A DNA stretch of 41,515 nt, from the IMG/VR virus record IMGVR_UViG_3300037488_001432, positions 1 through 41,515 of that record, one strand, 5' to 3'. The position numbers and the translations under genes were made by a program. The notes under the pieces were generated by a model that was not told the origin of the DNA, ran no database searches, and was given only the letters and a program-made list of their open reading frames with translations. Shown piece after piece: positions 1 to 41,515 of this stretch; within the stretch, counting starts at the first letter, position 1, and each line of letters starts with the position of its first letter. This stretch comes from a virus.

Positions 1-133
1 CCCGACATGGGCCAGTGCATCCATTGCTCTCCCGGCCGCAGGTCTGGCGGCGCTGGTGGGATTGCAAGCCTTGCCGCTTCGTCGAGTTTGCGCCATGCCT
101 TGAGGCCCTGCTTGCGTGCTTCGGCCAGCCGAT
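1..133. repeat. Terminal direct repeat, left copy
   Basis: Positions 1-133 recur at 41383-41515. The first 126 bases match exactly and one mismatch follows (A at 127, G at 41509). A leftward reading frame continues in register from the start of the window into the end, so the molecule is circular or circularly permuted. The repeat is most simply an assembly overlap; a short true terminal redundancy is possible but less likely for a P22-like headful packager. Confidence 0.9.
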
Positions 134-164
134 CTTCCTTCAGAGTCCTTCGGTATCGCCTCAT
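1..164 (-). CDS. Junction-spanning hypothetical protein, N-terminal part
   Basis: The ATG at 164-162 overlaps the TGA of the upstream gene (161-163) by four bases, which suggests translational coupling. Reading continues off the left end of the window and resumes at 41382, ending at 41151, for about 131 residues in total. The N-terminus is rich in Arg and Lys (starts MRRYRRTLKEDRLAEARK) and is followed by a Pro-rich stretch and a WMHWPMSG segment. I do not recognise the family. It is the last gene of the leftward operon, it has no attC after it, and its 3' end converges on the tailspike gene. Confidence 0.8.
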   Translation of the reverse strand, partial: MRRYRRTLKEDRLAEARKQGLKAWRKLDEAARLAIPPAPPDLRPGEQWMHWPMS

Positions 165-700
165 TTCGTGGCGCCTACTTTCTGATGTTGTGATATTGCC
201 TCGTTGGGCGTCACTACATCGCGGCCGATGCCGTTCAGCAACTCCCGCAATTCGTTGATGTACTCGCGCTTGCACCATCCTTCAATCTCGCAGATCGTCA
301 GATCGACCAAGATGTCAGCAAGCAGGCGTTCCTTGAACTTCTGTCTCGCCAGTTCGTTAACCGTCCTGGCTTGGCTGGCGTGAAACACAAAGGCGCCGGG
401 CGCGCTTGGCACCTGCGGTGGCGCTTCGTTGCTGCTGGCGCGGATCGGCTCGTCAAACCTCAGTTGCCCCTGGGGTTGCAGCACGCGCAGCAACGCCCGC
501 TTCCCGCCGCGCAGAACGCTTTTCCCGTCCGTGACGAACGCATGCCCGGCCAGCGGAGAGCCCACAGATGAATCAAGCCTCCACCCTTGCGGCATTTTCT
601 CCAGCAGCAGCCAGCCCCGGTATCGCGGTGCGCCGTGCTGCCCAACTGACGGTTCGAGCGGACCCTCAACAGGCCGGCAAGTTTGTGGCGCTTCGGTCAT
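161..700 (-). CDS. Hypothetical protein with N-terminus encoded by an attC site
   Basis: A 179-residue frame whose first ATG (700-698) lies inside the loop of the attC at 640-742, so about the first 20 residues are read from the recombination site. The middle (RYRGWLLLEKMPQGWRLD, then a Gly/Lys-rich VLRGGKRALLRVL) looks like a compact domain and begins upstream of the next in-frame ATG (595). That supports initiation at or near 700, although no strong ribosome site precedes it. The C-terminus is helical and charged. The stop overlaps the next gene's ATG. I do not recognise a function. It is the outermost gene pair of the left cassette arm. Confidence 0.7.
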   Translation of the reverse strand: MTEAPQTCRPVEGPLEPSVGQHGAPRYRGWLLLEKMPQGWRLDSSVGSPLAGHAFVTDGKSVLRGGKRALLRVLQPQGQLRFDEPIRASSNEAPPQVPSAPGAFVFHASQARTVNELARQKFKERLLADILVDLTICEIEGWCKREYINELRELLNGIGRDVVTPNEAISQHQKVGATK

Positions 701-742
701 GTGTTCGTGGCCTGTTGGGGTCCGCTCAACCTAGCGTTAGGC
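640..742 (-). other. attC: attC site L1 (long, 103 bp, contains a start codon)
   Basis: On the minus strand it runs from R'' GCCTAAC (742-736) to R' GTTGGGC (646-640). The arms AGCGGACCC-CAACAGGCC and GGCCTGTTG-AGGGTCCGCT pair over about 20 bp, and the 3' arm carries an extra unpaired C after GGTT plus one further unpaired base. The stop of the upstream gene (737-739) is inside R''. The loop contains the ATG of the downstream gene. Confidence 0.88.
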
Positions 743-979
743 CGCAGGGCTCACCACCAAGGGCGGGGCCTGCCATCCTTGCTGCACCAACCATTCGTGG
801 TACTGATCCAGTGCCCACAAGCAGCAGTCCGCATCGGTGCCGCTCTCATCCGGTGACAGCGGCCCGAACTGCTCGCGCGCGATGTCTTTGCGCTTAATCA
901 TCGGAGACAGCGGCACAGTGCCAAGTAAGTCAGAAGACCCATCCGCCTTGACGCCAATCAAATTCATTGTTTCTCTCAT
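737..979 (-). CDS. Cassette-encoded hypothetical protein (80 aa)
   Basis: Small acidic protein beginning MRETMNLIGVKADGSSDLL, with a Trp-rich C-terminal third (CCLWALDQYHEWLVQQGW). The start ATG at 979-977 is preceded by a GAGGGAAA ribosome site. The leader between the preceding attC R' and this start (980-1008) is almost identical to the leader of the cassette gene at 5026-5280. The TAA stop is part of the R'' of attC L1. No family recognised. It forms a single-gene cassette between attC L2 and L1. Confidence 0.8.
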   Translation of the reverse strand: MRETMNLIGVKADGSSDLLGTVPLSPMIKRKDIAREQFGPLSPDESGTDADCCLWALDQYHEWLVQQGWQAPPLVVSPAA

Positions 980-1007
980 GCTTTTTCCCTCTAGTTTTCT
1001 GATCCAG

Positions 1008-1068
1008 GCCTAACCAAGCGCTGTAGCCGACGCCCGCAAGCGTGCGCGGCTAACCGCCAACGTTATGC
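1008..1068 (-). other. attC: attC site L2
   Basis: Minus-strand R'' GCATAAC (1068-1062) and R' GTTAGGC (1014-1008), 61 bp. The arms around TAGCCGCGCACGC and GCGTCGGCTA pair with an unpaired A in the 3' arm. It is nearly identical to attC L7 at 4050-4111 and to the truncated site at 5311. The TAG of the upstream gene (1050-1052) lies inside the 5' arm. Confidence 0.88.
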
Positions 1069-1328
1069 CGCTTTTCAGCAGCATAGTCCTCCGCCAATTT
1101 GGCGGCTTCAGGATGGCGCATCCAATGGAGAACCAACCTGTTCAGCGCAACGTCACATGCGGCGCAAATCGGGCGGTAGTTGTTCCCGTCGCTGCAAATC
1201 TGCCACTGGAAGGCGGCAGGCTCTGAGCATCGCACGCATCGCAGGCGGCGCACGCCTGACTCTGTGTAAGGCTCGCGGCGGCGGCGCTGCCAGTAACCTG
1301 AAACAAGGTCTTTCAGTTGCGCTTTCAT
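1050..1328 (-). CDS. Small Cys-rich, possibly zinc-binding protein
   Basis: A 92-residue protein starting MKAQLKDLVSGYWQRRR. The ATG at 1328 overlaps the TGA of the preceding gene by four bases (ATGA). It has two CxxC pairs (CVRC and CAAC) with another Cys between, and a segment CAACDVALNRLVLHWMRHPEA that resembles the C-terminal half of small phage HNH or zinc-finger proteins. I cannot see a full HNH catalytic His-Asn-His set, so nuclease activity is only a possibility. The reading frame ends inside attC L2, so its last few residues (HNVGG) are encoded by the recombination site. It shares a two-gene cassette with the gene at 1325-1567. Confidence 0.72.
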   Translation of the reverse strand: MKAQLKDLVSGYWQRRRREPYTESGVRRLRCVRCSEPAAFQWQICSDGNNYRPICAACDVALNRLVLHWMRHPEAAKLAEDYAAEKRHNVGG

Positions 1329-1567
1329 TCTGGCTGCCCTTGGGCTGCGCGTTGTTCCGGCCCGTCCAAGTGCCACAGCATGCGGCCCACAAACCAATAA
1401 GCGCCACAGCCGCTGCCCGGCGTCAGGTACGTGCGCGCGTCGGACTGCATCGCGCAAATCAACGCATCTAGGCGCTCCACCTTTTGCTCAAGCTGCCTAA
1501 CCCGCAATTCGACCTGACCCGCCACGGCAGGCAGGCTTTGTGCCTCGGTCTTAATGTCTTTGTCCAT
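1325..1567 (-). CDS. Hypothetical protein starting inside an attC loop (80 aa)
   Basis: The ATG at 1567-1565 sits in the loop of attC L3 behind an AAAGGAAAGAC ribosome site. The first about 25 residues (MDKDIKTEAQSLPAVAGQVE and onward) are read through the 3' arm of the attC. A short coiled-coil-like segment (QLEQKVERLDALICAMQ) follows, then a Gly/Trp-rich tail. The stop overlaps the next gene's start (ATGA at 1325-1328), so the two genes form one operon-like cassette. Function unknown. Confidence 0.75.
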   Translation of the reverse strand: MDKDIKTEAQSLPAVAGQVELRVRQLEQKVERLDALICAMQSDARTYLTPGSGCGAYWFVGRMLWHLDGPEQRAAQGQPE

Positions 1568-1611
1568 GTCTTTCCTTTCGCCGCAGCGGTCAGGTCAATT
1601 TCACGTTAGGC
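1495..1611 (-). other. attC: attC site L3 (long, 117 bp, contains a start codon)
   Basis: Minus-strand R'' GCCTAAC (1611-1605), R' GTTAGGC (1501-1495). The arms AATTGACCTGACCGC and GCGGGTCAGGTCGAATT pair almost perfectly with an unpaired C and A in the 3' arm. The long loop holds a ribosome site and the ATG of the gene at 1325-1567. The TAA of the upstream gene (1606-1608) is in R''. Confidence 0.9.
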
Positions 1612-1860
1612 CTTTTGCGCCGCTGCATACAGCCGCTTCAGGCTGGGGTGGCAGCGCAGCTCGTCTGGCAGGTCGTTCCATGCGGCCACCAGGTCTTCGC
1701 GGCCAGCTTGCATCCGCTCGCGCTCTTCTTTGCGCGCCATCTCGGCAATCGTGGCCGCAAAAATCACGCACGATGTCAGCGTCACATCCTCTTTTCGCTT
1801 CGGGTCTGGCCATTCGAAGAAATGTTCCGCCTCTTCAGTAATTCGCTTTTGGTCAATCAT
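1606..1860 (-). CDS. Cassette-encoded hypothetical protein (84 aa)
   Basis: Starts MIDQKRITEEAEHFFEW. It is highly charged and mostly helical, with an Arg/Glu-rich centre (ARKEERERMQAGRED) and a C-terminal LRCHPSLKRLYAAAQ segment. The ATG at 1860-1858 is preceded by GGAGCGAAAGA, a good ribosome site. The stop codon forms part of R'' of attC L3. The gene fills one cassette between attC L4 and attC L3. It looks like a soluble cytosolic protein; I do not recognise a family. Confidence 0.78.
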   Translation of the reverse strand: MIDQKRITEEAEHFFEWPDPKRKEDVTLTSCVIFAATIAEMARKEERERMQAGREDLVAAWNDLPDELRCHPSLKRLYAAAQKA

Positions 1861-1879
1861 TCTTTCGCTCCGTTTACAG

Positions 1880-1939
1880 GCCTAACCAAGCCCATCAACC
1901 CGCGACTGCTGCGCAGCGGGGTTATGGGCACCGTTAGGG
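1880..1939 (-). other. attC: attC site L4
   Basis: Minus-strand R'' CCCTAAC (1939-1933), R' GTTAGGC (1886-1880), 60 bp. The arms GCCCATAACCCCGCTGC and GCAGTCGCGGGTTGATGGGC pair with unpaired C and A on the 3' arm. It follows the Dam-type methyltransferase stop by four bases. Confidence 0.9.
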
Positions 1940-1943
1940 CACT

Positions 1944-2960
1944 TCAAAACAGCGCCTCCTGCACCGCGCGCTCTGGCGCACAGTGCGGGCTGCACCACAA
2001 AGTTTCCGAGGCGCTGTTCTCCACCGCCTCATCGGTCACTGCATAGCCCTTGCGCGCCGTCCAGGCCCGCAGGTGCCAGCCGTTCGCCAGTAGCGCGTCA
2101 TGCTCGCCAGCATGGCCGCAAAGCACGATCCGCAGCTTCTTGTCCTGTCCGTTGGCTGCGCACCAGGCGCGCACCTTGTCGGCAAGGTCGCCACCCACGC
2201 CGCCAGCCGCGTAGTCCATCGCGCCTTTCGTGTAAGGCGGGTCGAGAAACACCCCAGTCGTGCCGTGCCGTGTCGTCACGCTTTCGGTCAGCACGCGCTG
2301 CCAGTCGCCCACCGCAACCCGCACGCCCCGCGTGCGATCCTGCAGCGCGCCGAACCACTCATAGATGTAGTGCGTGCGGCCCTGGCCGGCATCGCCCAGG
2401 TGCGGCAGTTTCCGGTTCACGCCCCGGCCGGCATCGCCCAGGTGCGGCAGTTGCCGGTTCACGCCCCGGCCGGCATCGCCCAGGTGCGGCAGTTGCCGGC
2501 CGTCCACCAGCTTCTCGCCGTCATGCACCCACGGCCCGGTGCCGCTGCACCAGCCGCTGCCGATCCAGTTGCACGCGCCCCAGCACCACCAGCCCGCAAT
2601 CTTGGCGTCGTAATAGTCTGGGTCGGCGTGCAGCCGTTCCAGCAGGCCAGGCGCATGGCGTACCAGCCACGAGTGCCGCGCAAACAGGTCGGCCTCGTTG
2701 GTGGGCCAGTCGGTGTGCTTTGCCACGTCGGCCGCATCCAGCGACACCGCGCGCCAGAAGTTCGCCACAAAGCCGTCCGCGTCATTGATGGTTTCAACCT
2801 TGCCCACGTTGGGGCGCCCAAGCAGCATTGCCGCCGAGCCCGCGAACGGTTCTACGTAGTTCTCAGGGTCGCCCAGCGCGCCCCACACTGTCTCGCACGC
2901 CAGCGACTTTCCGCCAAAGTACGGGAACGGTGCTGCCAAGGTGCCTGCTACAGATTTCAC
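1944..2960 (-). CDS. Dam-like D12-class DNA adenine N6-methyltransferase
   Basis: Transfers methyl from SAM to adenine in DNA; in phages such enzymes commonly protect the genome from host restriction. Visible motifs: FPYFGGKS near residues 12-19 (SAM-binding motif I of the D12 family) and DPPY near residue 240 (catalytic motif IV). The GTG start at 2960-2958 was chosen because GGAGAACCA precedes it; a longer TTG-started frame would begin inside attC L5. The target-recognition region contains a 14-residue unit (QLPHLGDAGRGVNR) nearly three times in tandem, encoded by a 42-bp repeat. It forms a single-gene cassette between attC L5 and L4. Family call secure; target site unknown. Confidence 0.9.
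   Translation of the reverse strand: MKSVAGTLAAPFPYFGGKSLACETVWGALGDPENYVEPFAGSAAMLLGRPNVGKVETINDADGFVANFWRAVSLDAADVAKHTDWPTNEADLFARHSWLVRHAPGLLERLHADPDYYDAKIAGWWCWGACNWIGSGWCSGTGPWVHDGEKLVDGRQLPHLGDAGRGVNRQLPHLGDAGRGVNRKLPHLGDAGQGRTHYIYEWFGALQDRTRGVRVAVGDWQRVLTESVTTRHGTTGVFLDPPYTKGAMDYAAGGVGGDLADKVRAWCAANGQDKKLRIVLCGHAGEHDALLANGWHLRAWTARKGYAVTDEAVENSASETLWCSPHCAPERAVQEALF
2384..2500. repeat. 42-bp tandem repeat inside the Dam-like gene (about 2.8 copies)
   Basis: Units begin at 2384, 2426 and 2468, each starting GGCCGGCATCGCCCAGGTGC on the plus strand; the third is incomplete. The period is a multiple of three, so copy-number change alters protein length without a frameshift (14 residues per unit). 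Confidence 0.9.
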
Positions 2961-2986
2961 TGGTTCTCCATCTATCGTCGGAAGTG

Positions 2987-3044
2987 CCCTAACACGCAAT
3001 TCGAGGCGACGGCCTACGGCCGCGCCTCAATTGCAACGTTAGGG
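2987..3044 (-). other. attC: attC site L5
   Basis: Minus-strand R'' CCCTAAC (3044-3038), R' GTTAGGG (2993-2987), 58 bp. The arms GCAATTGAGGCGCGGCC and GGCCGTCGCCTCGAATTGC pair perfectly apart from the unpaired C and A in the 3' arm. The last residues of the upstream oxygenase-like gene are encoded in the 5' arm. Confidence 0.92.
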
Positions 3045-3436
3045 CGCACCTGATACGCGCACCCGCGCCATACGCGCTTTGAAATTACGCTGTGCAGCAC
3101 GCTGTCTTTAAACACCACAAAGTCACCTGCCCGCATGCGCTTTGCTTCCGTCCCAACTTGCAAGAACAGTTCCTCAAATCTTGGTAGGTCTACTACCCAG
3201 AACACAGCCGCGTAACGGCGCGGGTATTTGCCAGCGCCTACCCAGTCGTCTGTGTGCGGCTCCACGCAGCGCATGCGCAAGGCAACTCCTGTGGTGGCGT
3301 CATGCCTCCACTTGCTTCCGCAAGGCACGCAGCCAAAGTCCTGCGGCAGCGTCGTTGCAAACGAGTCGTCCGCAATCTCTCGCACCATGCGCCGCTGCGC
3401 TGGCGTCGGGTGTTGTGTTCCGGCCTCAAAAATCAT
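3014..3436 (-). CDS. 2OG-Fe(II) oxygenase-like protein
   Basis: A 140-residue protein starting MIFEAGTQHPTPAQRR. It carries PHTDDW (HxD, His61 and Asp63), a Tyr/Phe/Trp-rich strand (AAVFWVVD), the GDFVVFKDSVLHSV segment with a second His at 115, and a distal Arg (YQVRP). This order fits the HxD...H...R iron and 2-oxoglutarate site of the prolyl-4-hydroxylase/AlkB-like superfamily. The ATG at 3436 follows GGTGAAGAACAC; an upstream TTG at 3472 would start inside attC L6. The C-terminal tail (VAIEARP) is read from attC L5. Substrate unknown. Single-gene cassette. Confidence 0.7.
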   Translation of the reverse strand: MIFEAGTQHPTPAQRRMVREIADDSFATTLPQDFGCVPCGSKWRHDATTGVALRMRCVEPHTDDWVGAGKYPRRYAAVFWVVDLPRFEELFLQVGTEAKRMRAGDFVVFKDSVLHSVISKRVWRGCAYQVRPNVAIEARP

Positions 3437-3454
3437 GTGTTCTTCACCAGTGCG

Positions 3455-3511
3455 CCCTAACTGTCGGTTCAAGCGGACGCCGTGCCGGCGCCGCTTAACC
3501 TGGCGTTAGGC
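3455..3511 (-). other. attC: attC site L6
   Basis: Minus-strand R'' GCCTAAC (3511-3505), R' GTTAGGG (3461-3455), 57 bp. The arms GGTTAAGCGGCGCC and GGCGTCCGCTTGAACC pair with unpaired C and A, the classic attC arrangement. The stop of the upstream gene (3469-3471) lies inside the 3' arm. Confidence 0.92.
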
Positions 3512-3732
3512 GGCATCGGATGAACCGGCTCAAACCAATCAGCGCAATACCAAGTCGTCGGTGTACCGTGCTTGAGCGGCGGCTGAACACGGAACATCAC
3601 ACCGCTTTGGCTGTGCCCATGCCAACGATCACGGTCAACTGCCACAATTTGCACGCGTGCCATTGGCCCGGCGCCGTTGAAGTCGGTCAAAGCCCAATCT
3701 CCAACCGCAAGCTGTCGGCTTTGCAGACCCAT
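3469..3732 (-). CDS. Cassette-encoded hypothetical protein (87 aa)
   Basis: Starts MGLQSRQLAVGDWALTDFNG and has alternating hydrophobic strands (ARVQIVAVDRDRWHG, GVMFRVQPPLKHG) and WYCADWFEPV. This suggests a small beta-barrel fold, like many short phage proteins of unknown role. The ATG at 3732 is preceded by GGGGGAG, and the stop of the upstream gene is three bases away, so both genes form one cassette. The last about 16 residues are encoded by attC L6, with the TGA deep in its 3' arm. Confidence 0.78.
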   Translation of the reverse strand: MGLQSRQLAVGDWALTDFNGAGPMARVQIVAVDRDRWHGHSQSGVMFRVQPPLKHGTPTTWYCADWFEPVHPMPPNARLSGAGTASA

Positions 3733-3735
3733 CGC

Positions 3736-4026
3736 CTACTCCCCCGCCCGCTTCTTCCAACCGGAAGCAAGTAAGGCCAACAGTTCGTTGTCATCGCCAC
3801 CGCGCAAAAGCTGATCGTGCGCGTTGGTGCAAATCTGGCGCAAGCGCTCAAGCTCATCAAGCGCCACGCCAAGTGCAGCAACACACCCGGACGGCGCGCA
3901 ACCTTGCATGCTTGCGTGCCACCAATTCGCGGCTTCAGCAGGTGTGCGCGTGTCCAGCCCGTAGTTGATGCGCCAGCATTCAATCGTTGATTGCTGAATC
4001 GGCTCAATGTCGTGCGTTTCGCTCAT
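3736..4026 (-). CDS. Cassette-encoded hypothetical protein (96 aa)
   Basis: Starts MSETHDIEPIQQSTIECWRI. It is a helical, soluble protein with the segments TPAEAANWWHASMQGC, a DELERLRQICTNAHDQLLRGG helix and DNELLALLASGWKKR. The ATG at 4026-4024 follows GAAATGAAAGGTAAAC (ribosome site AAAGG). It is the first gene of a two-gene cassette bounded by attC L7 upstream and L6 downstream. No function recognised. Confidence 0.78.
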   Translation of the reverse strand: MSETHDIEPIQQSTIECWRINYGLDTRTPAEAANWWHASMQGCAPSGCVAALGVALDELERLRQICTNAHDQLLRGGDDNELLALLASGWKKRAGE

Positions 4027-4049
4027 GTTTACCTTTCATTTCAAATGCC

Positions 4050-4111
4050 GCCTAACCGGGCCGCTGTAGCCGACGCCCGCAAGCGTGCGCGGCTAACCGC
4101 CAACGTTATGG
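4050..4111 (-). other. attC: attC site L7
   Basis: Minus-strand R'' CCATAAC (4111-4105), R' GTTAGGC (4056-4050), 62 bp. The central 48 bases match attC L2 almost exactly (GCTGTAGCCGACGCCCGCAA and the following arm, plus strand). The TAA stop of the gene at 4106-4285 is inside R''. Confidence 0.88.
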
Positions 4112-4285
4112 CGCAGCGCGCTTTGCCGCACGTTCGCGGCGTCGAGCCAGCTTTGCAGCGTGCTCACGGATCGCTTCGACATCATCCGGGTGCGCCCAAA
4201 GGTTCGTCACCGGCACCAGGCCGGCAGCGATGCGCCGGGCTTTCAGATCGGCCTGGCGCTCTGCGTTGGTCTTGGCGGGACTCAT
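4106..4285 (-). CDS. Small basic RHH-like protein, family A (59 aa)
   Basis: Starts MSPAKTNAERQADLKARR, then a short strand-helix-helix-like segment (VTNLWAHPDDVEAIREHAAK) and a Lys/Arg-rich tail. Two paralogues occur in this genome (6542-6706 and 12961-13161), each the downstream gene of a promoter-led module. The layout suggests a small DNA-binding protein of the ribbon-helix-helix type; this is inference from shape. The ATG at 4285 overlaps the stop of the previous gene (ATGA). The stop lies in R'' of attC L7. Confidence 0.72.
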   Translation of the reverse strand: MSPAKTNAERQADLKARRIAAGLVPVTNLWAHPDDVEAIREHAAKLARRRERAAKRAAP

Positions 4286-4689
4286 ACGTTGTCGTAGGCT
4301 GTGCGCCGAATTTCCCAAAGCACATCCGGCACAGCCGGCCCGGTGCTGGCGTCGTGCGCCATGTCGCCAATTTGATGCAGCACTTCACGCAGCCGGTCGG
4401 CGTCACTGTTGGGCGGTGGTCCCACGTACAGCGCAACAGTCGCAATATCCGGGTTGTGGTGCGGCTCAGAGAACAACATGGTGATGCGGCCGTTCGGCAA
4501 CTGCCACCCATACGCCACAGGATCGGCGGGTGCTTCTCCGTGCGGCTCAGCGGCAACAGCCATCGCAGCTTTGTAGCCGGCTTCAAAGGCAGCTTCTATC
4601 CAATGCTCCGTTGTCTTGATAGCGCCTGTTTCTTTGGCCTCCGCGCGCCAAAGTTCCATTTCAAAAGCCGCTCGGCTTGCGGCTTCCAT
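4282..4689 (-). CDS. Hypothetical protein, module family B (135 aa)
   Basis: Starts MEAASRAAFEMELWRAEAKE. The C-terminal 40 residues (from DADRLREVLHQIGDMAHDAS to the end) are almost identical to those of the right-arm paralogue at 16202-16489, while the N-terminal parts differ. This implies a shared C-terminal domain with swapped N-termini. A central AYGWQLPNGRITMLFSEP motif looks like a short beta domain. Its ATG (4689) overlaps the upstream TAA by one base (TAATG). It is the middle gene of a three-gene cassette. Function unknown. Confidence 0.78.
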   Translation of the reverse strand: MEAASRAAFEMELWRAEAKETGAIKTTEHWIEAAFEAGYKAAMAVAAEPHGEAPADPVAYGWQLPNGRITMLFSEPHHNPDIATVALYVGPPPNSDADRLREVLHQIGDMAHDASTGPAVPDVLWEIRRTAYDNV

Positions 4690-4871
4690 TACGCGGCCTC
4701 GATGATCATGCGGTCGGTGCCATCGGGGTTGTAGCCCTTCAGGATGGTGATGGCAAACAGGTCGGCAAAGTCTTCGTGCAAGGCGCCGGTCTTGTAGGCT
4801 GCGGCAAAAACATCGAAGAACGTTGAGATGTCGGCGGCGGTGTTGTTGACGTAATGGATGCTGGTGTTCAT
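4689..4871 (-). CDS. Conserved 60-aa protein, module family C (left copy)
   Basis: Starts MNTSIHYVNNTAADISTFFD and ends DRMIIEAA. It differs from the right-arm copy (16020-16202) at only two residues, while most of the roughly 13 nucleotide differences between them are silent. This indicates purifying selection on the protein. The ATG at 4871 has a strong GGAGAGCAAC ribosome site. A sigma70-like promoter with a palindrome lies 31-59 bases upstream. First gene of a three-gene cassette. Family not recognised. Confidence 0.85.
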   Translation of the reverse strand: MNTSIHYVNNTAADISTFFDVFAAAYKTGALHEDFADLFAITILKGYNPDGTDRMIIEAA

Positions 4872-4901
4872 GTTGCTCTCCGTTTCGGTTGGTGTGCTTT
4901 C

Positions 4902-4930
4902 ATTGTGCGCCACCGTTAGCACTAACGCAA
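4902..4930 (-). promoter_or_regulatory. Cassette promoter with CGTTAG-N2-CTAACG operator
   Basis: -35 TTGCGT (4930-4925), 17-bp spacer, -10 CACAAT (4907-4902). The inverted repeat CGTTAG-TG-CTAACG (4927-4914) overlaps the -35 and spacer. It is the same design as the promoter at 7093-7121. It lies inside a cassette, between attC L8 and the family C gene. Confidence 0.65.
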
Positions 4931-4968
4931 GCACTATTTGCACGCACACATCGCGTCCCCCACCAGCG

Positions 4969-5024
4969 CCATAACCCACGCTCAAACGGACGCCGTACCG
5001 GCGCCGTTTAGCTCAGCGTTAGGC
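4969..5024 (-). other. attC: attC site L8
   Basis: Minus-strand R'' GCCTAAC (5024-5018), R' GTTATGG (4975-4969), 56 bp. The arms GCTAAACGGCGCC and GGCGTCCGTTTGAGC pair with unpaired bases as in attC L6, to which it is related. Confidence 0.9.
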
Positions 5025-5025
5025 C

Positions 5026-5280
5026 CTAGCGGCTTGCCAGCGTGTAGCTAAGCCAAAGTGGCCAGAAAATGGCTTTCGGTGCGCCGTCTGTTACCGATGG
5101 CCCGCCAATTGGGCACCTGCGCAAAGCCTCCAAGTCGTGCGCCCATTCGGCTCGGCACTGAGCCTGATACTCGGCTCGTGCTTTTTCGCTTTGAACAGTG
5201 GCGGGGCCAAAGCAAACAACGATCATTGCCAGGTATCCGGAAATCGAGGCCATCGCTACTTTGTACGCCATGTCGCTCAT
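5026..5280 (-). CDS. Cassette-encoded small membrane protein (84 aa)
   Basis: Starts MSDMAYKVAMASISGYLAMI and has one strong hydrophobic stretch (about residues 7-26: ASISGYLAMIVVCFGPATV). A soluble helix with Lys/Glu/Cys follows (SEKARAEYQAQCRAEWAHD), then a second short hydrophobic segment near the C-terminus (IFWPLWLSYTLA). The ATG at 5280 follows AAAGGAGTATTTGAG, an excellent ribosome site shared with the cassette gene at 13945. Its leader back to the attC R' matches that of the gene at 737-979. The TAG sits one base before R'' of attC L8. Role unknown; an inner-membrane accessory protein is likely. Confidence 0.8.
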   Translation of the reverse strand: MSDMAYKVAMASISGYLAMIVVCFGPATVQSEKARAEYQAQCRAEWAHDLEALRRCPIGGPSVTDGAPKAIFWPLWLSYTLASR

Positions 5281-5310
5281 CTCAAATACTCCTTTAGTTT
5301 TCTGATCCAG

Positions 5311-5346
5311 GCCTAACCGGTCCGCTGTAGCCGACGCCCCCAAGCG
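5311..5346 (-). other. attC: Truncated attC (left-arm inner boundary)
   Basis: R' GTTAGGC (5317-5311) followed by the 3' arm GCTGTAGCCGACGCCC (plus strand), as in attC L2 and L7. The sequence diverges at about 5350, with no 5' arm and no R''. It marks the junction between the leftward core operon and the cassette array. Confidence 0.75.
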
Positions 5347-5430
5347 TGCCGACCCATTGGCATCCATCACATGTTTCGAGCAGACCCGCAACAGCGGGGT
5401 GCGTTGGTTCGGTCGTTGGTTTTTGCTCGG

Positions 5431-5595
5431 TCATGGATTCCGCGCAGCTTTGCGCTTAAGCGCCTTTACAAGCCAAGCCTTTTCTCCACTTGCTACATAA
5501 ATAGCCTTGATCCGAGGCGACACGCGCGCTTTAATGAACTCTGATTGGCGCTCATCTTCAGGAAGCGGCTTGCGCCCTCGTTTTTGTTTGTTCAT
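5431..5595 (-). CDS. Small ribbon-helix-helix-like protein, candidate repressor
   Basis: A 54-residue basic protein: a positively charged start (MNKQKRGRKPLPEDERQ), then FIKARVSPRIKAIYVASGEK and AWLVKALKRK, consistent with the strand-helix-helix of Arc/MetJ/CopG regulators. It is driven by its own promoter (5602-5630), in which two TGTG(G/C)CACA palindromes flank or overlap the core elements. The same palindrome sits in the central early promoter region (9898-9908), so autoregulation plus control of early transcription is a reasonable inference. A longer frame from 5646 is possible but overlaps NinB. Confidence 0.65.
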   Translation of the reverse strand: MNKQKRGRKPLPEDERQSEFIKARVSPRIKAIYVASGEKAWLVKALKRKAARNP

Positions 5596-5601
5596 AGCCC
5601 T

Positions 5602-5647
5602 ATTCTGTGCCACATCAAACGCACTGTCAACTACTTTGTGTGGCACA
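5602..5647 (-). promoter_or_regulatory. Promoter with two TGTG(G/C)CACA operators before the RHH-like gene
   Basis: -35 TTGACA (5630-5625), 17-bp spacer, -10 CAGAAT (5607-5602). The 9-bp odd palindromes TGTGCCACA (5606-5614) and TGTGGCACA (5639-5647) are 33 bp apart centre to centre, about three helical turns. One overlaps the -10 and the other lies just upstream of the -35. Confidence 0.65.
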
Positions 5648-6050
5648 TTTGCTCGGGCGCTGAAAACCTGACGCCTTGCTGCGCTCCGAATGCTTCCATG
5701 AGAGTTTGAAGCTCTGCCATTTCAGCCTTGTGCATTTCGCTGGTGCGCGCCCCCAGGATGACGAAACCGCCATCAATGCCGGGGACGGCGCGTTGCTTCT
5801 TGAGTGAGGCGGTTAGAACGTCTTTCCACTCTTCCGAGGTAAGGCGCTGGCCGTACCAATCGACCTGCTGGCTAATGTCTCGCAACATTGCCCACATGCG
5901 GCGGTTCTGTGGATCGCTGCGCTTCTCGGGCCTTACCTCAAGGTGCAGTCGCTTGCCGTCAAGGATCGACAACTTGATCAGCGGCCAAACCTGCATCATG
6001 GCCTTGTGCGCTTGATGAACGTCGAACAGGGCCAGCTTCACGGGTTGCAT
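5631..6050 (-). CDS. ninB: NinB-family recombination protein
   Basis: A 139-residue protein starting MQPVKLALFDVHQAHKAMMQ, with the NinB hallmarks: a Lys/Arg-rich RPEKRSDPQNRRMWAMLRDI segment, DWYGQRLTSEEWKDVLTASLKKQ and a C-terminal helix EMAELQTLMEAFGAQQGV. NinB (lambda Orf family) proteins bind single-stranded DNA and act as recombination mediators, which fits the ERF annealing protein in the right arm. Length matches the family (about 140 aa). The ATG overlaps the 3' end of the small gene upstream. It lies in the leftward core operon. Confidence 0.88.
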   Translation of the reverse strand: MQPVKLALFDVHQAHKAMMQVWPLIKLSILDGKRLHLEVRPEKRSDPQNRRMWAMLRDISQQVDWYGQRLTSEEWKDVLTASLKKQRAVPGIDGGFVILGARTSEMHKAEMAELQTLMEAFGAQQGVRFSAPEQMCHTK

Positions 6051-6130
6051 TGCAAGCCCTCAATCGTGCGATTCAGCGCCAGTTCTGCCGCATCGTGCCT
6101 AGCGTCACGGTATCCCATTCGATATGCCAT
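6038..6130 (-). CDS. Very small ORF upstream of ninB (30 aa)
   Basis: Encodes MAYRMGYRDARHDAAELALN and ten more residues, a single amphipathic helix. The stop overlaps the first codons of ninB by 13 bases. A GTG at 6136 would add two residues and sits closer to an AGAGAAG ribosome-like site. Overlap-coupled organisation and open frame support translation. No function can be assigned. Confidence 0.5.
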   Translation of the reverse strand: MAYRMGYRDARHDAAELALNRTIEGLQCNP

Positions 6131-6163
6131 CAACACATCTTCTCTGTTGAGATTGTGCGGATA

Positions 6164-6217
6164 CTATTCCCTCCGCAAATTCATGATCTGTCCGTGCAAA
6201 TTCAAAATGTCCGTCAT
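6164..6217 (-). CDS. Possible 17-aa leader peptide
   Basis: The ATG at 6217 is preceded by CGGAGAACGT (ribosome site GGAG) and encodes MTDILNLHGQIMNLRRE. It occupies the otherwise empty stretch between the gene at 6258 and the ORF at 6130. Too short for confidence; it may be a leader peptide or spurious. Confidence 0.35.
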   Translation of the reverse strand: MTDILNLHGQIMNLRRE

Positions 6218-6257
6218 ACGTTCTCCGTGTGTGTTTGCGAAGCGCCCACGCTAGGCC

Positions 6258-6545
6258 CTAAAACGGCGTCTCGTCCCAAAGCCGAGCCACGCCATTACGC
6301 TGATAGCGTAGGCCATCCACGCACCTAAAGGCGCCCACACAAGAGTCGGCCGATGTCAAAGAGAAGCGGTAGTTTTCGCAGGTTCGGCAGTCGCGCTCTG
6401 CGGCCACGGCGCGTGCAATCTCTCCGCGCAACTCGCACAGTTCGTCTATCGCCAGCCAAGCGTGCATGATGTCGGCGCCGTCGTACTCGCCGGTTTTTAG
6501 CTTTGTTCGCAGAAATTGCAGCTCGTTGTCGTCCATAGGTTTCAT
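6258..6545 (-). CDS. Hypothetical protein with Cys motifs (95 aa)
   Basis: Starts MKPMDDNELQFLRTKLKTGE. The C-terminal half has CRTCENYRFSLTSADSCVGA and FRCVDGLRY, four Cys that could bind a metal. The N-terminal part is helical (WLAIDELCELRGEIARAVAA). The ATG at 6545 overlaps the stop of the preceding small gene (ATGA); a second ATG at 6536 is possible. It is the last gene of the promoter-led cluster starting at 7060. Family not recognised. Confidence 0.75.
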   Translation of the reverse strand: MKPMDDNELQFLRTKLKTGEYDGADIMHAWLAIDELCELRGEIARAVAAERDCRTCENYRFSLTSADSCVGAFRCVDGLRYQRNGVARLWDETPF

Positions 6546-6706
6546 TTGTTCAAACGCTGCCGCTTCTTGGCCAACTTTGCTGCGTGCGCCTTGATTTCGG
6601 CATGGTCGTCAACATGCGCAAAAAGGCCGTTCACCTTTTTCACGCCTTCCGCCTCGCGCCGGGACTTTAGTTCAGCCTGGCGCTTGGCTCCGGTCTTTGC
6701 AATCAA
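6542..6706 (-). CDS. Small basic RHH-like protein, family A (TTG start)
   Basis: A 54-residue paralogue of the proteins at 4106-4285 and 12961-13161. Shared layout: KRQAELKSRREAEGVKKVN, then FAHVDDHAEIKAHAAKLAKK and a basic tail. Initiation is probably at the TTG 6706-6704, which overlaps the TGA of the upstream gene. The stop overlaps the next gene's ATG, so the whole chain is translationally coupled. A DNA-binding role is inferred from composition and shape only. Confidence 0.7.
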   Translation of the reverse strand: MIAKTGAKRQAELKSRREAEGVKKVNGLFAHVDDHAEIKAHAAKLAKKRQRLNK

Positions 6707-6876
6707 TGCGCTGCCCGCCTGGCTTTGATCTTGGCTATCAGCCGTTTGTGGGCTTCATAGGCTTCAATGATGGTCCCCCATCCTGCCAAAGTGCTAAACC
6801 TCATTTTTTCGGCCCATGCCAGCGCTTCCGGCGATTTTTGGCGGCTTTCGCCGCCGCTTGCTTCGCTGCGGCTCAT
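6703..6876 (-). CDS. Small hypothetical protein (57 aa)
   Basis: Starts MSRSEASGGESRQKSPEALA, then WAEKMRFSTLAGWGTIIEAY and a basic helix ending KIKARRAAH. The ATG at 6876 lies one base after the TGA of the preceding gene. A longer upstream in-frame start at 6927 would sit inside that gene and is less likely. Third-from-last member of the promoter-led cluster 7060-6258. Function unknown. Confidence 0.7.
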   Translation of the reverse strand: MSRSEASGGESRQKSPEALAWAEKMRFSTLAGWGTIIEAYEAHKRLIAKIKARRAAH

Positions 6877-6877
6877 T

Positions 6878-7060
6878 TCAGACCTTTGAGAATTCGCCGG
6901 TCTTGGCGCTTCGCAAACAAACAACACACCCGCCGCGCCTGCCTGTCAGTGTGTAGAAAGCAGGTTCCCAGCCGCGAGCGGCCAAGTCGGCAGCCAGGGC
7001 GCCTTCGATTGCTTCTACGTTGGTCACAGTCATTTCGCGGTTGTTGAGGGTGGCGTTCAT
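6878..7060 (-). CDS. Small hypothetical protein, first gene of a promoter-led cluster
   Basis: A 60-residue protein starting MNATLNNREMTVTNVEAIEG, then an Ala/Leu-rich helix (ALAADLAARGWEPAFYTLTG) and a RRGGCVVCLRSAKTGEFSKV tail with a CxxC. The ATG at 7060 lies 33 bases after the -10 box of a strong promoter. An internal ATG (residue 10) is an alternative start. Its position parallels the first genes of the cassette modules at 4871 and 12719, each of which follows a similar promoter. Confidence 0.72.
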   Translation of the reverse strand: MNATLNNREMTVTNVEAIEGALAADLAARGWEPAFYTLTGRRGGCVVCLRSAKTGEFSKV

Positions 7061-7092
7061 TTGCTTGCTCTGTTTGCTGATTCGATGGCTCT

Positions 7093-7121
7093 ACTATAAC
7101 CATCGTTAGCGCTAACGTCAA
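7093..7121 (-). promoter_or_regulatory. Strong early promoter with perfect CGTTAGCGCTAACG operator
   Basis: -35 TTGACG (7121-7116), 17-bp spacer, -10 TATAGT (7098-7093). The perfect 14-bp palindrome CGTTAGCGCTAACG (7104-7117) fills the spacer and overlaps the -35. A repressor bound there would block RNA polymerase. Confidence 0.75.
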
Positions 7122-7156
7122 CAGGATTTCAGCAAATTTACAAAGTCTTTTTGCGC

Positions 7157-7477
7157 TCACACCCAATGGTTTTTCACAGCCGTCACAGCCAGCATCAACC
7201 GGCTACGCATCGCGGTTCGCGCCATGATCATCTTGAGGTGCGTCTTGACGGTGTGAACCGTGATCCCCATCACCTCGGCAATCTCAGCGTTTTCCAGGCC
7301 ATTGCACAGGTGGCGCAACGTCAAGCGCTGCGATGCCGAAAGGTGAGGCATGACAACATGGATATGCTCAGTCGGCCCGCAAAGCCTTTCGGCTGGCTCT
7401 TGGCCTATGACCGGCAGCATGTTGTATGCCGGACAATTGGCGCGTGAGGAGCAGTTTCCGCCCATGCACTGTTTCAT
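7157..7477 (-). CDS. LuxR-type helix-turn-helix regulator with N-terminal cysteines
   Basis: A 106-residue protein. The C-terminal half (about residues 46-100) reads as a GerE/LuxR HTH: LSASQRLTLRHLCNGLENAE, then IAEVMGITVHTVKTHLKMIM. The N-terminus has Cys at 4, 9 and 15 (MKQCMGGNCSSRANCPAYNM), a possible metal or redox site. The ATG at 7477 overlaps the TGA of the upstream gene (ATGA). It lacks a response-regulator receiver domain. Last gene of the replication operon; it could control middle or late transcription. Its target is unknown. Confidence 0.82.
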   Translation of the reverse strand: MKQCMGGNCSSRANCPAYNMLPVIGQEPAERLCGPTEHIHVVMPHLSASQRLTLRHLCNGLENAEIAEVMGITVHTVKTHLKMIMARTAMRSRLMLAVTAVKNHWV

Positions 7478-7824
7478 TGCTCGCCCCCTTCGGTTTGAGT
7501 GGTTGCCGTGAGCCTGGGCCGTATCCTGGCCATGATCTCTCGCACCTTGGCAATGTCTGCGGGCGGCTGGGCAGGTGGCGGCAGCGCTAGGTCATTCGAC
7601 GGCGCTTTGCGGCACAAATCGCGGAATTGCATCGCATTCGGCGGCTTTGCCGAAGGCAAGAAGGCAAAAGCGTATTGCACAGAATCGCGCTTCACACCGT
7701 CCAGCACTTCGGCCCATTCAGCCTTCACGGCGGACACGTCCAGGCCTTCGTACTGCTGGGCAAAGTCGCGCCCGTACCGAAGAGCCAGCTTCTCGAAAAT
7801 CTTGTCAACCCAATAGGTTTTCAT
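7474..7824 (-). CDS. Replication-associated protein, possible helicase loader (lambda P position)
   Basis: A 116-residue protein starting MKTYWVDKIFEKLALRYGRD. It is helical, with VKAEWAEVLDGVKRDSVQYA and PPNAMQFRDLCRKAP, then a Pro-rich linker and a basic C-terminal helix (KVREIMARIRPRL). It lies directly downstream of the initiator gene and overlaps it by 20 bases, the position held by helicase-loader genes (lambda P, DnaC-like). I see no Walker motif, so it would be of the non-ATPase lambda P sort. The role is inferred mainly from position. Confidence 0.65.
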   Translation of the reverse strand: MKTYWVDKIFEKLALRYGRDFAQQYEGLDVSAVKAEWAEVLDGVKRDSVQYAFAFLPSAKPPNAMQFRDLCRKAPSNDLALPPPAQPPADIAKVREIMARIRPRLTATTQTEGGEQ

Positions 7825-8647
7825 CTCGTATTACTCCCATGTCAATGGTCGTTGAAGGTTTGTGGCGTTTTGCGGCGGCGTTTCCTGCGAATTCCGCCAT
7901 GCGTTCTCGCTTCTCTGCAACCCAATCGGGCTCAATCGAAGGGCCTGCGCGCTCATGCGGCTTCAACCAATCCGCCTGCAAGCCTGTAGAGCCACGCATG
8001 CACCAGACCCGGAGGAATTGCTCCACCGACATACCTGCTTTGGCGGCTTCGGCCCGCGCAGATTGCAGCACCGTGCCAGTAACTGGCGCCTTCTTGGCTT
8101 TGCGCAGCTGTACCCAATCAGCCCACACCTCAGGCGAAACATCATCGGGAGTGGTGAGCGCGACAGCGCGAACTGTCTTTCTCTTCTCTACTTCTGTATA
8201 TGCTTCTACCTCTGCTTCTCCTTGGGCTGATTCCGGCTTACGCGGCTTTTCTTGCTTAGCCTCGGCTGACGCTGGCTTACTTTGCTTATTCCGCCATCTC
8301 TCTTGGGATGCGCGGTTCTGTTCGCGCCGGTCTTCTTCGTTTCGAATGGCGCGGTACTTCAAGTAATTGACGATTTCCCAGCCCCAAGCCCGGTGCCCGT
8401 CAATCCGCACAATGCGCCGCCCCTCAAGCTCAGGGCTGCGAGACTCATCGTCGGGCGCTTCAAGCCGTAAGAGGATTTCCTTCACCCGGTCAACGTCAAG
8501 CCCGATTTCCTCGGCAATGGCGCGCGGGTGCATGTCAACCCGGCCGGTTTGGTCGGCATTGGCCAGCAGGTTGGTAAAAACGAGGATGCCGCCTGAATCG
8601 CCGCGTAGCGTTCCCTGATAAATCGACTTAAAAAGTTTCGCGTACAT
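7805..8647 (-). CDS. Replication initiator, lambda O-like winged-helix protein
   Basis: About 280 residues. The N-terminal winged-helix region contains LFKSIYQGTLRGDSGGILVF, RVDMHPRAIAEEIGLDVDRV and WGWEIVNYLKYRAIRNEEDR, typical of phage replication O and DnaD-type initiators. A charged linker (about residues 125-175) and a C-terminal domain follow. The ATG at 8647 is chosen for its GGAG ribosome site nine bases upstream; an upstream ATG at 8710 would add 21 residues and overlap the previous gene. It should bind the phage origin and recruit helicase with the product of the next gene. No iteron cluster was evident inside the gene by eye. Confidence 0.78.
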   Translation of the reverse strand: MYAKLFKSIYQGTLRGDSGGILVFTNLLANADQTGRVDMHPRAIAEEIGLDVDRVKEILLRLEAPDDESRSPELEGRRIVRIDGHRAWGWEIVNYLKYRAIRNEEDRREQNRASQERWRNKQSKPASAEAKQEKPRKPESAQGEAEVEAYTEVEKRKTVRAVALTTPDDVSPEVWADWVQLRKAKKAPVTGTVLQSARAEAAKAGMSVEQFLRVWCMRGSTGLQADWLKPHERAGPSIEPDWVAEKRERMAEFAGNAAAKRHKPSTTIDMGVIRDENLLG

Positions 8648-8687
8648 CCCGTAATACTCCGTAAGCCGTGATAGCTTATTGTAATGC

Positions 8688-8903
8688 TTACGCTGTCCAC
8701 TTTGTGGCATAGCACACCCGCCATGTGATCAGCCCGGCTTTGTTCTTCACCTTGTGAACCTGCTCAGTCGGTGACAAACACTCGACGACTCGTTTTTGAG
8801 GCGATGTAGAGATGCCCAGCATCAGCATCTCTAGGTACGTGTGCGGCTTGCGCTTTAGGGCTGCGATGAGGCGGCGCCCTTGCCGCTGGTGACCTTTGCT
8901 CAT
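8688..8903 (-). CDS. Small winged-helix-like protein (71 aa)
   Basis: Basic protein starting MSKGHQRQGRRLIAALKRKP, with HTYLEMLMLGISTSPQKRVV and a C-terminal strand pair (KAGLITWRVCYATKW). It resembles the small winged-helix proteins found next to phage initiator genes. The ATG (8903) overlaps the upstream TGA by three or four bases. Probably DNA-binding and possibly regulatory; inference from shape. Confidence 0.7.
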   Translation of the reverse strand: MSKGHQRQGRRLIAALKRKPHTYLEMLMLGISTSPQKRVVECLSPTEQVHKVKNKAGLITWRVCYATKWTA

Positions 8904-9163
8904 GCCTTACCCCCCCAAACAGGCGACAAGCTGTACTCGGCAGGCATCGTGCCACCACGAAGCAGGCCGCCATCGTCCATCTGCGGCCGGGCGCGCTGCT
9001 GGCTTGTCAGCAGGCCCTGCGCTTCCATTTCGGTCATGATGGTTCGCACCTTGTCGTCGCGAATGCCAAGCTCTTTCCCGGCATCGGCAGCCGATGTGGG
9101 CTGAAACCGGCACAGCTTGAGCAGTTCGAGCACGGTGCCAATCCTCACGTTTGGTTCGTTCAT
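8900..9163 (-). CDS. Winged-helix DNA-binding protein (87 aa)
   Basis: Starts MNEPNVRIGTVLELLKLCRF. A HTH reads through TSAADAGKELGIRDDKVRTI, followed by MTEMEAQGLLTSQQRARPQM, where the recognition helix and wing would lie, similar to IclR/MarR-like domains. It lies in a run of overlapping early genes (ATG at 9163 inside the stop overlap of the gene at 9160-9666). Likely an early transcription factor or replication accessory protein; the exact role is unknown. Confidence 0.78.
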   Translation of the reverse strand: MNEPNVRIGTVLELLKLCRFQPTSAADAGKELGIRDDKVRTIMTEMEAQGLLTSQQRARPQMDDGGLLRGGTMPAEYSLSPVWGGKA

Positions 9164-9666
9164 TTGCGCACTCTCACTTTCTTTGGGAGGGGGTTTGCGG
9201 CCAAGTAGGCTTCCGCCTTTTGCTCGCTGTCAAAGTAGCGAAGGCCTCGACCTTTGCCGGTTGAAATGGTGGCCAGTGGCTCGCGCTTCATTCGGGCCTG
9301 CTCGCGGTTGTAAAAACCCACGCGCTGGCCCGCCTCTTTTTGGGTGATGGAAAGATTGAGCGCAAGGCAGTCAGTCGTAAAGCCGCTATCCCGCTTTGCC
9401 AGTCGCGCAATCTCACCAGAAACGGCGCCTTTCTTGCGGATCGTCGGCTTCGGGGCTGGTGTCGTCGGGGTGCCTGGCATGTCAATTGAGCCCAGCGCGT
9501 AGGAACAGCCGTTAGCAACCCGGCGCTCGCGGTTTTCACTCGCGGCCATGCTGGCCTGTGCGGCCTTGTGGCCCCAGTTTTTGTACAGCGTCGGCACAAA
9601 GCCTGGGGGCCATGTGGTGGGGCTGTATATGGGCTGTGTGAAGTAGCCTGGCGGGTAGGTTTTCAT
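9160..9666 (-). CDS. Early hypothetical protein (168 aa)
   Basis: The Pro/Tyr-rich N-terminus (MKTYPPGYFTQPIYSPTTWP) is followed by a linker with Pro/Thr repeats. A helical domain comes next (GAVSGEIARLAKRDSGFTTD, LNLSITQKEAGQRVGFYNRE), which could be a HTH with a wing (GRGLRYFDSEQKAEAYL). The ATG at 9666 overlaps the upstream stop (ATGA). Second gene of the leftward early operon. DNA binding is possible, not shown. Confidence 0.68.
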   Translation of the reverse strand: MKTYPPGYFTQPIYSPTTWPPGFVPTLYKNWGHKAAQASMAASENRERRVANGCSYALGSIDMPGTPTTPAPKPTIRKKGAVSGEIARLAKRDSGFTTDCLALNLSITQKEAGQRVGFYNREQARMKREPLATISTGKGRGLRYFDSEQKAEAYLAANPLPKKVRVRK

Positions 9667-9854
9667 GCCGCCACCCGCTCAATGCGATTGACGCACACCC
9701 AGCTATTGCCAGTTGTCCGGCGAGCTTCAGGCTCGATCAGGTCTGCCGCTTCGGCTGTGCGCTCTGCCGTGTGCCTAGCGCATCCTTGGCACAAGAGCCG
9801 AGGCTCGTTTGTGTCTTTGTTCGTGCGGCCTTGGCACCGCTTGTAATCAGTCAT
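9663..9854 (-). CDS. First leftward early gene, small Cys-containing protein (63 aa)
   Basis: Starts MTDYKRCQGRTNKDTNEPRL, with Cys spaced as CQGR...LLCQGCARH, suggesting a small zinc ribbon. The ATG at 9854 follows AAAGGATCAGC, a strong ribosome site, and lies 29 bases after the -10 of the leftward promoter (9884-9913). It is the first gene of the leftward transcript. Function unknown. Confidence 0.75.
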   Translation of the reverse strand: MTDYKRCQGRTNKDTNEPRLLCQGCARHTAERTAEAADLIEPEARRTTGNSWVCVNRIERVAA

Positions 9855-9883
9855 GCTGATCCTTTGTCCGTTGCGATTCCAAA

Positions 9884-9913
9884 ACGATAGCGTATTTTTG
9901 TGCCACAACGCAA
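9884..9913 (-). promoter_or_regulatory. Leftward early promoter with TTGTGGCACAA operator
   Basis: -35 TTGCGT (9913-9908), 18-bp spacer, -10 TATCGT (9889-9884). The odd palindrome TTGTG-G-CACAA (9898-9908) covers the -35-proximal spacer. The same core palindrome flanks the promoter of the RHH-like gene at 5431-5595. Confidence 0.6.
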
Positions 9914-9946
9914 CAGAAAAAGAACAATTTATTTTCGCTTTTCCTG

Positions 9947-9975
9947 TTGACATGATGGGCCACAACAAATAACAA
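9947..9975 (+). promoter_or_regulatory. Rightward early promoter
   Basis: -35 TTGACA (9947-9952), 17-bp spacer, -10 TAACAA (9970-9975). An imperfect copy of the operator (GGGCCACAA, 9957-9965) lies in the spacer. The -10 is weak, so activation or an alternative -10 is possible. Confidence 0.5.
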
Positions 9976-10026
9976 TGCACCCATGCCCCAAGACAACGCC
10001 TAACGGCGGGGGCTCCAGGTGATTAG

Positions 10027-10374
10027 ATGACATTCGACTTCAACAGCGCCGCAAACACAGCCGCAGCGCTTGACCTGAGAGATGCGCAGGACGACGAAAC
10101 CACCGCGCGCTGGGAAGAGATTCGGCGCGAAGCGATGACCAACGTTGATGACATCTGTGATGTTGTTTTTGATGTGCGCGAGATGCTGGCTGAGCACATT
10201 GGGAAAAACATGCCGCACGCAGTGGGCGCTATCATCATCGCGGCGATGGATGCCTACGGCTCGCGGCTGGCCACGCGGATGCTTGGCAGCAAAGAGCAGG
10301 CCAGCCAGTTGCCCGACGAGCTTCAAGCGGCAGCCAAGGCCCTTGCCACGCTGTCGATTCGGAGTGCGCAATGA
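10027..10374 (+). CDS. First rightward early gene, hypothetical (115 aa)
   Basis: Starts MTFDFNSAANTAAALDLRDA. It is acidic and helical, with TTARWEEIRREAMTNVDDIC and MPHAVGAIIIAAMDAYGSRL. The only ribosome-like signal is AGGTGATTAG. Stop and next start overlap (ATGA at 10371-10374). It leads the right early operon that ends in erf and gp157, so a role in DNA metabolism or host takeover is plausible. No family recognised. Confidence 0.78.
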   Translation: MTFDFNSAANTAAALDLRDAQDDETTARWEEIRREAMTNVDDICDVVFDVREMLAEHIGKNMPHAVGAIIIAAMDAYGSRLATRMLGSKEQASQLPDELQAAAKALATLSIRSAQ

Positions 10375-10514
10375 GCGACGCCGATGGCAGAAGCGCCGCA
10401 GCTGTTCAGCTTGTGCTGTGCGCCGACATGGCCCGTGCTGGTGTCGAAAACGCGGCCAGCTTTGAGGCCGCTGCGCGTGCCCTGGCCAGCCGGATTATTG
10501 AGGGGCTGGCATGA
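10371..10514 (+). CDS. Small early protein (47 aa)
   Basis: Coupled to the previous gene by ATGA. Encodes MSDADGRSAAAVQLVLCADM, then an Ala-rich helical segment ending ASRIIEGLA. A single amphipathic helix pair is likely. No function known. Confidence 0.65.
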   Translation: MSDADGRSAAAVQLVLCADMARAGVENAASFEAAARALASRIIEGLA

Positions 10515-10681
10515 ATGCCGTGCAACCAACGATGCCGACGCGCCGCCTTATCGGCCCCGAGCCGATGGTCTACACGCCATCGCATCAGACAGACATTCGG
10601 CGCCTTTTCGCGCTGGTGCGCTATCACTTGGCGATGGACGCAAACCAGCGCCACTCTCGCGTTTTGGAGCGTGCCAAATGA
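10511..10681 (+). CDS. Small early protein (56 aa)
   Basis: Coupled by ATGA to the previous gene. Starts MNAVQPTMPTRRLIGPEPMV and continues TPSHQTDIRRLFALVRYHLA, a short Arg-rich helical protein. Chain-overlapped on both sides, which is strong support for translation. Function unknown. Confidence 0.68.
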   Translation: MNAVQPTMPTRRLIGPEPMVYTPSHQTDIRRLFALVRYHLAMDANQRHSRVLERAK

Positions 10682-10794
10682 TGCGCCGCGATTTTGAGCG
10701 CGCGGCGCTTTCCGACAAGGCTGCTGGCGTGCTGCTGGCTATCGCTGGCGCTGCGGTGCTGGCTGTTCTTCTCTTCGTGGAGCTTTCGGCATGA
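10678..10794 (+). CDS. Single-span membrane peptide (38 aa)
   Basis: Encodes MMRRDFERAALSDKAAGVLL, then a hydrophobic stretch (AIAGAAVLAVLLFVEL). It has a cytoplasmic basic N-terminus and one transmembrane helix. The ATG overlaps the previous stop and the TGA overlaps the next ATG. A longer upstream frame exists but would overlap two coupled genes and is unlikely. Role unknown. Confidence 0.68.
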   Translation: MMRRDFERAALSDKAAGVLLAIAGAAVLAVLLFVELSA

Positions 10795-11120
10795 GCATTC
10801 CTGGCATTGATTGGGACGAGCTTGCCCCAAAAAGCGGCAATCTGACCGAAGCCGAAGTAACCGAGCGGGCCGTGGCTTGGGAGCATGAGCACGCTGGGGC
10901 GTTCTTTGCAATCAAGAACTACGAGCCGTGCTGCACCGGGCCGTGCAACCAGGGACGCAAGCTGTGCCCGACGCCGGACGCCTGCATTAAGGCGCTGGAC
11001 GATTTCAGGGGCGAGCCCAAAAAATACGACTTGCGCCTGGGATTCGCAATGATCGCGGCGAGTGCGGTGTTTGTGGTGTCAGTGCTGGTTGCCATTGCGA
11101 AGGCGCTGTCATGGCTTTGA
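10791..11120 (+). CDS. Cys-rich protein with C-terminal membrane anchor (109 aa)
   Basis: The N-terminal acidic helical part (WDELAPKSGNLTEAEVTERA) is followed by a cysteine cluster (YEPCCTGPCNQGRKLCPTPD, then AC), suitable for metal or disulphide binding. A C-terminal transmembrane helix follows (FAMIAASAVFVVSVLVAIAK). It is coupled by ATGA to the preceding small membrane peptide. Likely inner-membrane associated; function unknown. Confidence 0.75.
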   Translation: MSIPGIDWDELAPKSGNLTEAEVTERAVAWEHEHAGAFFAIKNYEPCCTGPCNQGRKLCPTPDACIKALDDFRGEPKKYDLRLGFAMIAASAVFVVSVLVAIAKALSWL

Positions 11121-11233
11121 TCCGCAAGGCCGTCGATTTCCTGGCGGTGTACCAGCAGTACCGCCCCCAACATTCCCGCCGTTACGCGGCACAAATTGCA
11201 TTCGGCGTGGCCTTTCGTGGCCTGCCTTTCTGA
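11111..11233 (+). CDS. Small basic early protein (40 aa)
   Basis: Encodes MALIRKAVDFLAVYQQYRPQ, then HSRRYAARIA-like and FRGLPF segments. Its start overlaps the previous gene by 10 bases. Short basic proteins of this type are common in early operons of proteobacterial phages, immediately before recombination genes, as here before erf. Function unknown. Confidence 0.68.
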   Translation: MALIRKAVDFLAVYQQYRPQHSRRYAAQIAFGVAFRGLPF

Positions 11234-11240
11234 GGATGAC

Positions 11241-11846
11241 ATGACTGAAACAAAGCAAATCTCAATGGCGTTCGTCAAGGCTCAAAAGGAATTCGGGCCA
11301 GCGCTCAAGACGCACACGAACCCGGCCTTTAAGAGCAAATATGCAGACCTTTCGGCGTGCGTTGAAGCGGTGGTTGATGCGCTGAACAACAACGGCATCG
11401 GCCTGATGCAGCGCACGATTCAGGTCGAATCTGGCGTGTGCGTTGAAACCGTGTTTGTCCACGAGTCTGGCGAAACGCTTTCAAGCGGCCCGCTTCACGT
11501 TCCCGCATCGAAGCAAGATCCGCAGGGCTATGGTTCGGCGCTGACCTACGCCCGGCGCTATTCCCTGATGGCCGCCTGCGGCATTGCGCCAGAGGATGAC
11601 GATGGGAACGCGGGCAGCCCAGCAGGCGCGGCCGACCGCAACAGGCCAGCGCCTGCGCCCGCTGCCGCGCCTGCTAGGCTCTCACCGGAGCGGGTGGCAG
11701 ATTGGCTTGCCGCAATCAAGGACGCTGGCGATGATGAGATCGACGGTGTGATGGAACGCGCGCATGCCGCTGCCCGCAAGGTGCAAGACAAACGCGCCTT
11801 TAATCAAATGAACAACGCACTCGCCGCGCGCAAGGTGTCCGCATGA
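11241..11846 (+). CDS. erf: ERF-family single-strand annealing recombinase
   Basis: A 201-residue protein with the ERF core: AFVKAQKEFGPALKTHTNPA, FKSKYADLSACVEAVVDALN, and the aromatic YGSALTYARRYSLMAACGIA motif near residues 95-115. A low-complexity Ala/Pro linker and a helical C-terminal domain follow. ERF proteins anneal complementary single strands during phage recombination and circularisation (P22 Erf). The ATG at 11241 follows GAGGATGAC. It overlaps gp157 by four bases. NinB in the other arm would complement it. Well supported. Confidence 0.93.
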   Translation: MTETKQISMAFVKAQKEFGPALKTHTNPAFKSKYADLSACVEAVVDALNNNGIGLMQRTIQVESGVCVETVFVHESGETLSSGPLHVPASKQDPQGYGSALTYARRYSLMAACGIAPEDDDGNAGSPAGAADRNRPAPAPAAAPARLSPERVADWLAAIKDAGDDEIDGVMERAHAAARKVQDKRAFNQMNNALAARKVSA

Positions 11847-12343
11847 CGGCGCTTTACGTCCTGGCGCAGGAGCACCGCGCATTAGCCGAGCGGCTGGCTG
11901 ATCTTGAGGTTGACCCGCAAACCATAGCCGACACGCTGGAAGGCGAAGCGCTGCCGCTTGAGCAGAAGGCAATTGCTGTTGCCATGGTGGCGCGAAACTT
12001 CGAAGAGCTGTCGGAATCAATCCGGCACGCAATCGACACCATGAAAAAGCGACAAGACGCAGCCAAGAAGCGGGCCGAAGCGTTGCGCGCCTACCTTCTG
12101 ACAAACATGCTTGCAGCGGGCATCAAATCGGCAGATAGCCCGATGCTGTGCGTTTCGGTGAAAGGGAAACCGGCGTCCGTTGAGGTGTTTGACGCTGCGC
12201 AGATTCCGGCCGAGTTCTTCGACAAGCCGCCACCACCTGATCCGACGCTAAACAAGGCGCGGGTATCGGCAGCAATCAAGGCGGGCACTGATGTTCCCGG
12301 CGCGAAGCTGTCGGAGCAGAATTTCAGGCTTGAAATCAAATGA
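11843..12343 (+). CDS. Siphovirus Gp157-family protein
   Basis: A 166-residue protein: an N-terminal long coiled coil (ALYVLAQEHRALAERLADLE), GEALPLEQKAIAVAMVARNF, an Arg/Lys-rich helix (MKKRQDAAKKRAEALRAYLL), then a beta-strand C-terminal half with SVKGKPASVEVFDAAQIPAE and PDPTLNKARVSAAIKAGTDV. This is the Gp157 architecture, often adjacent to recombination genes and linked in early work to phage resistance phenotypes. Last certain gene of the right core operon before the cassettes begin. Confidence 0.9.
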   Translation: MTALYVLAQEHRALAERLADLEVDPQTIADTLEGEALPLEQKAIAVAMVARNFEELSESIRHAIDTMKKRQDAAKKRAEALRAYLLTNMLAAGIKSADSPMLCVSVKGKPASVEVFDAAQIPAEFFDKPPPPDPTLNKARVSAAIKAGTDVPGAKLSEQNFRLEIK

Positions 12344-12459
12344 TTTACCTGCTGGCTGCATGCGCAGTGAGAGCGTATTCGCATTCCTCAATAGCCCGGC
12401 TTGCTATCGGGCCAGCAGACCATAACGTTTTGGTAACCAGGAGCCAACGCGATGACTGA
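12340..12459 (+). CDS. Possible small ORF bridging core and cassette array (39 aa)
   Basis: The ATG overlaps the gp157 stop (ATGA) and the frame runs MIYLLAACAVRAYSHSSIAR to a TGA at 12457. It overlaps the start of the next gene by eight bases. Codon content is ordinary. The frame passes through a lone R''-like CCATAAC (12420-12426). It could be a real coupled gene or fortuitous. Confidence 0.35.
   Translation: MIYLLAACAVRAYSHSSIARLAIGPADHNVLVTRSQRDD
12420..12440 (+). other. attC: Partial attC (right-arm inner boundary)
   Basis: CCATAACGTTTTGGTAACC (12420-12438) matches the R'' and 5' arm of attC R4 (13830 onward). It is not followed by a matching 3' arm or R'. It marks the start of the right-hand cassette array, mirroring the truncated site at 5311. 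Confidence 0.55.
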
Positions 12460-12565
12460 CAGAAAACCCGGCGAGCTAAGCGACGGTGAGCTGTTGGCGC
12501 TGAGCCGCGCCGCGTTCGCGGTGGAATATGACCCCGCCGAGGTTCGAGCGCAGAAACGCGCCTAA
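12452..12565 (+). CDS. Cassette-encoded mini-protein (37 aa)
   Basis: Starts MTDRKPGELSDGELLALSRA and ends VRAQKRA; acidic then basic, probably one helix pair. The ATG at 12452 follows AGGAGCCAACGC, a good ribosome site. The TAA is part of R'' of attC R1. Position, ribosome site and stop-in-attC support it despite its length. Function unknown. Confidence 0.65.
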   Translation: MTDRKPGELSDGELLALSRAAFAVEYDPAEVRAQKRA

Positions 12566-12622
12566 CGTCGAAGTTAAGGCCGCTTGCTGTAAGCAAGTCG
12601 GGCCTTGAACGCCCCGTTAGGC
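12560..12622 (+). other. attC: attC site R1
   Basis: R'' GCCTAAC (12560-12566), R' GTTAGGC (12616-12622), 63 bp. The arms GTTAAGGCCGCTTGC and GCAAGTCGGGCCTTGAAC pair with unpaired bases in the 3' arm. Confidence 0.9.
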
Positions 12623-12660
12623 GGCTTCAATTTGATGCTGAAAATAGTTTTAAATAGCGC

Positions 12661-12689
12661 TTGCGTTACCGGAAACGTGGCGCTACACT
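12661..12689 (+). promoter_or_regulatory. Cassette promoter
   Basis: -35 TTGCGT (12661-12666), 17-bp spacer, -10 TACACT (12684-12689). The spacer begins TACCGGAAACGTGGCGC, which resembles the spacer of the promoter at 4902-4930 (GGTGGCGC next to the -10) but with a decayed palindrome (CGTTaccggaAACG). Confidence 0.65.
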
Positions 12690-12718
12690 GAAGGCACTGA
12701 AGCAACCGGAGAAGCTAA

Positions 12719-12964
12719 ATGACAATGGCCCTTGGAACCGTTTTGCCCACCGCCGAAATCTTGGCGCGCGGCGACGCACACGCCGCCTGGCTTGCAGGCC
12801 AGCAGCACAAAGCCGGCGCCGCCCTCAACGTTTGCGCAGCGCGCACTGTTGGCGGCGAAACCCGCTACTACAAAACATCGACGAAATACGCGGTAATTTC
12901 CAGAGGCATGCAGGTTCGGTGGTTTGAAGTCCGCGCCGATGGTGATTACCCTGTTCGCGGGTGA
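12719..12964 (+). CDS. Cassette-encoded hypothetical protein (81 aa)
   Basis: Starts MTMALGTVLPTAEILARGDA. It is an Ala-rich helical half (HAAWLAGQQHKAGAALNVCA) followed by a beta-like half (TRYYKTSTKYAVISRGMQVR, WFEVRADGDYPVRG). The ATG at 12719 follows CCGGAGAAGCTAA and lies 30 bases after a cassette promoter. It overlaps the next gene (GTGA). First gene of a two-gene, promoter-led cassette. Unknown function. Confidence 0.8.
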   Translation: MTMALGTVLPTAEILARGDAHAAWLAGQQHKAGAALNVCAARTVGGETRYYKTSTKYAVISRGMQVRWFEVRADGDYPVRG

Positions 12965-13161
12965 GCCCAGCCAAGACGACAAGCGAGCGCGTGCAGGCTA
13001 TGCGCTCTGCCCGCAATTCTCTGGGCTTGAAGCGCCTAGAGCTTTACGCGCACCCGGAAGACTGGCCGGCAATCAAAGCACTGGCCGAGAAGTTGCAAAG
13101 AAAGCGGGCGCGCGCCTTGCCGCAAAACAAGACGCCTAACGTTCGAGCTAAGCGCGTTTGA
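12961..13161 (+). CDS. Small basic RHH-like protein, family A (GTG start)
   Basis: A 66-residue paralogue of 4106-4285 and 6542-6706, beginning (V/M)SPAKTTSERVQAMRSARN, then LKRLELYAHPEDWPAIKALA and a Lys/Arg-rich tail. The GTG at 12961 overlaps the upstream TGA. The last about 10 residues (PNVRAKRV and neighbours) are encoded by attC R2, with the TGA in its 5' arm. Its recurrent position as the last gene of a promoter-led module suggests regulation of that module; this is inference. Confidence 0.75.
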   Translation: MSPAKTTSERVQAMRSARNSLGLKRLELYAHPEDWPAIKALAEKLQRKRARALPQNKTPNVRAKRV

Positions 13162-13203
13162 CACGGTACTCCGTGGCAAATCCGCTTGAGCGAGGGGTTA
13201 GGC
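13134..13203 (+). other. attC: attC site R2
   Basis: R'' GCCTAAC (13134-13140), R' GTTAGGC (13197-13203), 70 bp. The arms CGAGCTAAGCGCGTTTG and CAAATCCGCTTGAGCG pair with unpaired C and A. An inner hairpin CACGGTACTCCGTG closes the loop. Confidence 0.9.
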
Positions 13204-13228
13204 CCGCTGTTCGCAACCGAGAAAGACT

Positions 13229-13489
13229 ATGAGCACCTGGAAAGAACTGCTTGAAGACGCTCTGAAGGAGCGCGGCGAGGAACTGGCCGACCTTGAAGCC
13301 AACACGCTGACGGACGCCGACATGGCGAAGGAGTTCGACTCTGGCTATGGCAGCACTGAGGGCCTGACGTTCACGGCCTGGAGCGCAAAGACCGTTTACT
13401 TTCCTATCTGCTATGACGGCGCCGAGTGGGTTGGAAGCGTTTCTCGCCACCCAAACGGCAAGCCGACAGAACACCAGGGCGGCGGCTGA
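13229..13489 (+). CDS. Cassette-encoded acidic protein (86 aa)
   Basis: Starts MSTWKELLEDALKERGEELA. An acidic N-terminal helix is followed by a beta-rich half (GLTFTAWSAKTVYFPICYDG, AEWVGSVSRHP). This pattern resembles small acidic phage proteins. The ribosome site is GAGAAAGACT before the ATG at 13229. The stop is seven bases before R'' of attC R3. A DNA-mimic or anti-host role is conceivable but not evidenced. Confidence 0.78.
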   Translation: MSTWKELLEDALKERGEELADLEANTLTDADMAKEFDSGYGSTEGLTFTAWSAKTVYFPICYDGAEWVGSVSRHPNGKPTEHQGGG

Positions 13490-13496
13490 ATTGCGG

Positions 13497-13583
13497 GCCT
13501 AACGTGGAGTTCAGCGGCGTGCCCGCTGGACATTCGAGTAACCACCCTGCTGGCGGCGCGTCCGCTGGAACGCAGGGTTAGGC
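13497..13583 (+). other. attC: attC site R3
   Basis: R'' GCCTAAC (13497-13503), R' GTTAGGC (13577-13583), 87 bp. The arms GTTCAGCGGCGTGCC and GGCGCGTCCGCTGGAAC pair with unpaired C and A in the 3' arm. Confidence 0.9.
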
Positions 13584-13612
13584 GTCACTGGCGCCGAAGC
13601 GGAAAGACGGTG

Positions 13613-13828
13613 ATGAACCAAGACCCGGATTCGTGGGAAGCCAACGCGCAGCACATGCTGGAACGATGCCCGTACACCGTATGGCAGCGCCCAGGCGGCG
13701 GACCCGTGGACCTGAAGTCCACGCTGGTGGTGACGTTCCAGGCTATGCAAATGCGCCTTGAAGGGCATCCGATGTATGCGCGCAAGCTGACGCCAGAACC
13801 CGAGACGTTTGCGGGCCTGATTCCGTGA
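13613..13828 (+). CDS. Cassette-encoded hypothetical protein (71 aa)
   Basis: Starts MNQDPDSWEANAQHMLERCP, then YTVWQRPGGGPVDLKSTLVV and a Met-rich helix. The ATG at 13613 follows GGAAAGACGGTG; a GTG three bases earlier is an alternative. The stop is one base before R'' of attC R4. No family recognised. Confidence 0.75.
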   Translation: MNQDPDSWEANAQHMLERCPYTVWQRPGGGPVDLKSTLVVTFQAMQMRLEGHPMYARKLTPEPETFAGLIP

Positions 13829-13829
13829 C

Positions 13830-13916
13830 GCCTAACGTTTTGGTAACCGGCGCCCGCGCGCTGAAGTAATAGACCGGCTGGACGCTGCGGGGCGTCCGGT
13901 TGACCTAATGTTCGGC
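13830..13916 (+). other. attC: attC site R4
   Basis: R'' GCCTAAC (13830-13836), R' GTTCGGC (13910-13916), 87 bp. The arms GGTAACCGGCGCCC and GGGGCGTCCGGTTGACC pair with unpaired C and A. R' deviates at one base from GTTAGGC. Confidence 0.87.
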
Positions 13917-13944
13917 TGTAGCCGGAGATAAAGGAGTGTTTGAG

Positions 13945-14151
13945 ATGAAGATCAACGTTATCGGGATGATCCTGAACAACGCCGGCCGCAAGTGCTTTGA
14001 CGGCGCGGTACTGGATGACAACGGCAACCCATTGCCGGCCGCTGATTCGCTGCACGCGATGATCATGGAATATGCCAAGGTGATCAACGGCGGCACATCC
14101 GATTGGGTGGCGACATCGCGCGAAGTGCTCAAGTCTGACCCTGCCCCATGA
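13945..14151 (+). CDS. Cassette-encoded hypothetical protein (68 aa)
   Basis: Starts MKINVIGMILNNAGRKCFDG and continues AVLDDNGNPLPAADSLHAMI, then a helix and SREVLKSDPAP. The ATG at 13945 follows AAAGGAGTGTTTGAG, the same ribosome-site leader seen before the membrane-protein cassette at 5026-5280. The stop is next to R'' of attC R5. Function unknown. Confidence 0.78.
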   Translation: MKINVIGMILNNAGRKCFDGAVLDDNGNPLPAADSLHAMIMEYAKVINGGTSDWVATSREVLKSDPAP

Positions 14152-14152
14152 A

Positions 14153-14249
14153 GCCGAACGTTCGAGCTAACCTGGACCCAACGGCGTGACCATGCTGGAC
14201 AACCACACTGCTGATGCCGTTGGGGCTCAGGTTGAGCGAGGGGTTGGGC
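14153..14249 (+). other. attC: attC site R5
   Basis: R'' GCCGAAC (14153-14159), R' GTTGGGC (14243-14249), 97 bp. The arms GCTAACCTGGACCCAACGGC and GCCGTTGGGGCTCAGGTTGA (continuing GC) pair over about 20 bp with unpaired C and A. Confidence 0.88.
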
Positions 14250-14282
14250 GGCTGGTGAACGAAGCTACGAAAGGAGCCCGCT

Positions 14283-14447
14283 GTGGCTGAAACAATGACA
14301 ACGGCAATGCTATGGACGATGGCCCTGTTGGGCGCCTGGAACGGCGTAAACATGATCGGCCGCCTCTACTACCGGGCGCCGTGGTGGCCCTATGCGTGGC
14401 ACGTTTTCAGCGGGGCATGGGCCGCGTTCATTCTGTGGGCACGCTGA
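14283..14447 (+). CDS. Cassette-encoded membrane mini-protein (54 aa, GTG start)
   Basis: GTG at 14283 with AAAGGAG eight bases upstream. Encodes (V/M)AETMTTAMLWTMALLGAW, NGVNMIGRLYYRAPWWPYAW and HVFSGAWAAFILWAR. Two hydrophobic Trp-rich stretches suggest a small inner-membrane protein with two spans. The stop is four bases before R'' of attC R6. No other frame fits this cassette, which supports the call. Function unknown. Confidence 0.72.
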   Translation: MAETMTTAMLWTMALLGAWNGVNMIGRLYYRAPWWPYAWHVFSGAWAAFILWAR

Positions 14448-14451
14448 AGCC

Positions 14452-14509
14452 GCCCAACGTGGCCGCTAACCGGCAGCCGTAGGCTGTCCGGTTGAGTGGC
14501 GGGTTATGC
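14452..14509 (+). other. attC: attC site R6
   Basis: R'' GCCCAAC (14452-14458), R' GTTATGC (14503-14509), 58 bp. The arms GCCGCTAACCGGCAGCC and GGCTGTCCGGTTGAGTGGC pair with unpaired C and A. Confidence 0.9.
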
Positions 14510-14535
14510 GTGGTTAACGAAGCGAAGGAAAGACG

Positions 14536-14769
14536 ATGAGCGACTTTTGCAGAACCGCCGAGCAGAGAAAGGCCGCGAAGGAACACCGCTGCACCTATTG
14601 CGGCGAAGGCATCCCGAAGGGCGAGGTGTACCAAGAGCAAACGGGCGTTTGGGACGGTGCGGCATTCCGCAACAAGTTTCACGCCGAGTGCTTCCAGGCG
14701 CTGTGCGATGAGGGCGAAGGCGAGTTCACGCCGTACAGCGAAACACGGCCCGAGCGGGCTGACGCCTAA
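14536..14769 (+). CDS. Cassette-encoded zinc-finger-like protein (77 aa)
   Basis: Starts MSDFCRTAEQRKAAKEHRCT. CTYCGEGIPKGEVYQEQTGV provides a CxxC, and FRNKFHAECFQALC provides HxxC with a further Cys, a treble-clef or LIM-like zinc site. The C-terminus is acidic. The ribosome site is GAAGGAAAGACG. The TAA lies in R'' of attC R7. A single-zinc adaptor or DNA-binding role is likely; the target is unknown. Confidence 0.78.
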   Translation: MSDFCRTAEQRKAAKEHRCTYCGEGIPKGEVYQEQTGVWDGAAFRNKFHAECFQALCDEGEGEFTPYSETRPERADA

Positions 14770-14850
14770 CGTTGTATTGAGCGGCGCGCGCACCGGCCTG
14801 GACGGAGTGTGACCATGCCGTTGCGCGTCCGCTCGAATACGGGGTTAGGC
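14764..14850 (+). other. attC: attC site R7
   Basis: R'' GCCTAAC (14764-14770), R' GTTAGGC (14844-14850), 87 bp. The arms GTATTGAGCGGCGCG and CGCGTCCGCTCGAATAC pair perfectly except for the unpaired C and A. Confidence 0.93.
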
Positions 14851-14869
14851 CCCACATGGAGAAGCAAGC

Positions 14870-15097
14870 ATGAAAGACAGTGATTTGATTGCAGAAGTGG
14901 CCCGCGTGTGGGTTGACGGCGGCGGCGATGCTGAAGGCATTGCATGGAGCGCCAGCAGCCTACAGGTCGCGGTCATGGTGGAGATTGACCGCCGCAGGGA
15001 GGATGCCGAAGCGCTTGCATCGCTGCGAGCAGTCCGCGAACAGTGGGAGGCGGAGAGACACGCCCGCCTGACAGCCAATGGTGGCCTTGGGGCCTAA
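14870..15097 (+). CDS. Cassette-encoded hypothetical protein (75 aa)
   Basis: Starts MKDSDLIAEVARVWVDGGGD, then AWSASSLQVAVMVEIDRRRE and a long charged helix (EALASLRAVREQWEAERHAR). The ATG at 14870 follows TGGAGAAGCAAGC. The TAA lies in R'' of attC R8. Soluble, helical, unknown function. Confidence 0.78.
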   Translation: MKDSDLIAEVARVWVDGGGDAEGIAWSASSLQVAVMVEIDRRREDAEALASLRAVREQWEAERHARLTANGGLGA

Positions 15098-15160
15098 CGG
15101 TAGCGTTGAGCCGGGCACAACGGTACGCCGTTGTGACTCGGCTCGAACGCGGGGTTAGGT
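15092..15160 (+). other. attC: attC site R8
   Basis: R'' GCCTAAC (15092-15098), R' GTTAGGT (15154-15160), 69 bp. The arms GCGTTGAGCCGGGCACAAC and GTTGTGACTCGGCTCGAACGC pair with unpaired C and A; loop GGTACGCC. Positions 15093-15159 are identical to attC R9. Confidence 0.93.
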
Positions 15161-15191
15161 TTCACTGGTTCCGAAGCGAGAAGGACGACGA

Positions 15192-15842
15192 ATGGCAGAG
15201 AAAGTAGTGATCGGGAACGCGGAACTGTGGCACGGGGACTGCCGCGATGTGCTGCCTCTGCTGCCTGCGTTTGACTTGGTGCTGACGGACCCGCCGTATG
15301 GGGTGCTGATGAACGGAAACCCAGGGCGCCGCGCGAAGCTGACCGAACAGATTGCCGGCGATGCTGTCGCGCCGGACGTAGCCTGGATGGCGGACCACAA
15401 GGCGATTGTCTGGGGCGGCAACAACTTCGGCTTGCCGCGCTCGACGGGCTGGCTGGTGTGGGACAAGTGCCACCCCGATGAATCGCAGCACTCGCAGGCA
15501 GAGCTGGCTTGGACGAACGTAGTGCGGACGGTGCGGCACTACCGCGAGGCTTACCACGGGTTCATGCGCCAGCGCGACGGCTGGTTCCACCCGACACAGA
15601 AGCCGCCTGGCTTGATGCGCTGGTGCATCGGGCTGACGGATGCAGCGTGCGTTTTTGATCCTTACATGGGGTCAGGCACAGCCGGAATAGCGGCGATGGA
15701 GACAGGACGCCGGTTCATCGGCGTGGAGATCCATCGCCCGTATTTCGACATCGCCTGTCGGCGCATCGAACAAGCGCAGGCGCAAGGCCAACTGATACAG
15801 CCCGAACCCTCGCGCGAATGCGTGCAGGAAGGGCTGTTGTGA
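15192..15842 (+). CDS. DNA N4/N6-methyltransferase (N6_N4_Mtase family)
   Basis: A 216-residue enzyme that methylates the exocyclic amino group of adenine or cytosine in DNA. Catalytic DPPYG is at residues 33-37 and the SAM-binding DPYMGSGTAG begins near residue 156, so the order is DPPY first, then FxGxG-like, as in beta-class enzymes. AIVWGGNNFG and WFHPTQKPPGLMRW are further family signatures. Start ATG 15192 follows AGAAGGACGACGA. The stop is next to attC R9. As a single-gene cassette between two identical attC sites, it looks recently duplicated or shuffled. Target sequence unknown. Confidence 0.93.
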   Translation: MAEKVVIGNAELWHGDCRDVLPLLPAFDLVLTDPPYGVLMNGNPGRRAKLTEQIAGDAVAPDVAWMADHKAIVWGGNNFGLPRSTGWLVWDKCHPDESQHSQAELAWTNVVRTVRHYREAYHGFMRQRDGWFHPTQKPPGLMRWCIGLTDAACVFDPYMGSGTAGIAAMETGRRFIGVEIHRPYFDIACRRIEQAQAQGQLIQPEPSRECVQEGLL

Positions 15843-15843
15843 A

Positions 15844-15912
15844 ACCTAACGGTAGCGTTGAGCCGGGCACAACGGTACGCCGTTGTGACTCGGCTCGAAC
15901 GCGGGGTTAGGG
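15844..15912 (+). other. attC: attC site R9
   Basis: R'' ACCTAAC (15844-15850), R' GTTAGGG (15906-15912), 69 bp. The interior is identical to attC R8; only the outermost base of each core differs. Confidence 0.93.
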
Positions 15913-15958
15913 CGCTGGTGGAGAAACGCGGCTAGGTTTGCGTGTTACAAAATAGTTG

Positions 15959-15986
15959 TTGACGCTGGAGGTTGCTGTGCTACAGT
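15959..15986 (+). promoter_or_regulatory. Cassette promoter (right copy of the three-gene module)
   Basis: -35 TTGACG (15959-15964), 16-bp spacer, -10 TACAGT (15981-15986). The surrounding leader (GCGCTGGTGG after the attC R', CGGAGAGCA before the ATG) matches the left-arm module, but the CGTTAG palindrome is absent here. Confidence 0.7.
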
Positions 15987-16019
15987 AACGACATCGCAAC
16001 ACACCAAACGGAGAGCACC

Positions 16020-16202
16020 ATGAACACCAACATCCACTACGTCAACAACACCGCCGCCGACATCTCCAAGTTCTTCGATGTCTTCGCCGCCGCCTACAAG
16101 ACCGGCGCCCTGCACGAAGACTTCGCTGACCTGTTCGCCATCACCATCCTGAAGGGCTACAACCCCGACGGCACCGACCGCATGATCATCGAGGCCGCTT
16201 AA
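16020..16202 (+). CDS. Conserved 60-aa protein, module family C (right copy)
   Basis: Starts MNTNIHYVNNTAADISKFFD; 58 of 60 residues match the left-arm copy (4689-4871). The two DNA copies are inverted relative to each other and differ at about 13 of 183 bases, mostly in third positions. The ATG at 16020 has a CGGAGAGCACC ribosome site. It overlaps the next gene by one base (TAATG). Function unknown, but its conservation and own promoter suggest a useful product. Confidence 0.87.
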   Translation: MNTNIHYVNNTAADISKFFDVFAAAYKTGALHEDFADLFAITILKGYNPDGTDRMIIEAA

Positions 16203-16489
16203 TGAAAGCCGCAGAAGTGCGCGAAGATGGTGCTGTTCCGGTGGCGTGGATCACCAATGACGAGTATTCGTCAGGATCGTACTCACCGCCATACCGAGAA
16301 AAACGGCTTTCATGGCATAGGCCAGCCAATAACGGCACACCTCTATATACCGCCGCACTAACCGACGACGCTGACAGACTGCGTGAAGTTTTGCGCCGCA
16401 TTGGCGACATGGCGCACGACGCCAGCACCGGGCCAGCCGTGCCGGATGTGCTTTGGGAAATCAGGCGCATGGCCTACGACGAAGTATGA
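16202..16489 (+). CDS. Hypothetical protein, module family B (95 aa)
   Basis: Starts MKAAEVREDGAVPVAWITND. Its last 40 residues (DADRLREVLRRIGDMAHDAS and on) nearly match the left-arm paralogue 4282-4689, whereas the first half is different and shorter. PVAWITNDEYSSGSYSPPYR resembles short domains of unknown function found in other phage mini-genes. Coupled upstream (TAATG) and downstream (ATGA). Unknown function. Confidence 0.8.
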   Translation: MKAAEVREDGAVPVAWITNDEYSSGSYSPPYREKRLSWHRPANNGTPLYTAALTDDADRLREVLRRIGDMAHDASTGPAVPDVLWEIRRMAYDEV

Positions 16490-16671
16490 GCACCGACAAG
16501 AGCAAAGGCGGACGCCCGCCAGCCCCGCCCGGCCAGCGCCGGGTGAACGTGCCGCTGCGCCTGCCTGAATGGCTGGTGCAGTGGATGGCAGAGCAGCCGG
16601 AGACGCCTGCGGAGTTGATAGAAGCCGCACTGCTGAAGGCGCACAAGCTGCGCCCGCCGCGTGCGCCCTAA
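16486..16671 (+). CDS. Ribbon-helix-helix-like mini-protein (61 aa)
   Basis: Starts MSTDKSKGGRPPAPPGQRRV. NVPLRLPEWLVQWMAEQPET and PAELIEAALLKAHK fit a strand followed by two helices, as in CopG/Arc-type DNA-binding proteins. It occupies the position of the family A gene in the left-arm module, so the third slot is always a small basic protein. The TAA lies in R'' of attC R10. Regulatory role inferred. Confidence 0.72.
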   Translation: MSTDKSKGGRPPAPPGQRRVNVPLRLPEWLVQWMAEQPETPAELIEAALLKAHKLRPPRAP

Positions 16672-16767
16672 CGATAGCTTCAGCGGGCCTGAACGGCCCG
16701 CGAGAAAGGTGACACATGAGTGAAACTTTGGAGGCCGTTCGGGCTCCGTTGCAAGCGCCAGTTAGGC
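16666..16767 (+). other. attC: attC site R10 (long, 102 bp, contains a start codon)
   Basis: R'' CCCTAAC (16666-16672), R' GTTAGGC (16761-16767). The arms GCTTCAGCGGGCCTGAACGG and CCGTTCGGGCTCCGTTGC (continuing AAGC) pair over about 22 bp with two mismatches and unpaired G and A on the 3' arm. The loop holds AAAGGTGACAC and the ATG at 16716. Confidence 0.9.
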
Positions 16768-17048
16768 ATCCCGCCACAAAGCGCGAGATGGTGCTTTACC
16801 ACGCTACGACACCCAAGAAAGTGCAGCACTACCACGCAAGCGGCAGGATCATTGCACCGGTGCGCGGCTTCACGAGCCTACAGGCGGCGATGGCATGGGC
16901 ATGCAAAACAGGGCGCAGTGTGGTGCTGGCGGTGCAAGGCAAGGACTGCCACAAGTTGCCCGACCACCACAACCAGTTCGGCGAGGCGTGGTGGGTGGAT
17001 CACGATGTTTCGGCGTGGAAGTGCGTATTCTCGCCGAAGGATGCCTAA
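16716..17048 (+). CDS. Hypothetical protein starting inside an attC loop (110 aa)
   Basis: The ATG at 16716 follows AAAGGTGACAC, both within the loop of attC R10. Residues 1-17 (MSETLEAVRAPLQAPVR) are encoded by the attC 3' arm and R'. The remainder is KREMVLYHATTPKKVQHYHA, SGRIIAPVRGFTSLQAAMAW and a Trp-rich end (FGEAWWVDHDVSAWKCVF). YHATTP plus the downstream strands recall small ADP-ribosyltransferase-like or RNA 2'-phosphotransferase-like folds, but I cannot confirm this. Last gene of the right array; its TAA lies in a lone R''. Confidence 0.75.
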   Translation: MSETLEAVRAPLQAPVRHPATKREMVLYHATTPKKVQHYHASGRIIAPVRGFTSLQAAMAWACKTGRSVVLAVQGKDCHKLPDHHNQFGEAWWVDHDVSAWKCVFSPKDA

Positions 17049-17049
17049 C
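17043..17049 (+). other. attC: Unpaired R'' core (right-arm outer boundary)
   Basis: GCCTAAC at 17043-17049 overlaps the stop of the last cassette gene exactly as in the complete sites. No complementary 3' arm or R' follows in the next 200 bases. Confidence 0.55.
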
Positions 17050-17344
17050 AAGGCAATATCACAACCTTGAAAAGTAGCCGCTAAAAAATGAGGCAAGCAA
17101 TGGCCTAATAAAACCAAAGGCCAAGCACTAAAAACACCTAATGGCTTACGTAGTGGCGTTTCTAAGTGGTTGATTTACAAGGCGATAGTAAAAAGCTATC
17201 GGGCCGATAGGAAAAATCAATCAAGCGCGCAGCTTGACACGTGGCACCATACAAAAATGGCTGTTTCTTCAGGCTTTGCCTTGCGCAACAACCGACAATC
17301 GGGGCTAACTCTCGCCCCGATCCCCTCTCTCAAGGTTTTGGTGA
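17050..17344. promoter_or_regulatory. Late control region (gene-free)
   Basis: This 295-base AT-richer gap between the cassette array and the late genes holds a promoter with CGATAG repeats (17174-17210). It also holds a TTGACACGTGGCAC motif (17234-17247) and a hairpin ATCGGGGC...GCCCCGAT (about 17298-17322) without a T tract. No convincing coding frame is present. Confidence 0.7.
17174..17210 (+). promoter_or_regulatory. Candidate late promoter with CGATAG/CTATCG operator
   Basis: -35 TTTACA (17174-17179), 17-bp spacer, -10 TATCGG (17197-17202). CGATAG (17183-17188), CTATCG (17196-17201) and another CGATAG (17205-17210) form overlapping inverted repeats across the spacer and -10. The scaffold-gene promoter at 21802 has the same element. 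Confidence 0.55.
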
Positions 17345-17755
17345 ATGCAATACATCGTCGGGATTGACCCAGGGGTGACTACAGGCTTTGCTGTTGCTGA
17401 AGTTGGTAAAGGGCTGACCCGCGTTGAAGGCATGAAGATTCACCGGGCGATTGATGAGGTGAAGGCCTTGCATGCTGCTTGGCTGTTAAGGCTGGTGGTG
17501 TTTGAAGACGCCCGCTTGCGTAAGTGGTTGGGCACAAAAGGCCGCGAAGCTGCGCAGGGAGCCGGAAGCATCAAACGGGATTGCAAGATATGGGAGGATT
17601 TTCTCCAAGAGCTTGGATGCCCATATCAGCAGATAGCCCCGCAAAAGGGCGCGACCAAGTGGAGTGCGGAATACTTCGCAAAGGTTACCGGCTGGGAAGC
17701 CAGGACAAATAACCACGGGCGCGATGCAGCTTGCCTGATTATTGGCAAGTGGTAA
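17345..17755 (+). CDS. RuvC-like Holliday junction resolvase
   Basis: A 136-residue phage resolvase. GIDPGVTTGFAV at the N-terminus (Asp8), VFEDAR near residues 53-57 (acidic pair), and NNHGRDAACL near the C-terminus (HxxD, Asp127) supply the RNase H-fold metal site of RuvC-type nucleases. It would resolve branched DNA before packaging by the headful terminase. The ATG follows CAAGGTTTTGGTGA. First gene of the late transcript, directly upstream of the terminase genes. Length fits small phage RuvC proteins. Confidence 0.88.
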   Translation: MQYIVGIDPGVTTGFAVAEVGKGLTRVEGMKIHRAIDEVKALHAAWLLRLVVFEDARLRKWLGTKGREAAQGAGSIKRDCKIWEDFLQELGCPYQQIAPQKGATKWSAEYFAKVTGWEARTNNHGRDAACLIIGKW

Positions 17756-17799
17756 GATAGAAGCGTATCAATAGACGCCCGCGCTATAAGCGGAGAAAC

Positions 17800-18222
17800 A
17801 TGGCTTTTGACCGAGCGAAAGCTGATGAGATATGCGAGCGGATTGCAGACGGTGGAACTTTGCGCACCGCTACAGCCGATCTCGGAACAACTCTTCCGAC
17901 ATTTTTGCGCTGGTGTAGCGCGGACCAAGAACTAGCGGATCACTACGCGCGCGCGATGGCAATTCGGGCGGAGTGTAAGTTTGATGAGTTGGATGATGTG
18001 TCGGAATTGGCTGTAAGCGCCGAGACAGCCGTCCAAGTGGCTGGGCTCAGGCTCAAGGCTGACAATATCAAGTGGCAAATTGTCAAGATTCTGCCGAAAA
18101 AGTACGGAGAGAAACTAGCGCTAGGTGGCGCTGATGATTTGCCGCCAATAAAGACGGCACGCCCATTGGCCGAGTTGACGACTGAGGAAATCCGCGCAGC
18201 GCTGGAAAAGCTGAGTCCGTGA
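17800..18222 (+). CDS. Terminase small subunit (Sf6-like)
   Basis: A 140-residue protein that recognises the packaging start. N-terminal HTH: ADEICERIADGGTLRTATAD, then LPTFLRWCSADQELADHYAR. Central helix MAIRAECKFDELDDVSELAV, and the RLKADNIKWQIVKILPKKYG signature shared with Sf6-type small terminases. The ATG at 17800 follows GCGGAGAAAC. The stop overlaps the GTG start of the large subunit. Well supported by motif and neighbour. Confidence 0.9.
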   Translation: MAFDRAKADEICERIADGGTLRTATADLGTTLPTFLRWCSADQELADHYARAMAIRAECKFDELDDVSELAVSAETAVQVAGLRLKADNIKWQIVKILPKKYGEKLALGGADDLPPIKTARPLAELTTEEIRAALEKLSP

Positions 18223-19706
18223 CTAGCCCACAAGAGCTAGGCCGCGAGTTGACGCTGGAGCTTGCTAGGCGCGACCTACAAGAATTTGCAAGGCGCGTTC
18301 CCGTCCCTGGATCGCCTGCATCGGACTTTGAAGACGATTCGCGCATCCCGCTGATTGAAACGCATCAAGCCGAGCATCATCGGCTTATCTTGCGCGAGAT
18401 GCAGCGCTGCATGGAAACACCGCACGGCCGATTGATGATCATGGCGCCGCCCGGCAGCGCTAAAAGCACCTATGCCAGTGTGGTGGCGCCGTCTTGGTAC
18501 TTGGGCAGCAAGCCAAACAGGCGGGTTATCTTGGCAAGCTATGGCGATGATCTGGCCCGTAGACAGGGCAGGCGCACCCGGCAGCTACTGCGGTCATCGC
18601 AATGCGTTGAAATCATCCAAGCCGAGCTAGAGGCAGATTCTCGGGCGGCTGATGAGTTTGGGCTGACCAACGGCTCAGAATACATCGCATGCGGCATCAT
18701 GGGCGGCGTTACTGGCAACCGTGCGCACGGCATCGTGATTGATGACCCAATTAAAGGCCGCGAACAGGCTGACAGCGAAACCATTAGAAACCGGACGTTT
18801 GAGGCGTATGAGGATGATCTATTAACCCGCCTGATACCTGGTGGCTGGGTGGTGATCATCAATACGCGATGGCACGAGGATGACCCATGTGGGCGCATTC
18901 TTCCGTCGAGCTGGGCCGGTGAATCTGGCGATATTCAATGCCGCGATGGCAATGTGTGGCGAGTTCTTTGCCTGCAAGCCGAGTGCCAAACGCGCACAGA
19001 CCCATTGGGCCGCGAGATTGGCGCGATGTTGTGGCCTGAGTGGTTCGATGTTAAGCATTGGGCGCAATTTCGCCTGAACCGAAGAACTTGGTCTAGCCTT
19101 TATCAGCAGATACCTGCGCCTACTGATGGCATCATGTTCCGCAAGGACGACATGGGCAAATACGAGGTAAGGCCGCAGATACTGCGAATCATTTGCGCAA
19201 GTGACAACGCCGTCACGCCAGACGGTGGCGACTGGACAGAGCAGGGGGTGGCTGGGATAGCCGCCGATGGGTCTATCTACCTGCTGGACTGGTGGCGAGG
19301 CCAAGTAGGCCCGGAAATCTGGATAGAGCGGCAGATAGACATGATGGCGAGATGGAAGCCGCTTGCGTGGTTCGGTGAAGCTGGCCCTATTCGAAGGGCC
19401 ACCGAGGGCCGATTGCGTGCCCGAATGATTGAACGCGGAGTCAGCTGCCGACTTGAGTACCTGCCGACCATCGCTGATAAGCCAACAATGGCGCAATCAA
19501 TTATTGCCACGGCTGGTATGGGCAAATTGTTTTGGCCTGTTGCGGCCTGGGTGCCAGAATTGCAGCGCCAATGCTTGGTTTTCCCTGCTGGCTCCCCTGA
19601 CGATGGCGTCGATACCCTTGGACTTATCGGCCGTGGCGCCGACAGTATGGGTAGGCCAAGCGAGCCGGAAGACTTCACGCCGTCTGCCCCCTTGCATTAT
19701 TGGTGA
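18219..19706 (+). CDS. terL: Terminase large subunit
   Basis: A 495-residue packaging motor and nuclease. Walker A MAPPGSAKST (Lys82), an adenine-binding-like RVILASYGDDLARRQGR segment, Walker B GIVIDDPIKG (Asp175-Asp176) and motif III-like VVIINTRWHEDD. The C-terminal nuclease domain begins near ICASDNAVTP (Asp329), with WWRGQVGPEIWIERQ. The GTG at 18219 overlaps the TerS stop (GTGA). The P22-like portal follows, implying headful packaging of circularly permuted DNA, in line with the circular assembly. Confidence 0.96.
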   Translation: MTSPQELGRELTLELARRDLQEFARRVPVPGSPASDFEDDSRIPLIETHQAEHHRLILREMQRCMETPHGRLMIMAPPGSAKSTYASVVAPSWYLGSKPNRRVILASYGDDLARRQGRRTRQLLRSSQCVEIIQAELEADSRAADEFGLTNGSEYIACGIMGGVTGNRAHGIVIDDPIKGREQADSETIRNRTFEAYEDDLLTRLIPGGWVVIINTRWHEDDPCGRILPSSWAGESGDIQCRDGNVWRVLCLQAECQTRTDPLGREIGAMLWPEWFDVKHWAQFRLNRRTWSSLYQQIPAPTDGIMFRKDDMGKYEVRPQILRIICASDNAVTPDGGDWTEQGVAGIAADGSIYLLDWWRGQVGPEIWIERQIDMMARWKPLAWFGEAGPIRRATEGRLRARMIERGVSCRLEYLPTIADKPTMAQSIIATAGMGKLFWPVAAWVPELQRQCLVFPAGSPDDGVDTLGLIGRGADSMGRPSEPEDFTPSAPLHYW

Positions 19707-19719
19707 TCCTAAGTAATAC

Positions 19720-19743
19720 AATCGGCCAAACTTAGGGCCGATT
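19720..19743 (+). promoter_or_regulatory. Hairpin before the portal start codon
   Basis: AATCGGCC (19720-19727) and GGCCGATT (19736-19743) form a perfect 8-bp stem with loop AAACTTAG. The TTAGGG ribosome-like sequence straddles the loop and 3' arm, three bases before the ATG region. There is no T tract, so translation control or mRNA processing is likelier than termination. Confidence 0.5.
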
Positions 19744-19745
19744 AC

Positions 19746-21785
19746 ATGGCGCGCATCAGCAAATCCCAGAAACTCGCGGACATTCACCGCAAAGCCCTTA
19801 CCGGCTTTCGCGCGACGGCTGACGTAAGCCGCCAAGAGCGGGAAATGTCGCTGCAAGACCGCAGGTTTGCATCCGTTGCAGGCGCGCAGTATGAAGGCGC
19901 GTTGGGCGAGCAATATGCCAACAAACCCAAGCTAGAGGTGAACAAGGTTGGCCAGGCGCTTATCGCGCTTAAAGGCCAATACCGGCAAAACCGCATCACG
20001 GTGGATTTTGTCCCCAAGCAGGGCGGCGAAGCGGACACTACTGCTGACATGCTGGACGGCCTTTACCGTGCTGATGAGCAGGATTCGGGCGGGCAAGAGG
20101 CCTACACAAACGCTTTTGATGAGATGGCCGCTGGTGGCTTTGGTGCATGGCGCATCAAGGCCATTGAGGAAGACGAGGAAGACGACGAGAACGAAGAGCA
20201 GCGTCTCGCGTTTGAGCCTATCCACGATGCCGACAAGAATGTTTTTTACGAGGTTGGTGCAAGGCGTGTAGATAAAAGCGATGCCACAGAGTGCTGGGTG
20301 CTGAATCCACTACCGCGCAAGGCATACGAAGAAACCTACGACGACAACCCGGCAAACTGGCCGGAGGAGATCACGCAGTACGCCCGTGACTGGTGTTCTC
20401 CTGACGTGGTGGTGGTTTGCGAGTATTACATCAAGGTCAAAGAGCGCGAGGTTTATCAGGTATGGGCTGACCCGCAAGGCGAAGAGCAGGAACTTGAGGC
20501 CGAAGACCTTGCCGAGGTTGACGACGAAGGGGTTTCTCGCCTTGAGATGATGCAGGCCACCGGCTGGCGCTTGCTGCGCGAGAAGGTGAAGAAGTGCATC
20601 TATGTGGATAAGTACATCCTGAGCGGTGGAAAGGTGCTTTCAGGCCCGCACCGCATCCCTGGCAAGCATATCCCCATCATCCCGGTGTTCGGGATTCGCT
20701 CCGTCATTGATGGAATCGAGCGGTGGAAGGGCCTTGTCCGCGATGCCAAGGACTCGCAGCGCCTAAAGAACATGCAGATCAGCGACCTGGCTTTGACTGC
20801 CTCTACTGGGGGCAGGGCTAAGCCTATCTTCGCGCCCGCGCAGATGAAGGGCGCACCAGAGGCGATGTGGAAGAACGATGGCATCGCGAACTACAACTAT
20901 TTGCTAGTGAATCCGTTGGTTGACCCGGCAACAGGGCAGGTTGTGAGCACCGGCCCGATTGGCTACACCCAGCCAGCGCAGGTTAGCCCAGCCGCTGCGG
21001 CCCTGCTGCAACTGACTGAGACGGACATGCAGGATGTTCTGGGCAACAGCACGAACACCGAAGAGATTCGATCCAACGTAAGCGCCGATGCTGTGGAGTT
21101 GGTGCAGGCAAAGCACGATACTCGTAGCTTTATCTACCTGGATGGGGTGGCCGTTGCGATGCGGCGAAGCGGTGAGGTGTGGCTATCGATGGCGAAGGAA
21201 ATCTACGTCGAGGAAGGCCGCGTGATGAAGGCGGTCGGCGAAGACGGCAAGACGACCAGCTTCACCCTCAAGCGCCCGACGATGGATCGCGACGGACAGA
21301 AGATGGTGGAGAACGACCTCGCAGCCGTGAAGATGGACGTCACCGTTGACGTTGGCCCATCAAGCGCATCAAAGCGCAGCGCGACGGTGAGGGCGTTGAT
21401 GGGGATGATGCAAGTGGCGCCAGACCCAGAGATGGGGAGTGTGTTGATGCATGCCGTAATGATGAACATCGACGGCGAAGGGCTCGACGACTACAGGGCC
21501 TATGCCCGTAAACAGATGGTTCGCAAGGGCGTCGTCAAGCCTAGCGACAAGGAAGCAGCAGAGCTTCAGGCAGAAGCCGAGAACGCTCCACCTGACGCAA
21601 ACACAGCCTACCTGATGGCCGAAGCGCAAAAGTCGCAAGCGTTGACAGTGAAAGCGGCGGCAGATACCGAGCTTGTGAAGGCCAAGACTGCCGAAACCCT
21701 GGCCGGTATCACCATGGAACAACGGGCGCAGGTGCTGGAACTGGCGCGCATGCTGCAAAGCCAGCAGACGCCGACGATGCAATAA
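19746..21785 (+). CDS. Portal protein (P22 gp1-like)
   Basis: A 679-residue dodecameric portal. N-terminal RKALTGFRATADVSRQEREM, LQDRRFASVAGAQYEGALGE and the VNKVGQALIALKGQYRQNRI segment are typical of the P22_portal family. The wing has acidic runs (EEDEEDDENEEQR). A late MQDVLGNSTNTEEIRSNVSA segment and a long C-terminal helical barrel (AYLMAEAQKSQALTVKAAAD) follow. Length is near P22 gp1 (725 aa). The ATG at 19746 lies just after a hairpin. Follows TerL as expected. Confidence 0.95.
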   Translation: MARISKSQKLADIHRKALTGFRATADVSRQEREMSLQDRRFASVAGAQYEGALGEQYANKPKLEVNKVGQALIALKGQYRQNRITVDFVPKQGGEADTTADMLDGLYRADEQDSGGQEAYTNAFDEMAAGGFGAWRIKAIEEDEEDDENEEQRLAFEPIHDADKNVFYEVGARRVDKSDATECWVLNPLPRKAYEETYDDNPANWPEEITQYARDWCSPDVVVVCEYYIKVKEREVYQVWADPQGEEQELEAEDLAEVDDEGVSRLEMMQATGWRLLREKVKKCIYVDKYILSGGKVLSGPHRIPGKHIPIIPVFGIRSVIDGIERWKGLVRDAKDSQRLKNMQISDLALTASTGGRAKPIFAPAQMKGAPEAMWKNDGIANYNYLLVNPLVDPATGQVVSTGPIGYTQPAQVSPAAAALLQLTETDMQDVLGNSTNTEEIRSNVSADAVELVQAKHDTRSFIYLDGVAVAMRRSGEVWLSMAKEIYVEEGRVMKAVGEDGKTTSFTLKRPTMDRDGQKMVENDLAAVKMDVTVDVGPSSASKRSATVRALMGMMQVAPDPEMGSVLMHAVMMNIDGEGLDDYRAYARKQMVRKGVVKPSDKEAAELQAEAENAPPDANTAYLMAEAQKSQALTVKAAADTELVKAKTAETLAGITMEQRAQVLELARMLQSQQTPTMQ

Positions 21786-21801
21786 GCCTATCAGTACATC
21801 A

Positions 21802-21830
21802 TTGCGATAGTCAAAAACTATCGTTATAGT
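21802..21830 (+). promoter_or_regulatory. Promoter with CGATAGT-N5-ACTATCG operator before scaffold and coat genes
   Basis: -35 TTGCGA (21802-21807), 17-bp spacer, -10 TATAGT (21825-21830). The perfect inverted repeat CGATAGTcaaaaACTATCG (21805-21823) occupies the spacer. It probably boosts scaffold and coat expression under control of the factor that acts at 17174. Confidence 0.65.
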
Positions 21831-21879
21831 TCGCACAGGCCGCCACCGGGCCTTTATCGGTGAGACAAAGGGAAATTGA

Positions 21880-22737
21880 ATGAGCGAAACGGCAGTACCC
21901 GAGGTTATCGAAGAAACCCAAGCCGAGGAGCTTGAGCCAGTAACTGATGCGCAGGAGGAAACTCCCGCCCCAGTAGAACCGGCGCAAGATGAACCGGACG
22001 AAGTAGTAATCGGTTTCGCGGGAGAGGAATCGCCACCTCAGGACGAAGAGCTATTGCCAGAAAAGGCAAACGCCAGATTCGCAGAGATGCGGATCAAGCT
22101 GCGCGAAGCCGAGCGGAAGCTGAAAGAAGTGGAAGCGGCGCCAGTAAAGGCCGCAGAAACCCCGACGCTGGGTGCAGAACCCGATCCAATCGACTACGAC
22201 ATTTGGGACGAAGAAGGCAAACAGAAGTACAAGCAAGCGGTTTCCGACTGGTACGCCCAAAAGGCCAAAGTCGAAGGAGCGCAAGCGGAAGCACGGAAGC
22301 AAGCCGAAGAATCCCAAAAGGCATGGCGCGAAACTGTGGAAGGGTATGTTGCCCAAAAGCAGGCTTTGAGGGTGCCAGATTTTGAAGAGGCCGAGGAACT
22401 GGTTCGAGGGGTATTCAACGAAACGCAGCAGGGGATTCTCTTGCAGGGCGCTTCGGGCGATGCGGCGAAACTGGTGTATGCCTTGAGCAAGTCTGAAACT
22501 CGACGTTCGAAGATCGCAGCAATCAAAGACCCCGTTAAGTTCGCTTTCGAATTGGGCAAATTGTCCACAGAGGTAACGATGACCCCCAAGACGAAGCCGA
22601 AAACCTCACCCGAGCCAGGCGTAAAGCCGACCGCCCCTAGTAGCGGTTTGCAATCCCTGGACACATTGTTGGCAAAGGCTCGTGAAACTGGCAACTACAC
22701 CGCCTATCACGCAGCAAAACACGCTTCAACCCGATAA
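21880..22737 (+). CDS. Capsid scaffolding protein
   Basis: A 285-residue acidic, coiled-coil protein starting MSETAVPEVIEETQAEELEP. A Pro/Glu-rich N-terminus is followed by a long helix (EMRIKLREAERKLKEVEAAP), DPIDYDIWDEEGKQKYKQAV and SDWYAQKAKVEGAQAEARKQ. The C-terminus is basic (KPKTSPEPGVKPTAP, then HAAKHASTR), which would contact coat subunits, as in P22 gp8. It lies between portal and coat with its own promoter. Assignment rests on composition, length (P22 gp8 303 aa) and position. Confidence 0.88.
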   Translation: MSETAVPEVIEETQAEELEPVTDAQEETPAPVEPAQDEPDEVVIGFAGEESPPQDEELLPEKANARFAEMRIKLREAERKLKEVEAAPVKAAETPTLGAEPDPIDYDIWDEEGKQKYKQAVSDWYAQKAKVEGAQAEARKQAEESQKAWRETVEGYVAQKQALRVPDFEEAEELVRGVFNETQQGILLQGASGDAAKLVYALSKSETRRSKIAAIKDPVKFAFELGKLSTEVTMTPKTKPKTSPEPGVKPTAPSSGLQSLDTLLAKARETGNYTAYHAAKHASTR

Positions 22738-22749
22738 AGGAATACTGAA

Positions 22750-23988
22750 ATGGCAAACGCTCTCACCAAGGGCCTTGAGATCATGTGGGACAACGCAGTA
22801 GTCGGCTTCAATGCCGGTTGCGTTGTTTCCAATCAAGTCTCCAAATTTTCCCCCGGCGACCAGGACATGCAACGTGCTGGTGATGTGGTGCATCGTCCTC
22901 AGGACTACCACATGGAAACCGTGTCCGGCCTGGACATTTCGGCTGCTACGCCTACCGATCTGGTGCAGCGCATGGTTCCGTCTGTATACAAGAGCCCGGA
23001 AAACATCAAGTATCAGCTCGACGGAAAGCAGATGCGCGATAGTTACCACATGACCAAAGCGGGCATTGCGGCAGGCAAGCGCCTTGCAGCCAAGATCGAC
23101 AGCGACATGGCCAGCGCCATCATGCTGCGAGCTGGCAACGTGGTGACGCAATCCGGCGTCTTCGGATGGGACTTGGCCGCAACTGCAAAGCGCATCCTGA
23201 AGCAAAAGGGCGTGCCGATGGGTGTGGACATCAAGATGATCATGAATCCGCTGGACACCCAAAAGGTGGCCCTGGAGCTTGGTCAACGCTCGTACTACCA
23301 AGGCCAAACCAAGGACAGCTTCGAAAACGGCGGCGTGCCAGACATCGCCGGGATGCGCACGTTTGAGACTGACATTTCTCCCACCTTGGCAGCGATTGGC
23401 ACTGTGACCGGCACCACGCTGGGCGCCATTGCCTCGTTTACGCCTACCTCGATGACTGGTGACCTGCCTACCGACAACCGGCAGCAGACCATCACCGTTG
23501 CAGGCGCAAACATCGCCAACATCAAGAACGGCGATGTTTTCACTGTGGCCAACAGCGGCACTCCGATCAACAGCGTCCACATGATCACCAAGGACGACAC
23601 GGGCGAACCGCAGACGTTCCGCGTGTTGTCTGGTGGCGGCACCGCAACCCTGACGGTCACCCCTCCGTTCGTGGCTTCCGGCCCCTATCGCAATGTGACC
23701 GCACAGGGCGCAAGTGGCGCGACGCTGACCTTCAAAAACACGGCAGCTAAGGCTGTTACGGTGGGCTTTGCTGAAGGCGCAGTGGAACTGATGACCGGCA
23801 ACCTGGCGTTCCCAAGCGACCAAGGCCCCAAGGTTGTGCGCACCACCAGCAAGAACGGCATCCCGCTGGTGATGTTGCATGAGTTCAACGGCATGACCGG
23901 CGTCACCACGGTTCGCCTAACTGCGCTGTACGGCACCACGGTTCTGCAACCTGAACTCTGTTTCATGGCCCTGGCTTCTCAGCCGTAA
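22750..23988 (+). CDS. Major capsid protein (P22 gp5-like coat)
   Basis: A 412-residue coat protein, HK97-like fold with an inserted domain. MANALTKGLEIMWDNAVVGF, the DVVHRPQDYHMETVSGLDIS N-arm and MKMIMNPLDTQ-like spine segments match the P22 coat family (gp5 430 aa). A beta-rich I-domain-like insert spans about residues 220-330 (TITVAGANIANIKNGDVFTV). The ATG follows AAAGGAATACTGAA. A strong terminator follows directly, consistent with very high expression from the promoter at 21802. Confidence 0.94.
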   Translation: MANALTKGLEIMWDNAVVGFNAGCVVSNQVSKFSPGDQDMQRAGDVVHRPQDYHMETVSGLDISAATPTDLVQRMVPSVYKSPENIKYQLDGKQMRDSYHMTKAGIAAGKRLAAKIDSDMASAIMLRAGNVVTQSGVFGWDLAATAKRILKQKGVPMGVDIKMIMNPLDTQKVALELGQRSYYQGQTKDSFENGGVPDIAGMRTFETDISPTLAAIGTVTGTTLGAIASFTPTSMTGDLPTDNRQQTITVAGANIANIKNGDVFTVANSGTPINSVHMITKDDTGEPQTFRVLSGGGTATLTVTPPFVASGPYRNVTAQGASGATLTFKNTAAKAVTVGFAEGAVELMTGNLAFPSDQGPKVVRTTSKNGIPLVMLHEFNGMTGVTTVRLTALYGTTVLQPELCFMALASQP

Positions 23989-23992
23989 CGTT

Positions 23993-24019
23993 GGGGGGGC
24001 TTCGGCCCCCTCCTTTTTA
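23993..24019 (+). terminator. Rho-independent terminator after the coat gene
   Basis: The hairpin GGGGGGGCTTCGGCCCCCTC with a stable TTCG-type loop is followed by CTTTTT. It ends two bases before the ATG of the next gene, so downstream genes need read-through or another promoter. Confidence 0.9.
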
Positions 24020-24020
24020 C

Positions 24021-24245
24021 ATGCAGTCTCTCTACAAATCGCCGGGCGCGTATGTGCTTGGCAACTACGCAGCGGGCATCACGTTTGATTGCATCGCCGT
24101 GGCAGAAGCCGACATTGAAGCCCATCTCGACGATGGATGGAGCCTTACGCCTGACGCTGCACTCGCGGCGTTAAGCGAAGCCGAGGAACCGCAGGACGCC
24201 GAAGCGCCAAAGCGCAGGGGACGCCCGCCGAAGGTTAAGCCGTGA
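24021..24245 (+). CDS. Hypothetical virion-region protein (74 aa)
   Basis: Starts MQSLYKSPGAYVLGNYAAGI, with TFDCIAVAEADIEAHLDDGW and a basic end (KRRGRPPKVKP). The ATG at 24021 is directly after the terminator T tract and lacks a ribosome site; translation may depend on read-through transcripts and unfolded RNA. Its stop overlaps the GTG of the gp4-like gene. Head-completion accessory proteins commonly occupy this slot. Function unknown. Confidence 0.7.
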   Translation: MQSLYKSPGAYVLGNYAAGITFDCIAVAEADIEAHLDDGWSLTPDAALAALSEAEEPQDAEAPKRRGRPPKVKP

Positions 24246-24670
24246 CGAAAAAGCGCACCATTGCCGAGGCAGCATACGAAGAGCTGGCGATTGCTGGCTA
24301 CGAGTTTGACCTCGACCCTGCCGAATTGATGTTCGCCCTTCGGCGGATGGAGATGATGCTGGCGCAATGGGAAACGCAATACACGCTTGATCTGGCCTAT
24401 GTTTTCTCTGCTGACATTCTGACGATTGACCCGGATGATGAATCCGGCCTCGTTGCTGGGCATATCCGGCCCGTGGTGCTGAAACTGGCGCTTGAGATTT
24501 CCCGCGCGAAGGGCAAGACCCTGCCGCCCGCACTGCTGGCCGATGCTGCCGAGGCATACAACGGCCTGTTGATGCACACACCGCCCACGGCCTTGACGCC
24601 GCCCGATCTACCTGTAGGCGCTGGTTACAAAGTGACAGGCCTTCACTCCGAATATTTCCAGGGGGAATGA
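24242..24670 (+). CDS. Tail accessory factor gp4-like head-completion protein
   Basis: A 142-residue protein starting MTKKRTIAEAAYEELAIAGY. FDLDPAELMFALRRMEMMLA with QWETQYTLDLAYVFSADILT, then RPVVLKLALEISRAKGKTLP and the helical end match the P22 gp4 family, which binds the portal ring from outside. P22 gp4 is slightly longer (166 aa). The GTG at 24242 overlaps the upstream stop. In P22, gp10 and gp26 follow; here three sugar-active genes intervene. Confidence 0.87.
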   Translation: MTKKRTIAEAAYEELAIAGYEFDLDPAELMFALRRMEMMLAQWETQYTLDLAYVFSADILTIDPDDESGLVAGHIRPVVLKLALEISRAKGKTLPPALLADAAEAYNGLLMHTPPTALTPPDLPVGAGYKVTGLHSEYFQGE

Positions 24671-24671
24671 C

Positions 24672-26519
24672 ATGCCTGCACTGACCGCAGCCCAAACGAA
24701 GATTGTCTCTTTGCCTGCTGGGCAAATCATCACGATAACCGGCATTGGCGAATGGGACTTCATTGCGCTGAACGATGGCGGTGGGCAGATTGACTCGGGC
24801 ACCTACGTGAACGAGGATGTGATCGGCGTTTACGCGGTTACGGCCAGTGTGCAAATCACCACGGCGCTTAATTCCTCGCTGGCGTACAGCGTGGGGCTGC
24901 CTGTTGGGCCTGAGGTAGGCGTCACCCCTGGCGACACCGGCAGCATCAGCGGCGGCACCACTTTGACAGCTGCCACGCGCTACTACCACGACAAGTGGGT
25001 AGTCAACGGCGGCGGCAATGTCCCCCTTGCTGAAGATGTGGCCGCAAGCGGCCTGACGCTGGCCTTCGAAGCTGGCCTCAATCAGCCGGCGTTCACCCTC
25101 TCGTTCTTAGGCGGCGTGACCGTCCTCCAAGAGAACGGCACTACGCTGAACAGTGCGGAAGCGGTGGGCGGGCTGGTGATCGTGACGTGCCAGTCGGTTG
25201 CGCCGGTGGTGTGGCGGGTTGCGAGTGGTGCACAGGCGCCGCGCGGCGCGCTTCCTGCCATCGGCAAGCCCTTGGCCTTGGCCATCACATCCGGCGCCAC
25301 GGCGTCAAACGGCACGGTGAGCTATGTCAAGCGCGTCGGGCCGAATGGCAAGCTGCTTTCAGGTGTGCGTTTCACCTCGAACGGCGGCGCTGTGACCTCG
25401 GGCTCTGTGGATTTGCCGCTGTTCGCGTCCACTGTTCCCGGTGGCTCGGTGTCCTTCTTGATCTACTCCGAAATGCCGGGCCTGATGAATGAGGCGGTCG
25501 GCGTTACCGCGTACATCGGCGACACCGCGTTTTCGAACTTCTTCAGCAGCAATTTCACGCTCTCGCGCAACGGTTGGTACGAGTACACGCCCGGCGCCGT
25601 GGGTTCCCCTACGGCTCGCAAATGGGCCGCTACCGGCTCGCCAGTCTTCGGCACCACCAGCTTCACCAAAGGCCGCATCCGGGTGGATCACACCGCAGGG
25701 AAAGTGCCTGTGTTTGAGGTGTACGCAGTGACCGAAGCAGCAGGCCCGGCGCAGGCCCCCATCGTCATGTCGTTCGACGATGGTTACGCAAACGCCTACA
25801 CATTGGGCGCCCCAACGCTTGAGAAGTACGGCCTTCGTGGTTGCTTTGGCCTCATTGCAGACAACGTGGGCACGAGCGGCGTGTACATGACTTGGGCGCA
25901 AGCTCGTGACCTAGTGGCGCGAGGGCATGAAATCGTTGTCCACGGGCCGCTTGGTGGCAGCGGTTCGCTGCGCAATTACGATGCCTCGCCGACCCGTGCT
26001 GCGGACATTGCCGCCGATCTTGCCTACCACCGTGACAGGATCATTGCCGAAGGCTGCTCCACCAATGGCAGTCATCGCGTCTATGTCTACCCCCAGGGCG
26101 AGAACCAAAAAGACTTCGCCGACATGGTGATCCGCGATGCGGTGCGAAACGCAGGCTTCCGGGTCATGCGTGGCGTGGACATCAACCGCGAAGACACCAT
26201 GCTGCCGATGGGCAGCGGCATGCTGGAATACGTTTCCATCGTCGCTCACGCGTGGGTTTCTGAAGGCACGGAAGTTGCCAACATAACCAACATCAACACA
26301 CGGGTGACGAACAACGTGGCGGCCGACCGGCCGAGCGTCATGATGTTCCACTACGTCGTTGCTGGCACGCCGGTTCAAAGCCTGGAAATCAAGCAGTCCA
26401 ACCTCGAATTGATCTGCCAGAACGCGGCCAATTTGATCGCGGCCGGAACAGCCAAGAACATGACGTTCACTGAGCTGTACGAGGCTTCGACCGGCTACCG
26501 CCTCGCTGTGGCCCCATGA
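24672..26519 (+). CDS. Virion protein with NodB-type polysaccharide deacetylase domain
   Basis: A 615-residue protein. Residues 1-85 have a Gly/Thr/Ile-rich beta structure (LPAGQIITITGIGEWDFIAL). The region 190-350 is another beta domain (YVKRVGPNGKLLSGVRFTSN). The NodB domain starts near 362: IVMSFDDGYANAY (Asp369-Asp370) and GHEIVVHGPLGG (His419, His424). These would coordinate the metal and de-acetylate host surface sugar. YVYPQGENQKDF fits motif 3. The arrangement suggests a trimeric tailspike-like enzyme. Stop and next ATG overlap (ATGA). Confidence 0.85.
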   Translation: MPALTAAQTKIVSLPAGQIITITGIGEWDFIALNDGGGQIDSGTYVNEDVIGVYAVTASVQITTALNSSLAYSVGLPVGPEVGVTPGDTGSISGGTTLTAATRYYHDKWVVNGGGNVPLAEDVAASGLTLAFEAGLNQPAFTLSFLGGVTVLQENGTTLNSAEAVGGLVIVTCQSVAPVVWRVASGAQAPRGALPAIGKPLALAITSGATASNGTVSYVKRVGPNGKLLSGVRFTSNGGAVTSGSVDLPLFASTVPGGSVSFLIYSEMPGLMNEAVGVTAYIGDTAFSNFFSSNFTLSRNGWYEYTPGAVGSPTARKWAATGSPVFGTTSFTKGRIRVDHTAGKVPVFEVYAVTEAAGPAQAPIVMSFDDGYANAYTLGAPTLEKYGLRGCFGLIADNVGTSGVYMTWAQARDLVARGHEIVVHGPLGGSGSLRNYDASPTRAADIAADLAYHRDRIIAEGCSTNGSHRVYVYPQGENQKDFADMVIRDAVRNAGFRVMRGVDINREDTMLPMGSGMLEYVSIVAHAWVSEGTEVANITNINTRVTNNVAADRPSVMMFHYVVAGTPVQSLEIKQSNLELICQNAANLIAAGTAKNMTFTELYEASTGYRLAVAP

Positions 26520-29509
26520 CAGCCGCCATCCTCTTCTGCCGCCCCGGCGTCACGCCGGCCTACGTGCCACCAGCCATCCCCGGTCTAATCCCAGCCACGC
26601 TGACGGGCGCCCGTCTGGTTTCAGACAAGCCCACCGATTGGATGCAAACCGCTTATGACGGCATCGTCGGTGGTGGCCGCTCGCAGCTCACGCCCCTGGT
26701 GCCGTACCACGGCGCATCGGTAGGCTTCAAGCGCCCTTGGTTCCACTGGCCCACACCCGAGGAAGCCAGCGATTCAAGCGGTGATGCCCGAGTTTCCAGC
26801 GTCTCGGTCTACGCGGTCGGTGGCGTTTCGCCACTCATGACGATGCCCGCCGAAGCCGGGTACAACTTCGTGCGCGCCACGGCCGATCTTTCGCTTGACG
26901 TCGATTACGAGTGGGCAGTAACCCACCCCACCGCAGGCACCAGCGCCCGCCGCCGCTTCAAGGTGCGCGCCGATGCGGTGGATTACGCCCCGCCCACCCG
27001 CACCAGTGCCGCCACCGTGGCCGCATCAAAGCCGCGCTCGCGCTTTGCACTCAGCCCAGCCAAAATCACGGCCTACCTCTCGGGCAGCAACACCGCCAGC
27101 TTGGCCAGGCTTCAAACGCTGTTCGACGGCTTTGAATTCGATGCCGTTCCAGCCGACACCCCATCCAGCTATGTGCAGCTGCAAGAGCACGCCCGCATCA
27201 TCGCGTGCCAGCACCTGTGGCAAATCACCGGCACGCTGAAGTACAAAACCGAAGGCCTGCGCCGCTTGCGTAACCTCATCAGCTGGTCTACCACCTGGGT
27301 GGGCGAACCCGCTTGGGACGACGCTTTCAGGCTGCACCTGCTCACCTGCGCCATTGGTTACGACACCTGGGGCGCAGACCTCACCACGGGCGAATGCACC
27401 CAGTATTTCGACCTGTTGGGCACCCAGCTGAACAACATGATCACCGGGCGGCCAAGCCCCAACGCATTCGCCAAAATCTTTGAAACTTCGTCGCCGTGGT
27501 CAAGCTCCTACGGCCGCCGCCTGTGGCACCTGGCGTTGTTCACCGGGCACGTTCAAAACCACATGTTGGCCGCTTGCACGGCAGCCTGCGCGGTGGTGGG
27601 TGACGAAGCCCGCTTCACCAGTGGGCACAACAACCTCGCGGCCAACATCCAAACGTTCGCGCAGGCCGCTGAAGTCATCTTGGCGAACTTCGAGTTCAAG
27701 TCCACCGATGACGGCGCCTACCGCGGCGGTGCGGCCTACCTCTACACCCAGCACCTATTCGCCATTGGCTGCGATGCCCTGGCCACATGCTTCGGCGTTG
27801 ATTTTTGGGGCGCCCCGCGCCGCAAGAACGTCAACACGTTGCAGCCCCTGCTGCATCCCTACTACGCGGGCCGCGTGCACGATTTCGGGGACGATGGCGC
27901 GGGCGTGATGAACTTCAGCCGCGCCTACTTGGCCTTCCGCAAGAAAAGCAGCCAGATGAACGCGCTGATTGCGGCTGGTGGCTGGGCGGTTGACGATGGA
28001 GATTACGCCTTCCACGCCCACTTTTACCGCGACGAAGCGGCAGACCCACCCGTGGCCGTGCCCACCCAATTGGCAGCTTGGTCGGTTGATGCAGGCATCT
28101 TTTCCACGCACAGCAGCTGGTCGAACGCAAACCGTGTGACGCTGAAGTTTCGAAGCGATCCCGCAGGCCCTTTCAACCACTCGAATATGCGCAACGGCTC
28201 GACCCTGCTTTGGGCCGATGGCAAACCGATCCTGTTCGACGGTGGCCGGTACGATTACTTCAACAGCCCACACCAACAGAACTTCAAAGGCGTTGCCCAC
28301 AAGTCGGGCAACTTGATCAGCCTGGCCAGTCGTGCAGGCGGGCAGCGTGGCTACCAAGGCAGCAACGATTCCCGCAGTGTGCAGGGCGGTTTCCAATGGT
28401 TGGGCAGCGATGAAGTGGGCAAAGTGTGGTCAGCCGTTACGGCTGACAATTTGCAAAGCTACCAGCAAACCGGCTACCTGCACACCAAGGCAAAAAACTC
28501 GGTGTGCCACATCAAGCCCAACCTCTTTGTGTACGTGGATGACCACGAACTGAGCGGCACCGCGCAAACCTTCGAAGCCAACTTCCACACTGAGAACCGG
28601 CAGACGTACACCGGCCTGGCCATCAGCGGCAACGTCATCACCGCCACGGGCGCGCACAGCTTGCCGGTGGGCGTGGGGGTGGATGTGCTGGTGAGCACGC
28701 CGCGCACCAAGTTCACAAGCCTGTCAGCCGACGCCAGCAGCGTGGTAACGGGTGTGGTGGCAGGCGGCCACGGCCTGCCGCTTGGCGCCGTGGTGCCCAT
28801 CCTCACCACCAAGATTGCAGGCGATCACCCAGCCAATGCCAGCCTGGGTGCTTACTTCGGTTACTTCAACGGCGTGGTGTCCAGCGCCACTACCGTGACA
28901 TGGCAGGCCAGCGGCGTGAACAGCACCGCTTACACCCTGGTGGTGAACGATGAGCCCGGCGTCGAGTTCGTCATGGATCTGGCCGCCACCGTATCGAACG
29001 GCACCACGGTAACCGCCACAGCCGCGGGCGCCACGCTCACAAACCAAACGTTCACCGGCACGGCCTACCTGATGTTTGGCCCCAGCAGCGCGAGCGCTGG
29101 CAGTGCCATCACCATCGGCAACGGCTCCACCACGGCCACCATCACGCCACTCACCGGCACAGGCCTTTCCACAGCAAGCGCCCAACTGCTCACCGACAAC
29201 ACCTGGGGCGGCAGCAACAACACCACGCTGCTGGCTGGCATGTGCAACGCCAACAGCCACCCACTTGGAAGCCAAAACTTCCAAAGCGCCACGCAGCAGC
29301 AGCACCACAACTACATCCAGTACCCCAGCGCCACGAGCCTACTGGCGGCGCGGCTGTTGCAGGTGCAGGGCTACCCACAGGCCACGGGCGTCACGGCTTC
29401 GGCCAACGCTTCGACTTTCACCATGAGTTTCACGCTGTCAGGGTACGCCTACACGGTGACGCTTGATCGAACCACTGGAATTTGGACGGTTGCAAGGGTG
29501 CTGGCATGA
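26516..29509 (+). CDS. Large heparinase II/III-like polysaccharide lyase, tail-associated
   Basis: A 997-residue protein. The N-terminus (LIPATLTGARLVSDKPTDWM) leads into an alpha/alpha toroid (about 170-480; YDTWGADLTTGECTQYFDLL, SSYGRRLWHLALFTGHVQNH). A heparinase II/III-like beta region follows (about 510-700: STHSSWSNANRVTLKFRSDP, NHSNMRNGSTLLWADGKPIL). The last 300 residues are Thr/Ser/Gly-rich beta repeats. Such lyases cleave uronate-containing capsules or exopolysaccharides; on a phage this would be a receptor-degrading enzyme. Substrate unknown. The family call comes from recognisable segments, not an alignment. Confidence 0.82.
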   Translation: MTAAILFCRPGVTPAYVPPAIPGLIPATLTGARLVSDKPTDWMQTAYDGIVGGGRSQLTPLVPYHGASVGFKRPWFHWPTPEEASDSSGDARVSSVSVYAVGGVSPLMTMPAEAGYNFVRATADLSLDVDYEWAVTHPTAGTSARRRFKVRADAVDYAPPTRTSAATVAASKPRSRFALSPAKITAYLSGSNTASLARLQTLFDGFEFDAVPADTPSSYVQLQEHARIIACQHLWQITGTLKYKTEGLRRLRNLISWSTTWVGEPAWDDAFRLHLLTCAIGYDTWGADLTTGECTQYFDLLGTQLNNMITGRPSPNAFAKIFETSSPWSSSYGRRLWHLALFTGHVQNHMLAACTAACAVVGDEARFTSGHNNLAANIQTFAQAAEVILANFEFKSTDDGAYRGGAAYLYTQHLFAIGCDALATCFGVDFWGAPRRKNVNTLQPLLHPYYAGRVHDFGDDGAGVMNFSRAYLAFRKKSSQMNALIAAGGWAVDDGDYAFHAHFYRDEAADPPVAVPTQLAAWSVDAGIFSTHSSWSNANRVTLKFRSDPAGPFNHSNMRNGSTLLWADGKPILFDGGRYDYFNSPHQQNFKGVAHKSGNLISLASRAGGQRGYQGSNDSRSVQGGFQWLGSDEVGKVWSAVTADNLQSYQQTGYLHTKAKNSVCHIKPNLFVYVDDHELSGTAQTFEANFHTENRQTYTGLAISGNVITATGAHSLPVGVGVDVLVSTPRTKFTSLSADASSVVTGVVAGGHGLPLGAVVPILTTKIAGDHPANASLGAYFGYFNGVVSSATTVTWQASGVNSTAYTLVVNDEPGVEFVMDLAATVSNGTTVTATAAGATLTNQTFTGTAYLMFGPSSASAGSAITIGNGSTTATITPLTGTGLSTASAQLLTDNTWGGSNNTTLLAGMCNANSHPLGSQNFQSATQQQHHNYIQYPSATSLLAARLLQVQGYPQATGVTASANASTFTMSFTLSGYAYTVTLDRTTGIWTVARVLA

Positions 29510-30765
29510 CGACGATTACGCTCCCAACAACGGACGGCGGCACGGTAACGCTTGAGGTGTCGGCGGTGTCCTACACCGCACCGGCGCCTGTTCCCACGCC
29601 ACCCCCTGTGCCATTGGTGCGCAAGGCCTTTGCCCAGTGGCACAAGCCAAACCAAAGCCTTGGCAGCCCGACCGATCTCACCACGCTTTGGGCAGACCAT
29701 ACGCACACGCGCACGGCTGTGAACTTCAGCAGGGTGCAGGTGCTTTTCGCAAACCCGTGGTCAACGGCTCGCACCATCGTGAACCACATGGTCGGCACCG
29801 GCTCAAGCGGCGGGCTTCTGGCAGCGAATTGGCATCCCGGCGTGTCTGGTCTTGTGGTTCCGGCTGGGCAAGGCCCAAGCACTGCGCAGCGCAATGGGTA
29901 CGCGGCCGGCTCAGTCATCGAGTGCGCGCCCAAAGCGGCTTCAGACGGCGGGCACGCTCACCTGATGCTGCGCGCTGATCTGCTGGGCTGCATCTGGCAT
30001 TCAAGCCCTGACGATTGGGGCCAAGCGTCTTGGGACGCAGCCTATCCAAACCAGCCAATGCGCTCTTGGGTTCGCTACGGCAGCCACGCATCCACCCCCG
30101 CGCTGGCTGCAAGCGTGGGTTCAGGCGGCTGGATCGAAAAACCCGGCATGCGCAGTGTGGGCGGCGTCATCCTGCACCACAACACCCCGGCCGCTGCTGT
30201 GCTGTACATCGGCAACAGCACCACGGATGCCGACTTGATCGCGCCCGGCGTGTGCAACTACCAAAGCCCCGGCTGGCGCGCAGCAAGTGCGATGAGCCAG
30301 CGCGGCGTGCCCATTACATTCGGTCGATTGAGCCAAGGCGGTGCCAAGTGGGACGACATCCAGTACCAATTGCAGGCGGCTATCGATGCGGGTGTGTGTG
30401 GTGCGGGGGTCATCGTGGCGATTCCGACATTCACCAGCAACGAGGGGCTGACGGCAGCCGGGCATTGGGCGCGTTCACAAACCCTGGTGACCATGGCCCA
30501 AAACGCGGGCGCCACGGTGATGCTGATCGGGCCTATGTGCAGCACGACCCCGAGCCAAGTCCGGCACGATGTGCGCTCCCTGATGCTGGCAGCCGGTAAG
30601 CCCTACGTGGACACCATGTTGACCATCGGTAGCACGGCAGACCTGAGCGTTTTTGCGCCCGGCATGTGCGGCGATCCAAACGGCTTGCAAGTGCATCCGT
30701 CTGCTCTGGCCAATTCAACGCTGGCCCAGGTTCACGATTCCAAACTAACCGCCATCATCGGCTGA
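29506..30765 (+). CDS. SGNH-type esterase, tail-associated
   Basis: A 419-residue protein. A short N-terminal beta segment (TITLPTTDGGTVTLEVSAVS) and a Pro linker precede a beta domain. The SGNH hydrolase part starts near residue 230: VLYIGNSTTDAD (Ser238, in place of the usual GDS), VPITFGRLSQGGAKW (Gly), AIPTFTSNEGL (Asn) and DPNGLQVHPS (Asp390, His397). It would remove acetyl or similar ester groups from host surface sugar. The ATG overlaps the lyase stop. With the two upstream enzymes it forms a three-step sugar-processing set. Confidence 0.78.
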   Translation: MTTITLPTTDGGTVTLEVSAVSYTAPAPVPTPPPVPLVRKAFAQWHKPNQSLGSPTDLTTLWADHTHTRTAVNFSRVQVLFANPWSTARTIVNHMVGTGSSGGLLAANWHPGVSGLVVPAGQGPSTAQRNGYAAGSVIECAPKAASDGGHAHLMLRADLLGCIWHSSPDDWGQASWDAAYPNQPMRSWVRYGSHASTPALAASVGSGGWIEKPGMRSVGGVILHHNTPAAAVLYIGNSTTDADLIAPGVCNYQSPGWRAASAMSQRGVPITFGRLSQGGAKWDDIQYQLQAAIDAGVCGAGVIVAIPTFTSNEGLTAAGHWARSQTLVTMAQNAGATVMLIGPMCSTTPSQVRHDVRSLMLAAGKPYVDTMLTIGSTADLSVFAPGMCGDPNGLQVHPSALANSTLAQVHDSKLTAIIG

Positions 30766-30770
30766 TCATC

Positions 30771-30926
30771 ATGGAACTTTCAACTTTTGGCCTGTGGGCC
30801 TTCGGTGTTCTCTGCGGCGTGGCTGTAATGTGGTTCTATGGCGCTTACAAGGAAAGCAAAGAGCTTTCGGGCGTTAACACGGATAAAAACGGCGGCGGTG
30901 GCGGTGGCCCAAAAGAACCGCTTTGA
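30771..30926 (+). CDS. Small membrane protein (51 aa)
   Basis: Starts MELSTFGLWAFGVLCGVAVM, one N-terminal transmembrane helix, then KESKELSGVNTDKNGGGGGG, a Gly-rich soluble tail. The ATG is at 30771 and the ribosome site is weak. Size, topology and position next to other membrane genes suggest a lysis accessory (holin or spanin-like) role, unproven. Confidence 0.62.
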   Translation: MELSTFGLWAFGVLCGVAVMWFYGAYKESKELSGVNTDKNGGGGGGPKEPL

Positions 30927-31281
30927 TGCCGTGGCGCTTGCAGTCTCACTGCTGTCCGTAGGCGTGGCACGCCATTACCTTTGGGCGCTGGTTCCAGTTC
31001 CTATGCGCGGGCTGGCCTCCAAATTCCTAGGCGCTGTGGCAATTCTTGCGCTGCTCGCTGTGGTGGTGTGGCTTGCCAGTAGCCTGCTGGTGGCTGCGGT
31101 AGCGGCATGGTGGGCCGTAGAGGAGGCGCAGGTCGTGCTGTGCACATCTTGGTACGCCATAGAGCCATGGCATGTGCCTGAGGGCGCGGCAATGTGTAGC
31201 GCAAAAGCCGGGTTCGACCTTGGTGCTGTTGGCATCGTCGCTGTGAGTGTGCTTCTTTGGCGCATAACCCGCAAACACTAG
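30904..31281 (+). CDS. Multi-span membrane protein, possible lysis protein
   Basis: The frame is open from an ATG at 30838 but overlaps the previous gene up to 30926. A GTG at 30904 (or 30898) behind the GGCGGCGGTGG stretch is a likelier start, giving about 125 residues. Three hydrophobic segments: FDAVALAVSLLSVGVARHYL, FLGAVAILALLAVVVWLASS with LLVAAVAAWWAV, and FDLGAVGIVAVSVLLWRITR. This fits a holin or antiholin, but no family is recognised. Confidence 0.6.
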   Translation: MAQKNRFDAVALAVSLLSVGVARHYLWALVPVPMRGLASKFLGAVAILALLAVVVWLASSLLVAAVAAWWAVEEAQVVLCTSWYAIEPWHVPEGAAMCSAKAGFDLGAVGIVAVSVLLWRITRKH

Positions 31282-31302
31282 GGAAACCTAACGATCAATG
31301 GC

Positions 31303-31347
31303 TGTCAAGGTGTAAAGGTTGACAGGTTACAAACGTTCCAATTAAGT
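31303..31347 (+). promoter_or_regulatory. Possible promoter with TGTCAA/TTGACA inverted repeat
   Basis: TGTCAA (31303-31308) and TTGACA (31319-31324) are perfect inverted partners. TTGACA also forms a -35 with a weak -10 TTAAGT (31342-31347) at 17 bp. It lies in the only gap of the lysis region. Confidence 0.4.
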
Positions 31348-31357
31348 ACACAATCGC

Positions 31358-31660
31358 ATGACAGAAGATCAATTGCGCGAAATAGGCGCTCTAAACGCCA
31401 ACATGGGCCACGTTCTCGAAGCCATCGCGGACATGAAGAAACAGCTTACGGTTGTTGTTGAGCTTGTCGGCAAACATAACGCCTTGGCGGATCGTGTCTC
31501 TTTGCTTGAATCCGCATTCAGGGAAATGGTGAACAGCCAGAAAACCGCCTCACGCTGGGGGCAGTGGGTGCCTGTTGTTGCTGTTCTTACGATGGTGGTT
31601 GCGCTTGTCGCTGGGGTAATCAAGTTCGCCCAGTGGCTGCCGCCTGTTGCGGGTCATTGA
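31358..31660 (+). CDS. XhlA/holin-like membrane protein
   Basis: A 100-residue protein: an N-terminal coiled coil (MTEDQLREIGALNANMGHVL, with LVGKHNALADRVSLLESAFR) and a C-terminal transmembrane helix (WVPVVAVLTMVVALVAGVIK). This matches the XhlA or haemolysin-like holin partner layout. The ATG at 31358 lies after a possible promoter. With the DUF5675-like protein and the membrane proteins around it, it forms the presumed lysis cassette. Holin function is inferred from topology. Confidence 0.68.
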   Translation: MTEDQLREIGALNANMGHVLEAIADMKKQLTVVVELVGKHNALADRVSLLESAFREMVNSQKTASRWGQWVPVVAVLTMVVALVAGVIKFAQWLPPVAGH

Positions 31661-31666
31661 ATAGCC

Positions 31667-32089
31667 ATGCTTCGCATCACCCTGCAACGTAGCGGGTCTA
31701 CCGATCAAGGCACGTTCGGCGTGCTGGCGTTTGGCGGGCAGGTGGTGCGCACGATTGAACTTCCGTGGCGCGACAACCTGCGCCAACGGTCGAGCATCCC
31801 AACTGGCTCCTATCAGTGCGGCATCGTCAACAGCCCACGGTTTGGCAGGGTCTACGGTGTGCGCGATGTCCCCGGCCGATCCCATGTGCTGATCCACTCG
31901 GCAAACCTTGCCGGTGATGTTGACATGGGCTGGCAAACCCAGCTTCACGGGTGCATCGCGCCATGCCTACGCACCGGGCAAATGCAAGTTAACGGCAAAT
32001 GGCAGCGGGCAGGGCTTGTAAGCCGCCCGGCGCTTCGGCAATTGATGGATTGGGCCGATGGGCGCCCGTTTGAATTGGAGATCACATGA
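31667..32089 (+). CDS. DUF5675-family protein, possible lysis enzyme
   Basis: A 140-residue protein starting MLRITLQRSGSTDQGTFGVL. LPWRDNLRQRSSIPTGSYQC, GRSHVLIHSANLAGDVDMGW and LHGCIAPCLR match DUF5675, whose His (VLIHSAN) and Cys (HGCIA) arrangement recalls L,D-transpeptidase or murein-peptidase folds. It sits between holin-like genes where an endolysin would be expected, and no other endolysin is apparent. Peptidoglycan cleavage is therefore a fair hypothesis, unproven for the family. Confidence 0.8.
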   Translation: MLRITLQRSGSTDQGTFGVLAFGGQVVRTIELPWRDNLRQRSSIPTGSYQCGIVNSPRFGRVYGVRDVPGRSHVLIHSANLAGDVDMGWQTQLHGCIAPCLRTGQMQVNGKWQRAGLVSRPALRQLMDWADGRPFELEIT

Positions 32090-32664
32090 CGGGCATTATT
32101 GGAACCATTGGCAGCATCCTTGGAAGCAGCGCTATTGGCTCGATCATTGGCGGCGTTTTGGCAATCTTCAATCGCAAGATGGACATGCAGGCCAAGCGCG
32201 ACGACCAAGCGCACGAGACACAAAGATGGACGCATGAGCGGGGGCTTCGCGCCGACGATCTGGCAATTGCGCAGGCAGAAGCCAATGCAAAAATTCGGGT
32301 TGCGCAGGAGGAAGGCGATGCCAGCGTTGAATCCGCGCGGATGAAAGCCATCGCAGACACCAACGCTACGGACAATGTGACGGCAGATGAACTCAAGGCG
32401 GCGGGCTGGTGGAAGTGGCTTCTTGTCATGGCCAGCGCGTACCGGAAAAGCCTGCGGTCACTGCTTACAACGGTTCTGGTGGGAGGGGCCATCTACACGA
32501 CCATGAGCCTTATATTCCGGCTGGATGAGGCGATGCAAACAACGCAAACCGCAATTCTGGCGGATTTGGTGTTTATGTCTGTAAATTGGCTATGCGGCCA
32601 AGCATCAGCGACGATTCAGTATTGGTTCGTGGCGCGGGGTAACGCCGAAGGCAAGGCAAAGTAA
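32086..32664 (+). CDS. Phage membrane protein with coiled coil (192 aa)
   Basis: The N-terminal Gly/Ile-rich hydrophobic segment (GIIGTIGSILGSSAIGSIIG) is followed by a long charged coil (DMQAKRDDQAHETQRWTHER to about residue 95). Two C-terminal hydrophobic segments follow (LRSLLTTVLVGGAIYTTMSL, AILADLVFMSVNWLCG). Similar proteins occur next to gp10 in several proteobacterial phages. Coupled by ATGA to the DUF5675 gene. A holin or superinfection role is possible; unknown. Confidence 0.72.
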   Translation: MTGIIGTIGSILGSSAIGSIIGGVLAIFNRKMDMQAKRDDQAHETQRWTHERGLRADDLAIAQAEANAKIRVAQEEGDASVESARMKAIADTNATDNVTADELKAAGWWKWLLVMASAYRKSLRSLLTTVLVGGAIYTTMSLIFRLDEAMQTTQTAILADLVFMSVNWLCGQASATIQYWFVARGNAEGKAK

Positions 32665-34064
32665 TGCAAATCCCCATCCTCTCCGGCATATACACCGATG
32701 GCGCGGCTGATTACCGCACATCGTACCCGGTGAACCTGATCCCTGTCCCGAAGGAAACCGGCATTAGCGCTGGTTACTTGCGACATTCTGACGGCATCGT
32801 GCAGCATTGCGATGGCCCCGGCGTTGATCGCGGCGGCATCATTTGGGATGGCGGGCACTACCGCGTGATGGGCACGAAGCTGGTGCGCATCAATTCGGCG
32901 GGTGCCCCGACTGTGCTAGGCGATGTTGGCAGCGGTGGCTGGGTGACGATGGATTACGGCTTCGGCCGTCTTGCTATTGCCTCGGGAGGGCGCCTGTACT
33001 ACTGGGATGGATCGGCCCTGCAACTGGTGACCGACCCCGACCTGGGTGTGGTGAAGTCGCTTGTTTGGGGTGATGGGTACTATCTCACCACCGATGGCGA
33101 GTACATCATTCAAACCGAATTGACCGACCCGACAAGCGTTAACCCGCTCAAGTACGGGTCAAGCGAGGCAGACCCTGATGGCGTGATTGCGCTGCGCAAG
33201 GTTCGCAGGGAACTGCATGTGCTGAACCGGCACACAACCGAGGTTTACCAAAACATCGGGGGCGACTTCTTTGCCTGGCAGCCGATCCCCGGCGCACAGA
33301 TTCAGCGCGGGTGCGTGGGCGCCAATGCCTGCGCGGTCTACATGGATTCCGTGGCGTTCGTCGGGGGCGGGCGCAATGAACCGCCCGGTGTCTACATCGC
33401 CCAAAACGGCTCAAGCGCAAAGCTGTCAACCCGCGAAATTGATACTCTGTTGCTTGAGTTGTCGGATGATGAGTTGGCCGCCATCGTCCTGGAAACGCGC
33501 GTCGATAAGGCGCATAACCAGCTGCTTGTCCACTTGCCTGATCGGTGCGTTGTCTACGATTCGGCGGCATCGCAAGCGCTAGAAACCCCCGTTTGGCATG
33601 TGCTTTCGTCGGCTGTGGCTGGCTTTGCCGAGTATCGCGCGAAGGGCCTCGTTTACGCGAATGGCAAATGGCTGGCTGGCGATCCAACCAGCAGCAAAGT
33701 GGGCCAGCTTGTAGGCTCTACCGGAACCCACTACGGGCAGCCTGTTGGCTGGGAATTCGGCACGAGCATTGTCTACAACGGCGGGCAGGGCGCCATCGTC
33801 CATTCGCTTGAGCTGGTGGCCCTAACCGGCCGGGTGGATATTGGTGTTGACCCCACAATATGGACAAGCCACAGCGACGATGGCATGAGCTGGGGGCAGG
33901 AACGCCCCATTAAAGCCGGGATGGTGGGCGACCGCACCAAACGCCTGCAATGGCGCACCCTGGGGCAGCTGCGCAATGTGCGCATGCAAAAGTTTCGTGG
34001 TACCTCGGATGCCAGGCTGTCATTCTCGCGCCTTGAAGCCAATTTCGAGGCGTTGCAGGCGTGA
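32664..34064 (+). CDS. Packaged DNA stabilisation protein gp10-like
   Basis: A 466-residue tail hub protein (P22 gp10 is 472). Starts MQIPILSGIYTDGAADYRTS, with YPVNLIPVPKETGISAGYLR, then beta-propeller-like repeats (MDYGFGRLAIASGGRLYYWD, LVWGDGYYLTTDGEYIIQTE) and HVLNRHTTEVYQNIGGDFFA. These are signatures of the Phage_stabilise family. It closes the portal channel after packaging, binding gp4. Start and upstream stop overlap by one base (TAATG). Confidence 0.94.
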   Translation: MQIPILSGIYTDGAADYRTSYPVNLIPVPKETGISAGYLRHSDGIVQHCDGPGVDRGGIIWDGGHYRVMGTKLVRINSAGAPTVLGDVGSGGWVTMDYGFGRLAIASGGRLYYWDGSALQLVTDPDLGVVKSLVWGDGYYLTTDGEYIIQTELTDPTSVNPLKYGSSEADPDGVIALRKVRRELHVLNRHTTEVYQNIGGDFFAWQPIPGAQIQRGCVGANACAVYMDSVAFVGGGRNEPPGVYIAQNGSSAKLSTREIDTLLLELSDDELAAIVLETRVDKAHNQLLVHLPDRCVVYDSAASQALETPVWHVLSSAVAGFAEYRAKGLVYANGKWLAGDPTSSKVGQLVGSTGTHYGQPVGWEFGTSIVYNGGQGAIVHSLELVALTGRVDIGVDPTIWTSHSDDGMSWGQERPIKAGMVGDRTKRLQWRTLGQLRNVRMQKFRGTSDARLSFSRLEANFEALQA

Positions 34065-34390
34065 CCGTACTGTTTAACCCGGTTGCGCGGCACCGCCTAG
34101 AGCGAGCATTCGGGAATTACCCCGACATCATCCGGGCATGGGAACAGCTTCAAGCGATTGTCGGCGGAACGGCTGTAAACAGCATTGGCGCTGCGGTTGC
34201 AGCGCTGGCAACGCAAGTAGATTCTGCCGAAATCGCCTCGTTTTTGCAGGCTAAAACGGCGCTGGAACAAGCAAACCAGTATTCTGACGACATCCATCAA
34301 GATAATGATGTAACGGCGCAGATTTCCCAATTGCGCGCCGAAGTGGGACAATTGCGCGAAATGATTGCGGCACTACAGGAACGCCCATAA
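34061..34390 (+). CDS. Coiled-coil protein in the tail-needle position (109 aa)
   Basis: GTG at 34061 overlaps the gp10 stop. Encodes MTVLFNPVARHRLERAFGNY, an Ala-rich middle (AVAALATQVDSAEIASFLQA) and a C-terminal heptad-like helix (AQISQLRAEVGQLREMIAAL). In P22 the gene after gp10 is the trimeric needle gp26 (233 aa). This product is shorter but has the predicted trimerising coil, so it is a positional candidate for a needle or plug. Not recognised by family. Confidence 0.65.
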   Translation: MTVLFNPVARHRLERAFGNYPDIIRAWEQLQAIVGGTAVNSIGAAVAALATQVDSAEIASFLQAKTALEQANQYSDDIHQDNDVTAQISQLRAEVGQLREMIAALQERP

Positions 34391-34734
34391 TGGCCAGTAC
34401 ATCCAAGGTTTTAGCGGCAAAACAAGCCGTTCCCAATGCTGCGGCCACGCTCATTTACACCTCACCCGTTAGCGGTAAGGGTACGTATGTGGACGCATGC
34501 GATTTTGTCTGCTACGGCACTGGAACGCATAACGTCACTACGTGGATTGTCCCTGTAGGCGGTTCGGTTGCCAACGTGAACAAGCACAGCAGCGCCAAAT
34601 CAGTATCAACCAGCGCCACGGTGTCGCTTACAGAATTGGCCGGGCGTTACCTTGCTGCTGGTTCTGCAATCTATATGCAGGCCAGCGTTTTGGACGAAAT
34701 CAGCGTTTACATGACCGGGCGTGAATTGACATGA
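34390..34734 (+). CDS. Beta-rich virion-region protein (114 aa)
   Basis: Starts MASTSKVLAAKQAVPNAAAT. Strand-rich (LIYTSPVSGKGTYVDACDFV, TTWIVPVGGSVANVNKHSSA, YMQASVLDEISVYMTGREL). It resembles small decoration or tail-fibre accessory proteins with an immunoglobulin-like profile that occur widely in phage structural regions. Overlaps the preceding stop by one base and the next start by four. Structural role inferred from context. Confidence 0.68.
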   Translation: MASTSKVLAAKQAVPNAAATLIYTSPVSGKGTYVDACDFVCYGTGTHNVTTWIVPVGGSVANVNKHSSAKSVSTSATVSLTELAGRYLAAGSAIYMQASVLDEISVYMTGRELT

Positions 34735-35102
34735 TCCGCCAGTTGCAAAAGCACGAGGCTATTGCGGCAGTATGCGAGGCGCGGCCAGAAACGGATGCAT
34801 CGATTCTTGAAACGTCGCTTGAAGGCTGGTGTGCCTTGGATATTAACGGCGCGGTATTACTTACCAAAGCCGGTGAAATCCACGTACTTGCAAAGCCTGA
34901 GATTCAAGGCAAGTGGCTAACCCGTGGCGTGATCGTGAAATTCTTCGATGCGTACCTAAAGGCATACGGCAAAGCCGTGGCGCAGGTTAATGCTGACAAT
35001 ACCAAGGCCCGGCGTTTTGTCGAGCGCCTTGGCTTTAAACAGACGCACGCAGATACTGATTCTGTGCGCTATGAAATGACGAGGTGTGCTTATGATTGCT
35101 GA
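34731..35102 (+). CDS. GNAT-fold acetyltransferase-like protein (P22 gp14 position)
   Basis: A 123-residue protein. MIRQLQKHEAIAAVCEARPE, WCALDINGAVLLTKAGEIHV, RGVIVKFFDAYLKAYGKAVA and VNADNTKARRFVERLGFKQT follow the GNAT pattern (the last segment is the typical N-x-x-A-x-x-[FL]-x-x-x-x-G-F motif). Proteins of this kind (DUF2824-like) sit between needle and ejection genes in P22-like phages. Substrate unknown. Overlaps the next gene's start. Confidence 0.75.
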   Translation: MIRQLQKHEAIAAVCEARPETDASILETSLEGWCALDINGAVLLTKAGEIHVLAKPEIQGKWLTRGVIVKFFDAYLKAYGKAVAQVNADNTKARRFVERLGFKQTHADTDSVRYEMTRCAYDC

Positions 35103-35730
35103 AATTGCTTCTGCGGCTTTGCCAGCGCTTGGGTCAGTGCTGGGGAAAAAAGCCAAGAACAAGGCCGCATCGGGCGCAGCAGACGCGCAGGTTGGCGCGG
35201 CGCAGATGGGCATTGATGAGCAGCGGAGACAGTTCGACTTTATCTCTGAACTGCTTCAGCCTTTCGTCAAGACCGGCACGACGGCGCTAGGCGGCATGGG
35301 CGATCTTGCTGGGCTGGGTGGCGCTGGGCAACAGCAAACCGCCATCTCTGCGCTGCAAGGCTCACCGGCCTTTACATCGCTGCTGGCCCAGGGCGAAAAC
35401 TCCATCCTGCAAAACGCTTCCGCCACGGGCGGAATCCGTGGCGGCAACACACAAGCGGCGCTTGCGCAGTTCAGTCCGGCGCTACTGGCGCAAACGATCA
35501 ACGACCAATACTCACGCCTAGGGGGCCTTGCAGGGCTTGGGCAGCAATCGGCGGTAGGCCTTGCTGGGCAAGCGCAGCAAACAGGCATGAACGTCACTAA
35601 CCTATTTGGCCAGCAAGGTGCGGCGCAGGCTGGCGCCGCATTGGCTCGCGGCAAAAACACATCGGACTTTTACTCGAGCCTTTTGAATCAAGCAGGGCAG
35701 GTTTTCGGGAAGATCGGGGGGGGGTTCTAA
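35092..35730 (+). CDS. DNA ejection protein gp7-like
   Basis: A 212-residue protein. MIAEIASAALPALGSVLGKK gives a hydrophobic N-terminus (processed in P22 gp7). A Gly/Ala/Gln-rich body follows with FDFISELLQPFVKTGTTALG, ILQNASATGGIRGGNTQAAL and the LAQTINDQYSRLGGLAGLGQ segment, the conserved core of P22 gp7-like DNA transfer proteins. The ATG at 35092 is preferred (GAGGTG five bases upstream); a GTG at 35086 is also open. First of three ejection genes. Confidence 0.87.
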   Translation: MIAEIASAALPALGSVLGKKAKNKAASGAADAQVGAAQMGIDEQRRQFDFISELLQPFVKTGTTALGGMGDLAGLGGAGQQQTAISALQGSPAFTSLLAQGENSILQNASATGGIRGGNTQAALAQFSPALLAQTINDQYSRLGGLAGLGQQSAVGLAGQAQQTGMNVTNLFGQQGAAQAGAALARGKNTSDFYSSLLNQAGQVFGKIGGGF

Positions 35731-37067
35731 TGCAGCCATACGATTACACGATTCAAAGCCCATTGGCTAGTGATTCGTTCACGCAGGGCATCCAGCAGGG
35801 GCTATCGCTAAACGCCATTAGCCAGCAGCAGCGCGCACAGCAGCAGGCGCAGCAGGCGGCTGAATATCAGCGGCAGCGCTTGCGCGAGGTAGTGTCAAAA
35901 CCTAACGCCGGGCATCGAGAATATTCGGCGCTGATGCTTGAATTCCCGCAGTTGTCCGAAGGCTTGAAGCGCTCTTTCGATGTTTTTGAAGGCGGCCAGA
36001 AGAAAGCCATTTCTAGCGCCATCACTCCGGCTTATGCCGCTTTGGCAAGTGGGCAGCCAGATATGGCGATCAAAAGCCTTGAGGAGCGCAGGATTGCGGC
36101 CGAAAACAGCGGTAATCGTGAGCTTGTGCAGGCCATTAGTGGCGGGATTGATGCCATTAAGCGCGACCCGACGCAAGCGAAGGCGACTCTGTATTTCCTT
36201 GGGGCTGGGGCTGACGAGAAGTTTGCCGAGAACGCCAGTAAATTCGGCGTTGAAAACCGGGCGGAGGCGGAAGAAGGGCGCAAAGCCGAGCTATTCCCGA
36301 TTACCAAGCGCGAGACCGTCGCTAAAGCTGGCACAGCCGAGTCTGAGCAGACTATCAAGGCCGCAGAGGCTGCCGCCGTACCTGAAGTTACCCGTAGAAA
36401 GTTGGTTTATCAAAATCTGCAAAATGAAAATCTTGCAGCGCAAACAAAAAACCTTGCTGACAGATATAGGCTCGACCAAGACCAACTAGATTTCAATGTG
36501 CGGCAATCGCTTGACAAATTGTCAGGCAACCCGCAAAGCGGCGACGCGGCAAAACTTGTGAATGATTCCATCATTGCCGCCAGTAAGGCCACGGTAATGG
36601 CAAACCAAAGCGAGGCACTGGCCAAGAAGTTCGAAGAACTAGGCGGCGGATATGGTGCGTTTGCAACCGGTGCAGAAGCGTGGGCAAAGTTGACTGGTAA
36701 TCAAAACGCCATTACGGAAGCGCGGCAGGAGTTTGAGCGGCTGGCTGCGCAGCAGGTGATTAACCTTTTGCCGCCTGGGCCAGCAACTGATCGAGATATT
36801 GCGATCATTAAGCAAGGATTCCCGCCCGCCACCGCAGATGCAAAAACTGTTTCCAACTTCTTGCGCGCAATGGCGCGGGTTACTCGCGCAGAAGCGGCCA
36901 TGAGCGAAGCTAAAGCCCAGTGGGTTGATTCAAACTCAAGCCTCGGCAGGCTTCGCAAGGATGCTGAAATTGACGGGGTTCGTGTTGGCGCGGGTACGAA
37001 TTTCAGCGATTTTCTGCCGCAGTATGTAAAGCGCAAGATGGCAACTGAAAAATTCAGCACCTACTAG
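35730..37067 (+). CDS. DNA ejection protein gp20-like
   Basis: A 445-residue protein starting MQPYDYTIQSPLASDSFTQG, then a Gln-rich coil (QQQRAQQQAQQAAEYQRQRL), LEFPQLSEGLKRSFDVFEGG and long helices. The C-terminus FSDFLPQYVKRKM closes with a compact domain. Length and order (after gp7, before gp16) match P22 gp20 (471 aa), which enters the host envelope during DNA transfer. Starts one base into the previous stop (TAATG). Confidence 0.88.
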   Translation: MQPYDYTIQSPLASDSFTQGIQQGLSLNAISQQQRAQQQAQQAAEYQRQRLREVVSKPNAGHREYSALMLEFPQLSEGLKRSFDVFEGGQKKAISSAITPAYAALASGQPDMAIKSLEERRIAAENSGNRELVQAISGGIDAIKRDPTQAKATLYFLGAGADEKFAENASKFGVENRAEAEEGRKAELFPITKRETVAKAGTAESEQTIKAAEAAAVPEVTRRKLVYQNLQNENLAAQTKNLADRYRLDQDQLDFNVRQSLDKLSGNPQSGDAAKLVNDSIIAASKATVMANQSEALAKKFEELGGGYGAFATGAEAWAKLTGNQNAITEARQEFERLAAQQVINLLPPGPATDRDIAIIKQGFPPATADAKTVSNFLRAMARVTRAEAAMSEAKAQWVDSNSSLGRLRKDAEIDGVRVGAGTNFSDFLPQYVKRKMATEKFSTY

Positions 37068-37069
37068 CC

Positions 37070-39574
37070 ATGGCACAAAGCTACAAAGACCCGCTATATG
37101 CAGGCTTGGCCTCTTCCGTAGAGGGACAGCTTGGGTTGCCGCCTGGGCTGTTGCTTGACATCGTTACCAAAGGCGAAAAGTCGAACGCTGACCAAGTAAG
37201 CGAGGCGGGGGCAAAAACCGTCTTTCAGGTTATCCCTAGCACGCGCGATCTGGTTTTGAAGCGCTACGGCGTTGATGCTTACTTGTCGCCAGAAAACGCA
37301 GCGCTCGCGGCTGGGTATGTCCTGCGTGATGGCATCAACTTTGCCAAGCGCAAGACGGATGACCCAGACCAAGTGCGCAGGCTTGCAGCGGGTTATTACC
37401 ATGCTGGCGGAGATACTGCAAACTGGGGCAAAAGAACAGAAGCATATATGGATCGCGTCCAGCCGCAGCCCTCTACATATGAGCGAGTGAAGGCAGAAAG
37501 GGCGGCATCAACCGGCGCAAGCCTGGGCGCGCAATATCAGGCTTACAAGTCTGGCGCCATGTCGCAAGAGCAAAAAGCGGCGTTTGAAAAGGATGTGGCT
37601 GAAGGCAATATCGTGTTGCCAGCAGCCATGAAGGTTGGCCAGCCAATGGCGGGCGCGGCAGCCCCAAAGGGCGCGATTGATGCTTACATCACTGGCCGCA
37701 TGCCGGAGTCCGACCGCGCAGAATTTGAAAGCCTGATCAAAGATGGCACCTTTACGTTGCCACAAGGTCAAACGCTTGAGTCTCTGACAAGGCGCGGCAA
37801 TATCCCCACGGGCGGCGCAACAGCCCCAGCCTACACCGGCAACGATGCCGAAATGGCGCGGCTGCAAGCGGGCGGAGCTGATCCAACGGCAGGGCAAAGG
37901 GCGCGCGGTGCGGCGGAGATGCTTAACATACCGTTCGCGATCGGCGGCGGAGTAATAGGCGGCGTGGCTGGTGCTGGTGAGGCGCTACTTACAGGCAAGC
38001 CTGTCATGGATACCGTTGCGCTGCGGGCTGGACAGGGTGCTGTCGGCATGATGCCTATCCCTCGCACCCAGGCCGGGCAGGAAATGCTGTCCAACGCCGC
38101 GAGTTCAGAGTTTGCGCAAAACCTGCAAGCCATTGGCCCTATGGGCATGACGGCATCGCTTGGCACGCAGGCTGTGGGCACTGCGGCAAAGACGGCGGGC
38201 GGCATGGCCCCGGCAGCCTTGGGGCAAGCCTTGCCACGGGTGGCGCAAGCTGTTGATGCCGTGCAAGCTGGACGGGCCGCAAAGGCGCAGGCCGCAGCAG
38301 GCGCAAAGTCAAGCGCGGCGCAAACCATCACCGCAGCGGATCAATTGGGCGTGCCGATCATGACATCGGACGTTTCGGCGCCTACTACTTTTGTAGGCCG
38401 GGCCGTGCAAACGATGGGCGAGCGCATTCCTGCGGCGGGCACTGGTGGCGCACGGGCGGCGCAGCAGGAAGCGCGCATTGATGCCGTGCGGCAGGTGCTG
38501 AAAGACTACGGCGCCGATGACGCCGCTGCGCTTTCGGATGACGTTATGCGCGATCTTTCGACAAAGCGCGGCGCCGATCTGAAGAAGTACAGCGAAATGA
38601 AAAACGCCGTCATTGATGCGGCGGATGCAAAAGGCCCGGTGGCGGTTCCACGCACCACGGCGGCAATTGATGCAGAGATTGCGAAATTGTCGGGGCTGAA
38701 CACCGAAAAGGTGACCCCAGTTATTGCCGAACTTGAGGACTTTAAAAAAGCGATCCAAGGGCAGGGGTTAGGCAACATCGAAGAGCTTCGAAAGCAACTA
38801 GGAAAGGCGTTCACTACTCCAGAGCTTGCATCCGTTAGGAGCACTGCGGAAAAAGCGGCGGGAAGAATCTATGGCCCGCTGAAGGAAGACATGCGCGATG
38901 CCATCACAGCAACTGGCGGGCGGCGCGATGTTTTGCGCTGGGAAGTGGCGAACAAGCGGCTGTCTGAAATGTCGGGCGAGCTTGGCAGCAACGCCTTGAA
39001 ATCCGCGCTCAACAAAGGCGCCACCGAACCAGAGCAAGTGCGCAAACTGCTTTTCAGCACAAAGCCAAGCGAAGTGCGTTTGCTGTACAAGAACCTTACG
39101 CCAGAAGGCCGGGCCACAGCGCGGGCGGCTATCTTGCAAGAAGCGGCAAAGAAAGCGGGCGGCGTTGAAAACATCAGCCCTACAAAGTTTGCCAACGAGG
39201 TTGAACGCTTGGGCGGTTCTGTTGGGGTCTTTTTCACGCAAGAGGATAAGGCAGTTGTCGATGGCCTGACGCGGGTACTGAACGCCACGAGGCGCGCACA
39301 GGAATTCACCGCTGCACCTCCTACAGGCGTGCAGCTTTACCCAGCAGTCGGCGCGGCTGCGCTTGTTGACATATTCGGCGGGTTTGGTGCTGGGCTAGTA
39401 TCTGGCGCATCCATCGGCGCGGCGGCTAGGATTTACGAATCCAAAGCCGTGCGCAATATGTTGATCGGCCTGAAGAAAACAAAGCCTGGCAGCGAACAGG
39501 AAAAGACATTGATTCAGAAGATTTTGGCTCGCATGCCAAAACCACCGAAGGCACAAAATGATCCAAACGAATAA
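37070..39574 (+). CDS. Ejection protein gp16-like with N-terminal lytic transglycosylase
   Basis: An 834-residue protein. The SLT-type domain covers about residues 10-135: LPPGLLLDIVTKGEKSNADQ holds the catalytic-type Glu, followed by EAGAKTVFQVIPSTRDLVLK, SPENAALAAGYVLRDGINFA and AAGYYHAGGDTANWGK. A Gly/Ala-rich membrane-active middle (about 280-420) and a helical C-terminal half follow. It would cut peptidoglycan during ejection and help form the DNA conduit, as P22 gp16 (609 aa) does without the SLT domain. Overlaps the tailspike gene by 17 bases. Confidence 0.9.
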   Translation: MAQSYKDPLYAGLASSVEGQLGLPPGLLLDIVTKGEKSNADQVSEAGAKTVFQVIPSTRDLVLKRYGVDAYLSPENAALAAGYVLRDGINFAKRKTDDPDQVRRLAAGYYHAGGDTANWGKRTEAYMDRVQPQPSTYERVKAERAASTGASLGAQYQAYKSGAMSQEQKAAFEKDVAEGNIVLPAAMKVGQPMAGAAAPKGAIDAYITGRMPESDRAEFESLIKDGTFTLPQGQTLESLTRRGNIPTGGATAPAYTGNDAEMARLQAGGADPTAGQRARGAAEMLNIPFAIGGGVIGGVAGAGEALLTGKPVMDTVALRAGQGAVGMMPIPRTQAGQEMLSNAASSEFAQNLQAIGPMGMTASLGTQAVGTAAKTAGGMAPAALGQALPRVAQAVDAVQAGRAAKAQAAAGAKSSAAQTITAADQLGVPIMTSDVSAPTTFVGRAVQTMGERIPAAGTGGARAAQQEARIDAVRQVLKDYGADDAAALSDDVMRDLSTKRGADLKKYSEMKNAVIDAADAKGPVAVPRTTAAIDAEIAKLSGLNTEKVTPVIAELEDFKKAIQGQGLGNIEELRKQLGKAFTTPELASVRSTAEKAAGRIYGPLKEDMRDAITATGGRRDVLRWEVANKRLSEMSGELGSNALKSALNKGATEPEQVRKLLFSTKPSEVRLLYKNLTPEGRATARAAILQEAAKKAGGVENISPTKFANEVERLGGSVGVFFTQEDKAVVDGLTRVLNATRRAQEFTAAPPTGVQLYPAVGAAALVDIFGGFGAGLVSGASIGAAARIYESKAVRNMLIGLKKTKPGSEQEKTLIQKILARMPKPPKAQNDPNE

Positions 39575-41183
39575 CCCATTCCCGCAGTATTTCGACGCTG
39601 ACGGCGATCCGCTCGATAACGGCAAGGTTTACTTCGGCCTGCCAAACCTTGACCCGCGCACGAATCCAGTGGCGGTATTTAGAGACTACGCCGGGTTAAT
39701 CGCTCAAGCCCAGCCTGTGCGCACCCTGAACGGGTATCTTGTCAATGGGTCAACACCCATCGGTGTATTCGCTACCGGCAATCACAGTATCGCGGTCTAT
39801 ACATCGGCCGATGTTCTGCTGTGGTCTGCGCCTGATTCATCGCAATACAACGTGGCGCAAATGTCAGAGCAATTTCGCTTTGATCTTGCAAGCACAGCTA
39901 GCGGCAAGGGTGATTCTCTAATTGCTGTTAGCAGGGAAGCGCCTGGGGCTGTCGGTACAACGGTTCACAAATGGATTGAAGGCCAGCGTCTGGACACATT
40001 GGCTGATTTCAACATTGAACCAGATTCAGCAACTGATAGGACAGCTGCAATCAATAGCGTCACTTCTGCGCTTGGCGGCGCTGGGTTTCGCGGCTGGTTG
40101 CATATTCCTTACGGGACAAAATTCAACGTAGCCAGTGTTTACGCTGCCATTCCTACGGGTGTGATGCTTGACGATGAAAGTTGCATCAATTGGGGGCAGC
40201 CACCAGGCTATAAGAACAAATTCCGGGTCATGTATTCCGGCGATACCGTGAGCGATGACGCGCAACAAATCATCGCTTCAAATCATCACCCAGCGATGAT
40301 GCTGCTGAATATGGGCACCGCCGCTAGCGTGTCGGCATCAAGCCGCTACGGCACCATTATGCACGGCGTTGGAAAAGATGCCGCTGGTGATCCCATGCTA
40401 GGCTGGCTGCAACAGTTTGCAAAAGACCCAAGTGCAAATCGTTGGCGCGTCTCATGGAGATTGCAAACGCCTTATAACGTTGCTATTGCAAACCCTGGCA
40501 ACTGGACGGCCTCCCAAGTGGTGACAGCTGGCGCATATCGCATCAGCGATGGCGGCAAGGTGTACCAAACCACGGCGGGCGGTACTTGTGGCGCAACCGC
40601 TCCAACAGGCACAGGGGCCGGGATCAGCGACGGCAGCGTGCTCTGGGATTACGTTCAATCTGCGCTGAACGTTGATAGCACCCGCATGGATTTAGACGAA
40701 AACGGCAACCTCGGAATGTACGCATCAAGTGGTTCGCCGCAACGTTTGACGATGAAAAGTGGGGCGCGTAGCCATTACTTTGAGATTGACGATGCTACAA
40801 ACGATCTAGTGTGGAAAGACGACACGCGCGGCCTTGATGTCGTGCGTAGTAATACGGCAGGCGGCGTTCGGTTGGGACGCATCCAGTCGATGGCTAACAC
40901 CACGACCAACATTACATCTAGCGGGGCATTGGCAGTTACATCGGCTGTGACGTTCCTTACAACCACAGGGGGGCCGTGGGACATAACCAACATTACGCTT
41001 CCGGTCGGTCAAACAAGTGGCCGCGTGACGCTGTGGTTTGCTAATGCAAATCTGGTGCTTAAAAACAATGTCTCAATTGTCACCGGAACCGGCGCAGACA
41101 TTATAAGCGCGACAAACATGATGGTCACGTTGTATAAAGATGCATCTATCTCAGCCGCATGGGTCGTTTGGGCAAAAAACTGA
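39558..41183 (+). CDS. Tailspike or tail fibre with P22-type head-binding domain
   Basis: A 541-residue protein. Residues 1-105 (NPFPQYFDADGDPLDNGKVY, FGLPNLDPRTNPVAVFRDYA, LNGYLVNGSTPIGVFATGNH) match the P22 tailspike head-binding domain. PDSATDRTAAINSVTSALGG with GWLHIPYGTKF begins a short pectate-lyase-like helix segment. A carbohydrate-binding-like module follows (WTASQVVTAGAYRISDGGKV) and a C-terminal beta region replaces a full beta-helix. It binds the portal-tail hub and contacts the host surface. Ends convergent with the junction gene. Confidence 0.92.
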   Translation: MIQTNNPFPQYFDADGDPLDNGKVYFGLPNLDPRTNPVAVFRDYAGLIAQAQPVRTLNGYLVNGSTPIGVFATGNHSIAVYTSADVLLWSAPDSSQYNVAQMSEQFRFDLASTASGKGDSLIAVSREAPGAVGTTVHKWIEGQRLDTLADFNIEPDSATDRTAAINSVTSALGGAGFRGWLHIPYGTKFNVASVYAAIPTGVMLDDESCINWGQPPGYKNKFRVMYSGDTVSDDAQQIIASNHHPAMMLLNMGTAASVSASSRYGTIMHGVGKDAAGDPMLGWLQQFAKDPSANRWRVSWRLQTPYNVAIANPGNWTASQVVTAGAYRISDGGKVYQTTAGGTCGATAPTGTGAGISDGSVLWDYVQSALNVDSTRMDLDENGNLGMYASSGSPQRLTMKSGARSHYFEIDDATNDLVWKDDTRGLDVVRSNTAGGVRLGRIQSMANTTTNITSSGALAVTSAVTFLTTTGGPWDITNITLPVGQTSGRVTLWFANANLVLKNNVSIVTGTGADIISATNMMVTLYKDASISAAWVVWAKN

Positions 41184-41515
41184 GGCATTGATTTCGTTGC
41201 GCTGATCCCTTGTTGCCTGCTTCGGAATCACATGCTCCTGCAAGTGCCGCAAGATCGCACCCAGGCCCATTCGCTGACCTATCACCTCATCATTGATCGT
41301 GAGCGTGAACTGATCGCTCCTCGTCCTGCGCCTGCCTTGGTTCGGCGGGATCAAAAGACGCACATCAGCAGCCCAGCCGATGCCCGACATGGGCCAGTGC
41401 ATCCATTGCTCTCCCGGCCGCAGGTCTGGCGGCGCTGGTGGGATTGCAAGCCTTGCCGCTTCGTCGAGTTTGCGCCATGCCTTGAGGCCCTGCTTGCGTG
41501 CTTCGGCCGGCCGAT
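41151..41515 (-). CDS. Junction-spanning hypothetical protein, C-terminal part
   Basis: C-terminal portion of the protein that begins at 164 in the left end of the window; bases above 41382 duplicate the left end. The segment contains WMHWPMSG, an Arg-rich patch (PPNQGRRRTRSDQF) and GLGAILRHLQEHVIPK, and ends at a TGA at 41151-41153. Its last 33 bases overlap the 3' end of the convergent tailspike gene. Function unknown. An internal ATG at 41402 could mislead gene callers; the frame is open through it to the true start across the junction. Confidence 0.75.
   Translation of the reverse strand, partial: RPAEARKQGLKAWRKLDEAARLAIPPAPPDLRPGEQWMHWPMSGIGWAADVRLLIPPNQGRRRTRSDQFTLTINDEVIGQRMGLGAILRHLQEHVIPKQATRDQRNEINASVFCPNDPCG
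41383..41515. repeat. Terminal direct repeat, right copy
   Basis: Right-hand copy of the 133-base end repeat. Its single difference from the left copy (G at 41509 for A at 127) lies 7 bases from the contig end, so it may be an assembly-edge error or a real variant in the population. Confidence 0.9.

Follow-up and report, generated by a model that had tools for sequence, protein, structure and literature searches.

Reversed-polarity integron-type cassette arrays in an integrase-less phage genome

Results

The window, that is, the whole stretch of DNA analysed here, is IMG/VR record IMGVR_UViG_3300037488_001432 from position 1 to 41,515 (41,515 nucleotides), which looks complete because its ends overlap by about 133 bp. 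It codes for TerL, portal, scaffold, capsid, Hc3 and other virion proteins, and these virion and packaging genes identify it as a phage; Erf-like, NinB and Gam-like recombination proteins are also encoded. Megablast found no cultured-phage relatives of the backbone, and a query with the replication protein returned one short relative. No integron integrase or tyrosine recombinase was found in the window (no match to TIGR02249 or PF00589), in agreement with the first-pass annotation. The intI gene that defines a complete integron is present in the viral contigs G026, G050, G051 and G052 and missing here; with 18 attC sites and no intI, the window fits the definition of a CALIN (at least two attC sites, intI absent nearby).

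The 18 complete sites, 8 within 640-5024 and 10 within 12560-16767, are genuine attC sites. Covariance model (CM) R1, built solely from 38 bacterial integron attCs, recovered exactly these 18 (E values 1e-10 to 0.017) and nothing else in the window, and it found none in 13 non-array loci or in 265 kb of other phages. A scanner with a site threshold of 13 or above also returned 18 sites, all of them outside the core genome of the window; 40 dinucleotide shuffles averaged 0.25 sites, with 1 at most. Both methods thus confirm the number and places of the sites given earlier. By the scanner, TerL relatives other than the sister phage G014 carry no attC arrays. R''/R' boxes (RYYYAAC and GTTRRRY), L''/L' arms and a hairpin are present in 18 of 18 sites (CM R1), and the predicted bottom-strand folds exceed those of shuffles (z -0.9 to -8.6, most below -3). 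The arm sequences vary, yet the extra-helical bases and R boxes are conserved, and the extra-helical bases give each site a polarity that is reflected in a strong preference of the model for one strand (for example, 50.1 versus 19.6 bits at 3455).

In array 1, the genes are on the minus strand and the attC polarity is plus; bit scores are those of CM R1 on the plus strand. The last gene (161-700, 179 aa), an ORF with coding signal, starts within attC 640-742 (35.5 bits). It is followed inwards by an 80-aa gene (737-979) whose stop codon TAA lies inside the core R box, attC 1008-1068 (46.1 bits), two cassette genes spanning 1050-1567 (1050-1328 and 1325-1567), attC 1495-1611 (40.4 bits), an 84-aa gene (1606-1860) and attC 1880-1939 (28.7 bits). 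The next cassette, 1933-3038 from crossover to crossover (plus), contains a D12-class adenine methyltransferase of 351 aa (1944-2999, minus; Pfam PF02086, E 1.6e-5); attC 2987-3044 (54.2 bits) comes next. A gene at 3014-3472 with a weak Asp/Arg hydroxylase or cupin match (Pfam E 1e-3, below the cut-off) precedes attC 3455-3511 (50.1 bits, and 19.6 on the minus strand), two genes spanning 3469-4026 (3469-3732 and 3736-4026) and attC 4050-4111 (35.5 bits). The array closes with a multi-gene cassette (4106-4985, minus), a diverged copy (83-85%) of the array 2 cassette 15850-16672, and attC 4969-5024 (44.9 bits); a truncated attC (R''-L'' half, 5311-5345, plus), recognized from the sequence, marks its inner end.

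Array 2 has its genes on the plus strand and attC polarity minus, and its scores are those of CM R1 on the minus strand. From a truncated attC half at the inner end (about 12423-12445, minus, likewise read from the sequence), it runs through attC 12560-12622 (55.4 bits), cassette genes at 12719-13161, attC 13134-13203 (48.0 bits), a gene at 13229-13489, attC 13497-13583 (57.7 bits), a gene at 13610-13828, attC 13830-13916 (29.9 bits), a gene at 13936-14151, attC 14153-14249 (39.8 bits), a gene at 14283-14447 and attC 14452-14509 (56.4 bits). Beyond these lie a gene with a weak zinc-finger-like match (14536-14769; Pfam E 0.026, below the cut-off), attC 14764-14850 (49.7 bits, and 19.3 on the plus strand), a gene at 14870-15097, attC 15092-15160 (45.5 bits), an N6/N4 DNA methyltransferase (15192-15842; Pfam PF01555, E 6e-16) and attC 15844-15912 (44.0 bits). 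A multi-gene cassette (15850-16672, minus) has homologs in at least 10 other phage contigs; attC 16666-16767 (21.4 bits) contains the start codon of the next and last gene (16716-17048, 110 aa). Recognizable cargo is a minority, with DNA methyltransferases the commonest class, and PADLOC gave methyltransferase-type matches only (and defence-system namesakes) for ten window cargo proteins; the cassette methyltransferases probably act against restriction.

Each outer edge carries a candidate attI, at 158-209 (plus; R box GTTGGGC at 203-209) on the promoter-distal end of array 1 and at 17043-17094 (minus; R box GCCTAAC at 17043-17049) on that of array 2. The array 1 edge is an inverted copy of 17040-17094 (80% over 55 bp) and lies where attC polarity predicts attI, so that an attI role of both edges may be proposed. 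BLAST of the edge against 369 bacterial genomes gave chance-level matches only, the exact edge pattern was absent from viral contigs, and the candidates are unlike the attI of IntI-encoding phages. Of the three partial attC copies reported at first, the half sites at 5311-5345 and about 12423-12445 stand, whereas the one at 17043 fits an attI-like edge better.

All 18 window attCs point against their genes, as judged from both the extra-helical bases and the model strand, so the earlier view that the sites are oriented with their genes was wrong. None of the 16 scorable window cassettes is canonical (gene then attC, same polarity). The inversion extends to 251 of 252 callable cassettes on 73 viral contigs of IMG/VR, whereas bacterial genomes carrying that attC type have 147 of 158 cassettes in the canonical orientation (147:11); CM-called polarity agrees (viral 86:1 inverted, bacterial 75:4 canonical), and the class 1 integrons of R46 and R751, used as a scanner control, come out canonical. 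Read in gene direction, a phage cassette consists of attC, ribosome-binding site and gene or genes, the reverse of a bacterial cassette, and the stop codon often falls within the recombination core (RYYTAA|C). An open-licence literature library, which leaves out most subscription papers and bioRxiv, yielded no mention of reversed phage cassettes or of a virus-only IntI clade.

These proportions bear on the proposal that the phage acquired integron fragments from its host or the environment, that is, ordinary bacterial cassettes. The window attCs do resemble those of Burkholderiales integrons, with attC 13497-13583 sharing 94.6% identity with an attC of a Rubrivivax MAG (L313), and CALINs in phages have already been published (PMC9892861). 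However, the reversal is seen in every scorable cassette of the window and in almost all viral cassettes, and not in bacteria, the published TJE1 sites are canonical unlike those of the window, and phage-type arrays and 215 bacterial cassettes have no whole cassette in common, only attC arms or short stretches. We therefore regard a bacterial source as improbable, and the suggestion that the phage samples a host integron pool is not supported.

The cassettes are shared among viruses with exact borders. Window cassette 1933-3038, which is common to IntI-encoding viral contigs, is 93-95% identical to L429 and 87% to L428 (short or partial contigs; no structural gene was identified in the examined part of L429), and the homology starts at one G|TT crossover and stops at the other, where the adjoining attCs are unrelated. 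Crossover-bounded sharing was likewise seen for L190/L422 and L187/L188; homology to cassette 15850-16672 stops in many of the phage contigs at the crossover near 16673, and cassette 15192-15842 has a homologous cassette in G014 (blastn 71-86%). G|TT-bounded homology between unrelated attCs argues for site-specific exchange within a phage pool, and these comparisons support the notion that cassettes are swapped singly between phages. The earlier description of attC-type cassette arrays in an integrase-less phage is supported.

Alternatively, the arrays could be relics on which no integrase acts any more, maintained and reshuffled at similar attC repeats by the homologous recombination functions of the phage (Erf annealase, NinB). 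The lack of IntI in the window, which counts against our main explanation, and the presence of Erf-like, NinB and Gam-like proteins agree with this, as does the single cassette indel between L137 and L214, which is flanked by similar attCs. Exact G|TT borders between unrelated attCs are, however, unexpected from homologous recombination, and the extra-helical bases and R boxes have been kept although the arms differ; relic status thus appears unlikely, though it is the most plausible of the alternatives. The hairpins might also be fixed RNA or transcription elements (terminators or 5' UTR hairpins) without a recombination role, as the attCs lie directly upstream of genes and the first start codon falls inside the attC in 143 of 286 viral cassettes. 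But all attC hallmarks are retained, strand asymmetry included, an Rfam scan gave no match, the cassettes move as units and arrays are linked to intI; this very improbable reading is contradicted by the crossover-exact sharing.

Many viral contigs code for an integron integrase, and 57 of 67 viral IntIs (57 distinct) form one virus-only clade beside IntI1. Their contigs have the layout intI-attI-attC with the cassette genes reversed: intI of the phage clade lies downstream of the cassette genes and reads in their direction, and conserved attI-like DNA lies directly upstream of viral intI. Of the IntI contigs that could be scored, 19 of 22 are phage-type. The enzymes retain the catalytic residues, and among solved structures 2A3V matches best. 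Most array-bearing records lack IntI, a point against our main explanation: of 50 such records, many of them fragments, 46 have no match above the cut-off. No close IntI of the virus-only clade was found among 50,697 cultured-phage records, and this absence may be why the clade was missed. It is scarcely credible that the viral contigs are misbinned bacterial integrons: some bacterial-type arrays do occur in IMG/VR (L454, L455), but such contigs fall outside the virus-only clade, IntI contigs G026, G050, G051, L406 and L422 carry terminase, capsid or tail genes, and the window has its own terminase, portal, scaffold, capsid and other virion genes.

Discussion

We read the arrays as a new, phage-specific integron variant and, with a probability of roughly 0.85, interpret the two arrays of the window as integron cassette arrays adapted to phage, with a pool common to phages and IntI supplied in trans. 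Integron integrases recombine attC as a folded bottom strand, which in these arrays is the cargo's coding strand, and join cassettes at G|TT; for the window sites such recombination is predicted, with the crossover-exact sharing as indirect support. Capture would take place at an attI on the outer side of an early operon, the end farthest from the promoter. A classical Pc would be unable to drive the cassette genes, which are directed towards attI. Owing to the reversed polarity, a captured cassette would be in sense with phage transcription on arrival, and we infer expression from the early operons. Since the window has no integrase, IntI would act on its sites in trans, with the host or another phage, resident or co-infecting, as its source; some phages of the shared pool encode their own virus-only IntI. 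The first-pass annotation had the phage depend on a host IntI; the need for an integrase from elsewhere holds, but its source could also be a phage.

The own virus-only IntI of other array-bearing phages suggests that phages run a separate gene-swapping pool. It is likely, if somewhat less so than the reading of the window itself, that tailed phages keep their own integron system, with a virus-only IntI, a promoter-distal attI and a phage-only reversed pool, many of whose users are integrase-less. Polarity would separate the phage and bacterial pools, since cassettes passing from one to the other would not be expressed there, which suggests a reason for the two staying apart. The swapping of small accessory genes among phages is mostly ascribed to illegitimate or homologous recombination. 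The arrays point to a site-specific route with readable borders, by which cassettes can be traced from phage to phage at single-base resolution; they also make many small phage genes available for mining, together with a virus-only family of integrases testable with standard integron assays.

Known phage systems resemble the window in part. In the part of PMC9892861 (Qi et al. 2023) used here, the phage CALINs TJE1, P12002L and PH101 are attC clusters without integrase, and 5 of 6 tested sites were recombined by IntI1; that part describes no virus-only IntI clade and no phage-to-phage cassette sharing. TJE1 is an integrase-less phage attC cluster like the window, but it has 3 sites, which are canonical relative to their genes. 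The same paper includes temperate phages with an integron integrase (Vibrio Va_90-11-286_p16 and Va_PF430-3_p42, Shewanella M16-3 and P1-like), whose IntIs share only 39-53% identity with the phage-clade IntI of G026. IntI1 is about 53% identical to the phage IntI and has the same catalytic residues, whereas the phage IntI belongs to a separate virus-only clade and, in contrast to the integrons of IntI1 and 2A3V, its gene is co-directional with the cassette genes. Class 1 and Burkholderiales chromosomal integrons have the same R and L boxes, extra-helical bases, hairpin and G|TT crossover as the window; in the window, however, cassette genes run opposite to attC and have the site on their upstream side, and they must be expressed from the other end of the array, not from a Pc at attI.

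Results

The 18 sites in the window are genuine attC sites. A scanner that searches for R boxes and L arms found all 18 at its site threshold (score of at least 13) and zero in the core genome of the window, and 40 dinucleotide shuffles averaged 0.25 such sites and never gave more than 1. R1, a covariance model independent of the scanner, was built from an alignment of 38 bacterial integron attC sites, taken from the class 1 integrons of R46 and pPH1PALO530 as well as from chromosomal or MAG integrons; it recovered those 18 sites and no others in the window (E 1e-10 to 0.017), bearing out the identity proposed in the first-pass annotation, and at E<0.1 it gave no site in 13 loci of other phages. 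One bacterial attC, in a Rubrivivax MAG (L313, 746-837), is 94.6% identical to the window attC at 13497-13583, a likeness hinting at a Burkholderiales host or a shared attC stock.

The left arm of bacterial attC carries extra bases (TTCAAGCGGA versus TTAAGCGG), and these fix the polarity of a site. With the same scanner, attC and gene are co-directional (canonical) in the class 1 integrons on R46 and R751. The first-pass annotation had described the window sites as oriented with their genes; by both the scanner and R1, all 18 of 18 point against them, with genes on the minus strand and attC on the plus strand in array 1 (640-5024), and the converse in array 2 (12560-16767). For a wider survey, one attC half-site pattern gave 97 stretches of viral contigs and at least 120 of bacterial genomes, and gene strands were called by hexamer coding models. 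Viral cassettes were opposite to attC in 251 cases, the same in 1 and unclear in 29 (73 contigs, none canonical as a whole); bacterial cassettes, among the matches listed, were the same in 147, opposite in 11 and unclear in 57 (65 contigs), these counts being partly non-independent because near-copy contigs are included. When polarity was called by R1 instead, 86 viral cassettes were opposite versus 1 the same, and 75 bacterial cassettes, among the matches listed, were the same versus 4 opposite. Of 286 viral cassettes, 123 have their stop codon within the core R box and 143 have their first start codon within the upstream attC.

The window is a tailed phage, as established by its virion and packaging genes (terminase, portal, scaffold, major capsid, head closure and DNA transfer, 18.2-39.6 kb), and the ends of the 41,515-bp IMG/VR record overlap by ~133 bp. 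Its early region encodes Erf-like, NinB, Gam-like and O-like proteins, and the early genes run outwards from ~10 kb, leftwards into array 1 and rightwards into array 2. Two divergent arrays of opposite polarity are also present in the viral records G019 (L364-L366; 14334-15458 and 17494-21859) and L175 (769-3676 and 11130-12326), so this layout recurs. Provided that attC polarity means here what it does elsewhere, each array is predicted to have its attI at the outer end, furthest along the operon. The outer edges of the window arrays are inverted copies of one 55-bp sequence (158-212 versus 17040-17094, 80%), which we regard as candidate attI sites, and in many further viral arrays the outer edge resembles an attI simple site (such as CTAAAACACG/TTAGGC). 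The window edge had no match above chance in 369 bacterial genomes and is unlike the attI of IntI-encoding phages. A RuvC-like Holliday junction resolvase gene (17345-17755) starts ~250 bp past the candidate attI of array 2.

An integrase above the TIGR02249 cut-off was encoded in 4 of 50 array-bearing viral records. In G026, the early operon is followed on the same strand by seven attC-bearing cassettes and then intI; G051 and G052 share this layout, and G050 has the same polarity, its intI being interrupted by the contig end. A scan for IntI yielded 228 viral stretches, and 80 of them were retained; 22 had cassettes that could be scored (19 phage-type, 2 bacterial-type and 1 unclear), and attC polarity relative to intI was classical in nearly all scored contigs. 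In a quick tree of 109 IntI sequences, 67 of them viral, with SH-aLRT support and no bootstrap, 57 of the 67 formed a single clade without bacteria (SH-aLRT 94), adjoining a clade that contains IntI1 together with integrases from Rubrivivax and similar genomes; both bacterial-type contigs and one class 1 copy fell outside it. The phage IntIs retain the catalytic residues and match 2A3V, a solved integron integrase. The DNA directly upstream of clade intI is conserved (approximately NAAC-TTRAATTCRNCGACACC), as would be expected of attI. Terminase, capsid or tail genes are present on several IntI contigs; a separate phage integrase is additionally encoded by G026 and G051. Viral contig L454 (IMG/VR 3300027811_000005), outside the phage clade, has an unusual intI orientation, with IntI on the plus strand and canonical plus-strand attCs downstream. 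Virus Rctr41k (KX853513), from a DAMO enrichment culture, encodes an IntI-like protein (4686-5639) with 41% identity to phage-clade IntI.

Comparison of arrays shows that cassettes move between phages. The window methyltransferase cassette (1933-3038) has 93-95% identity to L429 and 87% to L428, two contigs that both encode phage-clade IntI. In a base-by-base alignment, homology runs from CGTTAGGG to CAACGTT, that is, between two G/TT crossovers, and the adjoining attC and gene sequences are unrelated on both sides; crossover-exact borders were likewise found in the pairs L190/L422 and L187/L188. For the multi-gene cassette of the window at 15850-16672, homologs were found in ten or more further phage contigs, many of the homologs ending at 16673, and array 1 contains a diverged copy of it. 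The sister phage G014 (TerL 87% identical) has 15 sites by R1, all reversed, and its cassettes differ from those of the window except for one homologous methyltransferase cassette. Phage-type arrays had no whole cassette in common with 215 bacterial cassettes, among the matches listed; the sole near-complete viral-bacterial match came from the bacterial-type contig L455.

Among 66 cassette proteins scanned, DNA methyltransferases were the class most often recognised (up to 11 proteins from five Pfam families), and the others included an RNA ligase-like protein, a YfbR-like nucleotidase, DUF5131 and Gp157; for most of the 66 there was no match. The window D12 methyltransferase gene contains ~42-bp tandem repeats (2386-2500), and its L429 counterpart is longer (393 versus 351 aa); the repeat copy number may vary.

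Discussion

We propose that IntI provided in trans would recombine the sites of the window, and that incoming cassettes would be added to the early operons at the end furthest from the promoter and be expressed from that position. The reversal may be explained by the layout of a phage operon, in which the promoter lies on the side opposite attI, so that only reversed genes would be expressed. If this explanation is true, reversal would also separate the phage from the bacterial cassette pool.

In 50,697 cultured-phage records, no close relative of the G026 IntI was found, the best matches being class 1 copies (53%), and the open-licence literature, preprints being outside its scope, yielded no report of reversed phage cassettes. 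Published work already describes attC clusters in phages and the activity of IntI1 on them (PMC9892861). The attC sites of phage TJE1 from that work are canonical by both tests, whereas those of the window are reversed.

Follow-up and report, generated by a model that had tools for sequence, protein, structure and literature searches.

The 41,515-base virus contig analysed here (the window, with 133-nt direct repeats at both ends) contains two inverted copies of a three-gene module. With a probability of about three in four, each copy would represent a single cassette in a phage-borne attC array of the integron type, composed of a promoter with its operator, a payload and a gene for an autorepressor. 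The attC-type sites, their orientation antisense to the genes, the breaks of homology at the R' box and the way in which promoter types pair with last-gene types are all evident in the sequences compared.

A terminase-portal-capsid block lies on the right of the window. On the left, small genes, among them those for ERF, NinB and two DNA methyltransferases, form two arms that diverge from a point at ~9-10 kb. The terminase has 27 relatives in IMG/VR (68-87% identity); comparison of the whole region with the DNA of cultured phages returned no match, nor did an Rfam scan.

Two copies of a C-B payload

Copy 1 is encoded on the minus strand (promoter 4930-4902; C 4871-4689, 60 aa; B 4689-4282, 135 aa; third gene 4285-4106, 59 aa) and copy 2 on the plus strand (promoter 15959-15986; C 16020-16202, 60 aa; B 16202-16489, 95 aa; third gene 16486-16671, 61 aa), as the preliminary description had placed them. 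The inverted repeat that spans both copies comprises 227 nt at 90% and 173 nt at 79% identity, far above chance. Protein C indeed differs at only two of 60 residues (S4N and T17K), 11 of the 13 base differences being silent, and the purifying selection proposed for it is borne out (dN 0.014, dS 0.346). B likewise keeps only its C-terminal part, the last ~41 residues being common to both copies (dN 0.09, dS 0.61 over the last 41 codons). The genes of each module overlap by 1-4 bases (TAATG, ATGA), so that translation of C, B and the third gene is probably coupled, and the TAA stops of both third genes are located within the next attC box.

Other elements of the two copies are distinct. A promoter had been noted at the head of each copy; the two promoters differ. 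The third genes had been taken for different RHH-like proteins; they do differ and that of copy 2 has an RHH pattern, but that of copy 1 (A1) belongs to another family, named A. Moreover, the module had been described as present once per arm, which holds for C+B, whereas the promoter-payload-A plan occurs twice more, at ~7130-6542 (A2) and ~12655-13161 (A3). Derivation of both copies from one duplicated cassette was considered and rejected, as the promoter, the N-terminus of B, the third gene and the body of the upstream attC site all differ. A related payload, C+B, is carried in this one genome by two different promoter/regulator pairs.

attC-type sites antisense to the genes

In both arms, the small genes are separated by hairpins, which end in GCCTAAC/GTTAGGC and contain inner L stems and a single extra base. 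These hairpins, which bound both copies, are absent from the preliminary description. About 20 such attC-type sites are found in the window; a scan gave more than 10 sites at a score of at least 14, against 0.3 expected from Markov-resampled sequence, and nearly all have the extra C in L''. By its attC sites with R''/R' and L''/L' boxes (a minimum of two being required), the extra base in L'' and the lack of a nearby intI, the window may be classed as a CALIN; it is not called an integron because the genome has no intI with attI. Neither a tyrosine recombinase nor an integron integrase was found in the window.

Module 1 is preceded by a site at 4968-5024 (minus; R boxes GCCTAAC/GTTATGG, L stems with the extra base, orientation score 9.0 versus 7.0), whose attC top strand is the plus strand, antisense to the genes, and is followed by a site at 4050-4112 (minus; orientation scores of 8.0 versus 8.0 by the extra base), which holds the A1 stop codon in its box. 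Module 2 is preceded by a site at 15844-15912 (plus; top strand is the minus strand), of which 67 nt are identical to 15092-15160, and followed by a site at 16666-16767 (plus), inside which the next gene begins (start codon at 16716). The other left-arm sites are at 640-742, 1008-1068, 1495-1611, 1880-1939, 2987-3044 and 3455-3511 (minus), and the other right-arm sites at 12560-12622, 13134-13203, 13497-13583, 13830-13916, 14153-14249, 14452-14509, 14764-14850 and 15092-15160 (plus).

A gene for an N6/N4 methyltransferase is flanked by the 15092-15160 and 15844-15912 sites with their 67 identical bases, an arrangement that looks as if the gene had been inserted by site duplication. The site at 1008-1068 looks hybrid, one half being nearly identical to 4050-4112 and the other half, with the leader, to 5311-5375. 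A 55-nt inverted repeat (80%) with GCCTAAC-like boxes is found at the outer ends of both arms (158-212 and 17040-17094), and may mark the borders of the attC arrays.

In true integron cassettes, the extra C of L'' lies on the sense strand of the gene. The controls of our orientation test, class 1 integrons and phage TJE1, behaved in this way, all their resolved sites being same-sense, whereas each site of the window with a clear call is antisense to its genes, in both arms. The search was extended to IMG/VR with an exact 18-base attC end, which alone retrieved at least 119 environmental phage stretches. Among 265 distinct sites in 98 records, the window and a sister contig included, 461 neighbouring genes are antisense and 5 same-sense, and antisense neighbours predominate in 98 of 98 records; as all contigs except the window were gathered via one attC subfamily, the count covers that subfamily. 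For this survey, genes were called by a simple codon-usage script and contigs were taken as viral from their IMG/VR assignment; eight of ten sampled contigs have PHROG matches (tail, tape measure, primase or endolysin). The typical integron rule, by which a gene has the same orientation as its attC, is thus broken in the window and in its relatives, which raises the question of why phages reverse the bacterial arrangement. A stop codon in the box was rejected as the cause of the inversion, since real integron cassettes often end with TAA there too. In Vibrio cholerae, cassette excision increases strongly when the array is reversed in such a way that the lagging template carries the recombinogenic strand of attC (PMC11023631); the inverted arrangement would act likewise in phages whose forks move in the direction of transcription.

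A sister phage (IMGVR_UViG_3300017747_002940, terminase 87% identical) has ~14 such sites, one of which matches plasmid attC sites with 81-85% identity. One of these plasmid sites belongs to a class 1 integron, where it separates blaIMP-1 from aac(6')-Ib4 and the genes are in normal orientation.

Homology between contigs tends to break at the sites. Of the unique internal ends of blastn matches, 209 out of 770 fall inside sites, compared with 4% expected, many of these ends being non-independent because the contigs are related. The ends cluster at site bases 7-9, which on the sense strand is the end of GCCTAAC, with 24 distinct site bodies represented there versus 5 at the other box. A Dam methylase cassette with its upstream site (1932-3040, minus) is common to contigs L104 (93-95%) and L068 (87%) and ends exactly at the boxes. 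With the breakpoints so placed, the unit of exchange is a site with its downstream gene, the mirror of a classical cassette, which matches the prediction of the inverted orientation. An integron integrase may recombine the sites at the R' box, for which these breakpoints are indirect evidence. Within the Dam methylase gene, 2379-2504 consists of three tandem copies of a 42-nt unit, in frame, and the product of the cassette gene at 3014-3472 (minus) has weak similarity to aspartyl/asparaginyl beta-hydroxylases (E 0.001, under the Pfam cut-off).

An integrase search in 20 contigs gave any match in three and one above the cut-off. The record behind L104 (G015, IMGVR_UViG_3300050161_000187) codes for a full IntI (TIGR02249, 425 bits; L168, 1489-2529, minus) beside its array. 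There, the attC sites are normal relative to intI and the genes alone are reversed. G015 also carries a phage-type primase and an HNH endonuclease, and shares the Dam cassette of the window; its integrase may be part of the phage or of a chromosome that flanks it.

The hairpins could instead be RNA elements that serve to process or attenuate the early transcripts or to switch their translation, exchange then taking place by homologous recombination at conserved boundaries. In favour of this view, the window lacks an integrase, and the downstream gene starts inside the site in 115 of 220 cases over all contigs; in the window, the sites at 640-742, 1495-1611 and 16666-16767 include the next gene's start codon and are partly coding. 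Furthermore, G.U pairs exceed A.C pairs in the sense RNA (48 versus 26), but tolerance of G.T pairs when the coding DNA strand folds explains this excess equally well. The rules of integron integrases are obeyed by the two R boxes, by the additional C in L'' and by the breakpoints on the R' side, and close relatives of these hairpins are real integron attC sites, so that we consider a function as RNA elements improbable.

Promoter types and their last genes

The promoter of module 1 (4902-4930, minus; TTGCGT - 17 nt - CACAAT), called type A, has a predicted operator palindrome CGTTAGTGCTAACG at 4914-4927. The same architecture, a 17-nt spacer holding a 14-nt palindrome between the -35 and -10 boxes, leads the third module (6542-7130, minus; palindrome CGTTAGCGCTAACG at 7104-7117; TTGACG - 17 nt - TATAGT; A2 gene 6542-6706). 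A palindrome, CGTTACCGGAAACG, is also found at 12664-12677 in the fourth module (12655-13161, plus; payload 12719-12964; A3 12961-13161). The type-A -35 box is weak, with three of six consensus bases. Besides its two further occurrences in the window, family A is found in other attC contigs.

A scan of 1.05 Mb for the motif alone (CTTG and the 14-nt near-palindrome CGT..ACG) recovered nine distinct promoters, and an A gene follows at 0.2-0.65 kb in nine out of nine testable cases, being the last gene before the next site wherever the available sequence reaches a site. A tenth match, at the edge of contig L097, has too little downstream sequence for this check. Contig L161 has an A gene but not the promoter motif. 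The 17-nt spacer is kept in 10 of 10 type-A promoters, that of A2 included. The palindromes fall into classes CGTGAGTGCTCACG (four promoters), CGTTWCCGGAAACG (three) and CGTTAGYGSTAACG (three), which pair one to one with three subfamilies of A; the chance of such a match is 4!3!3!/10! = 2.4e-4, an indicative value as the classes were set after the data had been seen. The palindrome GTTAGN(1-4)CTAAC was tried as a mark of every A promoter and rejected, as the half-site varies with the A subfamily.

Five of ten A members match NCBIfam UrfF (plasmid repression protein F, NF041430) co-linearly, the best at 9.1e-6 and 25.7 bits, under the equivalog cut-off of 100 bits, and A1 at 0.0067, far under the curated cut-off. 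A match to PHROG 536 (transcriptional regulator, 3.5e-5) was obtained for one member of A. The predicted fold is helix, short strands, helix (pLDDT 90), and a PDB fold search with this model found no match. In RSF1010, the operon that encodes protein F is repressed by F itself (PMC2200642, PMC5559103), and the A family appears to be a remote relative of this autorepressor, although F precedes repA and repC, unlike A, which is the last gene. The function of the module had been regarded as undescribed; a relationship to a well-characterised family was found for A1 only, and it is remote. That A1 binds the palindrome in its own promoter and represses it is a prediction strongly supported by these comparisons.

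Module 2 has another leader and promoter, called R-type (15905-16015, plus; promoter 15959-15986, TTGACG - 16 nt - TACAGT). The leader is 75-91% identical in attC-bearing contigs, mostly those with the RHH-like last gene, and the last gene has counterparts of 81-93% identity in nine further attC-bearing contigs and one of 58% in a tenth. In most contigs with this gene, the leader and the last gene are kept and the genes between differ; in L139 and L075 the last gene alone was matched. By eye, its product has an RVNVPLRLP strand and a two-helix pattern; searches of Pfam, the PDB and profiles gave no match. The RHH-like protein is a probable repressor of the R-type promoter.

The conserved chassis is formed by the promoter and the third gene, and C+B is an exchangeable payload. 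The mosaic evolution and the functional unit proposed earlier are supported, but the change of third gene is not mosaic noise. A toxin-antitoxin cassette, of which bacterial integrons hold many, with C or B as the toxin and the last gene encoding an antitoxin that regulates its own synthesis, could account for small overlapping genes behind their own promoter and for an RHH-like last gene. It is nevertheless unlikely, as many unrelated payloads go with one regulator family, no toxin family was found in Pfam, PHROG or PADLOC, and RHH antitoxins seldom have this gene order.

Known systems and the payload

Clusters of attC sites in phages are already known: Qi et al. 2023 (PMC9892861) reported 17 CALINs among 10,705 phage genomes and regarded them as infrequent. 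Like the window, those CALINs lack an integrase, include methyltransferase cassettes and have attC sites that separate small phage genes. The window differs in its ~20 sites, its two divergent arms and the antisense orientation of all resolved sites, phage TJE1 of the same study being same-sense. We found no report of inverted phage attC arrays or of their promoter-payload-repressor chassis in the open-access papers searched.

The type-A modules also recall acr-aca operons, in which inverted repeats lie within the core promoter (PMC9410906): both have their own early promoter with such a repeat, a variable small payload and, in last position, a small predicted DNA-binding autorepressor. Unlike acr-aca operons, those of the window lie inside attC cassettes, and no Acr was identified. 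The regulators of the window have no HTH or Aca-type match in Pfam, PHROGs or NCBIfam; with neither an Aca family match nor an Acr, the cassettes are not filed as acr-aca. We infer that the accessory cassette is autorepressed and works like an acr-aca operon. Once the DNA has entered, the host polymerase would fire the free promoter, C and B would then be made in a burst, and the accumulating product of the last gene would shut the promoter. With a last gene that shuts its own promoter, the payload could move between positions or phages without mis-expression. The pairing of operator and regulator could serve, like guilt-by-association with aca, as a rule for choosing candidate early anti-host or counter-defence payload genes.

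A wider proposal, to which we give slightly less than even odds, is that a widespread class of phages has inverted integron arrays, with attC antisense to every gene and the coding strand recombinogenic (and, should replication and transcription proceed in the same direction, the lagging-strand template as well). These arrays, on which a host IntI or occasionally a phage-encoded one would act, would trade standard autorepressed promoter-payload-repressor cassettes, and could be searched as a store of early anti-host genes.

Neither PADLOC nor Pfam gave a match for C or B, PHROG gave no strong one, and a PDB fold search with the C model (pLDDT 85, the other four models being at 71 or lower) found no match. 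From their position and regulation we infer an early host-directed role; action on the host or on host defences is speculative. The preliminary description took C, B and A for one conserved unit, which is not borne out, and called for a wider search for C next to B. No second C-B pair was found outside the window, B relatives were not found in phages, and no C relatives were found in the bacterial genome contigs searched. A dedicated three-gene defence or counter-defence system with cooperating parts, as the gene overlaps and the strong purifying selection on both copies of C might suggest, has little likelihood, given that other phages have C without B and A, that the last gene accompanies other payloads and that PADLOC recorded no match.

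Other phages, including several Pseudomonas phages, carry relatives of C (51-66% identity) as single genes with neither attC sites nor B; these relatives share invariant ADLF and DGTDRM motifs. Unlike in the window, the homologues of Pseudomonas phages PS-1, LPPA33 and Pa-X (55-60% identity, both motifs kept) stand alone, without attC sites, B or A; that of PS-1 lies downstream of a repressor, in an operon. A further C relative, at 7989-8171 of L008, a record from an isolate genome, has an in-frame stop.

Follow-up and report, generated by a model that had tools for sequence, protein, structure and literature searches.

In the attI1 site of class 1 integrons, ORF-11 and ORF-18 (Hanau-Bercot 2002, in PMC8876359) provide an SD sequence, an ATG and a reading frame across the crossover point that aid translation of the incoming cassette, as seems to be the case at the phage sites described here. 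However, they are located in attI, serve the first cassette only, normally stop at the TAG of R' and work by reinitiation, whereas the phage loop starts sit in attC, avoid the TAG phase and would form the N-terminus of the protein itself. The phage sites also resemble short ORFs located in attC (Jacquier 2009, in PMC8876359, section 3.2), where initiation inside the site overcomes the hairpin's block on translation of the next cassette; these encode a separate leader peptide, while in the phage class the ORF runs in frame into the next gene, and does so at many sites. Read-through of an attC into the next cassette with N-terminal fusion is also shared with gcuF1-blaOXA-28 (Hocquet 2012, PMC3375312), for which the fusion was shown experimentally and was lost upon cassette excision; that is a single case, with a start that belongs to the upstream cassette gene, not to an attC loop, and with a fusion that harms function. 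Arrays of attCs together with IntI were described in tailed phages as phage CALINs and integrons (Qi 2023, PMC9892861), and phage attCs recombined with attI1 in a conjugation assay; the abstract and relevant section of that study report neither start signals in attC loops nor N-terminal exchange. In the open-access literature searched, no description was found of attC loops systematically bearing the next gene's own start, which is weak evidence since most subscription papers lay outside the search.

The R10 site and the cassette arrays of the window

The window analysed (G000) covers an entire virus record of 41,515 bases, in which profile matches revealed a P22-like portal together with a terminase. 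Small ORFs flanked by attCs form two arrays in it (Table 1), with 12 attCs detected by a relaxed pattern in addition to R10 and others. No TIGR02249 match, and hence no integron integrase, was obtained in the record; with at least two attCs, portal and terminase, it meets the criterion of a CALIN in a phage, and its array would thus need an enzyme in trans. A search of Rfam gave no match. The two arrays share cassettes that are 79-90% identical (4678-4904, minus strand, and 15987-16213, plus strand; 4232-4404, minus, and 16367-16539, plus) and have the same 3' array boundary in inverted orientation (158-212, minus; 17040-17094, plus), as if one array had been copied from the other, which can only be offered as a possibility. 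In addition, the attC sites at 15092-15160 and 15844-15912, identical over 67 nt, flank a DNA methyltransferase cassette, and three tandem 42-nt copies (2379-2504; 86-95% identical) lie within a D12-type methyltransferase ORF of the minus array.

Table 1. Positions of the arrays, attC sites and reading frames in the window
Feature	Positions	Strand	Remarks
Minus-strand array	about 1-5400	-	attC-flanked small ORFs
179-aa ORF from loop of attC 640..742	161..700	-	through R', MTEAPQTCRPVEGPLEPSVG joined to QHGAP...
Third loop-start attC	640..742	-	weak SD
80-aa ORF from loop of attC 1495..1611	1325..1567	-	through R', MDKDIKTEAQSLPAVAGQVELRVR joined to QLEQ...
Second loop-start attC	1495..1611	-	AAAGGAAAGAC ATG in loop
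Plus-strand array	12560-17050	+	attC-flanked small ORFs
attC	14153..14249	+	loop ATG 14192 opens 32-codon ORF through R'; read by hand
attC	14764..14850	+	loop ATG 14815, GGAG; 22-codon ORF
Upstream cassette gene	16486..16671	+	TAA stop inside R'' of R10
attC R10, 102 nt	16666..16767	+	R'' CCCTAAC, 5' arm, long apical loop, 3' arm, R' GTTAGGC
SD-like AAAGGTGA in R10 loop	16705..16712	+	anti-SD duplex -4.4 kcal/mol
ORF from R10 loop, 110 aa	16716..17048	+	reads through R'; residues 1-17 attC-coded
R' box of R10	16761..16767	+	GTTAGGC, read in frame GTT AGG C
Core domain, 86 codons	16788..17045	+	most homologues outside cassettes start here or nearby; Tpt1/ADP-ribosyltransferase-like fold suggested

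The sequence-only reading had proposed an attC at the R10 position with an ATG at 16716 between its arms, and its coordinates proved exact. Pairing of the two arms gives a long, imperfect stem in which the 3' arm carries an extra base, and the stem score (20.8) was above the maximum (17.3) of 2000 shuffles in which the R boxes were held fixed. When compared to the attC consensus (RYYYAAC / GTTRRRY), R' is an exact match and the R''-like box (16666-16672), which contains the TAA of the upstream gene, is off at the first base only. Folded as ssDNA, the bottom strand reached -20.5 kcal/mol (z -1.9), and the site meets the attC criterion of an imperfect hairpin with an extrahelical base on that strand. 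These analyses show that R10 is a real attC; its recombination by IntI is inferred, without an assay. The cassette boundary, with the crossover after G16761, is likewise an inference, based on the G^TTRRRY rule of integrons and on the presence of the head TTAGGCATCCCGCC behind other attCs. R10 is less typical than most members of the class described below, its L' box deviates from the strict consensus, and its gene is followed by an R''-like box without a full attC.

An SD-like AAAGG (16705-16709) and the ATG (16716-16718) lie between the R10 arms, and the predicted RNA fold leaves the ATG entirely unpaired and the SD unpaired in part. The ORF occupies 52 nt of the attC (17 codons and one base), in accordance with the earlier claim that the 3' arm and R' encode its first 17 residues, and extends 93 codons beyond R'; it does not meet the criterion of an ORF-11-type leader, i.e., a short ORF ending at or before the start of the next gene. 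The SD/anti-SD duplex was -4.4 kcal/mol at this ATG compared to -0.1 at the in-frame ATG 16788 (residue 25). The R10 SD is only moderate; the upstream starts of the homologous loci L001, L003 and L392 gave -6.5, -7.1 and -8.5 kcal/mol, respectively, and the tested internal ATGs, from L001 and L003, gave -0.1 to -0.2. Initiation at 16716 would yield a product with the N-terminus SETLEAVRAPLQAPVR.

The structure model of the R10 ORF had a pLDDT of about 50 for residues 1-24 and about 96 for residues 25-110. The attC-encoded tail is thus predicted to be disordered relative to the core, and a change of tail is probably tolerated. For the core, a small conserved protein of phages, there is no Pfam or PHROG family, and neither Pfam nor PHROGs gave a match for the R10 ORF. 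The majority of homologues outside cassettes have their start at or close to the core methionine (residue 25), so the core is an independent domain with an added tail; L005, which has no attC upstream, keeps TKREM and starts upstream of the residue-25 ATG with a strong SD (MSETLTKREML). A Foldseek search with the core returned a weak match (best E 0.016), and comparison with VIA gave a Z of 8.2 and an rmsd of 2.6 over 78 aligned residues, so that a resemblance to Tpt1/ADP-ribosyltransferase folds is conceivable on the basis of the predicted model and no more than suggestive.

Loop starts in long phage attCs

A degenerate long-loop attC pattern retrieved 112 viral stretches with 125 distinct sites (strict set), 83 of which carry an ATG with an SD in the loop; 81 of these starts read through R' and 72 run on for at least 40 codons. 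The antisense strand gave 9, 6 and 4, respectively, and shuffled loops averaged 20, 12 and 9, with at most 12 fused ORFs compared to the 72 observed. The contigs share cassettes and the counts are not independent, yet clustering preserved the contrast between strands (54/89 sense and 6/89 antisense in the non-redundant set at 80% identity). A relaxed search revealed 261 attCs on 104 viral contigs, falling into two length classes. With a simple SD criterion (an ATG and an SD of at least 4 nt in the loop), loop starts were found in 113 of 181 long attCs in sense orientation compared to 14 of 181 in antisense (Fisher 1e-29), and in 1 of 78 short attCs. Nearly all of the 113 (110) read through R', 101 of them for at least 40 further codons. 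Phase 1, which would hit the TAG in R', was almost absent (2/115), and the loop phase matched the downstream frame in 73 cases, while 2000 permutations reached at most 61. Around the start, the sequence approximates AGAGGAG and then ATGA, and the second residues (T/S/N) resemble generic translation starts. A TAA lies within R'' at 48 of 100 loop-start sites, the stop being mostly 35-55 nt before the loop ATG, and the arrays are mixed. This comparative sequence evidence shows that loop starts recur beyond chance in long phage attCs, and because they do so in most of these sites with a matched reading phase, the arrangement at R10, whose N-terminal fusion or truncation had been left as "by design or accident", looks selected rather than accidental. 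A further rule, that the phase of a cassette's own attC equals that of its own head, was not supported (14 same, 9 different).

The stretch from R' to the first in-frame ATG had a codon log-odds of +0.33 bits per codon in the loop frame and of -0.27 and -0.36 in the other two frames, and true 5' UTRs or leaders after short attCs had -0.19. This codon bias shows that, across the class, coding sequence is already under way at R'. Few cassettes that follow loop-start attCs (14 of 103) have an own ATG with an SD within 60 nt of R'; for cassettes behind other long attCs the count was 46 of 75, and for those behind short attCs it was 50 of 72.

Regarding the carriers, 29 of 37 records tested matched at least one of P22 portal, Terminase_6N, phrog_9 or phrog_2 terminase, or phrog_5616 tail fibre (hand tally), and the phage-marker records represent different packaging families. 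TIGR02249 integrases were found in 3 of 43 phage records (G019, G034 and G033; loci L359-L361), in which the gene lies downstream of the cassette array and shares its strand, an arrangement that differs from the divergent one usual in integrons. Loop starts were rarer in bacterial genomes (at least 16 of 148 long sites, several from Methylococcaceae MAGs), and strict phage specificity was ruled out by fused loop starts at no fewer than 9 of 119 bacterial loci. Five Methylococcaceae MAG contigs (L250, L268, L274, L310, L319) carry near-uniform attCs with a loop of roughly AAGGAGCCAGA ATG AACACGCC.

Cassette heads behind different attCs

The earlier reading had also claimed that recombination at R' would switch the N-terminus of the protein, and had called for homologues of 16716-17048 with different N-termini next to other attCs; such homologues were found. 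A 15-base pattern around R' and the cassette head retrieved 115 stretches, nearly all of them chance matches in unrelated genes, and only those encoding the core were used. The head TTAGGCATCCCGCC...KREM/RRM-LYHATT was detected in phage contigs behind three upstream sequences outside the window (L001/L064, L002/L003/L039 and L392), namely two full attCs and one degenerate attC-like site. The N-terminus and head are, respectively, MSETLEAVRAPLQAPVR and HPATKREMVLYH in the window, MNEQTQPAVAGQVERSVR and HPAEARRMTLYH in L001, MHGDTLLDVATMPDAVHGQLDRDVR and HPATKREMLLYH in L002/L003, and MNQSNEGEALVKRTVR and LYHATT in L392, where the join is shorter and the upstream site is the degenerate one. In all head homologues, the upstream start is in frame 0, and each gives a different start and N-terminus.

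Swapped N-termini were found in eight families, the R10 core family and seven more, including the GPRGTYGCAC family behind several different attCs and the PRAAFEAWIS family behind two. Among homologous heads behind different attCs, with fusion not required, 11 had a matched loop start, 1 was in the wrong phase and 6 were without; since these six stand behind attCs that have no SD start, not all heads depend on a loop start. A count of same-phase pairs among fused ORFs was dropped as circular, since homologous peptides imply the same phase, and the unconditional test was used instead. Natural exchange at an R10-type site is inferred from one cassette standing behind different attCs. The proposed switch is thus supported by comparison, while recombination and translation at R10 itself are inferred only, and the claim is further refined: the new N-terminus would come from the attC of the incoming cassette, not from its gene.

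Proposed explanation and alternatives

We consider it likely that R10 belongs to a class of long attCs, common in phage arrays, in which the apical loop carries the SD and the start for the next cassette. The anatomy of the class, its recurrence, the phase match, the coding bias from R' and the same heads behind different attCs are shown; initiation in the loop, expression and exchange by an integron integrase are inferred and not measured, the evidence being all comparative, with no transcript, ribosome-profiling or peptide data behind it. Against it also speak the moderate SD and the deviating L' box of R10, the non-cassette homologues that mostly start at or near residue 25, the six heads behind attCs lacking an SD start, the mixed arrays, the lack of an integron integrase in the record and the absence of a full attC after the R10 gene. 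In this explanation, the attC hairpin in the mRNA would present the start signal in its variable terminal loop, and ribosomes, perhaps those stopping at the R'' TAA about 40-50 nt upstream, would start there and translate the 3' arm, R' and then a cassette gene that lacks a usable start of its own. The folded bottom strand is the one that recombines, and different loop sequences are expected to be tolerated, which would leave the loop free to hold a start signal. After a cassette rearrangement at R', the attC newly placed ahead of a gene would supply that gene's start together with its first 15-25 residues, which are probably disordered. Such cassettes would in effect be circularly permuted genes, as a free circle would join the start in its own attC to its own gene.

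An unlikely alternative is that the loop ORFs act as leader peptides that couple translation, like ORF-11 of attI1, whose ribosomes melt the hairpin and restart after R', the fused N-terminus being incidental. Short ORFs in attC have been described as termination-reinitiation leaders (PMC8876359), and two loop ORFs of the window finish at the start of the next gene: that of 14192-14290 has a TGA (14288-14290) overlapping the next gene, with its GTG start at 14283, and that of 14815-14883 ends just past the ATG at 14870. Against this, most loop ORFs (101/113) stay in the frame of the gene for 40 codons or more beyond R', the coding bias starts directly after R', few cassettes (14/103) have an own ATG with an SD, and R10 has no SD at residue 25.

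It is also doubtful that N-terminal exchange is itself the selected function, with recombination re-tailing effector proteins as a diversity generator. The repeated natural swaps in eight families and the phage-encoded IntI in 3 of 43 records speak for it; however, these short and polar tails are probably disordered, with half of each determined by the conserved 3' arm, and their second residues look like those of generic starts.

That R10 alone is a chance overlap, with translation from residue 25 and an unused loop ATG, would fit the start of most non-cassette homologues and the predicted disorder of the tail, but this possibility, which the earlier reading had named as its refutation, is unlikely given the SD at 16716 and none at 16788 (as in the other cassette copies tested), the codon bias from R', the upstream start of L005 without an attC and the class statistics (113/181 compared to 14/181).

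On the preferred explanation of a start supplied by the loop, a bolder reading, less likely than not, may be entertained, in which circularly permuted phage cassettes keep the start and tail of each such gene in the attC of its neighbour, and shuffling by phage or host IntI re-tails the proteins in a manner resembling exon shuffling. The attC is usually viewed as a recombination site that hinders translation of the next cassette, whereas here its hairpin appears to supply the start. If true, this would explain how inserted genes are expressed in promoter-poor phage arrays and why a start seems to be missing from many phage cassette genes; the annotated starts of such genes would then be wrong or context-dependent, and their N-termini would vary with the order of the array.
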